Shown one piece after another: positions 1 to 64,000 of a DNA stretch of 64,000 nt. Source of the DNA: Stenotrophomonas sp. NA06056 (GTDB lineage: Bacteria > Pseudomonadota > Gammaproteobacteria > Xanthomonadales > Xanthomonadaceae); the NCBI RefSeq assembly GCF_013364355.1, contig NZ_CP054931.1, positions 1-64,000 of the forward strand. Reading direction: 5' to 3'. The number at the start of each line of letters is the position of its first letter. Positions within the stretch are counted from its first letter, which is position 1. A program made the translations under genes and the position numbers. The notes beneath the pieces were generated by a model. It made no database searches. It saw nothing but the letters and a program-made list of their open reading frames with translations, and was not told the DNA's origin.

Positions 1-1332
1 ATGGATGCCTGGTCACGTAGTCTCGAACGGCTCGAGGCGGAGTTCCCGCCCGAGGATGTTCACACCTGGTTGAAGCCGCTGCAGGCCGATCTGCGCGCTG
101 ACAGCCTGGTGCTGTATGCACCGAATGCCTTCATTGTCGATCAGGTGCGCGAACTGTACCTGCCGCGGATCCGCGAGCTGGTCACCCACTTTGCTGGTTT
201 CGGCGACGTTTTTCTTGAAATCGGCTCGCGCCCGCGTCCCGTGGACGCGCAGATCGCGCCGGTTTCCAGCCCTTCGGCGCAAGCGCCCGTGCAACCGCAG
301 GTGCCGTTCGCCGGCAATCTGGACAACCACTACACCTTCGCCAACTTCGTCGAGGGCCGCAGCAACCAGCTGGGCCTGGCGGCGGCATTCCAGGCCGCGC
401 AGAAGCCGGGCGATCGCGCGCACAATCCGCTGCTGTTGTACGGGGGCACCGGCCTGGGCAAAACCCACCTGATGTTCGCCGCCGGCAACGCAATGCGTCA
501 GGCCAATCCGGGCGCGAAAGTGCTGTACCTGCGTTCGGAACAGTTCTTCAGCGCCATGATCCGGGCCTTGCAGGAAAAGACCATGGATCAGTTCAAGCGC
601 CAGTTCCAGCAGGTGGACGCGCTGCTGATCGATGACATCCAGTTCTTCGCCGGCAAGGACCGCACCCAGGAAGAGTTCTTCCACACCTTCAACGCGTTGT
701 TCGATGGCAAGCAGCAGATCATCCTGACCTGCGACCGCTATCCGCGCGAAGTCGAAGGCCTGGAAGCGCGCCTGAAGTCGCGGCTTGCCTGGGGCCTGTC
801 GGTCGCGATCGAGCCGCCGGACTTCGAGACCCGCGCTGCGATCGTGCTGGCCAAGGCCCGCGAGCGTGGTGCCGAGATTCCCGATGACGTTGCGTTCCTG
901 ATTGCCAAGAAGATGCGCTCCAATGTGCGCGACCTCGAGGGCGCGCTGAATACCCTGACCGCCCGCGCCAATTTCACTGGCCGTGCGATCACCACCGAAT
1001 TCGCCCAGGAAACCCTGCGCGACCTGCTGCGCGCCCAGCAGCAGGCGATCAGCATTCCCAACATCCAGAAAACCGTTGCCGACTACTACGGGCTGCAGAT
1101 CAAGGATCTGCTGTCCAAGCGCCGGACGCGGTCACTGGCCCGTCCGCGCCAGGTTGCCATGGCGCTGACCAAGGAGCTGACCGAACACAGCCTGCCCGAA
1201 ATCGGCGACGCCTTTGCCGGTCGCGATCACACCACGGTGCTGCATGCCTGCCGGCAGATCCGCACCCTGATGGAAGCCGACGGCAAGCTCCGCGAGGACT
1301 GGGACAAGCTGATCCGGAAGCTGAGCGAATGA
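1..1332 (+). CDS. dnaA: Chromosomal replication initiator protein DnaA
   Basis: Binds DnaA boxes at the origin and melts it to load the replicative helicase. The 443-residue product has the four usual DnaA domains. An N-terminal domain (about 1-80) is followed by a short linker rich in Pro, Ala and Gln. The AAA+ domain has Walker A GGTGLGKT at residues 148-155 and Walker B ending in Asp-Asp at 211-212. The C-terminal DNA-binding domain carries the signature DHTTVLHA. The gene begins at base 1, so its promoter and any upstream DnaA boxes are outside the window. DnaA boxes follow it at 1401 and 1436. The length matches Xanthomonadaceae DnaA. Confidence 0.98.
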
Positions 1333-1400
1333 TGCACGTACGCCGATAAGGCGTCACCGCATAAAACGGTGCAGAATCCGGTAGCAAGCGCGGGACAGGG

Positions 1401-1409
1401 TGTGGATAA
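1401..1409 (-). promoter_or_regulatory. DnaA box (perfect)
   Basis: TGTGGATAA on the + strand is the exact complement of the consensus box TTATCCACA. It faces the box at 1436 across 26 bp. Confidence 0.8.
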
Positions 1410-1435
1410 AAATGCCGTTGAATTTGGCGGAAGAT

Positions 1436-1444
1436 TTATCCACA
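1436..1444 (+). promoter_or_regulatory. DnaA box (perfect)
   Basis: Exact TTATCCACA in the dnaA-dnaN spacer. Confidence 0.8.
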
Positions 1445-1607
1445 GCTTTCCCCACCCCTTGGGGGCTGGTAATGCAGAGGGTTTCGAAGCCTTAAACCCT
1501 TTTGTTTACAAAGACTTAGCTGTGTTTTCCAGCGATTCTGGCTCTACCAGCACCACCAAGCTTTTGATTTATTCCACATTTTTTAAAGCATAGGGGCACG
1601 GAACCAC

Positions 1608-2708
1608 ATGCGTTTCACACTGCAGCGCGAAGCCTTTCTCAAGCCGTTGGCACAGGTCGTCAACGTGGTCGAACGCCGCCAGACCCTTCCGGTTCTGGCC
1701 AATTTCCTGGTACAGGTGCAGAACGGCCAGCTGTCGCTGACCGGTACCGACCTGGAAGTGGAGATGGTGTCGCGGATCGCGGTTGAAGATGCCCAGGACG
1801 GCGAAACCACCATCCCCGCCCGCAAGCTGTTCGAGATCATCCGCGCCCTGCCTGACGGCAGCCGGATCACCGTCTCGCAGACCGGTGACAAGATCACCGT
1901 GCAGGCAGGACGAAGCCGCTTCACCTTGGCCACCCTGCCCTCCAACGACTTCCCGTCGGTGGACGAAGTGGAAGCCACCGAGCGCGTTGCGATCGGCGAA
2001 GCCACCCTGAAGGAACTGATCGAGCGCACGGCGTTCGCAATGGCCCAGCAGGACGTGCGCTATTACCTCAACGGCCTGCTGTTCGATCTGCGCGGCGATG
2101 CGCTGCGCACTGTCGCTACCGACGGTCATCGCCTGGCACTGTGCGAGACCGATCTGGCCAAGCCCAGCGGTTCCAAGCGCCAGATCATCGTGCCGCGCAA
2201 GGGCGTGACCGAGCTGCAGCGTCTGCTGGAAAGCGGCGATCGCGAGATCGAGCTGGAAGTCGGCCGCAGCCACGTTCGCGTGAAGCGCGACGATGTCACC
2301 TTCACCTCGAAGCTGATCGACGGTCGCTTCCCGGATTACGAGGCAGTGATTCCGATTGGTGCCGACCGCGAGGTGAAGGTTGACCGCGAAGCACTGCGCG
2401 CGTCGCTGCAGCGTGCCGCGATCCTGTCCAACGAGAAGTACCGCGGCATCCGCGTGGAAGTCTCGCCGGGCAACCTGAAGATCAGCGCGCACAACCCGGA
2501 GCAGGAAGAAGCCCAGGAAGAGATCGAAGCCGACACCACGGTCAGCGACCTGGCCATCGGCTTCAACGTGAACTACCTGCTGGATGCCCTCTCCGCGCTG
2601 CGCGACGAGGAAGTGATCATCCAGCTTCGCGATTCCAACTCCTCGGCGCTGGTGCGTGAATCGAGCAGCGAGAAGTCGCGTCATGTGGTGATGCCGTTGC
2701 GTCTCTGA
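1608..2708 (+). CDS. dnaN: DNA polymerase III beta sliding clamp
   Basis: Ring-shaped processivity clamp that tethers DNA polymerase III and other clamp-binding enzymes to DNA. The 366-residue product has the standard length. Its N-terminus MRFTLQREAFLKPLAQVVNV and C-terminal HVVMPLRL are typical of DnaN, and three repeated clamp domains fill the length. It follows dnaA by 275 bp and ends 30 bp before a strong intrinsic terminator, so it is not co-transcribed with recF. Confidence 0.98.
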   Translation: MRFTLQREAFLKPLAQVVNVVERRQTLPVLANFLVQVQNGQLSLTGTDLEVEMVSRIAVEDAQDGETTIPARKLFEIIRALPDGSRITVSQTGDKITVQAGRSRFTLATLPSNDFPSVDEVEATERVAIGEATLKELIERTAFAMAQQDVRYYLNGLLFDLRGDALRTVATDGHRLALCETDLAKPSGSKRQIIVPRKGVTELQRLLESGDREIELEVGRSHVRVKRDDVTFTSKLIDGRFPDYEAVIPIGADREVKVDREALRASLQRAAILSNEKYRGIRVEVSPGNLKISAHNPEQEEAQEEIEADTTVSDLAIGFNVNYLLDALSALRDEEVIIQLRDSNSSALVRESSSEKSRHVVMPLRL

Positions 2709-2716
2709 CGCTTCGC

Positions 2717-2732
2717 CGTTCCACGTGGAACA
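2717..2732. promoter_or_regulatory. parS-like site 1
   Basis: CGTTCCACGTGGAACA matches the palindromic ParB site TGTTCCACGTGGAACA of pseudomonads at 15 of 16 positions. It lies between the dnaN stop codon and its terminator. Confidence 0.8.
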
Positions 2733-2737
2733 CATGG

Positions 2738-2769
2738 ACGCCCGGGGTTCTCCCGGGCGTTTTTTTTTT
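2738..2769 (+). terminator. Rho-independent terminator of dnaN
   Basis: A 9-bp perfect GC stem (ACGCCCGGG with CCCGGGCGT) and a 5-nt loop are followed by an uninterrupted run of ten T. It is flanked on both sides by parS-like sites. Confidence 0.92.
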
Positions 2770-2784
2770 GTTCCACGTGGAGCA
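2769..2784. promoter_or_regulatory. parS-like site 2
   Basis: TGTTCCACGTGGAGCA differs from TGTTCCACGTGGAACA at one position. It starts at the last T of the dnaN terminator. Confidence 0.75.
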
Positions 2785-3160
2785 TTGCGGCAGCTGTTCG
2801 GCTTCTGTCCCTTGGTGGGCGAATCTGGTCTCAGTCCTCGACCTCACCAATGAAGCATTGGACTCGGCATGCGTTGAAGTCGAGTGGCAACTCTCGGATG
2901 GACGCTGATCGGAGTTCAGAGGAGGTGAGCAGACAGCGAGCTCCGTCCGCTCCTTCCCTGCTCCTGCTGACAGCACTGTCCACAGCTCTCGTTCGCGGAC
3001 TTGGCGGTCTTCCCTAGCTTCTAAATCTGGGTATAAATCAAAAGCTTGGTGGTGATGGTAGGCCCAGATTTTATGTAAAAGTAGGCTATGTTTTTGATCT
3101 TTAAGGGTTTTATGGGTCTGAAACCCTCTGTATATAGGGCATCAGGGCTGGGTGGGAACC

Positions 3161-3169
3161 TGTGGATAG
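3161..3169 (-). promoter_or_regulatory. DnaA box (one mismatch)
   Basis: TGTGGATAG, the complement of CTATCCACA. Confidence 0.6.
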
Positions 3170-3196
3170 ATTTTCAAGCGAGCAAAACCCCCTTTT

Positions 3197-3205
3197 TTAT
3201 CCACA
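3197..3205 (+). promoter_or_regulatory. DnaA box (perfect)
   Basis: Exact TTATCCACA preceded by a T-run, next to the AT-rich segment. Confidence 0.8.
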
Positions 3206-3219
3206 GTTCGCCCACACCT

Positions 3220-3228
3220 TGTGTATAA
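3220..3228 (-). promoter_or_regulatory. DnaA box (one mismatch)
   Basis: TGTGTATAA, the complement of TTATACACA. Confidence 0.6.
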
Positions 3229-3483
3229 GTCATACAGACCTGCTGTGGATGGCGTGGAACGGCGGCTTTGAATTTCTTGAAATCTGTGGAACCTGGCAGG
3301 GACTCTGCCCGCAGATTTCAAGGAATTTTCAGGCAAGTGCATACGAGATCGGTGTTGAGTCAGGCCCGCAGCCAGGAGACCGGCCGTGGATCTGGTGAAA
3401 TCCACGTCCTTCGATCCCGCCAGCAAGCTGGATTGGAGCGTCATGGGCCTGCCGTTGCCCATCACCTGGTGGCCTGCAGGCTC

Positions 3484-3499
3484 CCCTCCACGTGGAACG
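3484..3499. promoter_or_regulatory. Degenerate parS-like site 3
   Basis: CCCTCCACGTGGAACG keeps the palindromic core TCCACGTGGA but not the full outer arms. It is weaker than the other four sites. Confidence 0.4.
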
Positions 3500-3629
3500 T
3501 TCGTTCTCCAGGTCCGCCCCCTGTCGATGACGGTCCCGGTAGCCGGCACCATGGCTGGCTTGACCAATGCAGTAAGCTGGGTGATTCCCCGCCCCTCTAC
3601 CGCCACGTGCGGATGGTCTGTCGCATCCC

Positions 3630-4724
3630 ATGCAGATTCGTCGTCTTGCCCTTCACCAGTTGCGTCGTTTCGATGCCGTGGAGCTGTCGCCCCAGCCAGG
3701 GGTGAATCTGCTGACGGGTGACAATGGCGCCGGCAAGACCAGCGTCCTTGAAGCGCTGCACTTGATGGCCTACGGGCGGAGTTTCCGCGGTCGGGTACGC
3801 GATGGTCTGGTGCGTCAGGGCCACGAAGCGCTGGATGTCTTCGTGGAATGGGACGAGCAGCGCGGTGATCTGCCCGCGCAGCGACGGAAAGCGGGCCTGC
3901 GGCACAGCGGGCAGGAGTGGAAAGGACGTCTGGATGGCGAAGACGTCGCCCAACTTGGAAACCTGTGTGCCGCGCTGGCGGTGGTTACCTTTGAACCGGG
4001 CAGCCATGCCTTGGTGAGTGGTGGCGGCGAACCGCGTCGGCGGTTTCTCGATTGGGGCCTGTTCCACGTGGAACCAGACTTCCTTTCCCTGTGGCGACGC
4101 TATTCTCGGGCGTTGAAGCAGCGCAATGCATTGCTCAAGCAGGGCGGGCCGTCGCGGATGCTCGATACATGGGATCACGAGCTGGCTGAGGCAGGAGAGC
4201 CGCTCACCAGTCGTCGGCAGCACTACCTGGAGCGGCTTCAGTCCCGCACGATCGCATTGGCCGAGACATTGGCTCCGCAACTAGGGATAGTTGGCCTGAA
4301 TCTGAGTCCCGGTTGGCGCCGGCACGAGGTTCCGCTGGCGGATGCGCTTCTGCTGGCGCGCGATCGAGACCGTCAGGCGGGTTACACCTCGCTTGGGCCG
4401 CACCGGGCAGACTGGAGTGTGGCGTTCCACAGCATTCCAGGTCGCGATGCGCTGTCACGCGGGCAGGCCAAGCTCACCGCCCTCGCCTGCCTGCTGGCCC
4501 AAGCGGAGGATTACGCGGAGCAGCGTGGCGAATGGCCTGTCATCGCGCTCGATGATCTGGCCTCGGAGCTGGATCGTACCCACCAGGCCCGGGTGCTGCA
4601 CCGCCTGTTGGCCGCGCCTGCGCAGATATTCATCACCGCAACAGAGACGCCCGCTGCACTGGAGACGCTGAGCGACATCACCCGGTTCCACGTGGAACAT
4701 GCACAGATCGTGGCTGTGCCATAG
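3630..4724 (+). CDS. recF: DNA replication and repair protein RecF
   Basis: SMC-like ATPase that helps load RecA at single-strand gaps. The 364-residue product has the RecF length and N-terminus, with Walker A GDNGAGKT at residues 30-37. The ABC signature region (SRGQAKL) and the segment VIALDDLASELD are near the C-terminus. The start is the ATG just after the DnaA-box region. Two near-perfect parS sites are embedded in the coding sequence at 4060 and 4684. Confidence 0.97.
   Translation: MQIRRLALHQLRRFDAVELSPQPGVNLLTGDNGAGKTSVLEALHLMAYGRSFRGRVRDGLVRQGHEALDVFVEWDEQRGDLPAQRRKAGLRHSGQEWKGRLDGEDVAQLGNLCAALAVVTFEPGSHALVSGGGEPRRRFLDWGLFHVEPDFLSLWRRYSRALKQRNALLKQGGPSRMLDTWDHELAEAGEPLTSRRQHYLERLQSRTIALAETLAPQLGIVGLNLSPGWRRHEVPLADALLLARDRDRQAGYTSLGPHRADWSVAFHSIPGRDALSRGQAKLTALACLLAQAEDYAEQRGEWPVIALDDLASELDRTHQARVLHRLLAAPAQIFITATETPAALETLSDITRFHVEHAQIVAVP
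4060..4075. promoter_or_regulatory. parS-like site 4 (inside recF)
   Basis: TGTTCCACGTGGAACC matches the pseudomonad parS palindrome at 15 of 16 positions. It encodes the RecF segment LFHVEP. Confidence 0.85.
4684..4699. promoter_or_regulatory. parS-like site 5 (3' end of recF)
   Basis: GGTTCCACGTGGAACA matches the parS palindrome at 15 of 16 positions. It encodes RFHVEH near the RecF C-terminus. Confidence 0.85.
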
Positions 4725-4753
4725 TGGGCACGGCAAGGCCGCTCAGCCCCGGC

Positions 4754-7296
<2,543 letters not shown>

Positions 7297-7311
7297 CACA
7301 ATCGGATCGTG

Positions 7312-7341
7312 GCCGGCGCGCGGGGAGGCGCGCCGGCTTTT
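7312..7341 (+). terminator. Rho-independent terminator of gyrB
   Basis: A 10-bp perfect stem (GCCGGCGCGC with GCGCGCCGGC), a 6-nt loop and four T, starting 16 bp after the gyrB stop. Confidence 0.8.
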
Positions 7342-7363
7342 GTCCCTTGATCGCAGGTAATCG

Positions 7364-8209
7364 ATGTCCGCTTCCGCCCCGGTTTCCGCTCCGCCGCCGG
7401 TCCCGCCGGCAACCGCCGCCCCCCGTACCTCCTCACCGCTGGCAGGTTTTTTCATTGATCTCGGGATCGCTGCCGTCACCCTGTTCGGTTTGAGCCTGGT
7501 GAGTGGTCTGATCTGGGGGCTCTATCGCGGCATCGTGGTGGGTTATGCCAACGCCAAATCCAGCGGCGGCACGCCTGATACGGCAGCGGTTGCCCAGCAG
7601 CTCGGCCAACCCGGTGCGCTCGGGCAGATCCTGATGGCACTGGTCGCTACCGGCGGCGCAGCGCTGCTGGTGTATTTCTGGCGCCGCCCTGCCAACGCTG
7701 CCGAACGCCAGCGCTCGCGGGATGCACTGCGTCGCCCCTCCACCTGGGGGTGGACCCTGCTGGTTGCCAGCGCGATCGTGATCGGCAGCAACGGCATCGC
7801 CTTCGTGGCCAAGCAGATGGGCATCGAGCCGGTGCCGACAAACCTCGAACTGATGCAGAACGCGGTTGCCCGTTTTCCGCTGTTCCTGACGTTGTTTGCC
7901 GTGGTGCTTGCACCCGCCTACGAAGAACTGCTGTTCCGCCGGGTCCTGTTCGGACGCCTGTGGCAGGCCGGACGGCCGTGGCTGGGGATGATCCTGAGCA
8001 GCCTGGCCTTCGCGCTCATCCATGAAATTCCCGGTACGAGCGCCAATGGCCCGGCCGAGATCGCCCAGCTGTGGCTGGTTTACGGCGGCATGGGTGCTGC
8101 ATTCTGCTGGCTGTACCGCCGCACCGGAACCTTGTGGGCGGCGATCGCCGCACATGCGCTGAACAATGCCGTGGCGCTTGCGGCTCTGGTGTTTTTCGGG
8201 GCAACGTAA
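7364..8209 (+). CDS. CPBP-family intramembrane metalloprotease
   Basis: Predicted membrane-embedded protease of the CPBP (CaaX protease and bacteriocin-processing, Abi) family; its substrate is unknown. The 281-residue product has a Pro/Ala-rich N-terminal tail and several hydrophobic helices. The family motifs are present: EELLFRR from Glu187, and a second conserved His (His220) in FALIHE. A C-terminal helical hairpin reads AIAAHALNNAVAL. It lies between the gyrB terminator and an M48 lipoprotein gene on the same strand. Family assignment is firm; the physiological role is not. Confidence 0.88.
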   Translation: MSASAPVSAPPPVPPATAAPRTSSPLAGFFIDLGIAAVTLFGLSLVSGLIWGLYRGIVVGYANAKSSGGTPDTAAVAQQLGQPGALGQILMALVATGGAALLVYFWRRPANAAERQRSRDALRRPSTWGWTLLVASAIVIGSNGIAFVAKQMGIEPVPTNLELMQNAVARFPLFLTLFAVVLAPAYEELLFRRVLFGRLWQAGRPWLGMILSSLAFALIHEIPGTSANGPAEIAQLWLVYGGMGAAFCWLYRRTGTLWAAIAAHALNNAVALAALVFFGAT

Positions 8210-8280
8210 GAGGCTGTCCGCTTGACGAAAGATTAAGCAGACCCGTTACACACTGGGCTTCTGAACACGGGGGTGGGTCC

Positions 8281-9087
8281 ATGAAACAACTGCTGCTGGC
8301 CATCGTCATCACCACTCTGGTCAGCGCCTGCGCGACCACCACGTCACCCACCGGCCGTCGGCAGATGGTGGGCGGGGTGTCGCAGGCACAGCTGGACCAG
8401 CTGGGTGCGCAGGCGTTCGCCGAAACCAAGCAGAAAGAGAAGATCAGTAGCGATGGCCGCCAGAATGGCTACGTGCAATGCGTGGTCAATGCGCTCGTTG
8501 CACAGTTGCCGCCACAGTACCGTGGCGTACGGTGGGAGACGGCTGTGTTCGTCGACAAGGAACCGAACGCTTTCGCCCTGCCCGGCGGCAAGGTCGGGGT
8601 CAACACCGGCATCTTCAGCGTGGCCAGGAACCAGGATCAGCTGGCTGCCGTGATCGGCCATGAAATCGGCCATGTCATCGCCCGCCATCATGAGGAGCGC
8701 ATCACCCGGCAGATGGGCGCGCAGACCGGATTGGCGGTGTTGGGGGCGCTGGCCGGCGCCTACGGCGGCGAAGGCGCGGCCAGCACGGTCAACCAACTGG
8801 GCGGGATGGGGGCGCAGACCGCGTTCCTGTTGCCCGGCTCACGTACCCAGGAGAGCGAGGCTGACGTGATCGGTCAACGGTTGATGGCCGAGGCCGGATT
8901 CAACCCTGCCCAAGCGGTCGATCTGTGGCAGAACATGATGGCCGCCAGTGGCGGTCGCAGCCCGCAATGGTTGTCCACCCATCCCGATCCGGCCAATCGG
9001 ATCAGGGAGTTGCAGCGTGATGCACCGGCGCTCGGCCCCGTCTACCAGCAGGCCCAAGCGGCCGGACGCCGGCCAAAGTGTGGCTGA
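8281..9087 (+). CDS. M48-family zinc metalloprotease lipoprotein
   Basis: Predicted periplasmic, membrane-anchored peptidase. The 268-residue product has a lipoprotein signal peptide with lipobox VSAC (Cys near residue 19). The zincin motif HEIGH spans residues 127-131, and the distal Glu ligand lies in ESEAD (191-195). Together these are typical of the M48 (Oma1/LoiP-like) family involved in envelope quality control. The open frame extends further upstream, but the ATG at 8281 is the only start that gives a lipoprotein signal. It is preceded by GGGGGTGGG. Confidence 0.9.
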   Translation: MKQLLLAIVITTLVSACATTTSPTGRRQMVGGVSQAQLDQLGAQAFAETKQKEKISSDGRQNGYVQCVVNALVAQLPPQYRGVRWETAVFVDKEPNAFALPGGKVGVNTGIFSVARNQDQLAAVIGHEIGHVIARHHEERITRQMGAQTGLAVLGALAGAYGGEGAASTVNQLGGMGAQTAFLLPGSRTQESEADVIGQRLMAEAGFNPAQAVDLWQNMMAASGGRSPQWLSTHPDPANRIRELQRDAPALGPVYQQAQAAGRRPKCG

Positions 9088-9218
9088 GTGCGCAGATTCA
9101 TGCTGTATTGCAGCACATAAAACGATTTCTCACGCCATCTGTTTCTGATACGTTTGGCGGCTCAGATTTTTCTGACAGTCCGACTTTGCCGCTACCGGCG
9201 GTTCGATCGAGGTGAACG

Positions 9219-10406
9219 ATGATTTTCCGTAACCACAAAGCTGTGCTTTCCGTCCTCATCGCCACTGCCCTGACCGGCGCCGTGGTCACCGACGCGTTCG
9301 CGCAGTCCTCGCGTTCGTCCGAGCGTGGCAACCGCGGCGGCAAGCAGGCCAAGGCCGAAGTGCTGTTCCCGAACGCGACCCGCCAGGAACCGGCAGCGAA
9401 GTCGTCGGCCAAGCTGGGCAGCAAGCTGCAGAAGATGATTGACAGCTACAACAAGGAAAAGTTCCCGGAGACCCGCACGCTGGCCGACGAGATCCTGGCC
9501 AACGAAGGCGCCAACGAGTACGACAAGTCGCTGGCCGCGCAGCTCGCCTCGCAGGCGGCCTACCAGACCGACGACACCGCCGCCGCCATCGCTTACCTGA
9601 AGCAGGTGCTGCAGTTCAACGGCCTGGACAACAACGGCCACTTCCAGTCGATGCTGATGCTGGGCCAGCTGCAGATCCAGGAAGACAAGACCGCTGAAGG
9701 CCTGGCGACCCTGGACAAGTACTTCGCCGAGAGCAAGTCGACCAAGCCGGAAGAGCTGATCATCAAGGGCCAGGCGCTGTACCAGCTGGAGCGCTACCAG
9801 GAAGCGATCCCGGTGCTGAAGCAGGCCATCGCCGGCGCTGCCGAGCCGAAGGACAACTGGAACCAGCTGCTGATGGCCGCACTGTCCGAAGCCGGCCAGA
9901 CCGGTGAGGCCGTGCAGGCTGCCGAAGCACTGGCGGCCAAGAACCCGAATGACAAGAAAGCGCAGCTGAACCTGGCCAACATGTACATGCAGGCCGACCA
10001 GATGCCGAAGGCCGCCGCGGTGATGGACAAGCTGCGCAGCAGCGGCCAGCTCACCGAAGAGCGCGAGTACAAGCAGCTGTACTCGATCTATGCCAACACC
10101 GAGAACAAGGAAAAGGACGTCATCGCGGTCATCAACGAGGGGTTGCAGAAGGGCATCCTGAAGCCGGATTACCAGGTCTACCTGGCACTGGCCCAGTCCT
10201 ACTACTACTCCGACCAGGTACCGCAGGCGATCGACGCGTGGCAGAAGGCCGCCCCGCTCTCCAAGGACGGTGAGACCTACCTGAATCTGGCACGCGTTTT
10301 GCACAGTGAAGGTCGTGTCCCGGAGGCCAAGCAGGCCGCCCAGCAGGCGCTGGCGAAGGGCGTGAAGAACCAGGCTGATGCCAAGAAAATCATCAACCTG
10401 AAGTAA
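9219..10406 (+). CDS. Secreted tetratricopeptide-repeat protein
   Basis: The 395-residue product has a signal peptide (cleavage near TDAFAQ, about residue 29). The rest is largely alpha-helical TPR-like repeats, for example segments around YQLERYQEAIPVLKQAI and YYYSDQVPQAIDAWQKA. A GAGGTGA ribosome-binding site precedes the ATG. It lies directly upstream of tonB on the same strand. TPR proteins in this position are seen in xanthomonads and may scaffold envelope complexes; the function here is not known. C-terminal Lys-rich residues end in KKIINLK. Confidence 0.8.
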   Translation: MIFRNHKAVLSVLIATALTGAVVTDAFAQSSRSSERGNRGGKQAKAEVLFPNATRQEPAAKSSAKLGSKLQKMIDSYNKEKFPETRTLADEILANEGANEYDKSLAAQLASQAAYQTDDTAAAIAYLKQVLQFNGLDNNGHFQSMLMLGQLQIQEDKTAEGLATLDKYFAESKSTKPEELIIKGQALYQLERYQEAIPVLKQAIAGAAEPKDNWNQLLMAALSEAGQTGEAVQAAEALAAKNPNDKKAQLNLANMYMQADQMPKAAAVMDKLRSSGQLTEEREYKQLYSIYANTENKEKDVIAVINEGLQKGILKPDYQVYLALAQSYYYSDQVPQAIDAWQKAAPLSKDGETYLNLARVLHSEGRVPEAKQAAQQALAKGVKNQADAKKIINLK

Positions 10407-10435
10407 GTAGGAATAACGCCTGAACGCCTGCTCAG

Positions 10436-10466
10436 TTGATGCGCAGGCGCTCAGGATTGGTATAAG
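10436..10466 (+). promoter_or_regulatory. Possible tonB promoter
   Basis: TTGATG at 10436 and TATAAG at 10461 resemble -35 and -10 boxes, but the 19-bp spacing is longer than ideal. The pair lies about 85-115 bp before the tonB start. Confidence 0.35.
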
Positions 10467-10480
10467 CTTGGAGGTTCCTG

Positions 10481-10489
10481 CGGTGTCAT
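10481..10489 (-). promoter_or_regulatory. ATGACACCG motif upstream of tonB
   Basis: CGGTGTCAT on the + strand is the same 9-mer found upstream of five uronate-cluster units. It is 61-69 bp before tonB. It could be chance or a real link to the LacI-family regulon. Confidence 0.25.
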
Positions 10490-10549
10490 GCACCGCTGAT
10501 CAGGGATCCCGCCCCCGGGATTCCGGCCCCACTATTGAGCTCTTGGCGC

Positions 10550-11218
<669 letters not shown>

Positions 11219-11313
11219 TGTGGCCCGGGTGGCCGCCTGGCCACCCTCGCCCCTGGTTCGATTGTTTAGCTTAGCTACACCCTTTATCACCACACACAAC
11301 AAAGGTAAGCGTC

Positions 11314-12075
11314 ATGCTGCAGGAAATTTTCATCGCCGCTGCTGCCGGGGGCAATCCGTCCAACGCCCTGTCGCAGATGGGCTTCGAGCATCTGATCCAC
11401 GAAATGACCACCAAGCCGGGTGATTTCGCGGTTTCCTGGGTCGTGCTGCTGACCCTGGTCGTCATGTCGGCCATGTCCTGGTACTGGACCGTCATCAACA
11501 TCTTCCGTGCTACCCGCCTGAAGAGCGCCGCTGATCGCGTCGTCAGCCTGTTCTGGGATACCCCGAACGCGCAGGACGCCATCCGCGCAATGGAAGAGCA
11601 GCCGGCTTCGGAGCCGTTCTCGAAGATCGCACTGGACGCTGCCCAGGCTGCTGCGCACCACCAGCGTGCTGAAGGCGGCGCCACCGGTGGCGTGGGTGAG
11701 AACCTGAGCCGTTCGGAGTTCGTCGACCGCGCCCTGCGCCAGGCCGTGACCCGCGAAAGCAACAAGCTGCAGTCGGGCATGACCCTGCTGGCCACCGTCG
11801 GTGCAACCGCTCCGTTCGTCGGTCTGCTGGGTACCGTGTGGGGCATCTACGGCGCGCTGATCAAGATCGGTGCCACCGGCTCCGCTTCGATCGACGCCGT
11901 TGCCGGCCCGGTGGGTGAAGCACTGATCATGACCGCGATCGGTCTGTTCGTTGCTATCCCGGCCGTGTTCGCCTTCAACTTCTTCAGCAAGATCAACAGC
12001 GCGACCATCAGCAAGTTCGATACCTTCGCGCACGACCTGCACGACTTCTTCGCCACCGGTTCGCGCGTCCGCTAA
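11314..12075 (+). CDS. exbB: TonB-system proton channel subunit ExbB
   Basis: Inner-membrane MotA/TolQ/ExbB-family protein that forms the proton-conducting core with ExbD. The 253-residue product has a first transmembrane helix around residues 45-65. Two C-terminal helices hold the family signature ATVGATAPFVGLLGTVWGIY and AIGLFVAIPAVFAFNFF. It lies 95 bp after tonB and 57 bp before exbD1, consistent with one operon. Confidence 0.93.
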   Translation: MLQEIFIAAAAGGNPSNALSQMGFEHLIHEMTTKPGDFAVSWVVLLTLVVMSAMSWYWTVINIFRATRLKSAADRVVSLFWDTPNAQDAIRAMEEQPASEPFSKIALDAAQAAAHHQRAEGGATGGVGENLSRSEFVDRALRQAVTRESNKLQSGMTLLATVGATAPFVGLLGTVWGIYGALIKIGATGSASIDAVAGPVGEALIMTAIGLFVAIPAVFAFNFFSKINSATISKFDTFAHDLHDFFATGSRVR

Positions 12076-12132
12076 TTGCGACGCGCTGTACCCAGCGAGA
12101 ACGTAGTCACCAAGATCTAGACGGAGCCCGTT

Positions 12133-12558
12133 ATGGCTTTCAGTAGTGGTAACAGCGGCGGCCCCATGGCCGACATCAACGTTACGCCCCTCGTGGACGT
12201 GATGCTGGTGCTGCTGATCATCTTCATCATCACGGCGCCGCTGATGTCCCACAAGGTCAAGGTGGATCTGCCGGAGGCCAACCTGGTCCAGAAGCCGGAC
12301 GACACCAACGACCGCAAGGGTCCCATCACCCTGGCAGTCAAGGAAGACGGTTCGATCTACTGGAACGACGAAGAGATCAACAAGCAGACTCTCGAGTCGC
12401 GCTTGGCGACCGCCGCCCAGCAGACCCCGCAGCCGCCGTTGAACCTGCGTGGTGACCGCACCACCAAGATGCGTGTCATCAACGAGATGACCAAGATCGC
12501 GCAGGAACAGGGCATGCTGGACGTCGGCTTCGTGGCGACCAAAGAGAAGGGGCAATAA
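12133..12558 (+). CDS. exbD1: ExbD-family biopolymer transport protein (first copy)
   Basis: A 141-residue protein with one N-terminal membrane helix ([15 protein letters not shown]) preceded by the ExbD/TolR signature [10 protein letters not shown]. The Asp in that helix region is the proton-relay residue in this family. It is followed 3 bp later by a second exbD gene. Tandem exbD1-exbD2 is known from Xanthomonas, where the copies have different roles. Confidence 0.92.
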   Translation: MAFSSGNSGGPMADINVTPLVDVMLVLLIIFIITAPLMSHKVKVDLPEANLVQKPDDTNDRKGPITLAVKEDGSIYWNDEEINKQTLESRLATAAQQTPQPPLNLRGDRTTKMRVINEMTKIAQEQGMLDVGFVATKEKGQ

Positions 12559-12561
12559 GCC

Positions 12562-12972
12562 ATGGCATTCAGTAGTGGTGGTGGCAAAGGCCCCATGGCA
12601 GACATCAACGTCACGCCCCTCGTGGACGTGATGCTGGTGCTGCTGATCATCTTCATCGTCACCGCGCCGATCATGACGTACCCGATCGCCGTGGACCTGC
12701 CGCAGCGCGTGCTCAACCCACCGCCGCAGCTGGTCGAACCGCCGCCGCCGATCGAGTTGAAGATCGACGCCAGCAACCAGGTCTCGTGGAACAACAGCCC
12801 GATCAACGCAAGCGAACTGCAGCAGCGGATGGAGCAGGAGGTCCAGCGTGACCCGACCAACCAGCCGGAACTGCGGATCGATGCAAGCCCGGATTCGGAG
12901 TACGACGTGATGGCCAAGGTTCTGGCCGCTGCGAAGAATGCTCAGATGAAGAAGATCGGCTTCGTGCAGTAG
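12562..12972 (+). CDS. exbD2: ExbD-family biopolymer transport protein (second copy)
   Basis: A 136-residue paralogue of the preceding gene. The first 35 codons are nearly identical in DNA and protein (MAFSSG then [20 protein letters not shown]). The periplasmic parts have diverged, with a Pro-rich insert here. It ends the operon just before an intrinsic terminator. Confidence 0.92.
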
Positions 12973-13013
12973 TAAATCGCTACACCGCAATACATCAGTC
13001 ATGACGCGACTGC

Positions 13014-13044
13014 AGACGCCCCTGGAGACAGGGGCGTCTTTTTT
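13014..13044 (+). terminator. Rho-independent terminator of the tonB-exb operon
   Basis: An 11-bp perfect stem (AGACGCCCCTG with CAGGGGCGTCT), a GAGA tetraloop and a run of T follow exbD2 by 41 bp. Confidence 0.92.
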
Positions 13045-13133
13045 GTGCGCGGTGGGGGTGCCTGCCGGGCTGCGCCCGCCGCTGTCGGGAACAAATGCCG
13101 CTGACCGGTGCGCGTCCCCGCTATGATCGGCGG

Positions 13134-14594
13134 ATGCTCGCCCTCTTCGATTCCGTGCGCCATTGGCTTGATGGCATCGCCCACCTGGGAACGATCCTGG
13201 CCGTGGCCTACCTGCTGTACCTGCTGGCCCTGACCGGCTGGATCATGCTGCAGAAGCGCGAGCCGGTGGCCACGCTGAGCTGGATCCTGTCGCTGGCACT
13301 GTTGCCCTACCTCGGCCTCTTCATCTATTACCTGCTGGGGCCGCAGAAGGTGAAGCGGCAACGCCTGCGGCGCGGTCGCGCGCGCTCGGGCATGGAGCAC
13401 TACAGCGATGTCTGCCCGCCCGATGCCGACTGCACCGAGCTGGCCAAGATCGCGCAGGCGACGACGGGACTGGCGCCAAGCACCGCCACCGAAGTGACCT
13501 GGCTGGTTGATGGCGCGACCACCTATGCCGCGCTGCTGGAAGCGGTGGCGCAGGCGCGTGACCACGTGCATCTGGAGTACTACATCTTCAATCCGGACCA
13601 CGCCGGCACCGCGTTGCGCGACGCACTGGTGGAACGGGCCAGCGCCGGTGTGCAGGTACGACTGTTGCTGGACGCGGTAGGCTCGTCCGCCGTGCGCCAA
13701 CGCTTCCTGCGACCGCTGCTCGATGCAGGCGCGGAAGTCGTCTGGTTCCATCCGCGGCAGCTGTTGAAGCCGTTCAAGCGCCCCTGGCTGAACCTGCGTA
13801 CCCACCGCAAGCTGGTGATCATCGATGGCCGGCTGGCGTTCACCGGCGGCATCAACATCACCGACGACGAAGACGAAAGCCGCAACCCCAACGCCTACCG
13901 CGATCTGCACATGCGTCTACGCGGACACGTGGTGCGCAGCCTGCAGTTGGTGTTTGCCGAGGACTGGTTGTACGCCAGTGGCCAGGACCACTCGCGGTTC
14001 GATATCGCCCGGTTGTGGCCGAGCGACATGGCCCTGCGCGGCGACGGCGCGATCGACGCGCAGGTGCTGGTGTCCGGCCCGGATTCGGGCTGGGAGACCA
14101 TCCACCGCCTGCACGTGGCCGCCATCCAGGAAGCACGTGAGCGGGTCTGGCTGGTAACCCCCTACTTCGTGCCCGGTGAGGCGGCGCGGATGGCGCTGAC
14201 CTCGGCGGCGCTCGGCGGCCTGGACGTGCGCCTGCTGGTGCCGAAGATGAGTGATTCCTGGTTCGTCACCCAGGCCGCGCGCTCCTACTTCGACGAACTG
14301 TTGCACGCGGGCGTGAAGATCTACGAGTACGGGCCGCGCATGCTGCACACCAAGGCCTTCATCGCCGACGACGACGTCTGCATCGTCGGCAGCGCAAACT
14401 TCGACCACCGCAGCTTCCGCCTGAATTTCGAGCTGTCGATGATGATCAGCGACCGTGGCCGGGTAGCGGAGCTGTCTACGTTGCTGCAGTCCGAGTTCGA
14501 GCGTGCCAGCCGTGTACACGACCAGGCAGGACGCTCGCTGTGGCTGCATCGGCTGCCCGAAGCCTTCGCGCGATTGGCCTCGCCGCTGCTGTGA
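13134..14594 (+). CDS. cls: Cardiolipin synthase (phospholipase D family)
   Basis: Condenses phosphatidylglycerol-type lipids to cardiolipin at the inner membrane. The 486-residue product begins with two hydrophobic helices (about residues 12-65). Two HKD catalytic motifs follow: His224-Lys226-Asp231 in HRKLVIIDG, and His405-Lys407-Asp412 in HTKAFIADD. An in-frame ATG at 13095 would add 13 residues; the internal ATG gives the usual N-terminus, but neither has a strong ribosome-binding site. Confidence 0.93.
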   Translation: MLALFDSVRHWLDGIAHLGTILAVAYLLYLLALTGWIMLQKREPVATLSWILSLALLPYLGLFIYYLLGPQKVKRQRLRRGRARSGMEHYSDVCPPDADCTELAKIAQATTGLAPSTATEVTWLVDGATTYAALLEAVAQARDHVHLEYYIFNPDHAGTALRDALVERASAGVQVRLLLDAVGSSAVRQRFLRPLLDAGAEVVWFHPRQLLKPFKRPWLNLRTHRKLVIIDGRLAFTGGINITDDEDESRNPNAYRDLHMRLRGHVVRSLQLVFAEDWLYASGQDHSRFDIARLWPSDMALRGDGAIDAQVLVSGPDSGWETIHRLHVAAIQEARERVWLVTPYFVPGEAARMALTSAALGGLDVRLLVPKMSDSWFVTQAARSYFDELLHAGVKIYEYGPRMLHTKAFIADDDVCIVGSANFDHRSFRLNFELSMMISDRGRVAELSTLLQSEFERASRVHDQAGRSLWLHRLPEAFARLASPLL

Positions 14595-14634
14595 GGCAGC
14601 GCTACACTGCGGCGGTGGCCCGGGGAGACTGACA

Positions 14635-14895
14635 ATGTACTGGCTGTACCTGCTGCTGGCGCTGGGCTGCTTCGCCTTTGCGCTGAAAACGCCGAACATG
14701 GGCGTGATGTCACTGGCCCTGCTGGGCGCCCTCGCCTTCCTGCTGGCGTGGGTGCGCGGTCGTTACGTCGCACGCTTTGGCGACCTTCAGCGTGATCCGG
14801 CGACACTGGTCGACAGCGATGAACTGCGGCGCCTGCGTGAGCACGCCAAGGTTCCCCCGGCCGACGGCAGCGAACCTCCCTCCCACTCCCCGTAG
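14635..14895 (+). CDS. Small membrane protein of unknown function
   Basis: An 86-residue protein with two closely spaced hydrophobic segments (WLYLLLALGCFAFAL and VMSLALLGALAFLLAWV) and a charged C-terminal tail rich in Asp, Arg and Glu. A GGGGAGA ribosome-binding site precedes the ATG. It lies between cls and pdxJ on the same strand with short gaps (40 and 9 bp), so it is probably co-transcribed. No family was recognised. Confidence 0.75.
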   Translation: MYWLYLLLALGCFAFALKTPNMGVMSLALLGALAFLLAWVRGRYVARFGDLQRDPATLVDSDELRRLREHAKVPPADGSEPPSHSP

Positions 14896-14904
14896 TCCCG
14901 TTCC

Positions 14905-15648
14905 ATGACCCAGCTCAGCGTCAACGTCAACAAGATCGCCGTCCTGCGCAACTCGCGTGGCGGCGCCGAACCGGACGTGGTGCGTGCCGCCCAGGCCTGC
15001 CTGGATGCGGGCGCGCATGGCATTACCGTGCACCCCAGGCCGGACCGCCGCCACATCACCGCCGAGGACGTGCTGGCACTGTCGACGCTGACCCGCGCGC
15101 GTGGCGTCGAATTCAACATCGAAGGCAACCCGTTCGCGCCGCCGCGTGAGGGCTACCCCGGCCTGCTGCCACTGTGCGCGCAGACGCGCCCGGCACAGGT
15201 CACGCTGGTGCCCGATGGCGATGGCCAGATCACCTCCGACCATGGTTTCGACTTCGAGCGCGACGCACAACGATTGCGCCCGCTGGTGGCCGAACTGAAG
15301 GCGATGGGGTGCCGGGTAAGCCTGTTCGTGGATGCCGGCAACCCGCTGCTGGAACAGGCGGCCGAAGTCGGCGCCGACCGCATCGAGCTGTACACCGGCC
15401 CGTATGCCGAGGCCCATGCTGCCGGCGACGCCCGCGTCATGCTGGAGCTGTTCGCCACCGCTGCGCGGCGTGCACAGGCTGTCGGCCTGGGCGTGAACGC
15501 CGGGCATGACCTGTCGCAGGACAACCTGCGTGACTTCCTCGCCAATGTGCCGGAGGTGCTGGAAGTGTCGATTGGTCACGCGCTGATCGGCGAGGCGCTG
15601 TACGACGGTCTGGATGCCACGGTGAAGGGCTACCTGGCGCTGCTGTGA
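14905..15648 (+). CDS. pdxJ: Pyridoxine 5'-phosphate synthase
   Basis: Last step of the DXP-dependent vitamin B6 pathway: condenses 3-amino-2-oxopropyl phosphate with deoxyxylulose 5-phosphate. The 247-residue TIM barrel has the characteristic start [17 protein letters not shown]. The family segments [20 protein letters not shown] and [10 protein letters not shown] are present. It starts 9 bp after the small membrane protein gene. Confidence 0.95.
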
Positions 15649-15728
15649 GGCTGCGCCGACGGGCATGACCGGGCGCTACCGATGTTGTTGTCGCAGCCAT
15701 TGAGACGGCGCCGACGTAACCTGCTGCA

Positions 15729-16820
15729 ATGGGTATTGCGATCAAGGGCCGAGGTTCCACGTCCCACCTGGCCGGGCGCTTCGAAAGCACCGTCAGCGAG
15801 GCGGTGGACGACGGCTGGGCGATGGACGAAAGCGAAGAGTTCCTCGCTCCGCGCCTGCGCACCGAAGTGCGCGCCGAGACCGCACGCAGCATCATCAGCC
15901 GCAACACCTCGCCGGACGTCGGCTTCAGCCAGTCGGTGAATCCGTATCGGGGCTGCGAGCACGGCTGCTCGTACTGCTTCGCACGCCCCTCTCACGCCTA
16001 TCTGAACCTGTCGCCCGGGCTCGACTTCGAGACCAAGCTGTTTGCCAAGACCAACGCGCCGCAGCTGCTGCGCAAGGAACTGTCGAAGCCGGGCTACGTG
16101 CCGCAACCGATCGCGCTGGGCATCAACACCGACGCGTACCAGCCGATTGAACGCAAGTTCAAGCTGACCCGCCAGTTGATTGAAGTGATGCTGGAGACGA
16201 AGCATCCGTTCTCGCTGATCACCAAGAATGCGCTGGTCGAGCGCGACATCGATCTGCTCGCGCCGCTGGCGGCGGAGAACCTGGTCAGCGTGCATTTCTC
16301 GGTGACTTCGCTGGATCCGCACCTGTCGGCGAAACTGGAGCCGCGTGCCTCGGCACCACATGCGCGCCTGCGTGCGATGAAACGCCTGCATGAAGCGGGC
16401 ATTCCCGTCGGTGTGATGGTGGCGCCGGTGATTCCCTGGATCAATGACAGCGAACTGGAAGCCGTGCTGGAGGCTGCGCATGATGCTGGCGCCAGCACCG
16501 CAGGCTACGTGCTGCTGCGCTTGCCGCTGGAAGTGGCACCGCTGTTCCGCGATTGGCTCGATACCCATCATCCGGATCGCGCCGCGCATGTGATGAGCAC
16601 CATCCAGCAGCTGCGTGGCGGCAAGGATTACGACAGCCAGTTCGGCACGCGCATGCGTGGCCAGGGCGTCTATGCCGATCTGCTGAACAACCGTTTCAAG
16701 CTGGCGCGCAAGCGGCTGGGCTTCAATGCGCAGAACAGCCATTGGCCGAAGCTGGATTGCAGCCGGTTCGAGAAGCCGCTACCGCCGCGGAAGGATTCGC
16801 CGCAAGGGTCGTTGTTCTAG
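15729..16820 (+). CDS. PA0069-family radical SAM protein
   Basis: Predicted iron-sulfur radical SAM enzyme, distantly related to spore photoproduct lyase (SplB-like); its substrate is unknown. The 363-residue product has the cluster-binding motif Cys76-x3-Cys80-x2-Cys83 in GCEHGCSYC. It also has SVTSLDPHLSAKLEPRA and the C-terminal segment FGTRMRGQGVYADLL typical of the family. It stands alone between pdxJ and the RHS locus. Confidence 0.88.
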   Translation: MGIAIKGRGSTSHLAGRFESTVSEAVDDGWAMDESEEFLAPRLRTEVRAETARSIISRNTSPDVGFSQSVNPYRGCEHGCSYCFARPSHAYLNLSPGLDFETKLFAKTNAPQLLRKELSKPGYVPQPIALGINTDAYQPIERKFKLTRQLIEVMLETKHPFSLITKNALVERDIDLLAPLAAENLVSVHFSVTSLDPHLSAKLEPRASAPHARLRAMKRLHEAGIPVGVMVAPVIPWINDSELEAVLEAAHDAGASTAGYVLLRLPLEVAPLFRDWLDTHHPDRAAHVMSTIQQLRGGKDYDSQFGTRMRGQGVYADLLNNRFKLARKRLGFNAQNSHWPKLDCSRFEKPLPPRKDSPQGSLF

Positions 16821-16964
16821 GAAGTTCCGAGGCGTACGGAGACGACACCGCACTGAGGCCCGTTGCAAAGCGTGAAAGAATCGTTACACCCGGCGAAAAT
16901 GAACCTTATGTTAACGGTTCACGCGCTGTCTGGCCTGCAACGATTTCCAGGGAAATGGAAGAGC

Positions 16965-19900
16965 ATGAAGCTCCTGAAGACACGTACGTCGCTGTCCCTT
17001 GTTCTGCTTGTTACCCCCTTGTCCCTGTTTGGTGCCGGCGCCAAGACGCCGCCGACGGATTTGGAGCGGATCACGGTCAAGCCGCCCGTCGAGGACTTTG
17101 AATACCCCCTGTGGTGGTCGATTGATGGAGGCATGCAAGGCGGCTTCGATGGCGGCATGGGCGGGGGCGGCGGTTCATTTCCGACCGAAACCGCGAAGGA
17201 GCAGCCGACCGATGACAAGGAGAAGGACTGCAATGGCCGTAAGGGCAATCCCGTCGTGCTCTACAGCGGCAACAAGGTTGAACCAGAACTTGATTTCGCC
17301 AGTCACGGTGAAATGGGCCTGTTTCTGCAGCGCAACTACAATCACTACTGGAGCGCAACCGGACTGTTCGGCAATCACTGGCTGAGCAACTTCGACTATT
17401 CGCTCGCATTCACCGATGCAAATCAGTTGGCGTGGGTGCAACGGCCCGACGGTCGCCGCATCAAGTACCTCAAGGATCCGACCAGCGGTCGCTGGTATGA
17501 GGACAAGGCCCAGCCCATCGCGTACCTTTCCGCGAACGGCGATGGCACGTTTACGCTTCGAAACGAAAAAAACGGTACGGAGACCTACAACGCTGAGGGC
17601 TATATCACCCGACTCAGCAATGAGCAGGGCGTGAGCTGGACGTTCTCCTATGCTGACCGCTATCTGCAGAAGGTGACCCACTCCTCGGGACGCAGCGTCA
17701 GCTTTGGCTGGGCCAATGGACAGGTTAGCCAGGTGACCGATCCGGCCGGCAACATCTATCGCTACACCTATACCCCCAACGTGTTCGGGAACGGACGTGG
17801 CCGGCTCGCCAGCACGTCGCTGCCAGGCACACCAGCAACGACGATCAGCTACCACTACGAAGATGCCCGCTTCCCGGGTGCCCTGACCGGCAAGTCCTTT
17901 GATGGCGTGCGCTATTCCACTTTTGCGTACGACGCGGAGCGGCGCGCCATCAGCACGGAGCACAATGGTGGCATTGAACGGTTCCGCTTCAGTTACGCCG
18001 TACGCAGCACCGAACCGGTGCTGCCGCCCCCCGCTCCGACTCGACCCGGGGGTCTCCGCGCCGATGAGGAGCGTGGATGGTGCGAACAGCGCACCGGAGG
18101 CACACGCATCTGCTATCAGCCGCGCTCACTGCCTGTTGGCTCGCTGCCGATGGAGAGCGCACTCGGTATGACGGCTGCCGCTGCGCCTAGCCTTACGCGG
18201 CCCGTCGATATTGATGTCACTGTGATCAACCCTCTTGGCCGTAGCACCACTTACACGTTCAAGGACGGAAAGATGGTATCGACCAAGGGTGATCCGTCGC
18301 CGAACTGCCCTGCCAGCTACAAGGAGCAGAGTTATGACGCCAGTGGATACCCGGATCTGTTCCATGACTTCCAGGACAATCTGACCAACTTCGACTACAG
18401 CGCTCAGGGTTACCTGTTGAAGCGGGTGGAAGCTGTCGGCAGCTCGGCCGAACGTACGACGTTGCAGGAGTGGGATACCACGCGGAACAGACTCCTCAAG
18501 ACAACGGTAGTGGGTGACCTCGAGGTTGCCTACTCCTATGACGATCGCGGAAACGTGGCCAGCGCAACCGAGCGCAATCTGACGGCACGTGGCGTACCCA
18601 GCCAGACACGAGTGACCCGGAGCACGTATACCTATCACGCAAACGGATTGAAGGCCTCGATCAAGGTCGATGGACCGCTTGCGCAGGACGACGTCACCTC
18701 CGTCTTCAACAGCCAAGGCGATCTGACCAGCGTCACCAACGCACTCGGCCATACGATCAGCTATTCCAACTACAACGGATTGGGATTGCCTGGACGCATC
18801 GTCAATGCGAATGGTGGTGTGCGAGAGCTGACGTATGACGGCCGCGGCCGCGTTGTGTCCAACAGAACCAGTTCGGCAACCGGCTGGGCGACCACAGCCA
18901 TTGGATACACTACTTCAGGTGACATCGCCTCGCTTACCCAGCCTGATGGCGTGACAGTGCGCTACGGCTACGATGCAGGGCGCCGCCTGACACAGGAAGT
19001 CCGTTCGATGGGAGACGGCAAGTGGGCATGGACCCGTCATAGCTACAACAACGCTTCCAATCGCACGCGCACCGAAGTTTCACAGACCGACTATCCGATG
19101 GATACGGTGGTGAGCGGAGTGATTGACGAAATCACCCATGATGCGCAGTGGAACTGGTTCGTCCGTGGCTGGGCCTGCTCCACTGGCTCGGCTGGGTCAA
19201 TCCAGGTGGACGGTTACGCCGACGGCAACGTCTACCTGGGTAGCACTCAAGCGAACCTTGCCAGCGAGTCAGGTGTTGCTGCGGCCTGCCAAGCATCAGG
19301 GAGTGCCTATAGGTATCAGTTGCCGATATCGCTAGCCCAGAGGCAACAGTTGGGCGGTCGCAAGTTCTCCATCTACGGCCAATCTCCGCAGGGCCGCGGC
19401 CAGGACCGAGCGCTCGCGAACTCAGGCGTGTTTGCGATTCCAACGGCAAACATCGTTGGTGACATCGGCGGCGTGACCCAGGATGGCAACTGGAACTTCT
19501 TTATTGAAGGCTGGGCCTGCTCGATCGGCGTGGACGCTTCGATTGACGTCCACGTGTATGCAGGCAACACCGCATGGACGGGCGGCACATTCGTGGCCGG
19601 TGGCCGTGCAAATCTGGCAACGGATGGCAACGTGGCGAACGCGTGCCAGGCACGAGGTAATGCGTACTGGTTCAAAATTCCGCTGGATGCCAACGCACGA
19701 TCGGCGCATGGCGGCAAAGCGTTGTACGTACATGGCCTCTCGCCTTGGGGCGGCGACCACCTGACCATCAATCGCTCGGGCACTTTCACTGTTCCAGCCG
19801 TTGTGCGGAGTGCGGAGTTCGTTTCCTTCAACGCCTATCCCACCAACATCACCAATGGAGGGCAAAGCACGTTGACCATACAGGTCCGCAACACAGGCAA

Positions 19901-20177
19901 TGTCGTATGGGATGGAAACACCTACCTTGCATGGGGCCAGGACCAGCTGGATCAATCCCGAGCACTGGCCGGGCCGGTATCCCCTGGAGGGGTTGCATCG
20001 TTCAGCATTGACGTCGCGCCTTACCACGATGGCGTCGGCATCAGGAGCTTTGCATACATTGCCCAGATGGCCACCAGTGGTATCGCCTGGGGCCCCCGGC
20101 CCTACACCATGATCGCGGTAGAAAACGTGGATTGGTACTGCCCGCCAAACAGCACCACCTGCGAGGCGCCGATGTGA
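16965..20177 (+). CDS. Secreted RHS-repeat protein, N-terminal part of a split RHS locus (RHS-A)
   Basis: A 1070-residue protein with a Sec signal peptide (MKLLKTRTSLSLVLLVTPLS) and a Gly/Met-rich segment. The usual RHS entry domain follows, beginning near GNPVVLYSGNKVE. Tyr/Gly-rich YD repeats run to about residue 715. Two tandem ~110-residue domains, each with a GWACS motif and a second Cys (about 717-826 and 829-945), come next. The C-terminus is an Ig-like domain (about 948-1050) and a two-Cys tail. It lacks the RHS core end (DPxGL). The ATG at 16965 has a GGAAATGGAAG ribosome-binding region. The stop overlaps the next ATG (ATGA). Confidence 0.8.
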   Translation: MKLLKTRTSLSLVLLVTPLSLFGAGAKTPPTDLERITVKPPVEDFEYPLWWSIDGGMQGGFDGGMGGGGGSFPTETAKEQPTDDKEKDCNGRKGNPVVLYSGNKVEPELDFASHGEMGLFLQRNYNHYWSATGLFGNHWLSNFDYSLAFTDANQLAWVQRPDGRRIKYLKDPTSGRWYEDKAQPIAYLSANGDGTFTLRNEKNGTETYNAEGYITRLSNEQGVSWTFSYADRYLQKVTHSSGRSVSFGWANGQVSQVTDPAGNIYRYTYTPNVFGNGRGRLASTSLPGTPATTISYHYEDARFPGALTGKSFDGVRYSTFAYDAERRAISTEHNGGIERFRFSYAVRSTEPVLPPPAPTRPGGLRADEERGWCEQRTGGTRICYQPRSLPVGSLPMESALGMTAAAAPSLTRPVDIDVTVINPLGRSTTYTFKDGKMVSTKGDPSPNCPASYKEQSYDASGYPDLFHDFQDNLTNFDYSAQGYLLKRVEAVGSSAERTTLQEWDTTRNRLLKTTVVGDLEVAYSYDDRGNVASATERNLTARGVPSQTRVTRSTYTYHANGLKASIKVDGPLAQDDVTSVFNSQGDLTSVTNALGHTISYSNYNGLGLPGRIVNANGGVRELTYDGRGRVVSNRTSSATGWATTAIGYTTSGDIASLTQPDGVTVRYGYDAGRRLTQEVRSMGDGKWAWTRHSYNNASNRTRTEVSQTDYPMDTVVSGVIDEITHDAQWNWFVRGWACSTGSAGSIQVDGYADGNVYLGSTQANLASESGVAAACQASGSAYRYQLPISLAQRQQLGGRKFSIYGQSPQGRGQDRALANSGVFAIPTANIVGDIGGVTQDGNWNFFIEGWACSIGVDASIDVHVYAGNTAWTGGTFVAGGRANLATDGNVANACQARGNAYWFKIPLDANARSAHGGKALYVHGLSPWGGDHLTINRSGTFTVPAVVRSAEFVSFNAYPTNITNGGQSTLTIQVRNTGNVVWDGNTYLAWGQDQLDQSRALAGPVSPGGVASFSIDVAPYHDGVGIRSFAYIAQMATSGIAWGPRPYTMIAVENVDWYCPPNSTTCEAPM

Positions 20178-20356
20178 TGACCACATTGACCCTACCCCTC
20201 ATCGCATCGAATGCTGTTATGCACAGGGTGAACTACAGGTACGACGGGAGAACTGCGTCCGGTGGTACGGTCTGGGGCGCGGAAGCAAATGTCTTTCAGT
20301 CGGTCGAGAACAACAAGGGAAGTTGCGGTCGCATCGTCTGCGAACGCCCTCGGTAA
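20177..20356 (+). CDS. Small 59-residue ORF between the two RHS genes
   Basis: Begins at an ATGA overlap with the RHS-A stop, suggesting translational coupling. It is in the same reading frame as the following RHS-B gene, separated from it by one TAA and five codons. Its N-terminus MTTLTLPLIASNAV resembles the RHS-B start [14 protein letters not shown]. Its tail VENNKGSCGRIVCERP resembles the RHS-A tail VENVDWYCPPNSTTCEAP. It may be the scar of a recombined RHS copy, or a genuine small gene. No family recognised. Confidence 0.45.
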   Translation: MTTLTLPLIASNAVMHRVNYRYDGRTASGGTVWGAEANVFQSVENNKGSCGRIVCERPR

Positions 20357-20371
20357 GAAAGGACCAGCCAT

Positions 20372-22570
20372 ATGCCAGCACTGACGCTTGCCCTGATGGG
20401 GCTGAACGCTGTTGTCTCCGTCAACACATATGAGTACGACGAACTGGGTCGGGTGATCGTCGAGCGCGGCAACGGCGTACAGAACGTGCGCTATGCCTAT
20501 GACGCGGAGGGACGCGTCACGCAGGTGACCGATTCGCAGAATCGCGTCACCCGTATGAGCTACGATCCGCGTGGACGCTTGATCAAATCAATCGACGCCG
20601 CCGGGGGCACGACCCAGATTGCCTACGATCTGGCAGATCGCCCGATCCGTGTGAGCGATCCCCGCAATCTCGTTACCACCTACGAATTCGATGGTTTCGG
20701 CCAGATGTGGAGACAGGTGAGTCCGGACACGGGAACGACCCAGCACCAGTACGATGCTGCAGGTCTGCGGACATCGACGGAGCGGGCCGATGGCAGTGTC
20801 GTCTCCTTTGGTTACGACGGTCTGGGGCGATTGACTTCTGCGAGCGCAGAAGGCCGAACAATGGGTTACAGCTACGATTGGTGCGGCAATGGTAAAGGTC
20901 AACTGTGCGGTACTTCAGGGCCCGGAACCGCCACCCATTTTGGCTATACACCGAACAGTGAGCTGCAGATACGACGTGACTTCACCGATCTGTCTGATCA
21001 GAAGACGGACTACAGCACAATCTATGGATACGACAGTATCAATCGCCTGAGCCAGATCACCTATCCCAACGGTGACAAGGCGACCTATACATATGGTTCC
21101 CAAGGAAAGCCAAGCTCGTTGTTGGCAACGGTCGACGGAACTCAGCGCTCGATCATTTCCCAAGCCAACTGGAAAGCAACGGGTGTCCGCGAATCGTTGG
21201 CATACGGTAATGGCCTCGTCAGAGGCTATAACCACGACCAAGAGGGGCGGCTTACCGCGATGTCGGTCTGGGGACCTAACAGCCAAAAAGTCAGCTATTT
21301 GGACTACCAATACAGCGGGGATGGTGAAATCAACGCCATCATCGATGCGGTCGATCCGAACATGACGCAGTTGATCGGCTACGACGCGTTGAGCCGTCTG
21401 ACGCAGCTGACGCGCTTTGGTGTCACCAATCAGCTTTCCTACGATGCTGGCGGAAACCATGATCGCTACCAAGGGGGGAACCAGCTTACCCAGTACAGTA
21501 TCGATCCAGGTAGCAACCGGGTGCTGGACTACACCAACCAGGATGGTAGCCGGCAGTACCAGTACGACGCGTTGGGAAATCGCATCAGTGAGACCGCGGG
21601 CAGTCGCATCAGTACCTACGAGTACGATGTCTTCAACCGCATGAGCCGCAGCAACATCGGAGGCGCAGCGACCGACTACGTGCTGAATGCCCAGGGACAG
21701 CGCGTGGCGAAGATCAACCTGAGTACGAACAGTCGATACTTCTACGCCGGCCAGAACCAGCTGATGACCGAGCTGAACAATGGCGTATGGACCAACTACT
21801 TCTGGTTCGAAGGTGAACTGGTTGGGCTCGCTCGCAGCGGGCAGCACAATTATGTGCATACCGATCATCTTGGTCGCCCGGAGTTCGTCACCAGCCCGAG
21901 CCAGCAGACCGTATGGAAGGCGTACAACTACGCCTACGGGCGTAGCGTCCAGAAGGATGAGATCGGAGGGTTGAACATTGGCTTCCCGGGCCAGTACTAC
22001 GATGTGGAAAGCGGACTCTGGTACAACGGCTTCCGCGACTATGACGCGAGTATCGGACGATATGTGCAGAGTGATCCGATCGGGTTGGCGGGTGGGCTGA
22101 ATACCTATGGCTATGTGGGTGGCAATCCCATCAACCGCACCGATCCCCTGGGGCTTCGTGCATTGCTTGATTGCGAGAAAGAAGCCTTGGCGCCGTATTA
22201 CGGGGGATTGGTGGATATGGGTGATGTGGACTTCATCTCGAACGAACGGCTTGTTCCTAAGGGCTATTCAGCGATGACGCTTGGCAACAACATCTTTGTC
22301 AATCCGTCCGACGATATCCCGGGCTCCATCGAGACCATTGCACTGTTGGGGCACGAGCTAGCGCATACCTACCAGCAACAGGTCCTGGGACTGGGCTCGT
22401 TCCTGCTTAGATACAAGAATGATTACGAAACCGGAAGGATCATGAGGGGAGAGAATCACGATACCGCGTACAGGAACATCTCTTTCGAAAGGGATGCATA
22501 CACCATGGGTAGCATGATCGAGCGTGAACTCAAAAAATCAGGAGTCAATCCCTGTGATTGTGTTAACTAG
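20372..22570 (+). CDS. RHS core protein with C-terminal predicted metalloprotease toxin (RHS-B)
   Basis: The 732-residue product is made of YD repeats and the RHS core, closing with [14 protein letters not shown] and DPLG at residues 591-594. This is the usual junction to a variable toxin tip. The last ~138 residues contain H661-E-L-A-H665, a zinc-protease HExxH motif, followed by Glu706 in SFERDAY as a possible third ligand. The pattern resembles DUF4157-like zincins. There is no convincing signal peptide, only a short hydrophobic start. AAGAAAGGA precedes the ATG. The next gene overlaps its 3' end. Confidence 0.82.
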
Positions 22571-23000
22571 CAGGTGCATGTTCCTTGTCCTTCTATGCAT
22601 CGCGTTCTCCGCGTGCGTGGCCACGCGAGATCCCGATGTCTCGGCATATTTGAAGTACAAGGCGGCCGATGCCGGCAACGGGAGTTTCACTTCACTTCCG
22701 GATGACGAGAAGACCAGGGTGTTCTTTGGCGCTATGAAGGTTCACCCCCCATCCCTTTCCATCGAAGACGAGTTGGCAAAGCAGGACCTGGCCTATCTCC
22801 TGGAGTTGAAGGCGGTCATTGAAGATCGGGGAGGTAGCTACGAGGCCTACTCGTTCATCGCCGCGATAGCGCAGAAGCAACGCAATGGCCAGCTGACCCA
22901 GCAGCAGGTCGATGCCATGCATCTGGACACGTTCTGCGTCCAGCGCGGGGATATGAACAATCTCTGTCGCAACCTGTTGATGGATTTGCCGGGGAGCTAG
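22554..23000 (+). CDS. Small lipoprotein, candidate immunity or partner protein for RHS-B
   Basis: A 148-residue protein from a GTG start, chosen because GGAG lies 9 bp upstream and the start gives a complete lipoprotein signal (lipobox FSAC). An in-frame ATG at 22578 is an alternative. It overlaps the end of the RHS-B toxin region by 17 bp, the placement expected of an immunity gene. The mature part is mostly helical, with late Cys residues ([12 protein letters not shown]). A periplasmic lipoprotein would fit protection against a periplasm-acting protease, but this is inference. Confidence 0.6.
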
Positions 23001-23047
23001 CCGGGCGGCGATCGCACGCTCGACGTCGACGATGCAGGTCGCGGCGA

Positions 23048-23758
23048 TCAGCTGCCTCGGAATAATTGCTGCGCACTCTGGAACAGGATCCAGCTGGTGG
23101 CGATGAACTTGTCGCCGCCCTGCGGCCGGTTGCCACGATGCGTGTGGGTGAATGCCGTCGGTGCGATCAGCAGGCTGCCGGTGCGCGGCGCGATCTTGCG
23201 CCCCTGGAACAGGAACTCGGTTTCGCCTTCGTCGAAGTCGTCATTGAGATACAGCGTCCACAGCACATGCCGGTGCAGCGTGTCGGCCTGCGCGTCCTTC
23301 GGGTACAGCTCGCAGTGCCAGTACGGGTAGCCACCCTCGCCTGCCGCGTACCACTGCAGGTTGATCGCGCCCGGGCGCAGGCAGGTGCGCGCCAGATCCG
23401 CGAGCTGCTCCGGTGCCATGTCGGGAAAATCCTCGGCCGACAGACGCCGCGGCTGGCCGTTGCTGTCCTGGATCTGCAACATCAACGGCGCGATCAATGC
23501 CTGTGGATAACGGCGTAGATAAGTCTGCAGACCGGCAAAAACCGCCTGCTGCAGCTGCTGGTCCACATCCTGCCAACCCTCCAGGCCACTGATCCGCAGA
23601 TCCTTGCTGTGCTTGAGTTCCGGGAACACACCGCTGCCCACTGCACCGGGTTTCAGGCCCTGGCTTGCACGCATGCGCGCGACGATTGCAGCGCACACGT
23701 CGCTGGGGACGGCGTTGTGGATGACCTCGATGAAATCGACAGGGCCCGACTGCTGCAT
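23048..23758 (-). CDS. 2-oxoglutarate/Fe(II)-dependent oxygenase (PKHD-type)
   Basis: Predicted prolyl-hydroxylase-like dioxygenase; its substrate is unknown. The 236-residue product has an iron-binding HxE/D-type motif in YPYWHCELYP or the nearby LHRHVLWTLYLND. The double-stranded beta-helix core includes GETEFLFQGRKIAPRTGSLL, and a distal His lies in FTHTHRG. The small lipoprotein gene converges on it; fbp lies upstream on the same strand with a 108-bp gap. Confidence 0.8.
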   Translation of the reverse strand: MQQSGPVDFIEVIHNAVPSDVCAAIVARMRASQGLKPGAVGSGVFPELKHSKDLRISGLEGWQDVDQQLQQAVFAGLQTYLRRYPQALIAPLMLQIQDSNGQPRRLSAEDFPDMAPEQLADLARTCLRPGAINLQWYAAGEGGYPYWHCELYPKDAQADTLHRHVLWTLYLNDDFDEGETEFLFQGRKIAPRTGSLLIAPTAFTHTHRGNRPQGGDKFIATSWILFQSAQQLFRGS

Positions 23759-23866
23759 GCGTGCATTCCTTGGACGGCAAGGACTTGATGGTGCCGTTTG
23801 CCGCCCCTGCTGTCACCCTGCGGTCATGTCATCGTTCTGCCATGACCGCTGTAGGGATGGCCGCTG

Positions 23867-24883
23867 TCAGACGCTCTTCGCGTCATGCTCCTGGTGATAA
23901 CGCACGGCCTCGGCGACCTCTTCGCGCGAACCGAGGAACACCGGCACGCGCTGGTGCAGCTGGTCGGGTTGCAGGTCGATGATGCGTTCGCGACCGGTCC
24001 AGGCCGTACCGCCCGCCTGCTCCACCAGCAGGCCCATCGGGTTGGCTTCGTACATCAGGCGCAGCTTGCCGGCCTTGCCCGGTTCCTTCTTGTCCCACGG
24101 GTAGATGAAGATGCCGCCGCGGGTCAGGATGCGATGCACGTCGGCCACCATGCTGGCAATCCAGCGCATGTTGAAGTTCTTGCCGCGCGGGCCGTCCTTG
24201 CCGGCCAGCAGATCTTCGACATAGGCCTGCATCGGTGCTTCCCAGTGCCGCTGGTTGGACATGTTGATGGCGAACTCCTGGGTCGCCGCCGGGATCTGCA
24301 TGTTCTCGGTGGTCAGCAGGAACTCACCGGTTTCGCGGTCGAGGGTGAAGGCGTGGGTACCGTGGCCGACAGTCAGCACCAGCTGCGTGCTGGGCCCGTA
24401 GATGCAGTAGCCGGCGGCGATCTGCTTGCTGCCCGGCTGCAGGAAGGCGTCATCGCCAGGCAGTTCGACGTTGGTCGGGCAACGCAGCACCGAGAAGATG
24501 GTGCCGACGGAGACGTTGACGTCGATGTTGGAGCTGCCATCGAGGGGATCGAACAGCAGCAGGAAATCGCCGCGTGGGTAGATGTCCGGCACCGGCTGGC
24601 TGTGGTCCATCTCCTCCGATGCGCAGGCGGCGAGGTGACCGCCCCAGGCGTTGGCTTCCAGCAGGATCTCGTTGCTGATGACATCCAGCTTCTTCTGCGC
24701 TTCGCCCTGCACGTTGCCGGTACCGGCTTCGCCGAGCACGCCACCGAGGGCGCCCTTGCTGACGGCGATGGAGATGCTGGTGCAGGCGCGGGCGACGACC
24801 GCGATCAGCTGGCGCAGGTCGGCGTTGATGCGGCCGGCGTGTTGCTGCTGGATCAGGAATCGGGTCAACGAGGTACGGGACAT
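23867..24883 (-). CDS. fbp: Fructose-1,6-bisphosphatase class I
   Basis: Gluconeogenic hydrolysis of fructose-1,6-bisphosphate to fructose-6-phosphate. The 338-residue product has the family motif [20 protein letters not shown]. It also has KFNM-like [12 protein letters not shown] and the C-terminal active-site region [17 protein letters not shown]. The ATG at 24883 is used because it gives the standard N-terminus [14 protein letters not shown]; the open frame continues upstream without family similarity. Confidence 0.95.
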
Positions 24884-25008
24884 GGGCGGGCAGGTCTCGG
24901 CAACGGGAAAACGCCTATTGTCGCTGGTCTGACTTGCGCGTGGGTGAGCGGGGAAGGCGTAATCGTTTCCAGATGCGTTGCGCTGTGCGGCGCCTTCCTT
25001 TCGTAGAG

Positions 25009-25118
25009 GCGCGCGGGAGGGGGCGACAATGCAGGACACGCTGCAAGTACGTCCATGTAAGCTCGATGGCGCCATCCATGGCGCCAACGGTCCTGCATTG
25101 TCGCCCCCTCCCGCGCGC
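25009..25118. repeat. Long inverted repeat with 29-bp perfect arms
   Basis: Arms at 25009-25037 and 25090-25118 are perfectly complementary (left arm starts GCGCGCGGGAGGGGG). The 52-bp loop between them contains further small palindromes around ATGGCGCCAT. It lies in the 335-bp gap between fbp and the aminotransferase gene. It is unlike the SMAG elements elsewhere in the window. It could form a large cruciform or RNA hairpin. Confidence 0.85.
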
Positions 25119-25162
25119 TTCAGGGTTGGCTGCGCGCGCGGAGGGTGTGGCAAGGCAGGAGC

Positions 25163-25195
25163 AAAAAACAAAGGCGCCTTTCGGCGCCTTTGTTT
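25163..25195 (-). terminator. Rho-independent terminator of the aminotransferase gene
   Basis: Read on the minus strand, a 13-bp stem (AAACAAAGGCGCC with GGCGCCTTTGTTT) and a GAAA loop run into a T-tract. It starts 24 bp after the stop codon at 25219. Confidence 0.88.
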
Positions 25196-25218
25196 CCACA
25201 GCTTGCTGGAGCGGTCGA

Positions 25219-26421
25219 TCAGCCCTTGGCGACGGTGGCCACGGCCTTGGCGACGTATTCCAGGTTGTTCTGGTTCAGCGCGGCCACGCAGATGCGGCCG
25301 GTGCCGACGGCGTAGATGCCGAACTCGTCACGCAGGCGCTCGACCTGTTCGCGGCTGAGGCCGGAGTACGAGAACATGCCCGCCTGCTCGTTGATGAAGC
25401 CGAACTGCGGGGCACCGGCGGCGGCCAGCTTCTCGACCAGGCCCTGGCGCAGGGCGTGGATGCGCTCGCGCATCTCGGTCAGTTCCTGCTCCCACATCGC
25501 GCGCAGGTCCGGGTTGGTCAGCACGCCGGCAACCAGTGCAGCACCGTGGGTGGACGGGCTGGAGTAGATCGTGCGGATCACGCGCTTGACCTGCGACTGC
25601 ACGGCCTTGGCGTCAGCGGCGGTCGGCGCGACCATCGACAGCGCACCCACGCGCTCGCCATACAGCGAGAACGACTTGGAGTACGAGTTGGCGACGATGA
25701 AGCTGTCGATGCCGGCCTCGGCGATGATGCGCACCGCAGCGCCGTCCTGCTCGATGCCCTTGTCGAAGCCCTGGTAGGCCATGTCGATGAAGGGGAACAG
25801 CTGGCGGTCCTTCAGCAGCTGCGCGACCTGCTTCCACTGGCTGACGGTGAGGTCGGCGCCGGTGGGGTTGTGGCAGCAGGCGTGCAGCAGCACCACGGTG
25901 CCCGCTTCCAGCTTGCCCAGGTCGGCCAGCAGGCCGTCGAAGTTGACGCCATGGGTGGTCGGGTCGAAGTAGGTGTAGTCCACCACCTCGAAACCAGCGG
26001 CGCTGAACACCGCGCGGTGGTTTTCCCAGCTCGGGTTGCTCAGTGCGACGGTGGCGTGCGGCAGCAGCTTCTTCAGCACGTCGGCGCCGACGCGCAGCGC
26101 ACCGCTGCCACCGACGGTCTGTGCGGTGGTGACGCGGCCAGCGGCCAGCAGCGGCGAATCCTTGCCGAACACCAGCTCACGGGTGGCCTGGGTGTACGCC
26201 GGCAGGCCATCGATCGGCAGGTAGCCGCGCGGTTTGGCTTCGTTGGCGAGCTGCTGCTCGATCTGCTTGACGGCGCGCAGCAGCGGAATGCGGCCGCTCT
26301 CGTCGTAGTAGATGCCCACACCCAGGTTGACCTTGGTCGGGCGGCTGTCGGCGTTGTACGCCTCGGTCAGGCCCAGGATCGGGTCGCCTGGGACCAGTTC
26401 CACGTTTGCAAAGAAGGACAC
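25219..26421 (-). CDS. tyrB: Aromatic-amino-acid/aspartate aminotransferase
   Basis: PLP enzyme of the AspC/TyrB class that transfers amino groups between aspartate or aromatic amino acids and 2-oxoglutarate. The 400-residue product starts at a GTG giving the family N-terminus [17 protein letters not shown]. It has the segments [12 protein letters not shown] and [15 protein letters not shown] (PLP-binding Lys). Symbol choice between tyrB and aspC is not certain from sequence alone. Confidence 0.9.
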
Positions 26422-26591
26422 GGCGGTACTCGTTCGGTAGACGGAAAGGGGGAGGAATTGCGCCACGCGGCTTGCGGCCTGTCGGCCGAAACCGACCCAT
26501 CGTAACAAAGCCTGCCGGGGCTGGCCGCCGCCATCGTCATCGGCCTGCCCGTACCATGGCGTGCGTTACCGCCGATCCATCAACCTGAATC

Positions 26592-28706
26592 ATGAATCCC
26601 GCCGCGCGACGTCGTTGCCTTCCCCTGTCCGCCCTGCTGCTATCGCCTTTGGCGGTGGGCGCCGCGCCCTCGCCGACGGTCCTGCCGACGGTGCAGGTGC
26701 AGGCCGCGCGGGTGCCTGGCGTGGATCCCTTCGCCCTGCCCGCCAGCCTGGATACGGTGTGGATCGATGCCGACCGTAGCGGCGCCAACGCGCAGCTGTC
26801 CGAGGCGCTGGGTGGGGTGCCGGGCCTGCTGGCCCGGGACCGGCAGAACTTCGCGCAGGACACCCAGCTGTCGATCCGTGGCTTCGGCGCACGCTCGACC
26901 TTCGGCGTGCGCGGGGTGCGGGTGCTGATTGATGGCGTACCGGCGACCATGCCCGATGGCCAGGGTCAGCTGTCGCACGCCAGCCTGCTCGGTGCGGAGC
27001 GCATCGAGGTGCTGCGGGGGCCGTTCTCGGCCCTGTACGGCAACTCGTCCGGTGGCGTGCTGCAGGTGTGGAGCGCACAGGGTCAAACCGGTGACCCCTG
27101 GCGGCTGCGGGTGAACGCGGGTGCCGACAACACGCTCAGCGTCGGTGCGCAGTTGCGCGGGGCGGGCAGGGGCATCGACTACAACGTGGCCGCCAACCAT
27201 TTCAGCACCGACGGTTGGCGCGATCACAGCCGTGCACGTCGCGAATCGTTGAACGCGCGGCTGGGCACCGACCTCGCGGGCGGCCGCCTGGAACTGCTGC
27301 TCAACGCGCTGCACGCGCCGAACGCGCAGGACCCGCTGGGCCTGACCCGCGCGCAGGTAGCGGCCGACCCGCGTCAGGCCACGGCGTTGGCCGACCAGTA
27401 CAACACCCGCAAATCAGTGCGCCAGCAGCAGGCCGGCCTGCGCTGGACCCGTGAAGCCGGTGCGCAGCGCTGGCAGCTGATGGGCTATGCCGGGCAGCGC
27501 GCGGTGAGCCAGTACCTGCCGATTCCGCCGGGACCGCAGGCCAACCCATTGCACGCCGGTGGCGTGATCGACCTGGATGGCGGCTACGGCGGGCTGGACG
27601 CGCGCTGGGGCTGGAACGGCGATCTGTGGGGCCGCCCGCTGGATCTGGTGGCGGGGGTGAATGCTGACCGCCAGCGCCAGCACCGCACTGGCTACGAGAA
27701 CTTCATCGGCAGCACCGTGGGGGTACGCGGCCGCGTGCGCCGCGACCAGATCGACATCGTGCAGAACGTGGATCAGTTCGCCCAGGCGTGGTGGCAGTGG
27801 AGCCCGCGCTGGTCGTTGCTGGCCGGGGTGCGCCACAGCACGGTGCGCTTCGAATCGAATGATCGCTACATGGTCGGGCGCAACCCGGACGACAGTGGCC
27901 ATCGCCGCTACCAGGCCACCACGCCGGTGGCCGGTGTCAGCGTCGAGGCAACCCCGCAGTGGCGCCTGCACGCGGCCCTGGGCCGTGGTTTTGAAACCCC
28001 GACCTTCAACGAGCTCGGCTACCGCGCTGATGGCCAGGCCAGGCTGGCGCTGGATCTGGCGGCTGCGCGCAGCCGCAGCCTGGAAGTGGGCAGCAAGTGG
28101 CATGCGCAGGATGGAAGGCAGCTCGATGTCAGCCTGTTCCGTGCAGATACCGACGATGAGCTGGCCGTTGCCAGCAACACCAATGGCCGCAGCACGTATC
28201 GCAACATCGGCAGCACCCGTCGCCAGGGTGTGGAGCTGCAGTACCGGCAGCCGCTGGCTGAGCAGCTGGAACTGCAGCTGGCCTGGACCTGGCTGCAGGC
28301 GCAGGTGCGCTCGCCCTACCTGGCCTGTGCGGCCAGCAACTGCGCAGTGCCCGACACCGTAGTTGCTGCCGGCAGCCGCCTGCCCGGCGTGCCCCGGCAG
28401 CAGGCGTATGCCCGCCTGCAGTGGTCGCCAGGGGACTGGCAGTGGGCGCTGGAAGCTGCCGCCAGCAGCGACGTGGTGGTGAACGACATCGCTACCGAGC
28501 GCGCACCGGGATACGCGCTGCTGAACCTGGAAGCCGGCCGCAGCTGGAGGCTGCAGGCCGGTGAACTGCGCGCCTTCGCGCGTATCGACAACGTGCTGGA
28601 CCAGCGCTACATCGGCTCGGTGATCGTTAACGACGGTAATGGCCGGTTCTTTGAGCCCGGGCCGGACCGCCGCGCCAGCGTGGGGCTGCAGTGGTCATGG
28701 CGCTGA
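26592..28706 (+). CDS. TonB-dependent outer-membrane receptor
   Basis: The 704-residue product has a signal peptide (PLAVGAAP) and a plug domain with typical segments LSEALGGVPGLLARDRQNF, DTQLSIRGFGARS and RIEVLRGPFSALYG. A beta-barrel follows, ending GLQWSWR. The terminal aromatic residue is two places from the end, as usual for outer-membrane proteins, allowing for the final Arg. The ligand is not evident; size and plug resemble iron-siderophore or metal receptors. No Fur box was recognised upstream. A SMAG repeat follows the stop by 4 bp. Confidence 0.9.
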   Translation: MNPAARRRCLPLSALLLSPLAVGAAPSPTVLPTVQVQAARVPGVDPFALPASLDTVWIDADRSGANAQLSEALGGVPGLLARDRQNFAQDTQLSIRGFGARSTFGVRGVRVLIDGVPATMPDGQGQLSHASLLGAERIEVLRGPFSALYGNSSGGVLQVWSAQGQTGDPWRLRVNAGADNTLSVGAQLRGAGRGIDYNVAANHFSTDGWRDHSRARRESLNARLGTDLAGGRLELLLNALHAPNAQDPLGLTRAQVAADPRQATALADQYNTRKSVRQQQAGLRWTREAGAQRWQLMGYAGQRAVSQYLPIPPGPQANPLHAGGVIDLDGGYGGLDARWGWNGDLWGRPLDLVAGVNADRQRQHRTGYENFIGSTVGVRGRVRRDQIDIVQNVDQFAQAWWQWSPRWSLLAGVRHSTVRFESNDRYMVGRNPDDSGHRRYQATTPVAGVSVEATPQWRLHAALGRGFETPTFNELGYRADGQARLALDLAAARSRSLEVGSKWHAQDGRQLDVSLFRADTDDELAVASNTNGRSTYRNIGSTRRQGVELQYRQPLAEQLELQLAWTWLQAQVRSPYLACAASNCAVPDTVVAAGSRLPGVPRQQAYARLQWSPGDWQWALEAAASSDVVVNDIATERAPGYALLNLEAGRSWRLQAGELRAFARIDNVLDQRYIGSVIVNDGNGRFFEPGPDRRASVGLQWSWR

Positions 28707-28710
28707 AGTG

Positions 28711-28781
28711 GTAGTGCCGGCCGCTGGCCGGCATCGCTCCGTGCAGGATCGCTGAGGTTGCCGGCCAGCGGCCGGCACTAC
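28711..28781. repeat. SMAG-type GTAG inverted repeat (dimer)
   Basis: Starts GTAGTGCCGGCCGCTGGCCG and ends with its complement closing in CTAC, a head-to-head pair of GTAG hairpins. This is the architecture of SMAG (REP-like) elements described in S. maltophilia. It lies between the receptor gene and a convergent small gene. Confidence 0.85.
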
Positions 28782-28803
28782 CCGTCAAACGAAGGCCTTG
28801 CCG

Positions 28804-29731
<928 letters not shown>

Positions 29732-29817
29732 CCGCGCGGCGTGCACGTTGCCGACACGAGCGTTTCACGGTGGCCGGCTGAAGCTGGCCATCCCTGCTGA
29801 AACCCCAGGTGCGCATC

Positions 29818-30747
29818 ATGGCCCGCCCGATCTGGACCGGCACACTTTCCTTCGGCCTGCTCAACGTACCGGTCTCGCTGATGTCCGGTGAACGCAAGGT
29901 CGACCTGCACTTCCGCATGCTGGATTCGCGCGACCGCAAGCCGATCCGCTTCGAGCGGGTCAACGCCGACACCGGCGAGGAAGTGCCGTGGAAGGACATC
30001 GTCAAAGCCTACGAGTACGACAAGGGCAGCTACGTCGTGCTGGAGGAAGACGATATCCGTTCGGCTGCGCCGGAGAGCCATGAAACGGTGGAGGTGGAGA
30101 CCTTCGTCGACGCCACGCAGATCGATCCACGCTACTACGAAAAACCCTATCTGCTGGTGCCCGGGAAGAAGGCCGAGAAAGGCTACGTGCTGCTGCGGGA
30201 AACCCTGCGCAACACCGGCAAGGTCGGTATCGCACGGGTGGTGGTGCGCACGCGCGAGTACCTGTGCGCGGTGATGCCCAACGACGACGCACTGGTGCTG
30301 ATGATCCTGCGCTATCCCCAGGAACTGGTTGAGCCTGACGACTACACGCTGCCCAGTGGAAAGCTCGCTGACTACCGCATCACCAGCAAGGAAACGGCGA
30401 TGGCCGAGCAGCTGATCGAGTCGATGGCCGGTGACTGGGATCCTTCGCAGTACCACGATGAATTCCGCGAGCGCCTGCAGCAGGTGCTGAACAAGCGCAT
30501 CAAGTCCAAGGGTGGCACCACCAAGGTGGAGGACGAGCCGGCACCGCGCGAGGACGCCAGCACCAACGTGGTGGACTTCATGGCATTGCTGCAGAAGAGC
30601 CTGGATGCCAACAAGCGCACGCCGGCGAAGAAGGTGGCCGTGCGCAAGGCATCGACCAGGAAGACAGCGGCGAAGAAGGCACCGGCAAAAAAGGCCCCTG
30701 CGAAGAAGGCTGCAAAGAAAACCGCCGCGCGACGCAAGGCAGGTTGA
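29818..30747 (+). CDS. ku: Non-homologous end-joining protein Ku
   Basis: Homodimeric ring that binds DNA double-strand ends and recruits LigD. The 309-residue product has the Ku N-terminus ARPIWTGTLSFGLLNVPVSL and the beta-barrel core. The Lys/Ala-rich C-terminal tail (about residues 260-309) has repeated AKKAPAKK units, common in proteobacterial Ku and likely to bind DNA. A GTG 9 bp upstream is an alternative start. ligD follows after 3 bp. Confidence 0.96.
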   Translation: MARPIWTGTLSFGLLNVPVSLMSGERKVDLHFRMLDSRDRKPIRFERVNADTGEEVPWKDIVKAYEYDKGSYVVLEEDDIRSAAPESHETVEVETFVDATQIDPRYYEKPYLLVPGKKAEKGYVLLRETLRNTGKVGIARVVVRTREYLCAVMPNDDALVLMILRYPQELVEPDDYTLPSGKLADYRITSKETAMAEQLIESMAGDWDPSQYHDEFRERLQQVLNKRIKSKGGTTKVEDEPAPREDASTNVVDFMALLQKSLDANKRTPAKKVAVRKASTRKTAAKKAPAKKAPAKKAAKKTAARRKAG

Positions 30748-30750
30748 GCC

Positions 30751-33228
30751 ATGTCGTTGCATCAGTACCGGCGCAAGCGTCGGCTGGGCGGAGGCAGCGG
30801 GCAGACCCCCGAGCCGGACGAAGTGCCCGCGCGGGGCAACCCGAAGCGGCGGCCGATCTTCGTGGTTCAACTGCACCACGCCAGCAGCCGACACTACGAT
30901 TTCCGCCTGGAAATGGATGGCGTGTTGAAGAGCTGGGCGGTGCCGAAGGGGCCGTCGCTGCGGGTAGGCGAGAAGCGCCTGGCGGTGGAAGTGGAAGACC
31001 ATCCGCTGTCCTATGCCGGCTTCGAAGGTGATATTCCGGAAGGACACTACGGCGCCGGCCACGTCGATGTGTTCGACCACGGCAGCTGGGCCTGCGAAGG
31101 TGATCCGCTGGAGGCACTGGCGGCTGGCAAGATCGACTTCGTGCTGCATGGACAGCGCCTGGCGGGTGGCTGGAAGCTGGTGCGCACGGCGATGAAGGGC
31201 CGCCAGGTGCAGTGGCTGCTGATCAAGCGCGACGACGAGCAGGCACGGGATGCTGAAGCGGATGATCTGCTGCATTCGCCAGCACCCAAATCTGCGAAGG
31301 CGCGCCGCGCCTCTGCGAAGAAGGCGGCGCCAGCGCCGCGTACCGCGCATCCACGCAAGGCTGATGCACGCTGGCATGCGCGTGCGCTGAAGCTGGATGG
31401 GGCGCGTGACAAGAGCTACCCGCGCCAGTTCAAACCCCAGCTCACCGATCATCGCGGCGCTGCGCCCGATGGTGAGCGTTGGCTGCACGAGATCAAGTGG
31501 GATGGCTACCGGCTGCTGGCGGACCTGCACGAGGGCGAGGTAAAGCTGCGCTCGCGCAATGGCCTGGACTGGACCGCGGATTTTCCCGAAGTGGTGCGGG
31601 CCGTACAGGCGCTACCGGTACGCGATGCACGCCTGGATGGGGAACTGGTGGTACTGGATGACAGCGGCCGCAGCGACTTCGCCGCGCTGCAGCGGGTGAT
31701 CGACGGCAGCTCGAAACAACCGCTGCGCTACATCGTGTTCGATCTGCCGGGCGTGGCCGGCGTCGACATCAGCCGCGCGCCGCTGCTGGAACGCAAGGCA
31801 CTGCTGAAGGAGCTGATCGGCGATACGCCGGGTACGCTGGCTTTCAGCGAGCACGTCATCGATCACGGCCCGGCGGTGTTCGAGGCCAGCGGCAAGGCGG
31901 GCTTCGAGGGCATCGTCAGCAAGCAGATCGATGCGCCCTACGTGAACGCCCGCGCGCGTAGCTGGGTGAAGGTGAAGCATGAGGACACCGATGAATTCCT
32001 GATCATCGGCCACACCGCGCCAAAGGGCTCGCGGGTGGGATTCGGTTCGCTGCTGCTGGCCACGCCGGACAAGGGCGGCCTGCGCTATGTCGGCCGGGTC
32101 GGTACCGGCTTCGACGACGAGAGCCTGCGCGCGCTGTCGGCCACGCTGGCGCCGCTGGCGGTGAAGGCAGCGGTGCTGGAGCTGCCGGCGCACGTGCCCT
32201 TCCGTGCGGCCAGCGTGCGCTGGGTGAAGCCGGTGACGGTGGCCGAGGTCGCGTTCCGTGGCTGGGGCAAGGAAGGATTGCTGCGCCAGGCCAGTTTCAA
32301 GCGACTGCGCAGTGACAAGCAGAAGGAGGACCTGGCGATGAGTGCAGCACCGGCCGATGACGGCGACGACGTTGCCATCACCCATCCCGAGCGCGTGGTG
32401 TTTGCGAAGAAGAAGCTCAGCAAGGGTGACGTCGCCGGCTACTACCGGCAGATGGCGCGCTGGATCCTGCCGGAAATCAGTGGACGGCCGCTTTCGCTGC
32501 TGCGCTGTCCCGATGGCGTGGGCAAGGCCTGTTTCTTCCAGAAGCACCACGGCCAAGGCCTGGGCGACGCCGTGCATGCAGTGCCGCTGCGGCAGAAGAG
32601 CGGGCGCGAGGACTACGTCTATATCGGTGACGAACGCGGGCTGCTGCAATTGGTGCAGATGAACACCCTGGAGCTGCATCCCTGGGGGGCGACGGTGGCC
32701 GATCCCGAGCATCCCGACCGGCTGGTGTTCGATCTTGATCCGGGTGAGGGCGTGAGCTGGGCCGACGTGAAGCGCGGCGCGCGTGATGTGCGCGATCGAT
32801 TGCAGGAGACCGGGCTGCAGAGCTTCGTGCGGTTGTCGGGTGGCAAGGGCGTGCATGTGGTGGTGCCGCTGCTGCCGAAGGCGGACTGGGAGGACGCGAA
32901 AGCGTTCTGCGAGGCGTTCGCGCAGGCGATGGCCGAACAGGCGCCGGACCGCTACGTGGCGACGATGAGCAAGGCCAAGCGCAGCGGCGTGATCTTCATC
33001 GACTGGCTGCGCAATACACGCGGTGCGACCAGCGTGTGTTCGTGGTCGCTGCGTGCGCGCGAGAGCGCGGGCGTGGCGGTGCCGCTGCGCTGGGAAGAGC
33101 TGGCGCGTGTCGGCGCTGCCGATGCGTTTCCGATGGACAAGGCGTTGGCACGGGCGAAGCGATTGAAAGCGGATCCGTGGCAGGGCATCGAACGGGTGAA
33201 GCAGAAGCTGCCGACGCTGCAGCGGTAG
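30751..33228 (+). CDS. ligD: Multifunctional ATP-dependent DNA ligase LigD
   Basis: Joins double-strand breaks held by Ku. The 825-residue protein has domains in the order phosphoesterase-ligase-polymerase. The N-terminal 3'-phosphoesterase carries His42, His43, His48 and Asp50 in LHHASSRHYDFRLE. The ligase domain has nucleotidyl-lysine Lys249 in EIKWDGYR. The C-terminal primase-polymerase has catalytic Asp661 and Asp663 in FDLDPG. This is the Pseudomonas-like arrangement. Its TAG stop is contributed by the SMAG repeat that follows. Confidence 0.96.
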   Translation: MSLHQYRRKRRLGGGSGQTPEPDEVPARGNPKRRPIFVVQLHHASSRHYDFRLEMDGVLKSWAVPKGPSLRVGEKRLAVEVEDHPLSYAGFEGDIPEGHYGAGHVDVFDHGSWACEGDPLEALAAGKIDFVLHGQRLAGGWKLVRTAMKGRQVQWLLIKRDDEQARDAEADDLLHSPAPKSAKARRASAKKAAPAPRTAHPRKADARWHARALKLDGARDKSYPRQFKPQLTDHRGAAPDGERWLHEIKWDGYRLLADLHEGEVKLRSRNGLDWTADFPEVVRAVQALPVRDARLDGELVVLDDSGRSDFAALQRVIDGSSKQPLRYIVFDLPGVAGVDISRAPLLERKALLKELIGDTPGTLAFSEHVIDHGPAVFEASGKAGFEGIVSKQIDAPYVNARARSWVKVKHEDTDEFLIIGHTAPKGSRVGFGSLLLATPDKGGLRYVGRVGTGFDDESLRALSATLAPLAVKAAVLELPAHVPFRAASVRWVKPVTVAEVAFRGWGKEGLLRQASFKRLRSDKQKEDLAMSAAPADDGDDVAITHPERVVFAKKKLSKGDVAGYYRQMARWILPEISGRPLSLLRCPDGVGKACFFQKHHGQGLGDAVHAVPLRQKSGREDYVYIGDERGLLQLVQMNTLELHPWGATVADPEHPDRLVFDLDPGEGVSWADVKRGARDVRDRLQETGLQSFVRLSGGKGVHVVVPLLPKADWEDAKAFCEAFAQAMAEQAPDRYVATMSKAKRSGVIFIDWLRNTRGATSVCSWSLRARESAGVAVPLRWEELARVGAADAFPMDKALARAKRLKADPWQGIERVKQKLPTLQR

Positions 33229-33289
33229 TGCCGGCCGCTGGCCGGCAACTGCAGGATGGCCAAGGTTGCCGGCCAGCGGCCGGCACTAC
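33225..33289. repeat. SMAG-type GTAG inverted repeat (dimer)
   Basis: GTAGTGCCGGCCGCTGGCCG with its complement closing in CTAC. It overlaps the ligD stop codon and reaches to 11 bp before the end of a convergent gene. Confidence 0.85.
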
Positions 33290-33299
33290 CCGTAGCCGG

Positions 33300-33689
33300 T
33301 CAGCGCGGATCGCGCGAGGCGCGGCGGCCGAACCACCAGCCGACCAGCAACTGCACCGGCAGCGAAACCAGCAGGCCGATGACGAACCACTGTGGGAAAT
33401 CGCCCCCCATCCCCCACAGGCCATAGCCCGCGCCGAGCACCAGCAACGACCAGATCGAAGTGCCATGCGCGCGCGGCCAACACGGTGCGTAGTAGGTGGC
33501 AAAGGCGATGGCGGCGACACCGCCGAGCACGGTGAACGCCAGGTCCCAGCCGAGCTGCGCCTCACTTCCCGGTGTCATGCCCAGCAGCGAAGGCAACCAA
33601 CCGGCAGTACTGCTGACCAGAGCCAGCGCGAGCAACGCGCCGATCAGGGCGAGCAACGAGAGAAAGAGGGTCTTGAGCGTGGCGGGCAT
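33300..33689 (-). CDS. Small multi-pass membrane protein
   Basis: A 129-residue protein with about four hydrophobic helices, including LFLSLLALIGALLALALVSS, WDLAFTVLGGVAAIAFATYY and FVIGLLVSLPVQLLVGWWF. No family was recognised. The internal ATG at 33689 is used because the region upstream in frame is not hydrophobic or conserved-looking. The gene is convergent with ligD. Confidence 0.7.
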   Translation of the reverse strand: MPATLKTLFLSLLALIGALLALALVSSTAGWLPSLLGMTPGSEAQLGWDLAFTVLGGVAAIAFATYYAPCWPRAHGTSIWSLLVLGAGYGLWGMGGDFPQWFVIGLLVSLPVQLLVGWWFGRRASRDPR

Positions 33690-33793
33690 GCGCGCATTGT
33701 ACGGCGGCCAGGCCGCCCGGCGCTGCGGGCAGATCGGCATGGCCGCCGTGCCCGTGGGAGAGGGAAACGGGCACGGCAGCCATGCACAGGGGG

Positions 33794-34822
33794 TCAGGCA
33801 GCGAAGTCGATCACCACGCGGCCTTCGATGGTGCCGGCGTGCATGCGCGCGAACACCTCGTTGACGTTCTCCAGGCGGTCGGTGCTGACCGTCGCCGCAA
33901 CCTTGCCTTCGGCGGCGAACTGCAGCGATTCCTGCAGGTCCAGGCGGGTGCCGACGATCGAACCGCGCACGGTGACGCCGTTGAGCACCATGCCGAAGAT
34001 GTCCAGTGGGAAGTTGCCCGGTGGCAGACCGTTGAGCGAGACCGTGCCGCCGCGCCGCACCATCCCCAGCGCCTGTTCAAACGCCTTGGGCGAAACCGCG
34101 GTGACCAGTGCACCATGCGCACCGCCGATCTCCTTCTTCAGGAATGCGGCCGGATCGGTGGTGCGCGCGTTGACGGTGACCTGCGCGCCCAGGCGCCGTG
34201 CCAGCGCCAGCTTGGCGTCATCGACGTCCACCGCCGCCACGTTCAGGCCCATCGCGCGGGCGTACTGCACCGCCATGTGGCCGAGGCCGCCGATACCGGA
34301 AATGGCCACCCAGTCACCGGGCTTGGTGTCGGTGACCTTCAGGCCCTTGTACACGGTGACGCCGGCGCACAGCACCGGCGCGATCTCGACAAAGCCCACT
34401 TCCTTCGGAAGCAGGCCGACATAGTTGGCATCGGCCAGTGCGTACTCGGCGAAGCCGCCGTTGACCGAGTAGCCGGTATTGCGCTGCGTTTCGCACAGCG
34501 TTTCCCATCCACCCAGACAGTGTTCGCAATGGCCACACGCCGAGTACAACCAGGGGATGCCGACCCTGTCACCTTCCTTGATGTGCCCTACCCCGCCTCC
34601 CACGGCCACGACGTGCCCCACGCCCTCGTGGCCGGGGATGAACGGCGGGTTCGGTCTCACCGGCCAGTCGCCCTCGGCGGCGTGCAGGTCGGTGTGGCAG
34701 ACGCCACAGGCCTCGATCTTGACCAGCACCTCGCCCGCCCCCGGGCGCGGTACCACGACTTCTTCGATGACCAGCGGCTTGCCGAACTCACGGACAACGG
34801 CGGCCTTCATGGTTCTATTCAT
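33794..34822 (-). CDS. adhP: Zinc-dependent alcohol dehydrogenase AdhP-like
   Basis: NAD(P)-dependent oxidation of primary alcohols such as ethanol. The 342-residue product has the catalytic-zinc site ([26 protein letters not shown]) and the structural-zinc cysteines in [15 protein letters not shown]. The Rossmann motif is [13 protein letters not shown]. It lies 74 bp downstream of an aldehyde dehydrogenase gene on the same strand, so it probably belongs to the sigma-54-controlled unit. Start ATG at 34822; an internal ATG at 34810 is possible. Confidence 0.93.
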
Positions 34823-34896
34823 GCGTGCTTCTCCGTAGTGCGCTTGCAGACAGGATGGCGCCGGCCCCATGCCCGCGCCTTGATCCCGATCAATCC

Positions 34897-36426
<1,530 letters not shown>

Positions 36427-36462
36427 GGCGGCTCCTGTGGTGGGCATGGTGCCTGCACAGGC

Positions 36463-36477
36463 GCAAGGACGATGCCA
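36463..36477 (-). promoter_or_regulatory. Sigma-54 (RpoN) promoter of the dehydrogenase genes
   Basis: Read on the minus strand: TGGCAT-CGTCC-TTGC. The -24 GG and -12 GC are correctly spaced and differ little from consensus TGGCAC-N5-TTGC. Transcription would begin near 36451, about 25 nt before the aldehyde dehydrogenase start. Confidence 0.75.
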
Positions 36478-36597
36478 ACCCAGGCCTGCTGCGCTGCATC
36501 ACGCCTTCATCGCCCGGCTGTCGGTCATGGTGTCGCGCAGGCTGCGGCAGTGCAGCAGGTGTGGCCGTTGCAGGCCGACGCGGGGTGTGCTGTTAAT

Positions 36598-36611
36598 CGG
36601 GACAGGTCCCG
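36598..36611. promoter_or_regulatory. Palindrome in the dehydrogenase-activator spacer
   Basis: CGGGAC-AG-GTCCCG, 6-bp arms, about 120-135 bp upstream of the -24 element. Possible secondary activator site. Confidence 0.35.
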
Positions 36612-36618
36612 CAACAAC

Positions 36619-36635
36619 TGTCGCACTGTGCGACA
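36619..36635. promoter_or_regulatory. Probable upstream activator sequence for the sigma-54 activator
   Basis: TGTCGCAC-T-GTGCGACA is a perfect 8-bp-armed palindrome about 140-160 bp upstream of the sigma-54 promoter. It lies just before the activator start, where an enhancer-binding protein would bind. Confidence 0.7.
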
Positions 36636-36648
36636 CAGGAGGCTGTCG

Positions 36649-38499
36649 GTGTCCCCGCTTGCTCCCGATCCCCGCCTGGGCAGTGCCCGGCGCAGTTTCT
36701 TCGAGCGTGGCGCTGCCCCGGTTGGCGCGGTGCCCGAGGCGATCCTGCATTCCTGGCAACGCTGCCAACGGCACGGCCTGCTGGTGGATGCGCAGCCGAC
36801 CGCCGAACCGCTGACCGACCACCGCCTGCGCGAACTGCGCCAGCGCCGCGAGCGCCTGTGGCGACAGGCGCGCCCAGAGCTGGATGGATTGGCGGCGGAA
36901 ATGACCCACAGCGGCAGCATCGTGCTGCTGACCGATGAAGACGGCTGGATCCTCGACGCCGAAGGCAGCACCGGTTTCCTCGACAAGGCCGGTCGTGTCG
37001 CGCTGATGCCGGGCATGCGCTGGGACGAAGGCACGGTCGGTACCAACGCGATCGGCACCGCGCTGGTGGACGGGCGCGCGCTGCAGGTGCGTGGCGGCGA
37101 ACACTACTTCGCCCCGCACGGCATCCTCACCTGTTCGGCGGTGCCGATCCTCGATCCCTATGGGCAGTGCCTGGGTGTGCTCGACGTATCCGGTGATGCG
37201 CGGTTGCCGCACCTGCATGCACTGGCACTGGTGCGGCAGGCGGTTGCGCAGATCGAGCACCGCGGTTTCGCCGACGGCCTGTCCGACTGCGAGCTGCTGC
37301 GCCTGCATCATCAACCCGCGCTGCTAGGCAGTGCGCGCGAGGGCGTGCTCGGCTTCCGCGGCGGACGCTTGATCGCGGCCAATCGTGCCGGGCTGGCGCT
37401 GTTCGGGCTCGATCGGCAGGATATCGGCCGCACGCCGTACGAAGCTTTGTTCGAACAGCCGCTGTCGCGGCTGGCCGATGACGGCGTGCTGCTTGATCGC
37501 CAGGGTCGTCGTTTGTACGGCGTGCGCGAAGCACGCGCGTCGCGACGCAGTGTGGCCACGCCGGTGGCGACCGCGTCGTTGCCGGCGCGCGCGCAGGGGC
37601 CGCTGTTCGATATCGCGCAGCAACATCAGCTGGCCAATGCAGGACGTGTGCTGCAGGCCGGGTTGCCGGTGCTGCTGCAGGGCGAGACCGGCACCGGCAA
37701 GGAAGTCTTCGCGCGTGAACTGCACGCACGCAGCGTGCGTGCCGGAAAGCCCTTCGTCGCGGTGAACTGCGCGGCACTGCCGGAGGGCCTGATCGAAGCA
37801 GAGCTGTTCGGCTACGAGGATGGTGCCTTCACCGGTGCGCGCCGCCAGGGCAGCCCGGGCCTGCTGCGGCAGGCCGAGGGCGGCACGCTGTTCCTCGATG
37901 AGATCGGCGACATGCCGCTGGCGCTGCAACCGCGCCTGCTGCGCGTGCTGCAGGAGCGCGAGCTGTCACCGCTGGGCGGTGGCAAGCCGGTGAAACTCGA
38001 TTTCGCGCTGGTCTGCGCCAGCCACTGCGAACTGCCGCAGGCGGTGGACGCAGGCCGCTTCCGTGCGGATCTGTATTACCGCATCGCCGACCACGTGGTG
38101 ACCCTGGCACCGCTGCGGCAACATCCCGATCGCGGTGCAGTGGTGGATGCGCTGTGGCAGCAGCTGGGACACGGCCATGTGTTGTCTGCGCAGACGCGCG
38201 CGGCACTGGTGGCCCATGCCTGGCCCGGCAACCTGCGGCAGCTGAGTGCCTGCCTGCGCACGCTGGCAGCACTGGCTGAGCCCGGTCAGCCGGTGGATCC
38301 GCAGCTGCTGCCGGTGGACGTGCGTGCTGGCACGGTGGCCGCGCCAGCACTGCCTGCCAGCGGTGCGCTGGAGGAGATCGCCGAGGCGGCCATGCGCCAG
38401 GCGCTGGCCGAGTGCCAGGGCAACGTCAGCGCGGCCGCCAAGCGGCTGGGGATCAACCGCAGCACCCTGTACCGGCGCCTGGGTACGCCGCGTGGTTGA
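36649..38499 (+). CDS. Sigma-54-dependent enhancer-binding regulator (AcoR-like)
   Basis: ATPase that activates RpoN promoters. The 616-residue product starts at GTG with AGGAGG 6 bp upstream; the same open frame extends far back antisense to the aldehyde dehydrogenase but has no start signal there. An N-terminal GAF-like sensor region (about 60-200) and a PAS-like segment precede the AAA+ domain. Walker A is GETGTGKE at 345-352 and the sigma-54 contact loop GAFTGA is at 392-397. The C-terminal Fis-type helix-turn-helix reads [20 protein letters not shown]. It probably controls the divergent dehydrogenases. Confidence 0.92.
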
Positions 38500-38505
38500 G
38501 GGAAT

Positions 38506-38539
38506 CCGCTGGCGCCGGGTCTGTGCCCGGTACCAGCGG
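38506..38539. terminator. Hairpin between convergent genes
   Basis: CCGCTGG pairs with CCAGCGG and an inner CCGGG with CCCGG. It sits in the 48-bp gap between the activator stop and the eda stop. It lacks a T-run, so it could be a REP-like hairpin or a weak bidirectional terminator. Confidence 0.4.
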
Positions 38540-38547
38540 CCGAACGA

Positions 38548-39186
38548 TCAACTGGCCAGCACCGCGGCCTCGCGCGCCAGGCGCTCGACGCTGTCCCAGT
38601 CGCGGGTCTGCATCAGCGCGGCGGTGGTCAGCCAGGAGCCGCCCACGCACAGCACGTTGGGCAGGTGCAGGAACTGGCTGGCAGTCTGCGCACTGATGCC
38701 ACCGGTCGGGCAGAAGCGCACATCACCGAACGGGCCGTGCCACGCCGACAGCATCGCGGCACCGCCGGCCTGCACGGCGGGGAAGAACTTGAAGGTATCC
38801 AGGCCATGTTCCAGGCCGACGATCAGCTCCGAACCGGTGGCCACACCCGGCAGGTAGGGCAGATCGGCATCGCGTGCGGCAGCGTACAGCCGTGGCGTCG
38901 CCCCGGGCGACACCGCGAAGCGGCCACCGGCCTGCTTTACGGCCTGCATCTGTGCGGCATCGAGCACGGTGCCGGCGCCGATCACCGCATCCGGCACGGC
39001 TTCGACCATCGCCTTGATCGCTTCCAGCGCACGGGGCGTGCGCAGGGTCACCTCGATCACCGGCAGGCCACCACGGAACAGCGCCTGCGCGACCTGCACC
39101 GCATCGTCGATGTCATCGGGGGTGAACACCGGAATCACCGGTGCCAGTTTCAGTACCGCACGAACGCGTGGATCAGCGCCGGACAT
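38548..39186 (-). CDS. eda: 2-dehydro-3-deoxy-phosphogluconate (KDPG) aldolase
   Basis: Cleaves KDPG to pyruvate and glyceraldehyde-3-phosphate, the last step of both the Entner-Doudoroff and uronate pathways. The 212-residue product has IEVTLRTPRALEAI, GAGTVLDAAQ, the Schiff-base Lys in LDTFKFFPA, and FCPTGGIS. It overlaps the end of kdgK by 14 bp, suggesting coupled translation. Confidence 0.95.
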   Translation of the reverse strand: MSGADPRVRAVLKLAPVIPVFTPDDIDDAVQVAQALFRGGLPVIEVTLRTPRALEAIKAMVEAVPDAVIGAGTVLDAAQMQAVKQAGGRFAVSPGATPRLYAAARDADLPYLPGVATGSELIVGLEHGLDTFKFFPAVQAGGAAMLSAWHGPFGDVRFCPTGGISAQTASQFLHLPNVLCVGGSWLTTAALMQTRDWDSVERLAREAAVLAS

Positions 39187-40192
39187 CGAATCTCTCCTCG
39201 CCCATCAGGGCCAACACATCAGCTTCGCTGACGGGATTGAAATCGCCGGGAATGGAGTGCTTCAGGCCCCCGGCGGCCAGGCCGAAGCGCACGGTGGCGT
39301 CGGCATCGAAGGCGGACAGGATGCCATGCAGGATGCCTGCCGCGAAGGCATCACCACCGCCGATGCGGTCGACGATGCCCTGCAGCTGGCGTACCGGCGC
39401 CTGTGCGCGGGTGCCATCGCGGCCAAGCAGCAATGCGCCCAGCGCATGGTGGTCCACGCTCAACGTCTGCCGTTGGGTGCAGGCCAGCCACTGCAGCTGC
39501 GGGAACGCTTCGAACGCCGCCGCTGCCGCCGCTTCCACGCGCGCGACCACGTCGGGCTGTTCGAAGCGCTGGCCGAGGATGACTTCGATATCGCGGTAAT
39601 CGGCAAAGACGATGTCGGCCTGCGCGAACAGTTCATGCAGGATGGCCTGCGCATCGCCGCCCCAACGCTGCCACAGCTTCGGCCGGAAGTTGCCATCGAA
39701 AGACACGCGCACGCCCTGCGTACGGGCGGCACGCGCTGCGGCCAGCGTGGCCTGCGCCACGTCCGGGCCCAGCGCCGGGCTGACTCCCGACAGGTGCAGC
39801 CATTGCGCGCCCTGCAGCAGCGCCGGCCAGTCGTAGTCGGCGGCGGTGCTGTTGGCGAACGCGGAATCGGCACGGTCGTAGACCACTTCACTGGCCCGTT
39901 GCACTGCGCCGGTGGTCAGGAAATACAGGCCCATGCGGCCTTCGGCATCTTCGCGCACGCCGCGCGTATCGACGCCGTGCCGGCGCAGTTCGGCCAGCGC
40001 ATGCGCACCGAGCGCGTTGCCGGCGACGGTGCTGACCATGGCCACGTCATGTCCAAAACGGGACAGCGAGACAGCCACGTTGGCCTCGGCGCCGCCGACG
40101 TGCACCTGCAGCTGCGGCGACTGCAGCAGCAGTTCGCGACCGGGCGCTCCCAAGCGCAGCAGCAATTCCCCGAAACACACGATACGACCCAT
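39173..40192 (-). CDS. kdgK: 2-dehydro-3-deoxygluconokinase
   Basis: Phosphorylates 2-keto-3-deoxygluconate to KDPG for Eda. The 339-residue PfkB-family product has GGAEANVAVSLSRFG near the N-terminus and the catalytic GGGDAFAAGILHGIL near the C-terminus. The ATG at 40192 has a GAAGGAG site upstream. A copy of the putative LacI operator lies 83-91 bp upstream. The gene is transcribed away from the uronate receptor gene. Confidence 0.94.
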   Translation of the reverse strand: MGRIVCFGELLLRLGAPGRELLLQSPQLQVHVGGAEANVAVSLSRFGHDVAMVSTVAGNALGAHALAELRRHGVDTRGVREDAEGRMGLYFLTTGAVQRASEVVYDRADSAFANSTAADYDWPALLQGAQWLHLSGVSPALGPDVAQATLAAARAARTQGVRVSFDGNFRPKLWQRWGGDAQAILHELFAQADIVFADYRDIEVILGQRFEQPDVVARVEAAAAAAFEAFPQLQWLACTQRQTLSVDHHALGALLLGRDGTRAQAPVRQLQGIVDRIGGGDAFAAGILHGILSAFDADATVRFGLAAGGLKHSIPGDFNPVSEADVLALMGEERFDVRR

Positions 40193-40274
40193 TTCTGCTC
40201 CTTCACGCGTGCCGCCCGCATGTGACACTGGGCGGCGTGGTTGTGGACCACGCGTGGGGCGTGGATTTGGCTAG

Positions 40275-40283
40275 CGGTGTCAT
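40275..40283 (-). promoter_or_regulatory. Putative LacI-family operator upstream of kdgK-eda
   Basis: ATGACACCG read on the minus strand, followed by CTAGCCA. One of five uronate-cluster copies of the motif. Confidence 0.55.
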
Positions 40284-40421
40284 TTCAATCCCGCCCAGCC
40301 TTGCCCTAAGCCTACCAAACTGTTGGAAGCATTGTCCTGCAAGCGTCTTGGAGACATTTCAGATCTGTTGCGGTGCAAGATGCCGGATCGGGAACGTGCT
40401 GTTAACGTCCGGCCTGACCAG

Positions 40422-40430
40422 CGGTGTCAT
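40422..40430 (-). promoter_or_regulatory. Putative LacI-family operator upstream of the TonB receptor gene
   Basis: ATGACACCG on the minus strand. The wider + strand sequence TGACCAGCGGTGTCA has TGAC and GTCA ends. It lies 48-56 bp before the receptor start. Confidence 0.55.
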
Positions 40431-40477
40431 CACGCTGAAACAGCCGCGATACCAGACCTTTGGGAGAGGGGAAAGGC

Positions 40478-43240
40478 ATGCATTCTCGGAACCATGAAAA
40501 AAAGACACCGGTTACCTTGCTCGCGTTGGCCGTAGCATTGGCCCTGGCAGGCAACGCCGGCGCGCAGCAGCAGAGCGCCAACCCGAACGCCACCGACCTG
40601 GACACGGTCACCGTCACCGGCTACCGCGCCAGCGTGGAGAAGGCGCTGGACATCAAGCGTGGCGAAGCCGGCGTGGTCGATGCCATCGTCGCCGAGGACA
40701 TCGGCAAGTTCCCCGACCTGAACCTGGCCGAGTCGCTGCAGCGCATCCCGGGTGTAGTCATCACCCGCGAGGCCGGCGAAGGCCGCAACATCTCGGTGCG
40801 TGGCCTCGGCCCGGAATTCACCCGCGTGCGCATCAACGGCATGGAAGCGCTGACCACGGTCGGCGCCGGCGACCAGAGCGGCGGCACCAACCGCGGCCGT
40901 GGCTTCGACTTCAACGTGTTCGCCTCGGACCTGTTCTCGCAGCTGCTGGTGCGCAAGACCGCCTCGGCCGATGTAGAGGAAGGCTCGCTGGGCGCCACTG
41001 TCGATCTGCGCACCGCGCGTCCGTTCGACTACGACGGCTTCACCTTCGCCGCCAGCGGCCAGGCCAGCTACAACGCGATGGCCGAGAAGGCCGACCCGCG
41101 CATCGCCGCGCTGGTCTCCAACACCTTCGCCGAAGGCACCTTCGGCGCACTGCTGTCGGTGGCCTATTCCGAGCGCCAGGCGCTGGAAGAAGGTTCCAAC
41201 ACCGGCCGCTGGGCCAATGGCCCGAGCAACGGCAACTTCGCCGCGCCCTCGCCGTTTGCCGCCGCGCGTGGCGCCAACGTGTTCCATCCGCGCTTCCCGC
41301 GCTATGTGCAGATGGAACACGAACAGAAGCGGCTCGGCGTGACCGGTTCGCTGCAGTGGAAGCCGAACGACGCCACCGAAATCTCGCTGGATGCGCTGTA
41401 CTCGAAGATCGATGCGACGCGCGACGAGCACTACATCGAAGCGATCTCCTTCAGCCGCGGCGCCAATGCGAGCGCACGCCTGTCGGGCAAGCCGACCACC
41501 ATCGTCAGGAACGGCGAGATCCGCGACAACGCACTGCTCTACGGCGAATTCGACAACGTCGACATCCGCACCGAGAACCGCCACGACGAGTGGAGCACCG
41601 AGTTCAAGCAGATCGCGCTGAACGGCCAGCACCGCTTCGGCGATGACTTCACCCTGTCCGGCAAGCTCGGCATCTCGCGCTCCAAGCATGAGAACCCGGT
41701 GCAGACCACGGTCATCATGGACAAGTACGACGTCAAGGGTTACAGCTACGACTACCGCGGCGACAGCCGCGCGCCGGTGCTCAACTACGGCATCGACCCG
41801 ACCAATCCCAACGGCTGGGAACTGGCCGAGATCCGCCTGCGCCCGCAGTACGTGGACAACGACTTCGACACCGGCCAGATCGACTTCAACTGGAACATCA
41901 GCCCCGGTTTCCGCCTGAAGGGCGGCGTGCTGGCCAAGGACTACACGTTCAAGACCGTCGAACTGCGCCGCGCCAGCGAGCTGGCCGTGCCCAACTTCGC
42001 CGGCGGCAGCAAGATCGTGCCGGCGGACCTGACCGAGCAGGCCGGGCTGAAGGGCATCAGCGGCAGTCCGTCGAACTGGGTCGTGCCGGACCTGGACGCG
42101 ATCGCCGAACAGCTGGACATCTACAGCAACAGCGGTACCTTCGCCGTCGCCCCGCGCGCCAACAATGTGCGCAGCGTCGAAGAGAAGGACCGCGGCGGGT
42201 ACCTGATGGGCGAGTTCTCCACCGAACTGGGCTCGCTGCCGCTGTCGGGCAACTTCGGCGTACGCTATGTGCGCACCAAGCAGTCGTCCACCGGCCAGTC
42301 GACGCTGGCCAACGGCACCGTCGAAACCACGGTCAGCCGCACCTACGACGACACCCTGCCCTCGTTCAACCTGGTGGCTGAAGTCACTCCGGACTTCCTG
42401 ATCCGGCTGGGTGCGGCCAAAGTGATGAGCCGTCCGGGGCTGGGCAGCCTGACGCCTGGCGCGACGGTGGCGGTGGCCGGTGGCGCACGGACCATCTCGA
42501 GTGGCAACCCGGTGCTGGATCCGATCCGCGCAACCAATGTCGACCTCGGTTTCGAGTGGTACTTCGCCGAAGGCGCAATGGCGGGCATCGGTCTGTTCTA
42601 CAAGGACATCGAGAGCTTCGTACAGACCACCCGCGAAGTGCGTCCGTACAGTGACAGCGGCCTGCCGGCCTCGCTGCTGGCCGGTACCGGCGCCTCGGCC
42701 AGCGATGACTTCACCTACAGCAGGCCGGTCAACACGCCGGGCGGTGAACTGCATGGCGTGGAAGCCAACTACACCCAGCCCTTCACTTTCCTGCCGGGCA
42801 AGTGGGCCAATCTGGGCGTGCAGTTGAACTACACCTGGGTGGAATCGAAGATCCAGTACATCAACTCGGCTGGGCAGCCGGTGATGAAGACCGACCTGAC
42901 CGGCCTGTCGAAGTCGTCGTGGAATGCCACGCTCTTCTACGAAGGCGAGAAGTTCGCCGGGCGCATCTCGGCTACCAACCGCGATGACTACCTGACCCAG
43001 GCACCGGGCCAGGAGACCGGCTTCAACCTCGACGGTTACCACGGCATGACCGGGACCACGGTGTTCGATGCGTCCATCCGCTACAAGATCAGCGACCAGC
43101 TGGAACTGAGCCTGGAAGGCATCAACCTGACCAACGAGGCGTCCGACGAGTGGGTGTACTCGCCGCTGACCGGTCGCCTGCCGCTGCAGTACACCGAGAC
43201 CGGCCGCCAGTACCTGCTGGGGCTGCGCTACAAGTTCTGA
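40478..43240 (+). CDS. TonB-dependent receptor, probable oligouronide importer
   Basis: The 920-residue product has a signal peptide (ALALAGNAGAQQ) and the segment DLDTVTVTGYRASVEKAL typical of large carbohydrate-type TonB receptors of xanthomonads. The plug contains LAESLQRIPGVVITREAGEG and ISVRGLGPEFTRVRINGM, and the barrel ends in LLGLRYKF with terminal Phe. Position beside kdgK-eda, a secreted LamG protein and the LacI motif suggests uptake of pectin-derived oligosaccharides. The substrate is inferred from context only. Confidence 0.92.
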   Translation: MHSRNHEKKTPVTLLALAVALALAGNAGAQQQSANPNATDLDTVTVTGYRASVEKALDIKRGEAGVVDAIVAEDIGKFPDLNLAESLQRIPGVVITREAGEGRNISVRGLGPEFTRVRINGMEALTTVGAGDQSGGTNRGRGFDFNVFASDLFSQLLVRKTASADVEEGSLGATVDLRTARPFDYDGFTFAASGQASYNAMAEKADPRIAALVSNTFAEGTFGALLSVAYSERQALEEGSNTGRWANGPSNGNFAAPSPFAAARGANVFHPRFPRYVQMEHEQKRLGVTGSLQWKPNDATEISLDALYSKIDATRDEHYIEAISFSRGANASARLSGKPTTIVRNGEIRDNALLYGEFDNVDIRTENRHDEWSTEFKQIALNGQHRFGDDFTLSGKLGISRSKHENPVQTTVIMDKYDVKGYSYDYRGDSRAPVLNYGIDPTNPNGWELAEIRLRPQYVDNDFDTGQIDFNWNISPGFRLKGGVLAKDYTFKTVELRRASELAVPNFAGGSKIVPADLTEQAGLKGISGSPSNWVVPDLDAIAEQLDIYSNSGTFAVAPRANNVRSVEEKDRGGYLMGEFSTELGSLPLSGNFGVRYVRTKQSSTGQSTLANGTVETTVSRTYDDTLPSFNLVAEVTPDFLIRLGAAKVMSRPGLGSLTPGATVAVAGGARTISSGNPVLDPIRATNVDLGFEWYFAEGAMAGIGLFYKDIESFVQTTREVRPYSDSGLPASLLAGTGASASDDFTYSRPVNTPGGELHGVEANYTQPFTFLPGKWANLGVQLNYTWVESKIQYINSAGQPVMKTDLTGLSKSSWNATLFYEGEKFAGRISATNRDDYLTQAPGQETGFNLDGYHGMTGTTVFDASIRYKISDQLELSLEGINLTNEASDEWVYSPLTGRLPLQYTETGRQYLLGLRYKF

Positions 43241-43376
43241 GCAACGCCGGCGACGTGCCACCCGGCATGCCGTCGTTCGCCACGACCGCTGCTGCGCCGC
43301 AAGGTGCCGTCGCGGCGTGGCCTTGCTACGGTCCGGCGGCCCTCGCCGGCCGTCGCCCGTTGAAAGGAAACGCCTG

Positions 43377-46300
43377 ATGCCGCACCGCTCGACCCTGTCC
43401 CGCTGCCTGTTGCTGGTGGTGGCCCTGGTTGCTGGCCCCGCGATGGCCGCCACCGATGCACCCACGCTGCTGTTCCATGTCGATGCCGGCAAAGGCCTCG
43501 AGGCCGTGGTGGCGCAGGGTGAGGCGGTGCCGAACTTCCGCGACAAGGTCGACATCGTCGACGACGGAGCGCGCGGCAAGGCGATCCAGTGGCAGGACGA
43601 CGGCGTGCTGGCCTGGGATGCACCCGGCAACATCCTCGCCCAGCGCGGCACCCTCGCCTTCGACTGGCGCGCGCGCTACGCGGTGGGCGAAGCACCGTTC
43701 GTGATTTTCCGCGTCGGCTATGCCGACCACAGCAGCTGGGACATGGCGTGGTTGCGCATCGACTGGAACGGGCACGGCTTCGATGCCTTCGTCACCGACG
43801 CCAACCTTGCCCGCACGCGCGTGTCGTTCCGCATGGACACGCCGCCACGCGCGGACCAGTGGCTGCACCTGGCCTTCGCCTGGGATGAAGACCAGGGCGT
43901 GCGCCTGTTCGTAGACGGCCGCGAGGTGGCGCGCGCTCAGGCGACCGGTGACTACGATGCAGCGTTGGACCAGCTCGGCCTGGCCGGACGGGTGATGGCG
44001 CCCTACCAGGTGCAGAGTCGCTACAACTTCCTGCGCGGCAGCGATTTCCAGCACATCCGCGTGTATGACCGCATGCTCGATGCCGCGGCCGTCAGCGCGC
44101 TCGCACGTGGCAAGGCCGTCACCAGCGCCGTTGCCAGCGCCAGCGATGACCGCGCCTGGCGCCATCGCTTTGGTTGGGACGGCGCAGCGCCACCGGCGTT
44201 GAGCGCCGCTGGCACGCGCATCCGCAAGATTGAATTCGCTGATACCCGTGACCTCAGAGCGTGGATGTGGAAGGCCACCGACGGCATCGCCGAGACCACC
44301 TGGCCCGGTGTCTACAATCGCTCGCGCCTGCCCGGCCGCAACGACTATTTCCAGTTGCCGGACTGGAACACCTACGTGGAAAGCGGCCAGCACCTGGACC
44401 TGACCGTGCCGGCCGGCGAGACCGTCAACCGCGTGGAGATCCGTGGCGCGGCGTTCGGCACGCTGGCCCATGGTCGCGATGCCGCGCACGCCACGCAGGT
44501 GCTGGCAACGCGTCCCCAAGGCGTGGTGCGCAGCGTCGATGACATTCCCGCGCAGAGCGGGGGCGTGCTGCGTTTCAGCAACGTTGAACAGGAAACGCCG
44601 ATCCAGGAAATCTGGGCCTACAACGTGAGCGAGGGCGCCGAGCCCGATGGCACGGTCAAGCAAGCCTATGTCATCGATACCCAGGCGCTGCCGGACTACA
44701 CCAACCTGGACACGCTGCGCCGCTACATCGACGGCCGCTACCCGCTGGCCGAACGCAGCACGGTGATGGCGCTGCCGAAGGGCGCAGGCTCGCGGCGTCG
44801 CAGCGCCGACACGCTGCCGGCCCAGCCGAAACCGATCGTGCACGTGCTGATTCCTTCCGGCGTGGGCGATGCGCCGGCCAACCAGCCGTTGATCCGCAGC
44901 TGGGCCTACAGCTGGGAAAACATGCATGACGGCCTGGATGGCGTGGCCATCGACATCCCCGCGCTGGACCTGCCGGCCACGCACGATGGGCTGATCCCGC
45001 TGAACATCCGCATCAAGGATCCGATCTGGCCGGCGCGCGACATGATCGATGTTTCCGTCTCGGTACAGCGCGGGCAGAAGCGCACGTTGTGGCTGGACCT
45101 GCGCGACCGCATCCTCACGCCCGACAGCCTGTGGTTGAGCATCGCCTCGGCCGCGCCCGGCTTCGACGCCAAGGCACTGGACGGTGCGCAGGTGCGTCTG
45201 GTGTTCAAGCCACGCGCCGATGCGATCAAGGAGCATGTGGCCGACCGCTTCAACCAGGTGCGCGACAACTGGGGCTTCCTGGTGGAGGAACACACCACCT
45301 CCAAGCGCCAGCGCCTGTACGCGCGCGTATACGCGGACCTGAGCGATCTGCTGCGGGTCGATCCGGACCACGAACTGGGCCGGTTGTACTGGAACTACAT
45401 CAGCTACAACAGCCAGGGTCGACCGCCGTATACCGCGCCAGACGTGCCCAAAGGTGTGCCGGCGTGGGCGTTCCACCAGGTGCAGGATCTGGCCCAGGTA
45501 CGGCAGTTCGTCGACTGGTGGATCGATCAGCGGCAGGTGGCCTACGGCGATTTCGGTGGCGGCATCTCCGACGATTCCGACCTGACCCAGCAATGGCCGG
45601 GGCTGGCCCTGATGGGTGTGCAGCCGGACCGCCTGAACGCCTCGCTGACGGCGTTGTCCGATGCGGTGTACCGCAATGGCATGTTCAGCAATGGCCTCAG
45701 CACCATCGAGACCGATGAGCTGCACGCCTACGAGGAAGGCATCAACACCAACAGCGCGATGCTGTACCTCAACTGGGGCGATCCGCTGACCCTGGAACGA
45801 TTGATGGAAACGGTGAAGGCGTTCGACGAACGCATCATCCTGCGCAATCCACACGGCCATCTGCTGTTCTCCAGCAACTGGTTCGGTGGCAACAAGGTCT
45901 ACCGCGAGCCGAACTGGCAGTGGCAGAAGCCGTACTCGTTCCCGGTGCTGCACCCGGCGTTCCTGCTGGGCCAGTACAACGCCGACCCGACCGGCCGGAA
46001 GCTGGTGATCGGCCTGGCCGATGGCTATCTGGCCCACGCCGGTACCGACGACAAGGGCCGCTTCATTCTGCCCAACGAGATCAACTGGGCGACGGGTGCG
46101 ACCCGCGGCGGTGAGCTCAACAACGGCTCCGGCGGTGGCGACACCATGCACACGTTCTGGGCGGCATGGCGCTGGACCGGCGATGCGAAGTACCTGCAGG
46201 CGCTGGACTACCGCGTTGCGCGTGGGGGGCCGGGTGCGCTGGCCAACCTCGGCGAGAACTACGTGGAAGCACTGGGACGGCAGCAGGACTGGTACCCGCT

Positions 46301-47180
46301 GCTGACCGCCGAGGCCGACGCCGGCAAGACCGGCTTCGCCAGCCTGATGGCGTGGCAGGCCAGCGGCGATACGAAGTACATCGACGCGCTGCACGCCGAT
46401 GGCCTGCAAGCCAAGGTGCAACGTGCGTACATGAACACCGAAGGCCATTGGTGGTCCGACCGGGTGGAAGCGCCCAGCGAGTTCCTGCAGCGTGCGCGGC
46501 TGGGTGGCATCGCCTTGAAGCGCAACCAGAGCTGGCCCGGCCACACGGTCAGCTGGTGCTTCGACCGCGACGGTGCCGCCGAGCAGGTTGCCCTGCTGGT
46601 GCACGCGCCCTCGCGCGAACGCTTCACCGTGACCAGCCATAACCTGGGCACGCGCACCATTGCGGCCGACATGACCGGCTGGAACGTGGCCAGTGGCACC
46701 TGGCGCATGCGCAGCGGTGTGGACGCCGATGGTGATGGCCGCATCGACGGCACCGCCGCCGAGCGCACCGTGCAGCTGGAAACCAGCGCCTCGGTGCCGA
46801 TGCAGTTCCGCCCGGGCCGCACCGAGGTGTTCGAGTTCGAGCGCATGTCTGCGGGGACGCCGGTGGAAACACGCCCGGATCTGGGCGTGGGCCGTGGTGA
46901 TGTGCGGATGGACGGGCGCCAGGTACACGTGACGGTGCACGGCCTTGGGCATGTGGCCAGCGGCGTGGGCGTGGCGGTGCTGGAAGATGCGCGCGGCCGC
47001 GAGATCGCACGCACCGAAGTACCGGCGATGGCCGCACCGACCGATCTGCTGCCGAAGACGACGGTGGTGTCGTTGCCGTTGCCGGCGGGCGATCACAGTG
47101 GCCTGCGCGTGCGCGTGGCGCTGGCCGATGGCGGCGAGGAAGTGACCCGGTTGAACAACGTGGCCGACGTGCCGCGTTGA
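43377..47180 (+). CDS. Large secreted LamG-domain protein, candidate polysaccharide-degrading enzyme
   Basis: A 1267-residue protein with a signal peptide (VALVAGPAMA). The N-terminal LamG/concanavalin-like domain (about 25-240) includes QWLHLAFAWDEDQGVRLFVDG. A beta-rich middle follows. A C-terminal half rich in helical repeats and aromatic residues resembles an alpha/alpha toroid: GDFGGGISDDSD at 724-735, then HTFWAAWRWTGDAKYLQAL. A calcium-loop-like D-x-D-x-D run lies at 1116-1124. It follows the TonB receptor by 136 bp on the same strand. I recognise no named enzyme family; a lyase or glycosidase is plausible from context. Confidence 0.7.
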   Translation: MPHRSTLSRCLLLVVALVAGPAMAATDAPTLLFHVDAGKGLEAVVAQGEAVPNFRDKVDIVDDGARGKAIQWQDDGVLAWDAPGNILAQRGTLAFDWRARYAVGEAPFVIFRVGYADHSSWDMAWLRIDWNGHGFDAFVTDANLARTRVSFRMDTPPRADQWLHLAFAWDEDQGVRLFVDGREVARAQATGDYDAALDQLGLAGRVMAPYQVQSRYNFLRGSDFQHIRVYDRMLDAAAVSALARGKAVTSAVASASDDRAWRHRFGWDGAAPPALSAAGTRIRKIEFADTRDLRAWMWKATDGIAETTWPGVYNRSRLPGRNDYFQLPDWNTYVESGQHLDLTVPAGETVNRVEIRGAAFGTLAHGRDAAHATQVLATRPQGVVRSVDDIPAQSGGVLRFSNVEQETPIQEIWAYNVSEGAEPDGTVKQAYVIDTQALPDYTNLDTLRRYIDGRYPLAERSTVMALPKGAGSRRRSADTLPAQPKPIVHVLIPSGVGDAPANQPLIRSWAYSWENMHDGLDGVAIDIPALDLPATHDGLIPLNIRIKDPIWPARDMIDVSVSVQRGQKRTLWLDLRDRILTPDSLWLSIASAAPGFDAKALDGAQVRLVFKPRADAIKEHVADRFNQVRDNWGFLVEEHTTSKRQRLYARVYADLSDLLRVDPDHELGRLYWNYISYNSQGRPPYTAPDVPKGVPAWAFHQVQDLAQVRQFVDWWIDQRQVAYGDFGGGISDDSDLTQQWPGLALMGVQPDRLNASLTALSDAVYRNGMFSNGLSTIETDELHAYEEGINTNSAMLYLNWGDPLTLERLMETVKAFDERIILRNPHGHLLFSSNWFGGNKVYREPNWQWQKPYSFPVLHPAFLLGQYNADPTGRKLVIGLADGYLAHAGTDDKGRFILPNEINWATGATRGGELNNGSGGGDTMHTFWAAWRWTGDAKYLQALDYRVARGGPGALANLGENYVEALGRQQDWYPLLTAEADAGKTGFASLMAWQASGDTKYIDALHADGLQAKVQRAYMNTEGHWWSDRVEAPSEFLQRARLGGIALKRNQSWPGHTVSWCFDRDGAAEQVALLVHAPSRERFTVTSHNLGTRTIAADMTGWNVASGTWRMRSGVDADGDGRIDGTAAERTVQLETSASVPMQFRPGRTEVFEFERMSAGTPVETRPDLGVGRGDVRMDGRQVHVTVHGLGHVASGVGVAVLEDARGREIARTEVPAMAAPTDLLPKTTVVSLPLPAGDHSGLRVRVALADGGEEVTRLNNVADVPR

Positions 47181-47192
47181 TGGGAAGCGGCG

Positions 47193-47215
47193 CCGCCGGG
47201 CATGGCCCGGCGCTA
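47193..47215 (-). repeat. SMAG-type GTAG hairpin (monomer)
   Basis: Read on the minus strand it begins GTAGCGCCGGGC; the 7-bp stem GCCGGGC/GCCCGGC encloses ATG. It lies between the LamG gene and the convergent dioxygenase gene. Confidence 0.6.
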
Positions 47216-47232
47216 CCTGGGGCCTGACGCGG

Positions 47233-47820
47233 TCAGGCCGCGTCGGTCTCCATCATCTTCACCCGGCGCTGGTACCAGCCATCGTCGAGCGGATCGAACA
47301 CGGCACTGCGTTCCATCACGCCCTGGTACACATGCACCGACACCGCCACGTCGGTATCGCTGGCGTTGCGCAGCGTGTGGTACTCGTGCGGCGGGATCAG
47401 GCTGCCGGCGCTGCCGCGGTGTCCGTACAACGTGTCCTGCGCGGCGAAGCGGTGACGCTCGCCACGTTGTTCCAGCAACGCATATGGGGTCACGATCAGC
47501 TCGCCCTGCCAGACACCTTCCACACACCACATCGCATCGTGGTCATGCAGTGGCGTGCCCTGCCCCGGGCCCCAGCACATCGCGATCACGCTGTAGCCCA
47601 GGGTAGGGCTGCGGTGCAATTCGCGGCGTGCGTAATGGCCATCCACCGGACGGCGTACACAGGGTGGCAGCTCGATCAGCGGATCGACGATGGCCTCACG
47701 CAGCACGCGCTGCAGCGCATCGGTGATCGCCTGCGGATCAACGAGGCAGACGGCGCCGTCGATCCCTGCAATCAAGCGTTCGCGTCCGGCGAACGGCGGT
47801 GGCGTGAACATCGCTTCCAT
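47233..47820 (-). CDS. Cysteine dioxygenase-type cupin protein
   Basis: Non-heme iron thiol dioxygenase family, related to cysteine dioxygenase and 3-mercaptopropionate dioxygenase. The 195-residue product has cupin motif 1 in GQGTPLHDHDAMWCVEGV and the later His in PPHEYHTLRN. An operator-like ATGACACCG lies 44-52 bp upstream, yet thiol oxidation has no obvious place in uronate metabolism. It could have been recruited for another substrate or simply be a neighbour. Confidence 0.78.
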   Translation of the reverse strand: MEAMFTPPPFAGRERLIAGIDGAVCLVDPQAITDALQRVLREAIVDPLIELPPCVRRPVDGHYARRELHRSPTLGYSVIAMCWGPGQGTPLHDHDAMWCVEGVWQGELIVTPYALLEQRGERHRFAAQDTLYGHRGSAGSLIPPHEYHTLRNASDTDVAVSVHVYQGVMERSAVFDPLDDGWYQRRVKMMETDAA

Positions 47821-47863
47821 GAACCGACTCTAGCCGAGGCGGGTTAACAGAATGTTTGCATCG

Positions 47864-47872
47864 CGGTGTCAT
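47864..47872 (-). promoter_or_regulatory. Putative LacI-family operator upstream of the cupin dioxygenase gene
   Basis: ATGACACCG on the minus strand, next to the stop codon of the upstream carboxylesterase gene. Confidence 0.45.
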
Positions 47873-49494
47873 CACTGCGTGCCGCGCTGCACGAACGGCA
47901 CTTTTGCATACAGCGCACGCTCTCCCGCGCGTGGATCGTCAACCATGCGGCTGCGCCGATCGAACAGCATCGTCTGTCGCTGTGGCAATGAATACGGGGC
48001 CCATTGCGACATTCCTGCGTGATTCGGGTCGCCGTTGCGCGCAAATGCAATCAGGGCATCGCTCATCGTCGCCGCCAGCATGTTGGCGTCTTCACCACCA
48101 CCGGTGCGCGCACCGGGCAGGCCGGCGTTGTCGAACACCAGCGGAATATCCAGCGTGTGGAACGCACGAAGGCGTCCCTCTTCTACCGGTGATGGCCAAT
48201 CAAGCTGGTAGGCCCAGGTCGGTGCGGCGCCGGTTGTCTGCCGGGCGCGTGCTTCCAGCTCTTCCACCGCACCGCGCCAGGAACGGCCGGCCGTGGTGGC
48301 GGCAAAGAACACTTCCGACGGCGTGTAGTGCGGATACAGGCGTCGATATTCTGCGATCACCACCGAAGGTAAAAGATCGACGAACTGCTGCTTCTCCAGT
48401 TGCGCTGGCAGGCTCCCCCAGGTCAGCGTGAAGTTGGCCGGGTCGTTGCCAAGAAACGCGCGCGTCTCATCGCGGGTGTTGCCGATCACCATCGGAATCG
48501 ACACGGACTGCGCCGGTGCCTGTGGCCAGAACGGATGCACCGGCAGCACCACCTCATCCAGCACCGGGCCGAAGTACAGCGCGCTGCTTTCCACCCGTGA
48601 GGGATCGCGTGCATGCGTAGCGGCCAACAGGTCCGCCGCCGGCAGGCGCAGCAACGCCTGCAGGTCGTGCGCGCCCACCGCCTCCATGGCTATGGCCGTG
48701 CGTTGCGCCGCGGCGCGTGGTCCTGCTGCGGTCACCTGCTGCCCGCTCATCGTCCACGCACGCTGGAACAGGCCTTTGGCTGCAGGCATCGCCATCAGCG
48801 TGGCGATCTTGGCGCCGCCACCGGACTGCCCGAACACCGTGATGTTGCCGGCATCGCCGCCGAACGTCGCTGCGTGTTCGCGCACCCAGTGCAACGCCTG
48901 CACCAGATCAAGCTGACCGACGTTGCCGGAGGCCGCATAGCGCGGATCGCCCAGCGCGCCCAGGTACAGGTAGCCGAAGGTGTTCAGGCGATGATTGACG
49001 GTGACCACCACCACGTCGCCGCGCCGGCAGAGCGCACTGCCGTCGTACAGCGGGTCGCTGCCGGAGCCGTTGTTGAAGCCGCCGCCATGCAGGTACACCA
49101 GGATCGGCCGCTTGCCGCCGTCGCCCAGTGCTGGCGTCCAGACGTTGAGGAACAGGCAGTCTTCGCTGCCTGGACCGTCCGCCCCTGTCTGTGGCGCGGA
49201 TGCGGCGTACTCCAGCGCATCGGCGATGCCACGCCAGCCCGTCTCGCGGCGCGGTGGCTGGAAACGGTAGGCCGCAGTGTCGGCGCCATAGCGCAGGCCA
49301 CGGAACACGTGAACGCCGTGCTCGCGTTGGCCACGCACGCGGCCGCCGCGCAGGCGTGCCACCACCTGCGTGTCATCACGTGGTCCAGGCATTGCGGCTA
49401 CAGGAAGTGCCGCGAGCGTGGCCGTGGCCAACGCCCAACGCGCGCTGTCGATCAGGAACCGGCGGCGCTGCAGGTTGGTTTTCCCTGCGTTCAA
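47872..49494 (-). CDS. Type-B carboxylesterase, Tat-exported
   Basis: Serine esterase of the cholinesterase-like family. The 540-residue product starts at TTG, overlapping the preceding stop as TTGA, with GGAGG 7 bp upstream. Its N-terminus has a twin-arginine-like signal QRRRFLIDSARWALATATLA. The nucleophile lies in GQSGGGAK, and EDCLFLNVWTP and YLHGGGFNNGSG are typical. It is coupled to the alpha/beta hydrolase gene upstream, so both may remove acyl or methyl groups from plant polysaccharides. Confidence 0.9.
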   Translation of the reverse strand: MNAGKTNLQRRRFLIDSARWALATATLAALPVAAMPGPRDDTQVVARLRGGRVRGQREHGVHVFRGLRYGADTAAYRFQPPRRETGWRGIADALEYAASAPQTGADGPGSEDCLFLNVWTPALGDGGKRPILVYLHGGGFNNGSGSDPLYDGSALCRRGDVVVVTVNHRLNTFGYLYLGALGDPRYAASGNVGQLDLVQALHWVREHAATFGGDAGNITVFGQSGGGAKIATLMAMPAAKGLFQRAWTMSGQQVTAAGPRAAAQRTAIAMEAVGAHDLQALLRLPAADLLAATHARDPSRVESSALYFGPVLDEVVLPVHPFWPQAPAQSVSIPMVIGNTRDETRAFLGNDPANFTLTWGSLPAQLEKQQFVDLLPSVVIAEYRRLYPHYTPSEVFFAATTAGRSWRGAVEELEARARQTTGAAPTWAYQLDWPSPVEEGRLRAFHTLDIPLVFDNAGLPGARTGGGEDANMLAATMSDALIAFARNGDPNHAGMSQWAPYSLPQRQTMLFDRRSRMVDDPRAGERALYAKVPFVQRGTQ

Positions 49495-50474
49495 GGCGCG
49501 GCCTCCGTTGCCTGCAGCCAACGTTGTGCCAGCAGCGGCCACGCGGCCAGTGTCGAATCAGGTGGCATGCGCATGCCGAAGCCATGGTCGCCGTGTGCGA
49601 ACAGATGCAGTTCGTGCTCGACGCCTGCCTTGGCCAGCGCCTGTGCCATCACCTCGCTGTTGTGCACGTTGACCACGCGGTCGTCGTTGGCATGGATCAG
49701 CAGCGTCGGCGGCATGCCTGCGCGTACGTGCTGCTGCATCGAATACTGCGCGGCCAGCGCCGCATCGGCCTGCTCGCCCAGCAGACGTCCGCGCGAACCG
49801 CTGTGTGCATGCGGGCCCATGTCGATCACCGGATACACCAGCACCGTGCGTGCGGGGCGCGCGCTGAGGCGGTCGATGGCATCGCGCGGCGGATAGACGG
49901 TCGTATCGAAGCCGGTCGCCAGCCGCGCGGCGACGTGGCCACCGGCGGAGAACCCCATCACCGACACGCCGTCGGCATCCAGCTTGCGTTTCACCGCCTG
50001 GTCGCGCACCACGCGCAGTGCGCGCTGCGCGTCTGCCAGCGCCGCCTGGCGGTCGCGGCCTGCCTGCGGAAGGCGGTAGCGCAGCACGAACAGGGTGTAG
50101 CCGGCACGGTCCACCCACTCCGGCACCAGCGCGCTGTCCTCCTTGTCGATCACCACGCGCTGGTAGCCGCCGCCGGGAATCACCAGCAGCGCGCGACCGT
50201 TGGCATGGGCCGGCGTGTGTACCAGCAGGTAGGGCGCATCGACCTGGTCGATGAAGCGATCGGGATGGGCAGGATCATGGCTGCGCTCGACCACGCGCGC
50301 CGGTCGCGCAGTGCCCGTCTCGCCGGGTACCTGCCCGGCAGGCCACAGCGGTACCTGCTCGCCAGCCAGTTCCATCCCCAGCCGTTCGCCTGCGCGCAGC
50401 GGCACATCAACCGCGAATACGGGGACGGCCAGCAGCAGGATGGTCAGCAACAACAGCACACGGGAAAAGCGCAT
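49491..50474 (-). CDS. Secreted alpha/beta-hydrolase esterase
   Basis: A 327-residue protein with a signal peptide (LLLLTILLLAVPVFA). It has an alpha/beta-hydrolase fold with an oxyanion region VIPGGGYQRV, the nucleophile Ser in GFSAGGH, an Asp in HANDDRVV and the catalytic His in HGDHGFGM. The pattern matches bacterial carbohydrate acetylesterases of the BD-FAE/AXE type. The ATG at 50474 gives the cleanest signal peptide. It is divergent from the hydratase gene, with one operator-like motif between them. Confidence 0.85.
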   Translation of the reverse strand: MRFSRVLLLLTILLLAVPVFAVDVPLRAGERLGMELAGEQVPLWPAGQVPGETGTARPARVVERSHDPAHPDRFIDQVDAPYLLVHTPAHANGRALLVIPGGGYQRVVIDKEDSALVPEWVDRAGYTLFVLRYRLPQAGRDRQAALADAQRALRVVRDQAVKRKLDADGVSVMGFSAGGHVAARLATGFDTTVYPPRDAIDRLSARPARTVLVYPVIDMGPHAHSGSRGRLLGEQADAALAAQYSMQQHVRAGMPPTLLIHANDDRVVNVHNSEVMAQALAKAGVEHELHLFAHGDHGFGMRMPPDSTLAAWPLLAQRWLQATEAAP

Positions 50475-50553
50475 GGCGGACAAGGCTCCGACGGGGTGTG
50501 ACAGGGTGGCGGAGGTCACCGGAAAGCCCATGTGATGCACTGCGGCTTGCACG

Positions 50554-50562
50554 ATGACACCG
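50554..50562 (+). promoter_or_regulatory. Putative LacI-family operator in the esterase-hydratase divergent spacer
   Basis: ATGACACCG followed by GTTTACC. It shares 13 bases with the copy upstream of kduI. It could serve both divergent genes. Confidence 0.6.
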
Positions 50563-50630
50563 GTTTACCATATACACCTCCTGCAGACGCTGTCGATGGG
50601 CAGTGCAACAGCGCCAGAGGGAGACCGTTC

Positions 50631-51458
50631 TTGAGCAACGAACACGGCATTCATGGGCAGACACCGCCGCCGGACGATGCGGCCGCGATCGCCCACGCCT
50701 TCACCACCGCGCGCCGCGCCGGCCAGGCCCTGCCCGGCTTCCCGGGCCTTGTGCCGCATGATCTGGTGGCCGCCTACCAGGTGCAGGACCTGGCCATCGC
50801 CAGCTGGGATGACCACGTGGTGGGCTGGAAGGTCGGCTACATCGCCGCCGAGCGCCGCGATGCATCCGGCGACGACCGCCTGCTGGGCCCGGTTTTCTCA
50901 CGTCAGCTGAAAAATGCTACCGGTGGAACAGTGGACATTCCGGTGTTCGTCGGCGGCTTCGGCGCGGTCGAGGCGGAGTACGTGCTGGAGCTGTTGGAGG
51001 ACGCTCCGGCCGCGCAGCTGCACTGGTCCCCCGAGCAGGCTGAAGCGCTGCCTGCCCGCCTGTACATCGGCGTGGAAGTGGCCAGCAGCCCGCTGGCGAC
51101 GATCAATGAGCTCGGCCCGCGCGTGGTGGTGTCCGACTTCGGCAACAACAACGGCCTGGTGCTCGGGCCGGAGGTCAGTGACTGGACGGCGCGCGACGAG
51201 ACCGACCTGCGCGCCGAAACCCTGATCGAGGGCGAAGTGGTCGGCACCGGCGGAGCGACCCGCCTGCCCGGCGGGCTGCGTGCGGCGTATGCGTTCGCGC
51301 TGTCCCGTTCGGCGCTGCGCGGCCGGCCGTTGCGGCGGGGCGACCTGATCGCCACCGGTAACGCCACCGGCATCCATGACATCACCGTGGGGCAGACGGC
51401 GCTGGTGCGGTTTGCCGGCTTCGGCGAGATTGCCTGCAGGGCCGTGCCGGCCGGGTAA
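50631..51458 (+). CDS. 2-keto-4-pentenoate hydratase / FAH-family protein
   Basis: Member of the fumarylacetoacetate hydrolase superfamily (MhpD-like hydratases or decarboxylases), divalent-metal dependent. The 275-residue product has WKVGYIAAERR, FVGGFGAVEAEYVLEL (acidic metal ligands), and SDFGNNNGLVLG. The start is TTG at 50631, preceded by AGAGGGAGA; no ATG or GTG start gives the family N-terminus. It is first gene of the TRAP-GH43-LacI unit. Its exact substrate in a uronate cluster is not known. Confidence 0.82.
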   Translation: MSNEHGIHGQTPPPDDAAAIAHAFTTARRAGQALPGFPGLVPHDLVAAYQVQDLAIASWDDHVVGWKVGYIAAERRDASGDDRLLGPVFSRQLKNATGGTVDIPVFVGGFGAVEAEYVLELLEDAPAAQLHWSPEQAEALPARLYIGVEVASSPLATINELGPRVVVSDFGNNNGLVLGPEVSDWTARDETDLRAETLIEGEVVGTGGATRLPGGLRAAYAFALSRSALRGRPLRRGDLIATGNATGIHDITVGQTALVRFAGFGEIACRAVPAG

Positions 51459-51497
51459 CCGCCGCACGCTCCGGTGAACACGCGCGGGAGGGCGCAG

Positions 51498-52502
51498 ATG
51501 ATCACACGACGACACTTCCTGGCCGGTGGCGCTGCTGCGCTGGCCACCCCGATGCTCGCGGCCTGTGGCCGCGGGCCGGCCGACGCCATCGATGGTGGCC
51601 AGCTGCTGACCGCTACCGACGTGCACGTGGCTGACTACCCCACCGTGACGGCGGTGAAGTGGATCGGCGAAACGCTGCAGCGCGAAAGCAACGGTCGCCT
51701 GCGCCTGCGGCAATACCATTCCGGCCAACTCGGCCGCGAATCGGAAGCGATCGACATGGCCCGTTTCGGTGCCATCGACATCACCCGCGTGTATGCCGGT
51801 GCGCTGAACAACGCATTTCCGCTGACCCAGGCACTGTGCCTGCCGTACGTGTTCGAGTCGGTGGCGCACCAGCGCGCCGCACTCGATGGCGGCATTGCCG
51901 AGGCCGTGCTGCGGGGCTTCGAAAGCCGCGACCTGGTGGGCCTGGCGATCTACGATTCCGGCGCGCGCTGCTTCTACAACACCAAGCATCCCATCGTGCA
52001 GCCCCGCGATCTGCACGGGTTGAAACTGCGTGTGGCGTCATCGGACATCTTCATCCAGCTGATGCGCCTGCTCGGCGCCAACCCGACGCCGATGTCGCTG
52101 GGCGACACGTTCTCCGGCATGGAGACGCACATGATCGACGGCGCCGAGAACAACATGCGCAGCTTCCATTCCAGCCGCCACTTCGAGGCGGCGCACTACT
52201 GGTCGCAGAGCGATCACTCGTATGCGCCGGACGTGCTGCTGATGTCGCGTGCCAGCTTCGAGCGCCTGCAGCCGGCCGACCGCCAGCTGCTGCTGGAGAC
52301 CGCACGCGCATCGGTGAAGGTAATGCGCGCGCAATGGGATGCGTCTGAAGATGCCGCGCGCCGTGCGGTGCTGGCCTCTGGCGTGAAAGCCAACGAGGTG
52401 GACCTTCCCGCGTTCCGCGCCGCCGCCCAGCCGCTGCTGCAGCAGTACCTGCGGCAACCCGAGCTGGCCGCGCTGGTCGCTCGCATCCGCGCTGCCGCCT
52501 GA
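51498..52502 (+). CDS. dctP: TRAP transporter solute-binding protein (DctP family)
   Basis: Periplasmic receptor that delivers an organic-acid ligand to the DctQM permease. The 334-residue product starts after GGGAGG. Its N-terminus carries both a twin-arginine motif (TRRHFLAGG) and a lipobox (LAAC, Cys at 23). DctP signatures include SGQLGRESEAIDMARFGAID and DLHGLKLRVASSD. A uronate or oligouronide ligand is inferred from the neighbourhood. Confidence 0.92.
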   Translation: MITRRHFLAGGAAALATPMLAACGRGPADAIDGGQLLTATDVHVADYPTVTAVKWIGETLQRESNGRLRLRQYHSGQLGRESEAIDMARFGAIDITRVYAGALNNAFPLTQALCLPYVFESVAHQRAALDGGIAEAVLRGFESRDLVGLAIYDSGARCFYNTKHPIVQPRDLHGLKLRVASSDIFIQLMRLLGANPTPMSLGDTFSGMETHMIDGAENNMRSFHSSRHFEAAHYWSQSDHSYAPDVLLMSRASFERLQPADRQLLLETARASVKVMRAQWDASEDAARRAVLASGVKANEVDLPAFRAAAQPLLQQYLRQPELAALVARIRAAA

Positions 52503-52512
52503 GGACACTGTC

Positions 52513-53049
52513 ATGACCGAGACGACGATTTCCGCCGTCGGCCCCGGCCAGCGCCTGCTGGACCGCATCGCCGACATCGCCATCCATTTCGCCGTGGCTG
52601 CACTGCTGGGCCTGGTGCTGGTGCAGGGCTGGCAGGTGTTCGCCCGCTATGTGATCAACGATTCGCCCAGCTGGACCGAGCCGGTGACCCTGCTGCTGCT
52701 GGCCACGGCGATGAGCCTTGGCGCAGCCTGCGGCGTGCACACCAACCGCCACTTCGGCTTCTTCCTGCTGCACGCCTACATGGGTGCCGGACTACGCCGG
52801 GCGGTGGATGTATTCACCCAGCTGGTGGTGGCCGTGCTGGGCGGCTTCATCGCCTTCTGGTCGGCCGACCTGCTGATCGATGGCATGGACATCAAGACCG
52901 CCGGCGCCAACCTGCCGCAAAGCATCAACTACCTGCCGCTGGCGGTGGGCGGGGCACTGATGCTGTTGTTCGCGCTTAACCGTGCGTGGAAGGCGCTGCA
53001 GGCAACGGCAGCCGATGCCGACGCCGTCGACGCTGAAGGAGATCGTTGA
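52513..53049 (+). CDS. dctQ: TRAP transporter small permease (DctQ family)
   Basis: The 178-residue product has four hydrophobic helices, the number expected of DctQ. A charged loop contains INDSPSWTEPVTLLLL, a family hallmark. It lies 10 bp after dctP and 3 bp before dctM. Confidence 0.9.
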   Translation: MTETTISAVGPGQRLLDRIADIAIHFAVAALLGLVLVQGWQVFARYVINDSPSWTEPVTLLLLATAMSLGAACGVHTNRHFGFFLLHAYMGAGLRRAVDVFTQLVVAVLGGFIAFWSADLLIDGMDIKTAGANLPQSINYLPLAVGGALMLLFALNRAWKALQATAADADAVDAEGDR

Positions 53050-53052
53050 TCC

Positions 53053-54339
53053 ATGGGCATCACCATCCTGTTCTCTGTTTTCGCCGCGCTGCTGCTGCTG
53101 GGCGTGCCGGTGGCCTACGCATTGGCTGCCGCTGCGCTGGCCACCCTGCTCTACCTGGACATCCCCAGCATCGTGCTGGTCCAGCAGATCTCCGCTGGTA
53201 CTGGTTCGGCCTCGCTGATCGCCATTCCACTGTTCATCTTCGCTGGCGAAATCATGATGCGCGGCGGCATCTCCGAACGCCTGATCGCCCTCGCGTCATC
53301 GCTGGTGGGGCGCATGCGTGGCGGCCTGGGCCAGGTCTCGATCCTGTCCTCGCTGTTCTTCGGCGGCGTGTCCGGCTCGGCCATCGCCGATGTCTCGGCC
53401 GTGGGTGGCACGATGATTCCGCAGATGGTCAAGCGTGGCTACGACCGCGATTTCGCGGTGAACGTCAGCATCACCGCCGCGCTGGTGGCGCTGCTGGTGC
53501 CGCCCTCGCACAACCTGATCCTGTTCTCGGCGGCTGCCGGTGGTGGCCTGTCGATTGCCGACCTGTTCGCCGCAGGCATCGTGCCGGCGCTGCTGATGAC
53601 GCTGGCGCTGATGATCACCGGCTACGTGGTCGCGCGTCGTCGTGGCTATGGCGTTGAAGTGTTCCCGGGCTGGCGCGCGGTACTGCTGCGCATCGTCTCC
53701 GCCCTGCCCGGCCTGGGCCTGGTGGCACTGATCTTCGTCGGTATCCGCGCCGGCATCTTCACTGCGGTGGAAAGCGCGGCCATCGCCGTTGTCTACGCCC
53801 TGCTGGTCACCACCGTGCTGTACCGGCAGCTGCGCTGGCGCGAGTTCTTCGACACCGTCATCCATGCCGCGCGCAGCACCGGCGTGATCCTGTTCGTGAT
53901 CGCCACCGCCGCCGTGTTCGGCTGGCTGCTGGCCTACCTGCAGGTGCCTGCAGCGGCGGTGGACTTCCTGCAGTCGTTCGCGCACAGCCAGTTCATGGTG
54001 CTGCTGATGATCGTGGTGATGCTGTTGCTGCTGGGCACATTCATGGACCTGGCACCGATGATCCTGATCTGCACGCCGATCTTCCTGCCGGTGGCCAAAG
54101 CCTATGGCATCGACCCGATCCACTTCGGCCTGGTGCTGGTGCTGACCGGTGGCCTTGGCCTGGTCACCCCACCGGTGGGCTCGGTGCTGTTCATCGGCAC
54201 CGCCATTGGCAAGATCAGCGTCGGCCAGAGCATGCGCACGATCTGGCCGTTCTGGTTCGCCGCGCTGGGGGTGCTGCTGGTCGTGACTTTCTTCCCGTCG
54301 CTGTCGCTGTGGCTGCCCGCCGCACTGCGCGCCGGATGA
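53053..54339 (+). CDS. dctM: TRAP transporter large permease (DctM family)
   Basis: Sodium-coupled transport subunit. The 428-residue product has about a dozen hydrophobic helices, and FIFAGEIMMRGGISERLIA and GGVSGSAIADVSAVGGTMIP are DctM signatures. The C-terminal repeat segment LVTPPVGSVLFIGTAIG is also typical. It completes the dctPQM set. Confidence 0.94.
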   Translation: MGITILFSVFAALLLLGVPVAYALAAAALATLLYLDIPSIVLVQQISAGTGSASLIAIPLFIFAGEIMMRGGISERLIALASSLVGRMRGGLGQVSILSSLFFGGVSGSAIADVSAVGGTMIPQMVKRGYDRDFAVNVSITAALVALLVPPSHNLILFSAAAGGGLSIADLFAAGIVPALLMTLALMITGYVVARRRGYGVEVFPGWRAVLLRIVSALPGLGLVALIFVGIRAGIFTAVESAAIAVVYALLVTTVLYRQLRWREFFDTVIHAARSTGVILFVIATAAVFGWLLAYLQVPAAAVDFLQSFAHSQFMVLLMIVVMLLLLGTFMDLAPMILICTPIFLPVAKAYGIDPIHFGLVLVLTGGLGLVTPPVGSVLFIGTAIGKISVGQSMRTIWPFWFAALGVLLVVTFFPSLSLWLPAALRAG

Positions 54340-54353
54340 GCGGAGGCGCTCCC

Positions 54354-55943
54354 ATGACATCGATCCTGCACCGCGCCGCTGCAGCCGCCCTGCTCGGCCT
54401 GCTGCTGGCCGCGCTGCCCGCAGTGGCTGCCGATCCCGCGCCCGCGCAGTGGACGCGCGGCATCGAGCAGCAGCGTCAGGCTGACCTGGGCAATGGCACC
54501 TTCCTCAACCCGGTGCTGGCCGGCGACAGGCCTGATCCGTCGGTGCTGAAGGACGGCGACGACTACTATCTCACCCTGTCGTCGTTCGACGCCTACCCCG
54601 GCCTGCCGATCTGGCACTCGCGCGACCTGGTGAACTGGCAGCCGCTCGGTCATGCGATCACGCAGAACGTGGGTGCGATCTGGGCGCCGGACATCGTCAA
54701 ACACCAGGGCCGCTACTTCATCTACTTCCCGGCGCGCACCGGTGAGCGCCGCAGCAACTTCGTGGTCTGGGCCGATGACATCACGGGCCCGTGGAGCGCG
54801 CCGATCGACATCGGCCTGGGCGGCTACATCGACCCCGGCCATGCCGTCGGTGAAGACGGCAAACGCTACCTGTTCCTCAGCGGCGGCGACTATGTGCAGC
54901 TGGCCGATGATGGCCTGAGCGTGGTGGGTACGCCGAAGCACGTGTACGACGGCTGGCGTTACCCGGAAAGCTGGGACGTGGAGGCCTACGCGCAGGAAGG
55001 GCCGAAGATCCACTTCCGCGACGGCTGGTACTACATGACCACCGCCGTGGGCGGCACCGCCGGCCCGCCGACCGGGCACATGGTGATCACCGCGCGCTCG
55101 CGCTCGATCCACGGCCCGTGGGTGAATGCGCCGAACAATCCGATCATGCGCACGCAGTCGGCCGCCGAACCGTGGTGGTCGCGCGGCCACGCCACGGTGA
55201 TCGAAGGCACCGACGGCCGTTGGTGGATGATGTACCACGGCTACGAGAACGGCTTCTGGACGCTGGGCCGGCAGGCCCTGCTGGAACCGATCGAATGGAC
55301 CGCCGATGGCTGGTTCGTGGCCAAGGGCGGTGATCTGGGACAGCCGCTGCGCAAGCCATCGGGCAGCGCGCTGACACCGCACGGGATGGCCCTGTCCGAT
55401 GATTTCAACGGCCGCACGCTCGGCCCGCAGTGGGCATTCTTCAACCCGGCCGTTGATGAATACCGGCGCCTGCGCTTCAGTGGTGATGGCCTGGTGCTGC
55501 AGGGCAAGGGCAGCACGCCGCGCGATGCCTCACCGCTGACCACGATTGCTGGCGACCCGGCCTACCAGTTCGAGGTGCAGATGGAGATCGCCCCCGGTGC
55601 GGTCGGCGGCGCCCTGCTGTTCTACAGCGACCGCCTGTACGTGGGCGTGGGCAGCAATGGCGAGCAGTTCGTCATGCACCGCTACGGCGAGGAGCGCCCC
55701 ACCCGGCTGGCGGCCAGCGCCAAGGGCGGCCGGCTCTGGCTGCGGGTGACCAACAACCGCCACATCGTCACCATTCACTCCAGTGTCGACGGCCAGACCT
55801 GGCAGAAGTATCCGGTTCAGATGGAAGTGTCCGGTTACCATCACAATGTGGCCGGCAAGTTCCTGGCACTGAAACCGGCCCTGTATGCGGCCGGCGACGG
55901 TGCGGTAACCTTCCGCAGCTTCCGCTATCGCGCGCTGGACTGA
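54354..55943 (+). CDS. Secreted glycoside hydrolase family 43-type enzyme
   Basis: Probable periplasmic beta-xylosidase or arabinofuranosidase/arabinanase acting on side chains of plant polysaccharides. The 529-residue product has a signal peptide ending in LPAVAA and a five-bladed propeller. The base Asp61 lies in RPDPSVLKDGDDYY and the acid Glu215 in YAQEGPKIH. A C-terminal beta-sandwich starts near DFNGRTLGPQWAFF. A GCGGAGG site precedes the ATG at 54354. It follows dctM by 14 bp. Confidence 0.9.
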   Translation: MTSILHRAAAAALLGLLLAALPAVAADPAPAQWTRGIEQQRQADLGNGTFLNPVLAGDRPDPSVLKDGDDYYLTLSSFDAYPGLPIWHSRDLVNWQPLGHAITQNVGAIWAPDIVKHQGRYFIYFPARTGERRSNFVVWADDITGPWSAPIDIGLGGYIDPGHAVGEDGKRYLFLSGGDYVQLADDGLSVVGTPKHVYDGWRYPESWDVEAYAQEGPKIHFRDGWYYMTTAVGGTAGPPTGHMVITARSRSIHGPWVNAPNNPIMRTQSAAEPWWSRGHATVIEGTDGRWWMMYHGYENGFWTLGRQALLEPIEWTADGWFVAKGGDLGQPLRKPSGSALTPHGMALSDDFNGRTLGPQWAFFNPAVDEYRRLRFSGDGLVLQGKGSTPRDASPLTTIAGDPAYQFEVQMEIAPGAVGGALLFYSDRLYVGVGSNGEQFVMHRYGEERPTRLAASAKGGRLWLRVTNNRHIVTIHSSVDGQTWQKYPVQMEVSGYHHNVAGKFLALKPALYAAGDGAVTFRSFRYRALD

Positions 55944-55981
55944 GCGCGCGCTGGAATCCCCAGGCTTATCGGGTTCACTAC

Positions 55982-57040
55982 ATGTCAGTGCGCAACAAGA
56001 ACGATGCCGCTACGCCGGCATTGGCAAAGGGCAAGGCAGCCACGATCAACGACATCGCGCGACTGTCGGGTGTATCCAAGAAAACGGTTTCAAGGATCAT
56101 CAACAACTCGCCGCTGGTGCGCAAGGACACGCGCGACAAGGTGGAAGCATTGATGCGCGAGGTCGGTTACACCCCCGACCCGCTGGCCCGTGGCCTGGCC
56201 TTCCGCCGCTCGTTCCTGATCGGCATGGTCTACGACAACCCCACCGCGCAGTACATCGTGGACATGCAGTACGGTGCGCTGGATGCGCTGCGTGGCTCCA
56301 GCTTCGAACTGGTGGTGCACCCCTGCGACAGTCGCAGTCCGGGTTACATCGACGGCGTGCGCCGCTTCGCCCAGCAGCAGAAGCTGCATGGGGTGATCCT
56401 GGTGCCGCGTGCGTCCGAAGACCAGGCACTGGCGGACATGCTGGATGAGATCGGCTGCCGCTTCACCCGCGTGGCGGCGCTGCCGCTGGATGAAACCTCG
56501 CAGATGGTGGTCACCCACGACCGCGACGGTGCTGCCGAAGCGGCCGACTATCTGCTTTCGCTGGGCCACCGCGATATTGCCCTGGTGACCGGCCCGAGTG
56601 CCTACCGCTCGGCGCACGAACGCACTGCTGGGTTCATCGAGGCGCTGTCGCAGCGTGGCATCGAGCTGCCGAAGGATCGCATCATCGAGGCGGGCTACAC
56701 CTTCGAATCCGGTGTGGCCGCTGCCGAGAAACTGCTGCTGGGCAAGCGCCGGCCGACCGCCATCTTCACCGGCAACGATGAAATGGCGGCCGGTATCTAC
56801 AAGGTCGCGCTGCGCGCCGGCATCAACATTCCGCGCCAGTTGTCGATCGTCGGCTACGACGACAGCCCGCTGGCCTCGCGCCTGTGGCCGTCGCTGACTT
56901 CGGTGCGCCGGCATACCCGTGACACCGGCCGCACCGCTGCGGCGATGCTGATCCAGCCCGAAGGCCAGCCCGCACTGCAGATCGCCAGCGTGCGCCCGCA
57001 CCTGATCGTGCGCGATTCCTGCCAACCGCCCGAGGACTGA
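55982..57040 (+). CDS. LacI-family transcriptional regulator, probable uronate regulator
   Basis: The 352-residue product has an N-terminal helix-turn-helix (TINDIARLSGVSKKTVSRII) and hinge region. The periplasmic-binding-protein-like effector domain includes DAADYLLSLGHRDIA-like EAADYLLSLGHRDIALVTG and FTGNDEMAAGIYKVAL. It sits in the middle of the uronate genes and is the best candidate for binding the ATGACACCG sites, which resemble half-sites of LacI operators with a central CG. The effector is likely a uronate intermediate such as KDG, by analogy. Confidence 0.92.
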   Translation: MSVRNKNDAATPALAKGKAATINDIARLSGVSKKTVSRIINNSPLVRKDTRDKVEALMREVGYTPDPLARGLAFRRSFLIGMVYDNPTAQYIVDMQYGALDALRGSSFELVVHPCDSRSPGYIDGVRRFAQQQKLHGVILVPRASEDQALADMLDEIGCRFTRVAALPLDETSQMVVTHDRDGAAEAADYLLSLGHRDIALVTGPSAYRSAHERTAGFIEALSQRGIELPKDRIIEAGYTFESGVAAAEKLLLGKRRPTAIFTGNDEMAAGIYKVALRAGINIPRQLSIVGYDDSPLASRLWPSLTSVRRHTRDTGRTAAAMLIQPEGQPALQIASVRPHLIVRDSCQPPED

Positions 57041-57092
57041 TTCCGAAGGAATCAGTCCTGTAGGTCGGTGGGTCACGACCGTTGGTCGTGAC
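57033..57092. repeat. Two hairpins after the LacI gene
   Basis: A perfect 12-bp stem (AGGACTGATTCC, loop GAA, complement) spans the LacI stop codon at 57033-57059. It is followed by GTAG and a second stem GTCACGACC/GGTCGTGAC at 57072-57092. This resembles a SMAG-like repeat, and may also act in termination or mRNA stability. No T-run. Confidence 0.55.
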
Positions 57093-57157
57093 ACTTCGCC
57101 TGCCCCCCACCCGTCCCACCCCGCCGATGCCGTCTGACCGGTATCGTGCGGCGCAAA

Positions 57158-57166
57158 ATGACACCG
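57158..57166 (+). promoter_or_regulatory. Putative LacI-family operator upstream of kduI
   Basis: ATGACACCG followed by GTTTCCT, 78-86 bp before the kduI start and nearly identical over 13 bases to the copy at 50554. Confidence 0.6.
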
Positions 57167-57195
57167 GTTTCCTGTCTAGCTAGAATCGACCGTGA

Positions 57196-58092
<897 letters not shown>

Positions 58093-58145
58093 GCACTGGC
58101 CACCTGCCCGCAACACGCACGCCTCTACCAAGGAACGCATACGCA

Positions 58146-58901
58146 ATGACCAATCCCTTCAGCCTGGAAGGAAAAGTCGCTCTGGTAACCGGTGGCAATA
58201 CCGGCCTGGGCCAGGGCATCGCGGTGGCACTGGCTGCCGCCGGCGCCGATGTCGCCGTGGCCGGCATCGCCCCGCCCACTGAAACCATCGCGAAGATCAC
58301 CGCACTGGGCCGCCGCTGCCTGGCGGTGGAAGCCAACCTGATCAGCATCGAACCGGTCGAGCGTGTGGTGCGCGAAACCCTCGAAGGCCTCGGCAGGCTG
58401 GACATCCTGGTCAACAACGCCGGGCTGATCCGCCGCGCCGACGCAGTGGACTTCAGCGAGCAGGACTGGGACGACGTGATGAACGTGAACATCAAGTCGG
58501 CCTTCTTCATCTCGCAGGCTGCAGGCCGTCACTTCATCGAACAGGGCAGCGGCAAGATCATCAACATCGCCTCGATGCTGTCGTTCCAGGGGGGCGTGCG
58601 CGTGCCGTCGTACACCGCCAGCAAGAGTGGGATCGCCGGCATCACGCGTCTGCTGGCCAACGAATGGGCCGGCAAGGGTGTGAACATCAATGCCATTGCG
58701 CCGGGCTACATGGCCACCGACAACACCGCCGCGCTGCGCGCCGATGCAGACCGTAACAAGGCGATCCTCGAGCGGATTCCGGCCGGCCGCTGGGGCAACC
58801 CGGAAGACCTGGCCGGTGCGGCGGTGTTCCTGGCCTCGTCGGCGTCGGATTACATCAACGGCGCGGTGCTGCCGGTGGATGGGGGTTGGCTGGCGCGGTA
58901 A
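58146..58901 (+). CDS. kduD: 2-dehydro-3-deoxy-D-gluconate 5-dehydrogenase
   Basis: Reduces 2,5-diketo-3-deoxygluconate to KDG, the KdgK substrate. The 251-residue short-chain dehydrogenase has cofactor motif GGNTGLGQGIA, NNAG, the catalytic Tyr and Lys in SYTASKSG, and INAIAPGYMATDNT. It lies 53 bp downstream of kduI. Confidence 0.95.
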   Translation: MTNPFSLEGKVALVTGGNTGLGQGIAVALAAAGADVAVAGIAPPTETIAKITALGRRCLAVEANLISIEPVERVVRETLEGLGRLDILVNNAGLIRRADAVDFSEQDWDDVMNVNIKSAFFISQAAGRHFIEQGSGKIINIASMLSFQGGVRVPSYTASKSGIAGITRLLANEWAGKGVNINAIAPGYMATDNTAALRADADRNKAILERIPAGRWGNPEDLAGAAVFLASSASDYINGAVLPVDGGWLAR

Positions 58902-58923
58902 CGCGGCAAGGCAATGAACGGTG

Positions 58924-58981
58924 GGTGCGGACCTTGGTTCGCACCGCTTTCCCACGGCAGCCGAGCATGGCTCGGCTCTAC
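58924..58981. repeat. Two hairpins between kduD and the esterase-cupin gene
   Basis: GGTGCGGACC-TT-GGTTCGCACC (58924-58945, one mismatch) is followed by AGCCGAGC-ATG-GCTCGGCT ending in CTAC (58959-58981), a minus-strand GTAG hairpin of SMAG type. Confidence 0.65.
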
Positions 58982-58993
58982 AAAGGGGCGGCC

Positions 58994-60091
58994 ATGCGGA
59001 AGCTGTTGTTGCTGTTGCTGCTGTCATGCACCGCCGCGCACGGGGCGCCGGTGCGGGTGTTCATCGCCGGTGATTCCACCGCTGCCGAGTACGGGCCGGA
59101 ACGCGCGCCACAGGCGGGCTGGGGCCAGATGCTGCAGAGCTACCTGGACCCGGCGCGCTTCGAAGTGCGCAACCATGCCAAAGGTGGACGCAGCACGCGC
59201 AGCTTCATCAACGAAGGGCACCTGGATGCGATTGCTGCTGAAATACGCCGTGGCGATGTGCTGTTGATCCAGTTCGGCCACAACGACGCCAAGTTTGAAG
59301 ATCCCACGCGCTACACCGATCCGGACAGTGACTATCCACAGCTGCTGATGCGTTACGTGCAGGCCGCGCGTAACAAGGGCGCCACACCGGTGCTGGTCAC
59401 GCCGGTGGCGCGGTTGCTGTACGACTTCGGCTCACTGCTGGATACCCACGCGCGTTACACGCTGGCGATGCAGCAGCTGGCCGCGCGCGAGCATGTTGCG
59501 CTGATCGACCTCAACGACCGCAGCACGCGCTGGATCCGCGCGCTGGGCGAGCAGGGTGCACGCCCGTACTTCCTGTTCGTGCCCGAGCAGAACAAGGCCG
59601 ACGGCACTCATTTCAGCGTGGCCGGTGCCAATGCGGTGGCCTGCCTGGTGCTGCGCGAGGCGGTGCCGCTGCTGCCGGCGCTGCAACCGGCGCTGGTGCG
59701 TGACATCGACTGCGATGTGATGGGCGTAGGGCAGGGCGCCGATGCGCAGCGACCCTCGCAAGTGCTGCATGAAGGCACGGTTGCGCGCATGCAGCCCGGC
59801 CCGCATGGCGGCGCCGGGCCGACCACCGCGTATCCGTTCTTCGCCGACGCGACGGACCTGTCGTTCGTGCTGCGCAAGCGCGTGCTGCACAAGGGCGCGG
59901 GCATCGGCCTGCATCCGCAGCACAAGGATGAGATCTATTACATCGTGAGCGGGCAGGGCAGCTATGTGCTGGATGGAACGCAGTACGACGTGCGTGCGGG
60001 TCATGCGTTGTTGACGCGGGCAGGCAGTGCGCACGTGCTGCAACAGGTGGGCGAGGAGGATCTGGTGGTGCTGCTGGTGTATCCGCGGTGA
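58994..60091 (+). CDS. SGNH rhamnogalacturonan acetylesterase-like protein fused to a cupin domain
   Basis: A 365-residue protein with a signal peptide (LLLLLLLSCTAAHGA). Residues 20-225 form an SGNH esterase: Ser28 in AGDSTAAEYG, GGRSTRSF, GHND, and the catalytic pair D203-G-T-H206. This matches rhamnogalacturonan acetylesterases, which deacetylate pectin hairy regions. Residues about 275-365 form a cupin (LHPQHKDEIYYIVSGQGSY). The lipobox-like LSC near residue 12 leaves lipoprotein status open. It is last in the uronate region. Confidence 0.85.
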   Translation: MRKLLLLLLLSCTAAHGAPVRVFIAGDSTAAEYGPERAPQAGWGQMLQSYLDPARFEVRNHAKGGRSTRSFINEGHLDAIAAEIRRGDVLLIQFGHNDAKFEDPTRYTDPDSDYPQLLMRYVQAARNKGATPVLVTPVARLLYDFGSLLDTHARYTLAMQQLAAREHVALIDLNDRSTRWIRALGEQGARPYFLFVPEQNKADGTHFSVAGANAVACLVLREAVPLLPALQPALVRDIDCDVMGVGQGADAQRPSQVLHEGTVARMQPGPHGGAGPTTAYPFFADATDLSFVLRKRVLHKGAGIGLHPQHKDEIYYIVSGQGSYVLDGTQYDVRAGHALLTRAGSAHVLQQVGEEDLVVLLVYPR

Positions 60092-60100
60092 TCGAAACGC

Positions 60101-60165
60101 AGCCGAGCATGGGCTCGGCTCTACAGATCCGCGCCACCCTTGTAGAGCCGAGCCGATGCTCGGCT
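60101..60165. repeat. SMAG-type GTAG inverted repeat (dimer)
   Basis: AGCCGAGCATGGGCTCGGCT followed by CTAC, then GTAG and a second hairpin of the same type (60142-60165). It lies between convergent genes. Confidence 0.8.
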
Positions 60166-60170
60166 TGGTT

Positions 60171-60821
60171 TTACAGGGGTTCCGGCCCGAAGTGCTTCAG
60201 CCCCAACCTCGCCAGGTCTTCCGGGCGCTCGAAATAGGCTTCGTCGAAGGCGTGCAGGGCGGCCTGCTCGTCTTCGCTCATCGCACCGTACAGGTCGGTC
60301 AGTTCCTTGATTGCCGGGTCGTCTTCCAGCCGGTCCAGCAGCCCGCGCATGCCCGCCAGGATCGCGTGCGTCTGTGCTGCGCCCATCGCCTGCAATGCGC
60401 GCAGCGCCAGTTGGCAGGTGGGATCGCCCCAGTTGCACAGGAACTGCATGAAGCCGCCGTTGTTGATGTCCGCTTCCATCCGCCACAACGCGACCAGTTG
60501 CTGGTCTTCGTCGGACAGCGCATCCAACGACCATGCGGCGGCCTTCAAGCGCGCCAGCGCCGCCTCGTAACGGTCATCCCACACCTGGTTGGGGATATCG
60601 ACCACGCCATCCTCGCGCGGCGCCAGCAGGGCCGGCCAGTTCACGCCCAGGCCATTGGCCGTCGCGACCCACTGCGCACGTTGTTCGGCCGTGGCTTCGA
60701 ACAGGGCTGGCGCCCAGCGCAGCGGCTGGCGGGTCCGGCGGCCATCGGCCAGGGTCAGCAGGATGAAGTCGTCATCGAAGCTGACGTCGATGACACGCAG
60801 GGAAGCGAAAACGTTGGTCAT
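60171..60821 (-). CDS. DMP19/DUF4375-like protein with a DUF2442-type N-terminus
   Basis: A 216-residue protein of unknown function. The first ~85 residues (FDDDFILLTLADGRRTRQPLRW) resemble DUF2442. The rest contains VWRMEADINNGGF-like LWRMEADINNGGFMQFLCN, a hallmark of DMP19/DUF4375 proteins. The ATG at 60821 is the first plausible start. Its terminus abuts a SMAG repeat. Confidence 0.7.
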   Translation of the reverse strand: MTNVFASLRVIDVSFDDDFILLTLADGRRTRQPLRWAPALFEATAEQRAQWVATANGLGVNWPALLAPREDGVVDIPNQVWDDRYEAALARLKAAAWSLDALSDEDQQLVALWRMEADINNGGFMQFLCNWGDPTCQLALRALQAMGAAQTHAILAGMRGLLDRLEDDPAIKELTDLYGAMSEDEQAALHAFDEAYFERPEDLARLGLKHFGPEPL

Positions 60822-60852
60822 GCGGGTCAGGATAGCGGGCCCGCATGTGGGC

Positions 60853-61746
60853 TCACACGTCGCCGCCGTCCGCCCAGCCTTCACCCGTACCGGCCTGGAA
60901 CACGCGGTCGTCGGACTGCACGTCACCGGCAGGCAGATGCGCCTGGTCGGCCAGCGTGGCATAGATCGGGGTGAAGTCCGGCGATGTCGCCTGCATCAGC
61001 TGTTCGAAGCTGTCGATGACGAAGTAGGTCTTCTGGAAGGTGTCGATGCGGTAGCGCGTGCGCATGATCCGCTGCAGGTCGAAACCGATGCGGTTCGGTG
61101 CGGCCGACTCCAGCGAGTACAGCGATTCGCCCTTCGACGAGACGATGCCGGCACCGTAGATGCGCATGCCGTCGGGGGTATCGATCAGGCCGAATTCCAC
61201 CGTGTACCAGTACAGGCGGGTCAGGTTCTGCAGCGCCTCCGGGCCGATCGCGTGCGCTTTGACGCCACCACGACCGTAGGCCTCCATGTAGTTGGCGAAC
61301 ACCGGGTTCATCAGCAGCGGCACGTGACCGAACAGGTCATGGAACAGGTCAGGTTCGGCGATGTAGTCGATCTGGTCAGGGCGACGGATCCACCAGGTCA
61401 CCGGAAACCGACGGTTGGCCAGGTGGTCGAAGAAATCCAGTTCCGGCAGCAGCCCTTCAACGCCGACCAGCGTCCAGCCGGTGGCGGCGCCGAGCACCTC
61501 GTTGAGCTGGTCGAAGCGCGGGATCATGTGCGCGCTCATGCCCATCTCGTCCTGCGCATCCAGGAATTCCTGGCAGGCGCGGCCGACCAGCAGTTCGCGC
61601 TGGCGCTGGTACAGCGTGCTCCAGGTGGCGTGGTCGTCGGCGGTATAGGTGTCCCACGGCTGCTCGACGAGCGCGGTGGTGTACACCGGCACGTAGCCCT
61701 TGTCGGTCTGCTGGTGTTCGACGCGGCGGGGCTGGGCGAGGTCCAT
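60853..61746 (-). CDS. phhA: Phenylalanine 4-monooxygenase
   Basis: Iron- and pterin-dependent hydroxylation of phenylalanine to tyrosine. The 297-residue product has the iron-binding HDLFGHVPLLMNPVFANYM and the downstream Glu in YWYTVEFGLI. It also has IYGAGIVSSKGES, typical of bacterial PhhA. A divergent Lrp-family regulator gene lies 125 bp away. Confidence 0.96.
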   Translation of the reverse strand: MDLAQPRRVEHQQTDKGYVPVYTTALVEQPWDTYTADDHATWSTLYQRQRELLVGRACQEFLDAQDEMGMSAHMIPRFDQLNEVLGAATGWTLVGVEGLLPELDFFDHLANRRFPVTWWIRRPDQIDYIAEPDLFHDLFGHVPLLMNPVFANYMEAYGRGGVKAHAIGPEALQNLTRLYWYTVEFGLIDTPDGMRIYGAGIVSSKGESLYSLESAAPNRIGFDLQRIMRTRYRIDTFQKTYFVIDSFEQLMQATSPDFTPIYATLADQAHLPAGDVQSDDRVFQAGTGEGWADGGDV

Positions 61747-61789
61747 GGAAGACTCCTTGACGGGATACCCACGATGCTAGGGCAGGGCG

Positions 61790-61817
61790 CGCGCAACAGG
61801 GTTGCAAAAGTTGCGCG
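61790..61817. promoter_or_regulatory. Inverted repeat in the phhA-lrp spacer
   Basis: CGCGCAAC and GTTGCGCG are perfect 8-bp arms separated by 12 bp. The repeat sits 44-71 bp upstream of phhA. Candidate regulator site. Confidence 0.5.
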
Positions 61818-61832
61818 GATCAGCCCGCCTGG

Positions 61833-61847
61833 CGCAATATCATTGCG
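61833..61847. promoter_or_regulatory. Lrp-like palindrome in the phhA-lrp spacer
   Basis: CGCAAT-ATC-ATTGCG is a perfect 6-bp-armed palindrome 25 bp before the lrp start, with the length and AT centre usual for Lrp/AsnC sites. Confidence 0.55.
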
Positions 61848-61871
61848 TACTCACCATGTTGCGGGGCAACA

Positions 61872-62354
61872 ATGGCCGGAGAAGTCCAGTTCGATCGCAC
61901 GGATATACGTCTGCTGGCTGAAATCCAGCGGGATGGTCGCGCCACCAACGCGGAGCTGGCCACACGGGTGAACCTGTCGCCGTCGGCCTGCCTGCGCCGC
62001 TTGCAGCGGCTGGAAAGCGAAGGCGTGATCGTCGGCTACGGCGCACGCCTGGAGCCGCGCCGGCTGGGGCTGGGGCTGCAGGCCTTCGTGCGTGTACAGC
62101 TGGAAAAACATGACCAGGCGGCGATCGGGCACTTTGTCGACAGCGTGCAGGCCTGGGATGAAGTGGTGGCCTGCCACGCCCTGACCGGTGACATGGACTA
62201 CCTGTTGCATGTCTACGTGCGCGACCTGGAACATTTTTCGCGCTTCCTGCTGGACAAGCTGCTCAATGCCGGTGGCGTCGCCGACGCCAACTCCAGCTTC
62301 GTGCTGCGCACGGTCAAGGGATTCCAAGCGCTGCCGCTGTCGCAGCTGGAATGA
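61872..62354 (+). CDS. Lrp/AsnC-family transcriptional regulator
   Basis: The 160-residue product has an N-terminal helix-turn-helix (ATNAELATRVNLSPSACLRRLQRL) and a RAM effector domain (GDMDYLLHVYVRDLEHFSRFL). Divergence from phhA and two shared inverted repeats suggest it controls phhA, probably in response to phenylalanine or tyrosine. Confidence 0.92.
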   Translation: MAGEVQFDRTDIRLLAEIQRDGRATNAELATRVNLSPSACLRRLQRLESEGVIVGYGARLEPRRLGLGLQAFVRVQLEKHDQAAIGHFVDSVQAWDEVVACHALTGDMDYLLHVYVRDLEHFSRFLLDKLLNAGGVADANSSFVLRTVKGFQALPLSQLE

Positions 62355-62458
62355 ACCGGCGGCCGCGTGATTTGACGGCGGCGGACGGGTAGCCGAGCAT
62401 CGCTGCCTTGCGGCGCGTGCACGCGCAGGTGCCGCCGTGTTCTTCTTCGATTGCAGGC

Positions 62459-64000
62459 ATGTCCGATACTCCACACCCGGTGCTTCACACCCTTTTCCTG
62501 CCGCTGCAGCGCAAGGCGCTTGCGCGTTTCATCGGCCATGGCACGGCACCGCAGACGGCCCTGGAACAGGCCGGCCTGATGGCCGCACTGCTGTGCCGCC
62601 AGCGCCTGCATTCGCCGGCGCAGGTCGAACGCCTGCTGCACGATGCCTGTGCGCTGTTCGCCGCCGACAGCAGCGCTGCGGTCACGCACCTCGCGGGGCA
62701 GGGCGGCGGCGCGCAACCGGAACTGGATGCCTGGTTGTCCGACCTTGCTGCAAACGGCGTGCTGCTGGCACCGGCGGAGATCGCCCAGGCCTTCCTCGCC
62801 AGCTCACCGCAGCACTACCCGGGATTGGCGCTGCAGCAGGCCTGCCAGGAGACCCTGAGCGAGCATTCCATTCGTTTTCCGGCGGCCTTTGGCAGCGAAG
62901 AGGACGACGCCGATGACACTGCCGAGGCTGCGCACGCCGATACGCACGCGGTCGAGCGCAACGGCCTGTACACCTCCGAACAGGCACGCGTGCTGCGCAC
63001 GATCGCCGCCAATCCGGACGAGCTGATCGACCTCGACGGCTACGCCGGTACCGGCAAGGGACACCTGGTGCTGGCGCTGATGGATGCACGGCCGGGCCGC
63101 TATACCTACGTGGCACCCATGCGAGGGCAGGTGGAGGCGTTCCGTGCCCGCGTACGTGGCGAGACCGCCAAGCGGCTGCTGACCCAGATCGAGTTTGCCA
63201 ACCTGCTTGCGCAGCACGCAGCCCGCAATGGCAGGACCGCCGGCTTCGTGGCGACCTACCGTATCAGTACCTTGTCGGCGCGCGAAATCGCGGCCCGCAT
63301 CGGCCTGCAGGGTGTCGGCAGCAGAACGCCGGAACAGATGCTGAGGACCGCACTCGATGCCATCACCCTATGGTGTGCGTCGTCGGCCACCAGCCTGCAG
63401 CCCTGGCACTTCAAGCGCACGGTGCATTGGTCGATGATCAATGCCGAGCCCTACATTGCCGCTGCCGAGCATGTCTGGCGCTGCATGTTCGACAGTGCCA
63501 CCCAGCGCGGCGGCTGCCTGAGCCTGACCACGGGCCACATTGGCAAGTGGTTGGCGCTGCGTGGCGTTGCCCCGCCAGTGGAAATGGGCATGCTGCTGAT
63601 CGATGAAGCGCATGACCTCAGCCCGTCATGGCGGCAGCTGCTGGCCGCGCATGCGCCGGGCGTGGTCAGTCTGGGAGATCCGCACCAGCGCCTGAGCGGA
63701 AGCGTGCCACGCTGGAACGCGGCCAAGGTGGTGGAGATGCACCAGTCGGTGCGGCAGGGCAGCCAGGTCGATGGCCTGGTCAACCAGGCACTGGCGATGG
63801 ACTACCTCGGGCGCGACAGCGGGCCGTTCATGGGTGCGACCGACCGCGCAACCGGCGTGCTGCACTATGCAGACTGGTCGCAGGTGCCCGACGGCGGCAT
63901 CCGCATCTACGGTGACCTGCTGCGGTTGATGCAGGATGCGGCGCGGCTGCACGTACGTGGCGCGCGGCTGCACATCCATTCGTCCACGTATCGACTTCTG
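62459..64000 (+). CDS. Helicase-like P-loop ATPase (partial, runs off the window)
   Basis: The first 514 codons are open without a stop to the last base. Motifs resemble superfamily 1 helicases: P-loop DGYAGTGKG around residues 194-201, Walker B LLIDEAHDLSPSW from about 380, and motif III LGDPHQRLSG near 405. The long N-terminal region (1-180) is not recognised. The P-loop ends in Gly, not the usual Thr or Ser. The start ATG at 62459 has only a weak GCAGG upstream. C-terminal helicase motifs would lie beyond the window. Confidence 0.75.
   Translation, partial: MSDTPHPVLHTLFLPLQRKALARFIGHGTAPQTALEQAGLMAALLCRQRLHSPAQVERLLHDACALFAADSSAAVTHLAGQGGGAQPELDAWLSDLAANGVLLAPAEIAQAFLASSPQHYPGLALQQACQETLSEHSIRFPAAFGSEEDDADDTAEAAHADTHAVERNGLYTSEQARVLRTIAANPDELIDLDGYAGTGKGHLVLALMDARPGRYTYVAPMRGQVEAFRARVRGETAKRLLTQIEFANLLAQHAARNGRTAGFVATYRISTLSAREIAARIGLQGVGSRTPEQMLRTALDAITLWCASSATSLQPWHFKRTVHWSMINAEPYIAAAEHVWRCMFDSATQRGGCLSLTTGHIGKWLALRGVAPPVEMGMLLIDEAHDLSPSWRQLLAAHAPGVVSLGDPHQRLSGSVPRWNAAKVVEMHQSVRQGSQVDGLVNQALAMDYLGRDSGPFMGATDRATGVLHYADWSQVPDGGIRIYGDLLRLMQDAARLHVRGARLHIHSSTYRLL

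Follow-up and report, generated by a model that had tools for sequence, protein, structure and literature searches.

A probable LacI-family operator set at the pectin/uronate locus of Stenotrophomonas, with a conserved candidate operator site inside the TonB-dependent receptor gene

A repeated motif at a pectin/uronate locus of Stenotrophomonas sp. NA06056 is real, and very probably marks the sites at which a sugar-sensing repressor acts on the use of pectin and uronate in this genus and its relatives. As a uronate regulon this is of an ordinary and well-supported kind. It is likely that a KdgR-like repressor of the LacI family controls pectin/uronate uptake and catabolism in the family, acting through operators at promoters and through three sites (O3, O1 and Oi) at the divergent kdgK and receptor genes. 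The third of these, Oi, lies within the first codons of the gene for a TonB-dependent receptor (TBDT), and would be an unusual, well-supported intragenic operator that has been kept across genera. What the sequence shows directly is the presence of the sites, how well they are conserved, and that the codons are locked. How the three sites might work together is discussed below.

The locus and its repeated motif

The analysed window is the opening 64 kb of a single-contig genome of 4.52 Mb. The 9-mer ATGACACCG occurs seven times in it, against 0.79 copies expected, and none of 100 shuffles reached seven; this is the motif scan with statistics that an earlier, sequence-only reading of the window had proposed as a check. 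Five of the seven copies belong to the pectin/uronate locus, where a LacI-type repressor is also encoded. These five are all exact, begin at 40275 (-), 40422 (-), 47864 (-), 50554 (+) and 57158 (+), and precede, as had been claimed, kdgK-eda, the TonB receptor gene, the cupin gene, the esterase/hydratase pair and kduI. The gaps to likely gene starts, read from the sequence, are about 82 bp for kdgK (ATG 40192), 47 bp for the TBDT (ATG 40478), 43 bp for the cupin gene (ATG 47820) and 77 bp for kduI (ATG 57244), while the 50554 copy lies about 79 bp from the esterase ATG at 50474 and about 68 bp from the hydratase-like TTG at 50631. The 13 bases reported as common to two copies are ATGACACCGGTTT, found at 50554 and 57158.

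Since the whole genome holds 60 copies of ATGACACCG, five within 17 kb are a strong local excess. By the same count the bare 9-mer is unspecific by itself, as the sequence-only reading had cautioned, and it is the extended forms that are specific. The seventh copy in the window (10481-10489, -) coincides with the likely start codon of an ORF at 9192-10493, and is probably an unrelated chance occurrence. The copy at 33570 was treated as unrelated; it lies among overlapping ORFs, two of which were tested and gave no Pfam match.

Table 1. Operators, a second conserved element and genes of the locus (window coordinates).
Feature	Sequence	Position	Strand	Remark
eda, KDPG aldolase		38548..39186	-	NCBIfam/Pfam
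kdgK-like PfkB kinase		39173..40228	-	ATG probably at 40192; name from match below curated cut-off
Operator O3, kdgK-eda promoter	ATGACACCGCTAGCCA	40268..40283	-	conserved in relatives
Second conserved element, between O3 and O1	CATCTTGCACCGCAACAG	40365..40382	-	pattern in 42/297 family genomes, 6/54 genera
Operator O1, TonB-receptor promoter	ATGACACCGCTGGTCA	40415..40430	-	
TonB-dependent receptor (TBDT, TIGR01782)		40478..43240	+	NCBIfam
Oi, TBDT codons 9-13 (K T P V T)	AAGACACCGGTTACC	40502..40516	+	one-mismatch copy of the 9-mer
Large protein with laminin-G-like domain, downstream of TBDT		43317..47180	+	
9-mer before cupin gene		47864..47872	-	overlaps esterase stop codon; weakly conserved
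PaeX-like pectin acetylesterase		49491..50474	-	name from match below curated cut-off
Operator of hydratase-like/dctPQM/gh43/lacI operon	ATGACACCGGTTTACC	50554..50569	+	in -35/-10 spacer
Hydratase-like protein		50631..51458	+	weak match to 2-keto-4-pentenoate hydratase
TRAP transporter dctP, dctQ, dctM		51474..54339	+	
GH43 glycosidase		54309..55943	+	
LacI-family repressor, 352 aa		55982..57040	+	
Operator of kduI-kduD	ATGACACCGGTTTCC	57158..57172	+	on -35
kduI		57244..58092	+	
kduD		58146..58901	+	

The gene names proposed earlier mostly hold. Further names supplied by NCBIfam/Pfam are a CDO_I-type cupin, a carboxylesterase and a GDSL/cupin protein. The exception is "hydratase", where the match to 2-keto-4-pentenoate hydratase scores 24 bits against a cut-off of 350. 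Sites stand before kduI/kduD, kdgK/eda and transport genes here, as in a LacI-type uronate (KdgR-like) regulon.

Probable operators at the kduI and hydratase-like promoters

A LacI relative was present in 156 loci, of which the best 80 entered the phylogenetic footprinting; many of these come from close relatives and are non-independent. The exact 9-mer was scored at up to 350 bp before a gene. Rows for paeX were disregarded, the query for that gene being out of frame. Within this set the 9-mer stands before kduI in 67/67 loci, before the hydratase-like gene in 73/73, and before kduD in 9 of the 10 loci where no kduI was found. Other genes of the same loci served as controls, and there the 9-mer is rare (dctP 1/74, gh43 3/65, lacI 0/80). 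The cupin gene, with the 9-mer in 6 of 26 loci, is unsupported by conservation as a regulon target and is retained as a weak site.

The position of the motif on the promoter, as read from the sequence, differs between the two genes. At the hydratase-like gene, TATAC lies 17 nt from the motif start in 72/73 loci, so the operator fills the spacer between -35 and -10. At kduI the -35 is ATGACA, and a TA[GC]ANT hexamer (-10) follows downstream of the motif in 67/67 loci. A role for the motif as a mere -35 element fits kduI only and was rejected, since at the hydratase-like gene it sits in the spacer. Because the operator covers the -35 at one gene and the -35/-10 spacer at the other, repressor bound there would be expected to block RNA polymerase. 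lacI is the last gene of the hydratase-like operon, which makes its autoregulation likely. An inverted repeat (CACTGTCGATGGGCAGTG-like, at about 50588-50606) in the leader of this operon is kept in many relatives among those listed; its folding is no better than that of shuffled sequences (z 0.62).

The complete operator would span some 15-16 bp. Its left half, TGACACC-G, is invariant, and its right half is less strict, reading either GTT[A/T]CC or [A/C]T[A/G]G[T/C]CA. The motif is longer than the nine bases first described and has two right-half forms. The degenerate right half makes the palindrome imperfect. All operator forms seen contain the central CG of LacI/GalR-family operators.

Probable operators between kdgK and the receptor gene

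The stretch between kdgK and the receptor gene carries two operators that fit ATGACACCGMTRGYCA; O3 is one of only two matches to TGACACCGNTNNYCA in the genome, and in many relatives TAGAAT abuts it. The ATGACACCGMTRGYCA pattern was found in 184 of 395 family genomes (19 of 54 genera), and the reversed-pattern control had no match among the results listed. In the genus of the window it is present in 63/91 genomes, and 59 of the 61 same-strand pairs are spaced 146 or 147 bp, the other two 136 and 157 bp. This genus also includes one genome whose copies are split over two contigs, and one with an opposite-strand pair ahead of a different receptor. Outside the genus, further receptors and the gh43 upstream region carry similar single or double sites. 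Those upstream of gh43 face a ce12-like gene where one was detected, and in genera g11, g20 and g29 two operators lie 122-128 bp apart there (L305-L307, L310-L312, L314, L315, L340 and others).

The region holds another conserved element, CATCTTGCASYGCAACAG (40365-40382), at a distance of some 48 bp from the receptor operator. An element resembling it, TTGCANNGCAA, abuts the kduI operator in some relatives, and the TTGCASYGCAA element is found at four places in the genome.

The divergent region would be arranged with one site each at kdgK (O3), at the receptor promoter (O1) and in the receptor codons (Oi). A receptor gene with two upstream operators and one inside looks like a three-operator switch of the gal/lac type, in which O1, O3 and Oi might act together through a gal-like loop or, in the case of Oi, as a roadblock. 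In the gal operon of Escherichia coli, GalR operators OE and OI, one outer and one intragenic, are joined by a loop of 113 bp, according to the available text of PMC4693257; with this precedent from a LacI relative, a loop or a roadblock is plausible here. It is tempting to speculate, tentatively and at somewhat less than an even chance, that a dimeric LacI-family repressor silences the receptor gene by a helically phased three-operator loop, and that the operator has dictated KTPVT in many genera.

The competing explanation, itself a serious contender though a little short of even chances, is that the operators act singly by promoter block and that Oi is a roadblock to elongation, with no DNA loop. 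Overlap with the promoter at kduI and the hydratase-like gene would suffice for repression. Moreover, the repressor appears to end before the tetramerisation helix of LacI and so to depart from the lac-type tetramer: its residue 333 aligns with LacI residue 314, leaving 19 residues against 46 in the 360-residue LacI chain. With no tetramer tail apparent, a DNA loop would need another contact. On the side of a loop, looping in gal comes about by contact of two operator-bound GalR complexes, as described in the accessible part of PMC4693257. Genus g17 fits action at single sites, since two exact sites within 160 bp occur in only 3 of its 26 motif-bearing genomes; most g17 receptors nevertheless have O1 and Oi.

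The spacings point in both directions. Centre-to-centre distances in locus L084 are 147 bp for O3-O1, 87 bp for O1-Oi and 234 bp for O3-Oi. Over the genera, O3-O1 spacings cluster near 102, 112-116, 124-126, 136-137, 146-150 and 155-158 bp. This argues against action without a loop, as the best period is 10.9 bp, with p values of 0.0006 and 0.003 in two runs (18 values) under a jitter null that ignores phylogeny. When 151 (a degenerate site) and 187 (L248, whose second site has a poor right half) are added, p is 0.014. With the spacings collapsed to clusters the effect is not significant (p 0.16), and the phasing statistic falls to 4.7 without genus g1 and to 5.6 without g11. The lists were compiled by eye, excluding long g20 spacings (442 and 445) and the opposite-strand G450 pair. 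Helical phasing of O3 and O1 is suggestive, not proven. O1-Oi distances range from 85 to 140 bp with no robust helical phase (p 0.012 for genus-unique and 0.8 for value-unique distances), which favours the explanation without a loop.

A probable operator site within receptor codons

The five sites listed by the sequence-only reading stand, but its list omitted Oi, the one-mismatch copy of the 9-mer at 40502 (+), as well as the exact copy at 10481. The 13-mer GACACCGGTTACC is exact in 117 of 130 TBDT entries and almost always occupies the same position, although identity to the receptor of the window can be as low as 27-40% (27% in two loci). These loci had been retrieved by kdgK, LacI, the upstream operator or the TTGC element, and not by Oi; the exception is the overlapping locus L084, retrieved by the own-genome pattern. 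Among the 13 non-exact entries, L232, L253 and L267 keep operator-like letters (GTTTCC, GTGTCC), L137 and L179 have one change and L247 two, L262, L263 and the second receptor in L246/L272 lack KTP, and L215 was matched only from residue 34. Counted over operator-bearing TBDT ORFs, six of 108 lack an exact Oi: L262, L263 and L272 are without KTP, L247 has KTPVT with two changed letters, and L232 and L267 have GTTTCC and GTGTCC.

Codon usage was compared in 43 non-redundant receptor N-termini whose mutual identity over 75 nt is below 80%; each has a 9-mer upstream. KTPV is encoded in 41 of them, with ACA in 41/41, CCG in 41/41, GTT in 39/41 and AAG in 40/41. Elsewhere in these 43 genes, ACA makes up 1.7% of 1,616 threonine codons and GTT 2.1% of 1,510 valine codons. 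Neighbouring codons vary, Ala 16 and Leu 15 using four synonyms each. An operator site in the first codons seems to fix the protein sequence of the receptor.

An Oi-like site was absent from the clear controls, the four receptors that lack an upstream operator (L069, two in L073, L074). A wider set without operator (27 entries, two with exact Oi) is unreliable, many of its ORF ends being overextended or in the wrong frame. In the window's own genome, AAAGACACCGGTTA has no further exact copy within the complete zero-to-two-mismatch part of the scan. When the window gene set was scanned with a matrix trained solely on the GTT form, tbdt was the one gene with a recurrent site inside its coding sequence (92/107). 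By sequence, the regulated gene contains a second putative operator, as in gal-like loop repression.

The 13-mer could also have been kept for the protein or the mRNA (an n-region KTPVT, slow early codons or an RNA signal) and not as an operator. It does lie in a signal-peptide-like n-region just ahead of a hydrophobic stretch, KTPVT is conserved as a peptide, and genes in general are known to tend towards rare codons near their start. However, a bias towards rare codons as such would not explain why the identical codon stands in 41 of 41 cases. The same letters occur in kduI operators, which overlap the -35 and should lie outside the transcript, and GTTTCC and GTGTCC, the variants in which Ser replaces Thr, have counterparts among the operator variants of kduI. 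Conservation for protein or mRNA is accordingly improbable, and Oi is best read as an operator.

The LacI-family regulator

The regulator that had been said to lie among the motif-bearing genes has the domains of the LacI/GalR family, an N-terminal HTH (PF00356, 1.4e-18) and a periplasmic-binding-protein-like ligand domain (PF13377, 4.7e-35). Its closest match among named genomes is 99% (S. maltophilia). Across LacI relatives of 64-100% identity the recognition helix changes little. One locus, L011, on a contig titled Bacillus subtilis SK7B5, consists of Stenotrophomonas-like DNA (93% LacI, syntenic locus), and is probably contamination or mislabelling.

With presence defined as a match at E 1e-100 or better, LacI was found in 201 of 395 family genomes. 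The kdgK/receptor operator form and LacI occur together in 182 genomes, LacI alone in 19, the motif alone in two (57% and 81% complete) and neither in 192. Loci were fetched from 11 of the 19 LacI-only genomes. Six have a GTT-form operator before the hydratase-like gene, and five have no operator before a hydratase-like gene. Two of those five, L369 and L370, belong to the window's genus and lack the kdgK/receptor motif; their LacI relative, at 72%, has an almost identical HTH with the same recognition helix and lies beside eda and a cupin gene, and no TGACACCG was found in the 11-12.5 kb fetched.

This LacI would be the protein that binds the operators, and a uronate intermediate such as KDG may release it. 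Binding by some other regulator is most unlikely. The second conserved element near O1, seen also beside the kduI operator in some relatives, might belong to such a regulator. Because the motif sits near lacI and shares its locus, their co-occurrence is not independent and is supportive rather than a proof. Against another regulator, the motif has the central CG that the available text of PMC4052901 gives as typical of LacI-family sites, the recognition helix is nearly constant where the motif is kept, and the motif without LacI is confined to those two incomplete genomes. Chance clustering of the 9-mer in a GC-rich genome has virtually no standing: it could appeal to the 60 genomic copies and to the two of seven window copies that look unrelated, but fixed promoter positions are conserved over genera and the footprinting counts are regarded as having already refuted it. 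The LacI-controlled uronate regulon of the sequence-only reading, less its cupin target, is thus upheld by footprinting with same-locus controls, by the position of operators on promoter elements and by co-occurrence of the LacI orthologue.

Comparison with known systems

The lac operon of E. coli has three operators, one of them inside a gene, and in this it resembles the arrangement described here. Unlike in lac, the repressor seems to lack the tetramerisation helix, and the genes and the ligand are others. As in E. coli gal, one operator of a LacI/GalR-family repressor lies outside and one inside the first gene, here with O1-Oi distances of 85-140 bp, where the available part of PMC4693257 gives a gal loop of 113 bp. 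Unlike in gal, the inner site is fixed in codons 9-13 of the receptor gene from genus to genus, and a third operator serves the divergent kinase gene; a loop and an HU site are known for gal, whereas the loop here is putative.

The available text of PMC4052901 mentions a lacZ operator site and lists the LacI-type uronate regulators KdgR, UxaR, UxuR and ExuR, naming Bacteroides examples; it has no match for Xanthomonad. The likeness to these regulators lies in the family and in the uronate catabolic genes. In Xanthomonas campestris (Xcc), three receptor genes are induced by polygalacturonate, according to the accessible portion of PMC1790865. The Xanthomonas systems concerned, the CUT loci and SuxR, likewise bring together a TonB receptor, a LacI-type repressor, a transporter and enzymes. 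They differ in locus and substrate, and the same portion of that paper describes no LacI operator inside a receptor gene. In the parts of the texts available, PMC5343134 has no match for KdgR or Xanthomonad, and the only mention of LacI in PMC3551730 is a laboratory strain genotype. A full-text search of open-licence PMC papers found no paper on this regulon.

According to the survey in PMC4052901, less than 1% of LacI-family sites lie in coding regions. Here the same codons are occupied across genera, which makes the receptor gene a clean natural case of a transcription factor site constraining codons and amino acids. If the loop does form, a regulatory DNA site would have been frozen inside coding sequence in receptors that are only about 40% identical (27% in two loci). 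The genera also offer a natural series of operator spacings for tests of DNA looping. For plant-associated and opportunistic members of the family, the regulon provides an operator model for the use of pectin and uronate.
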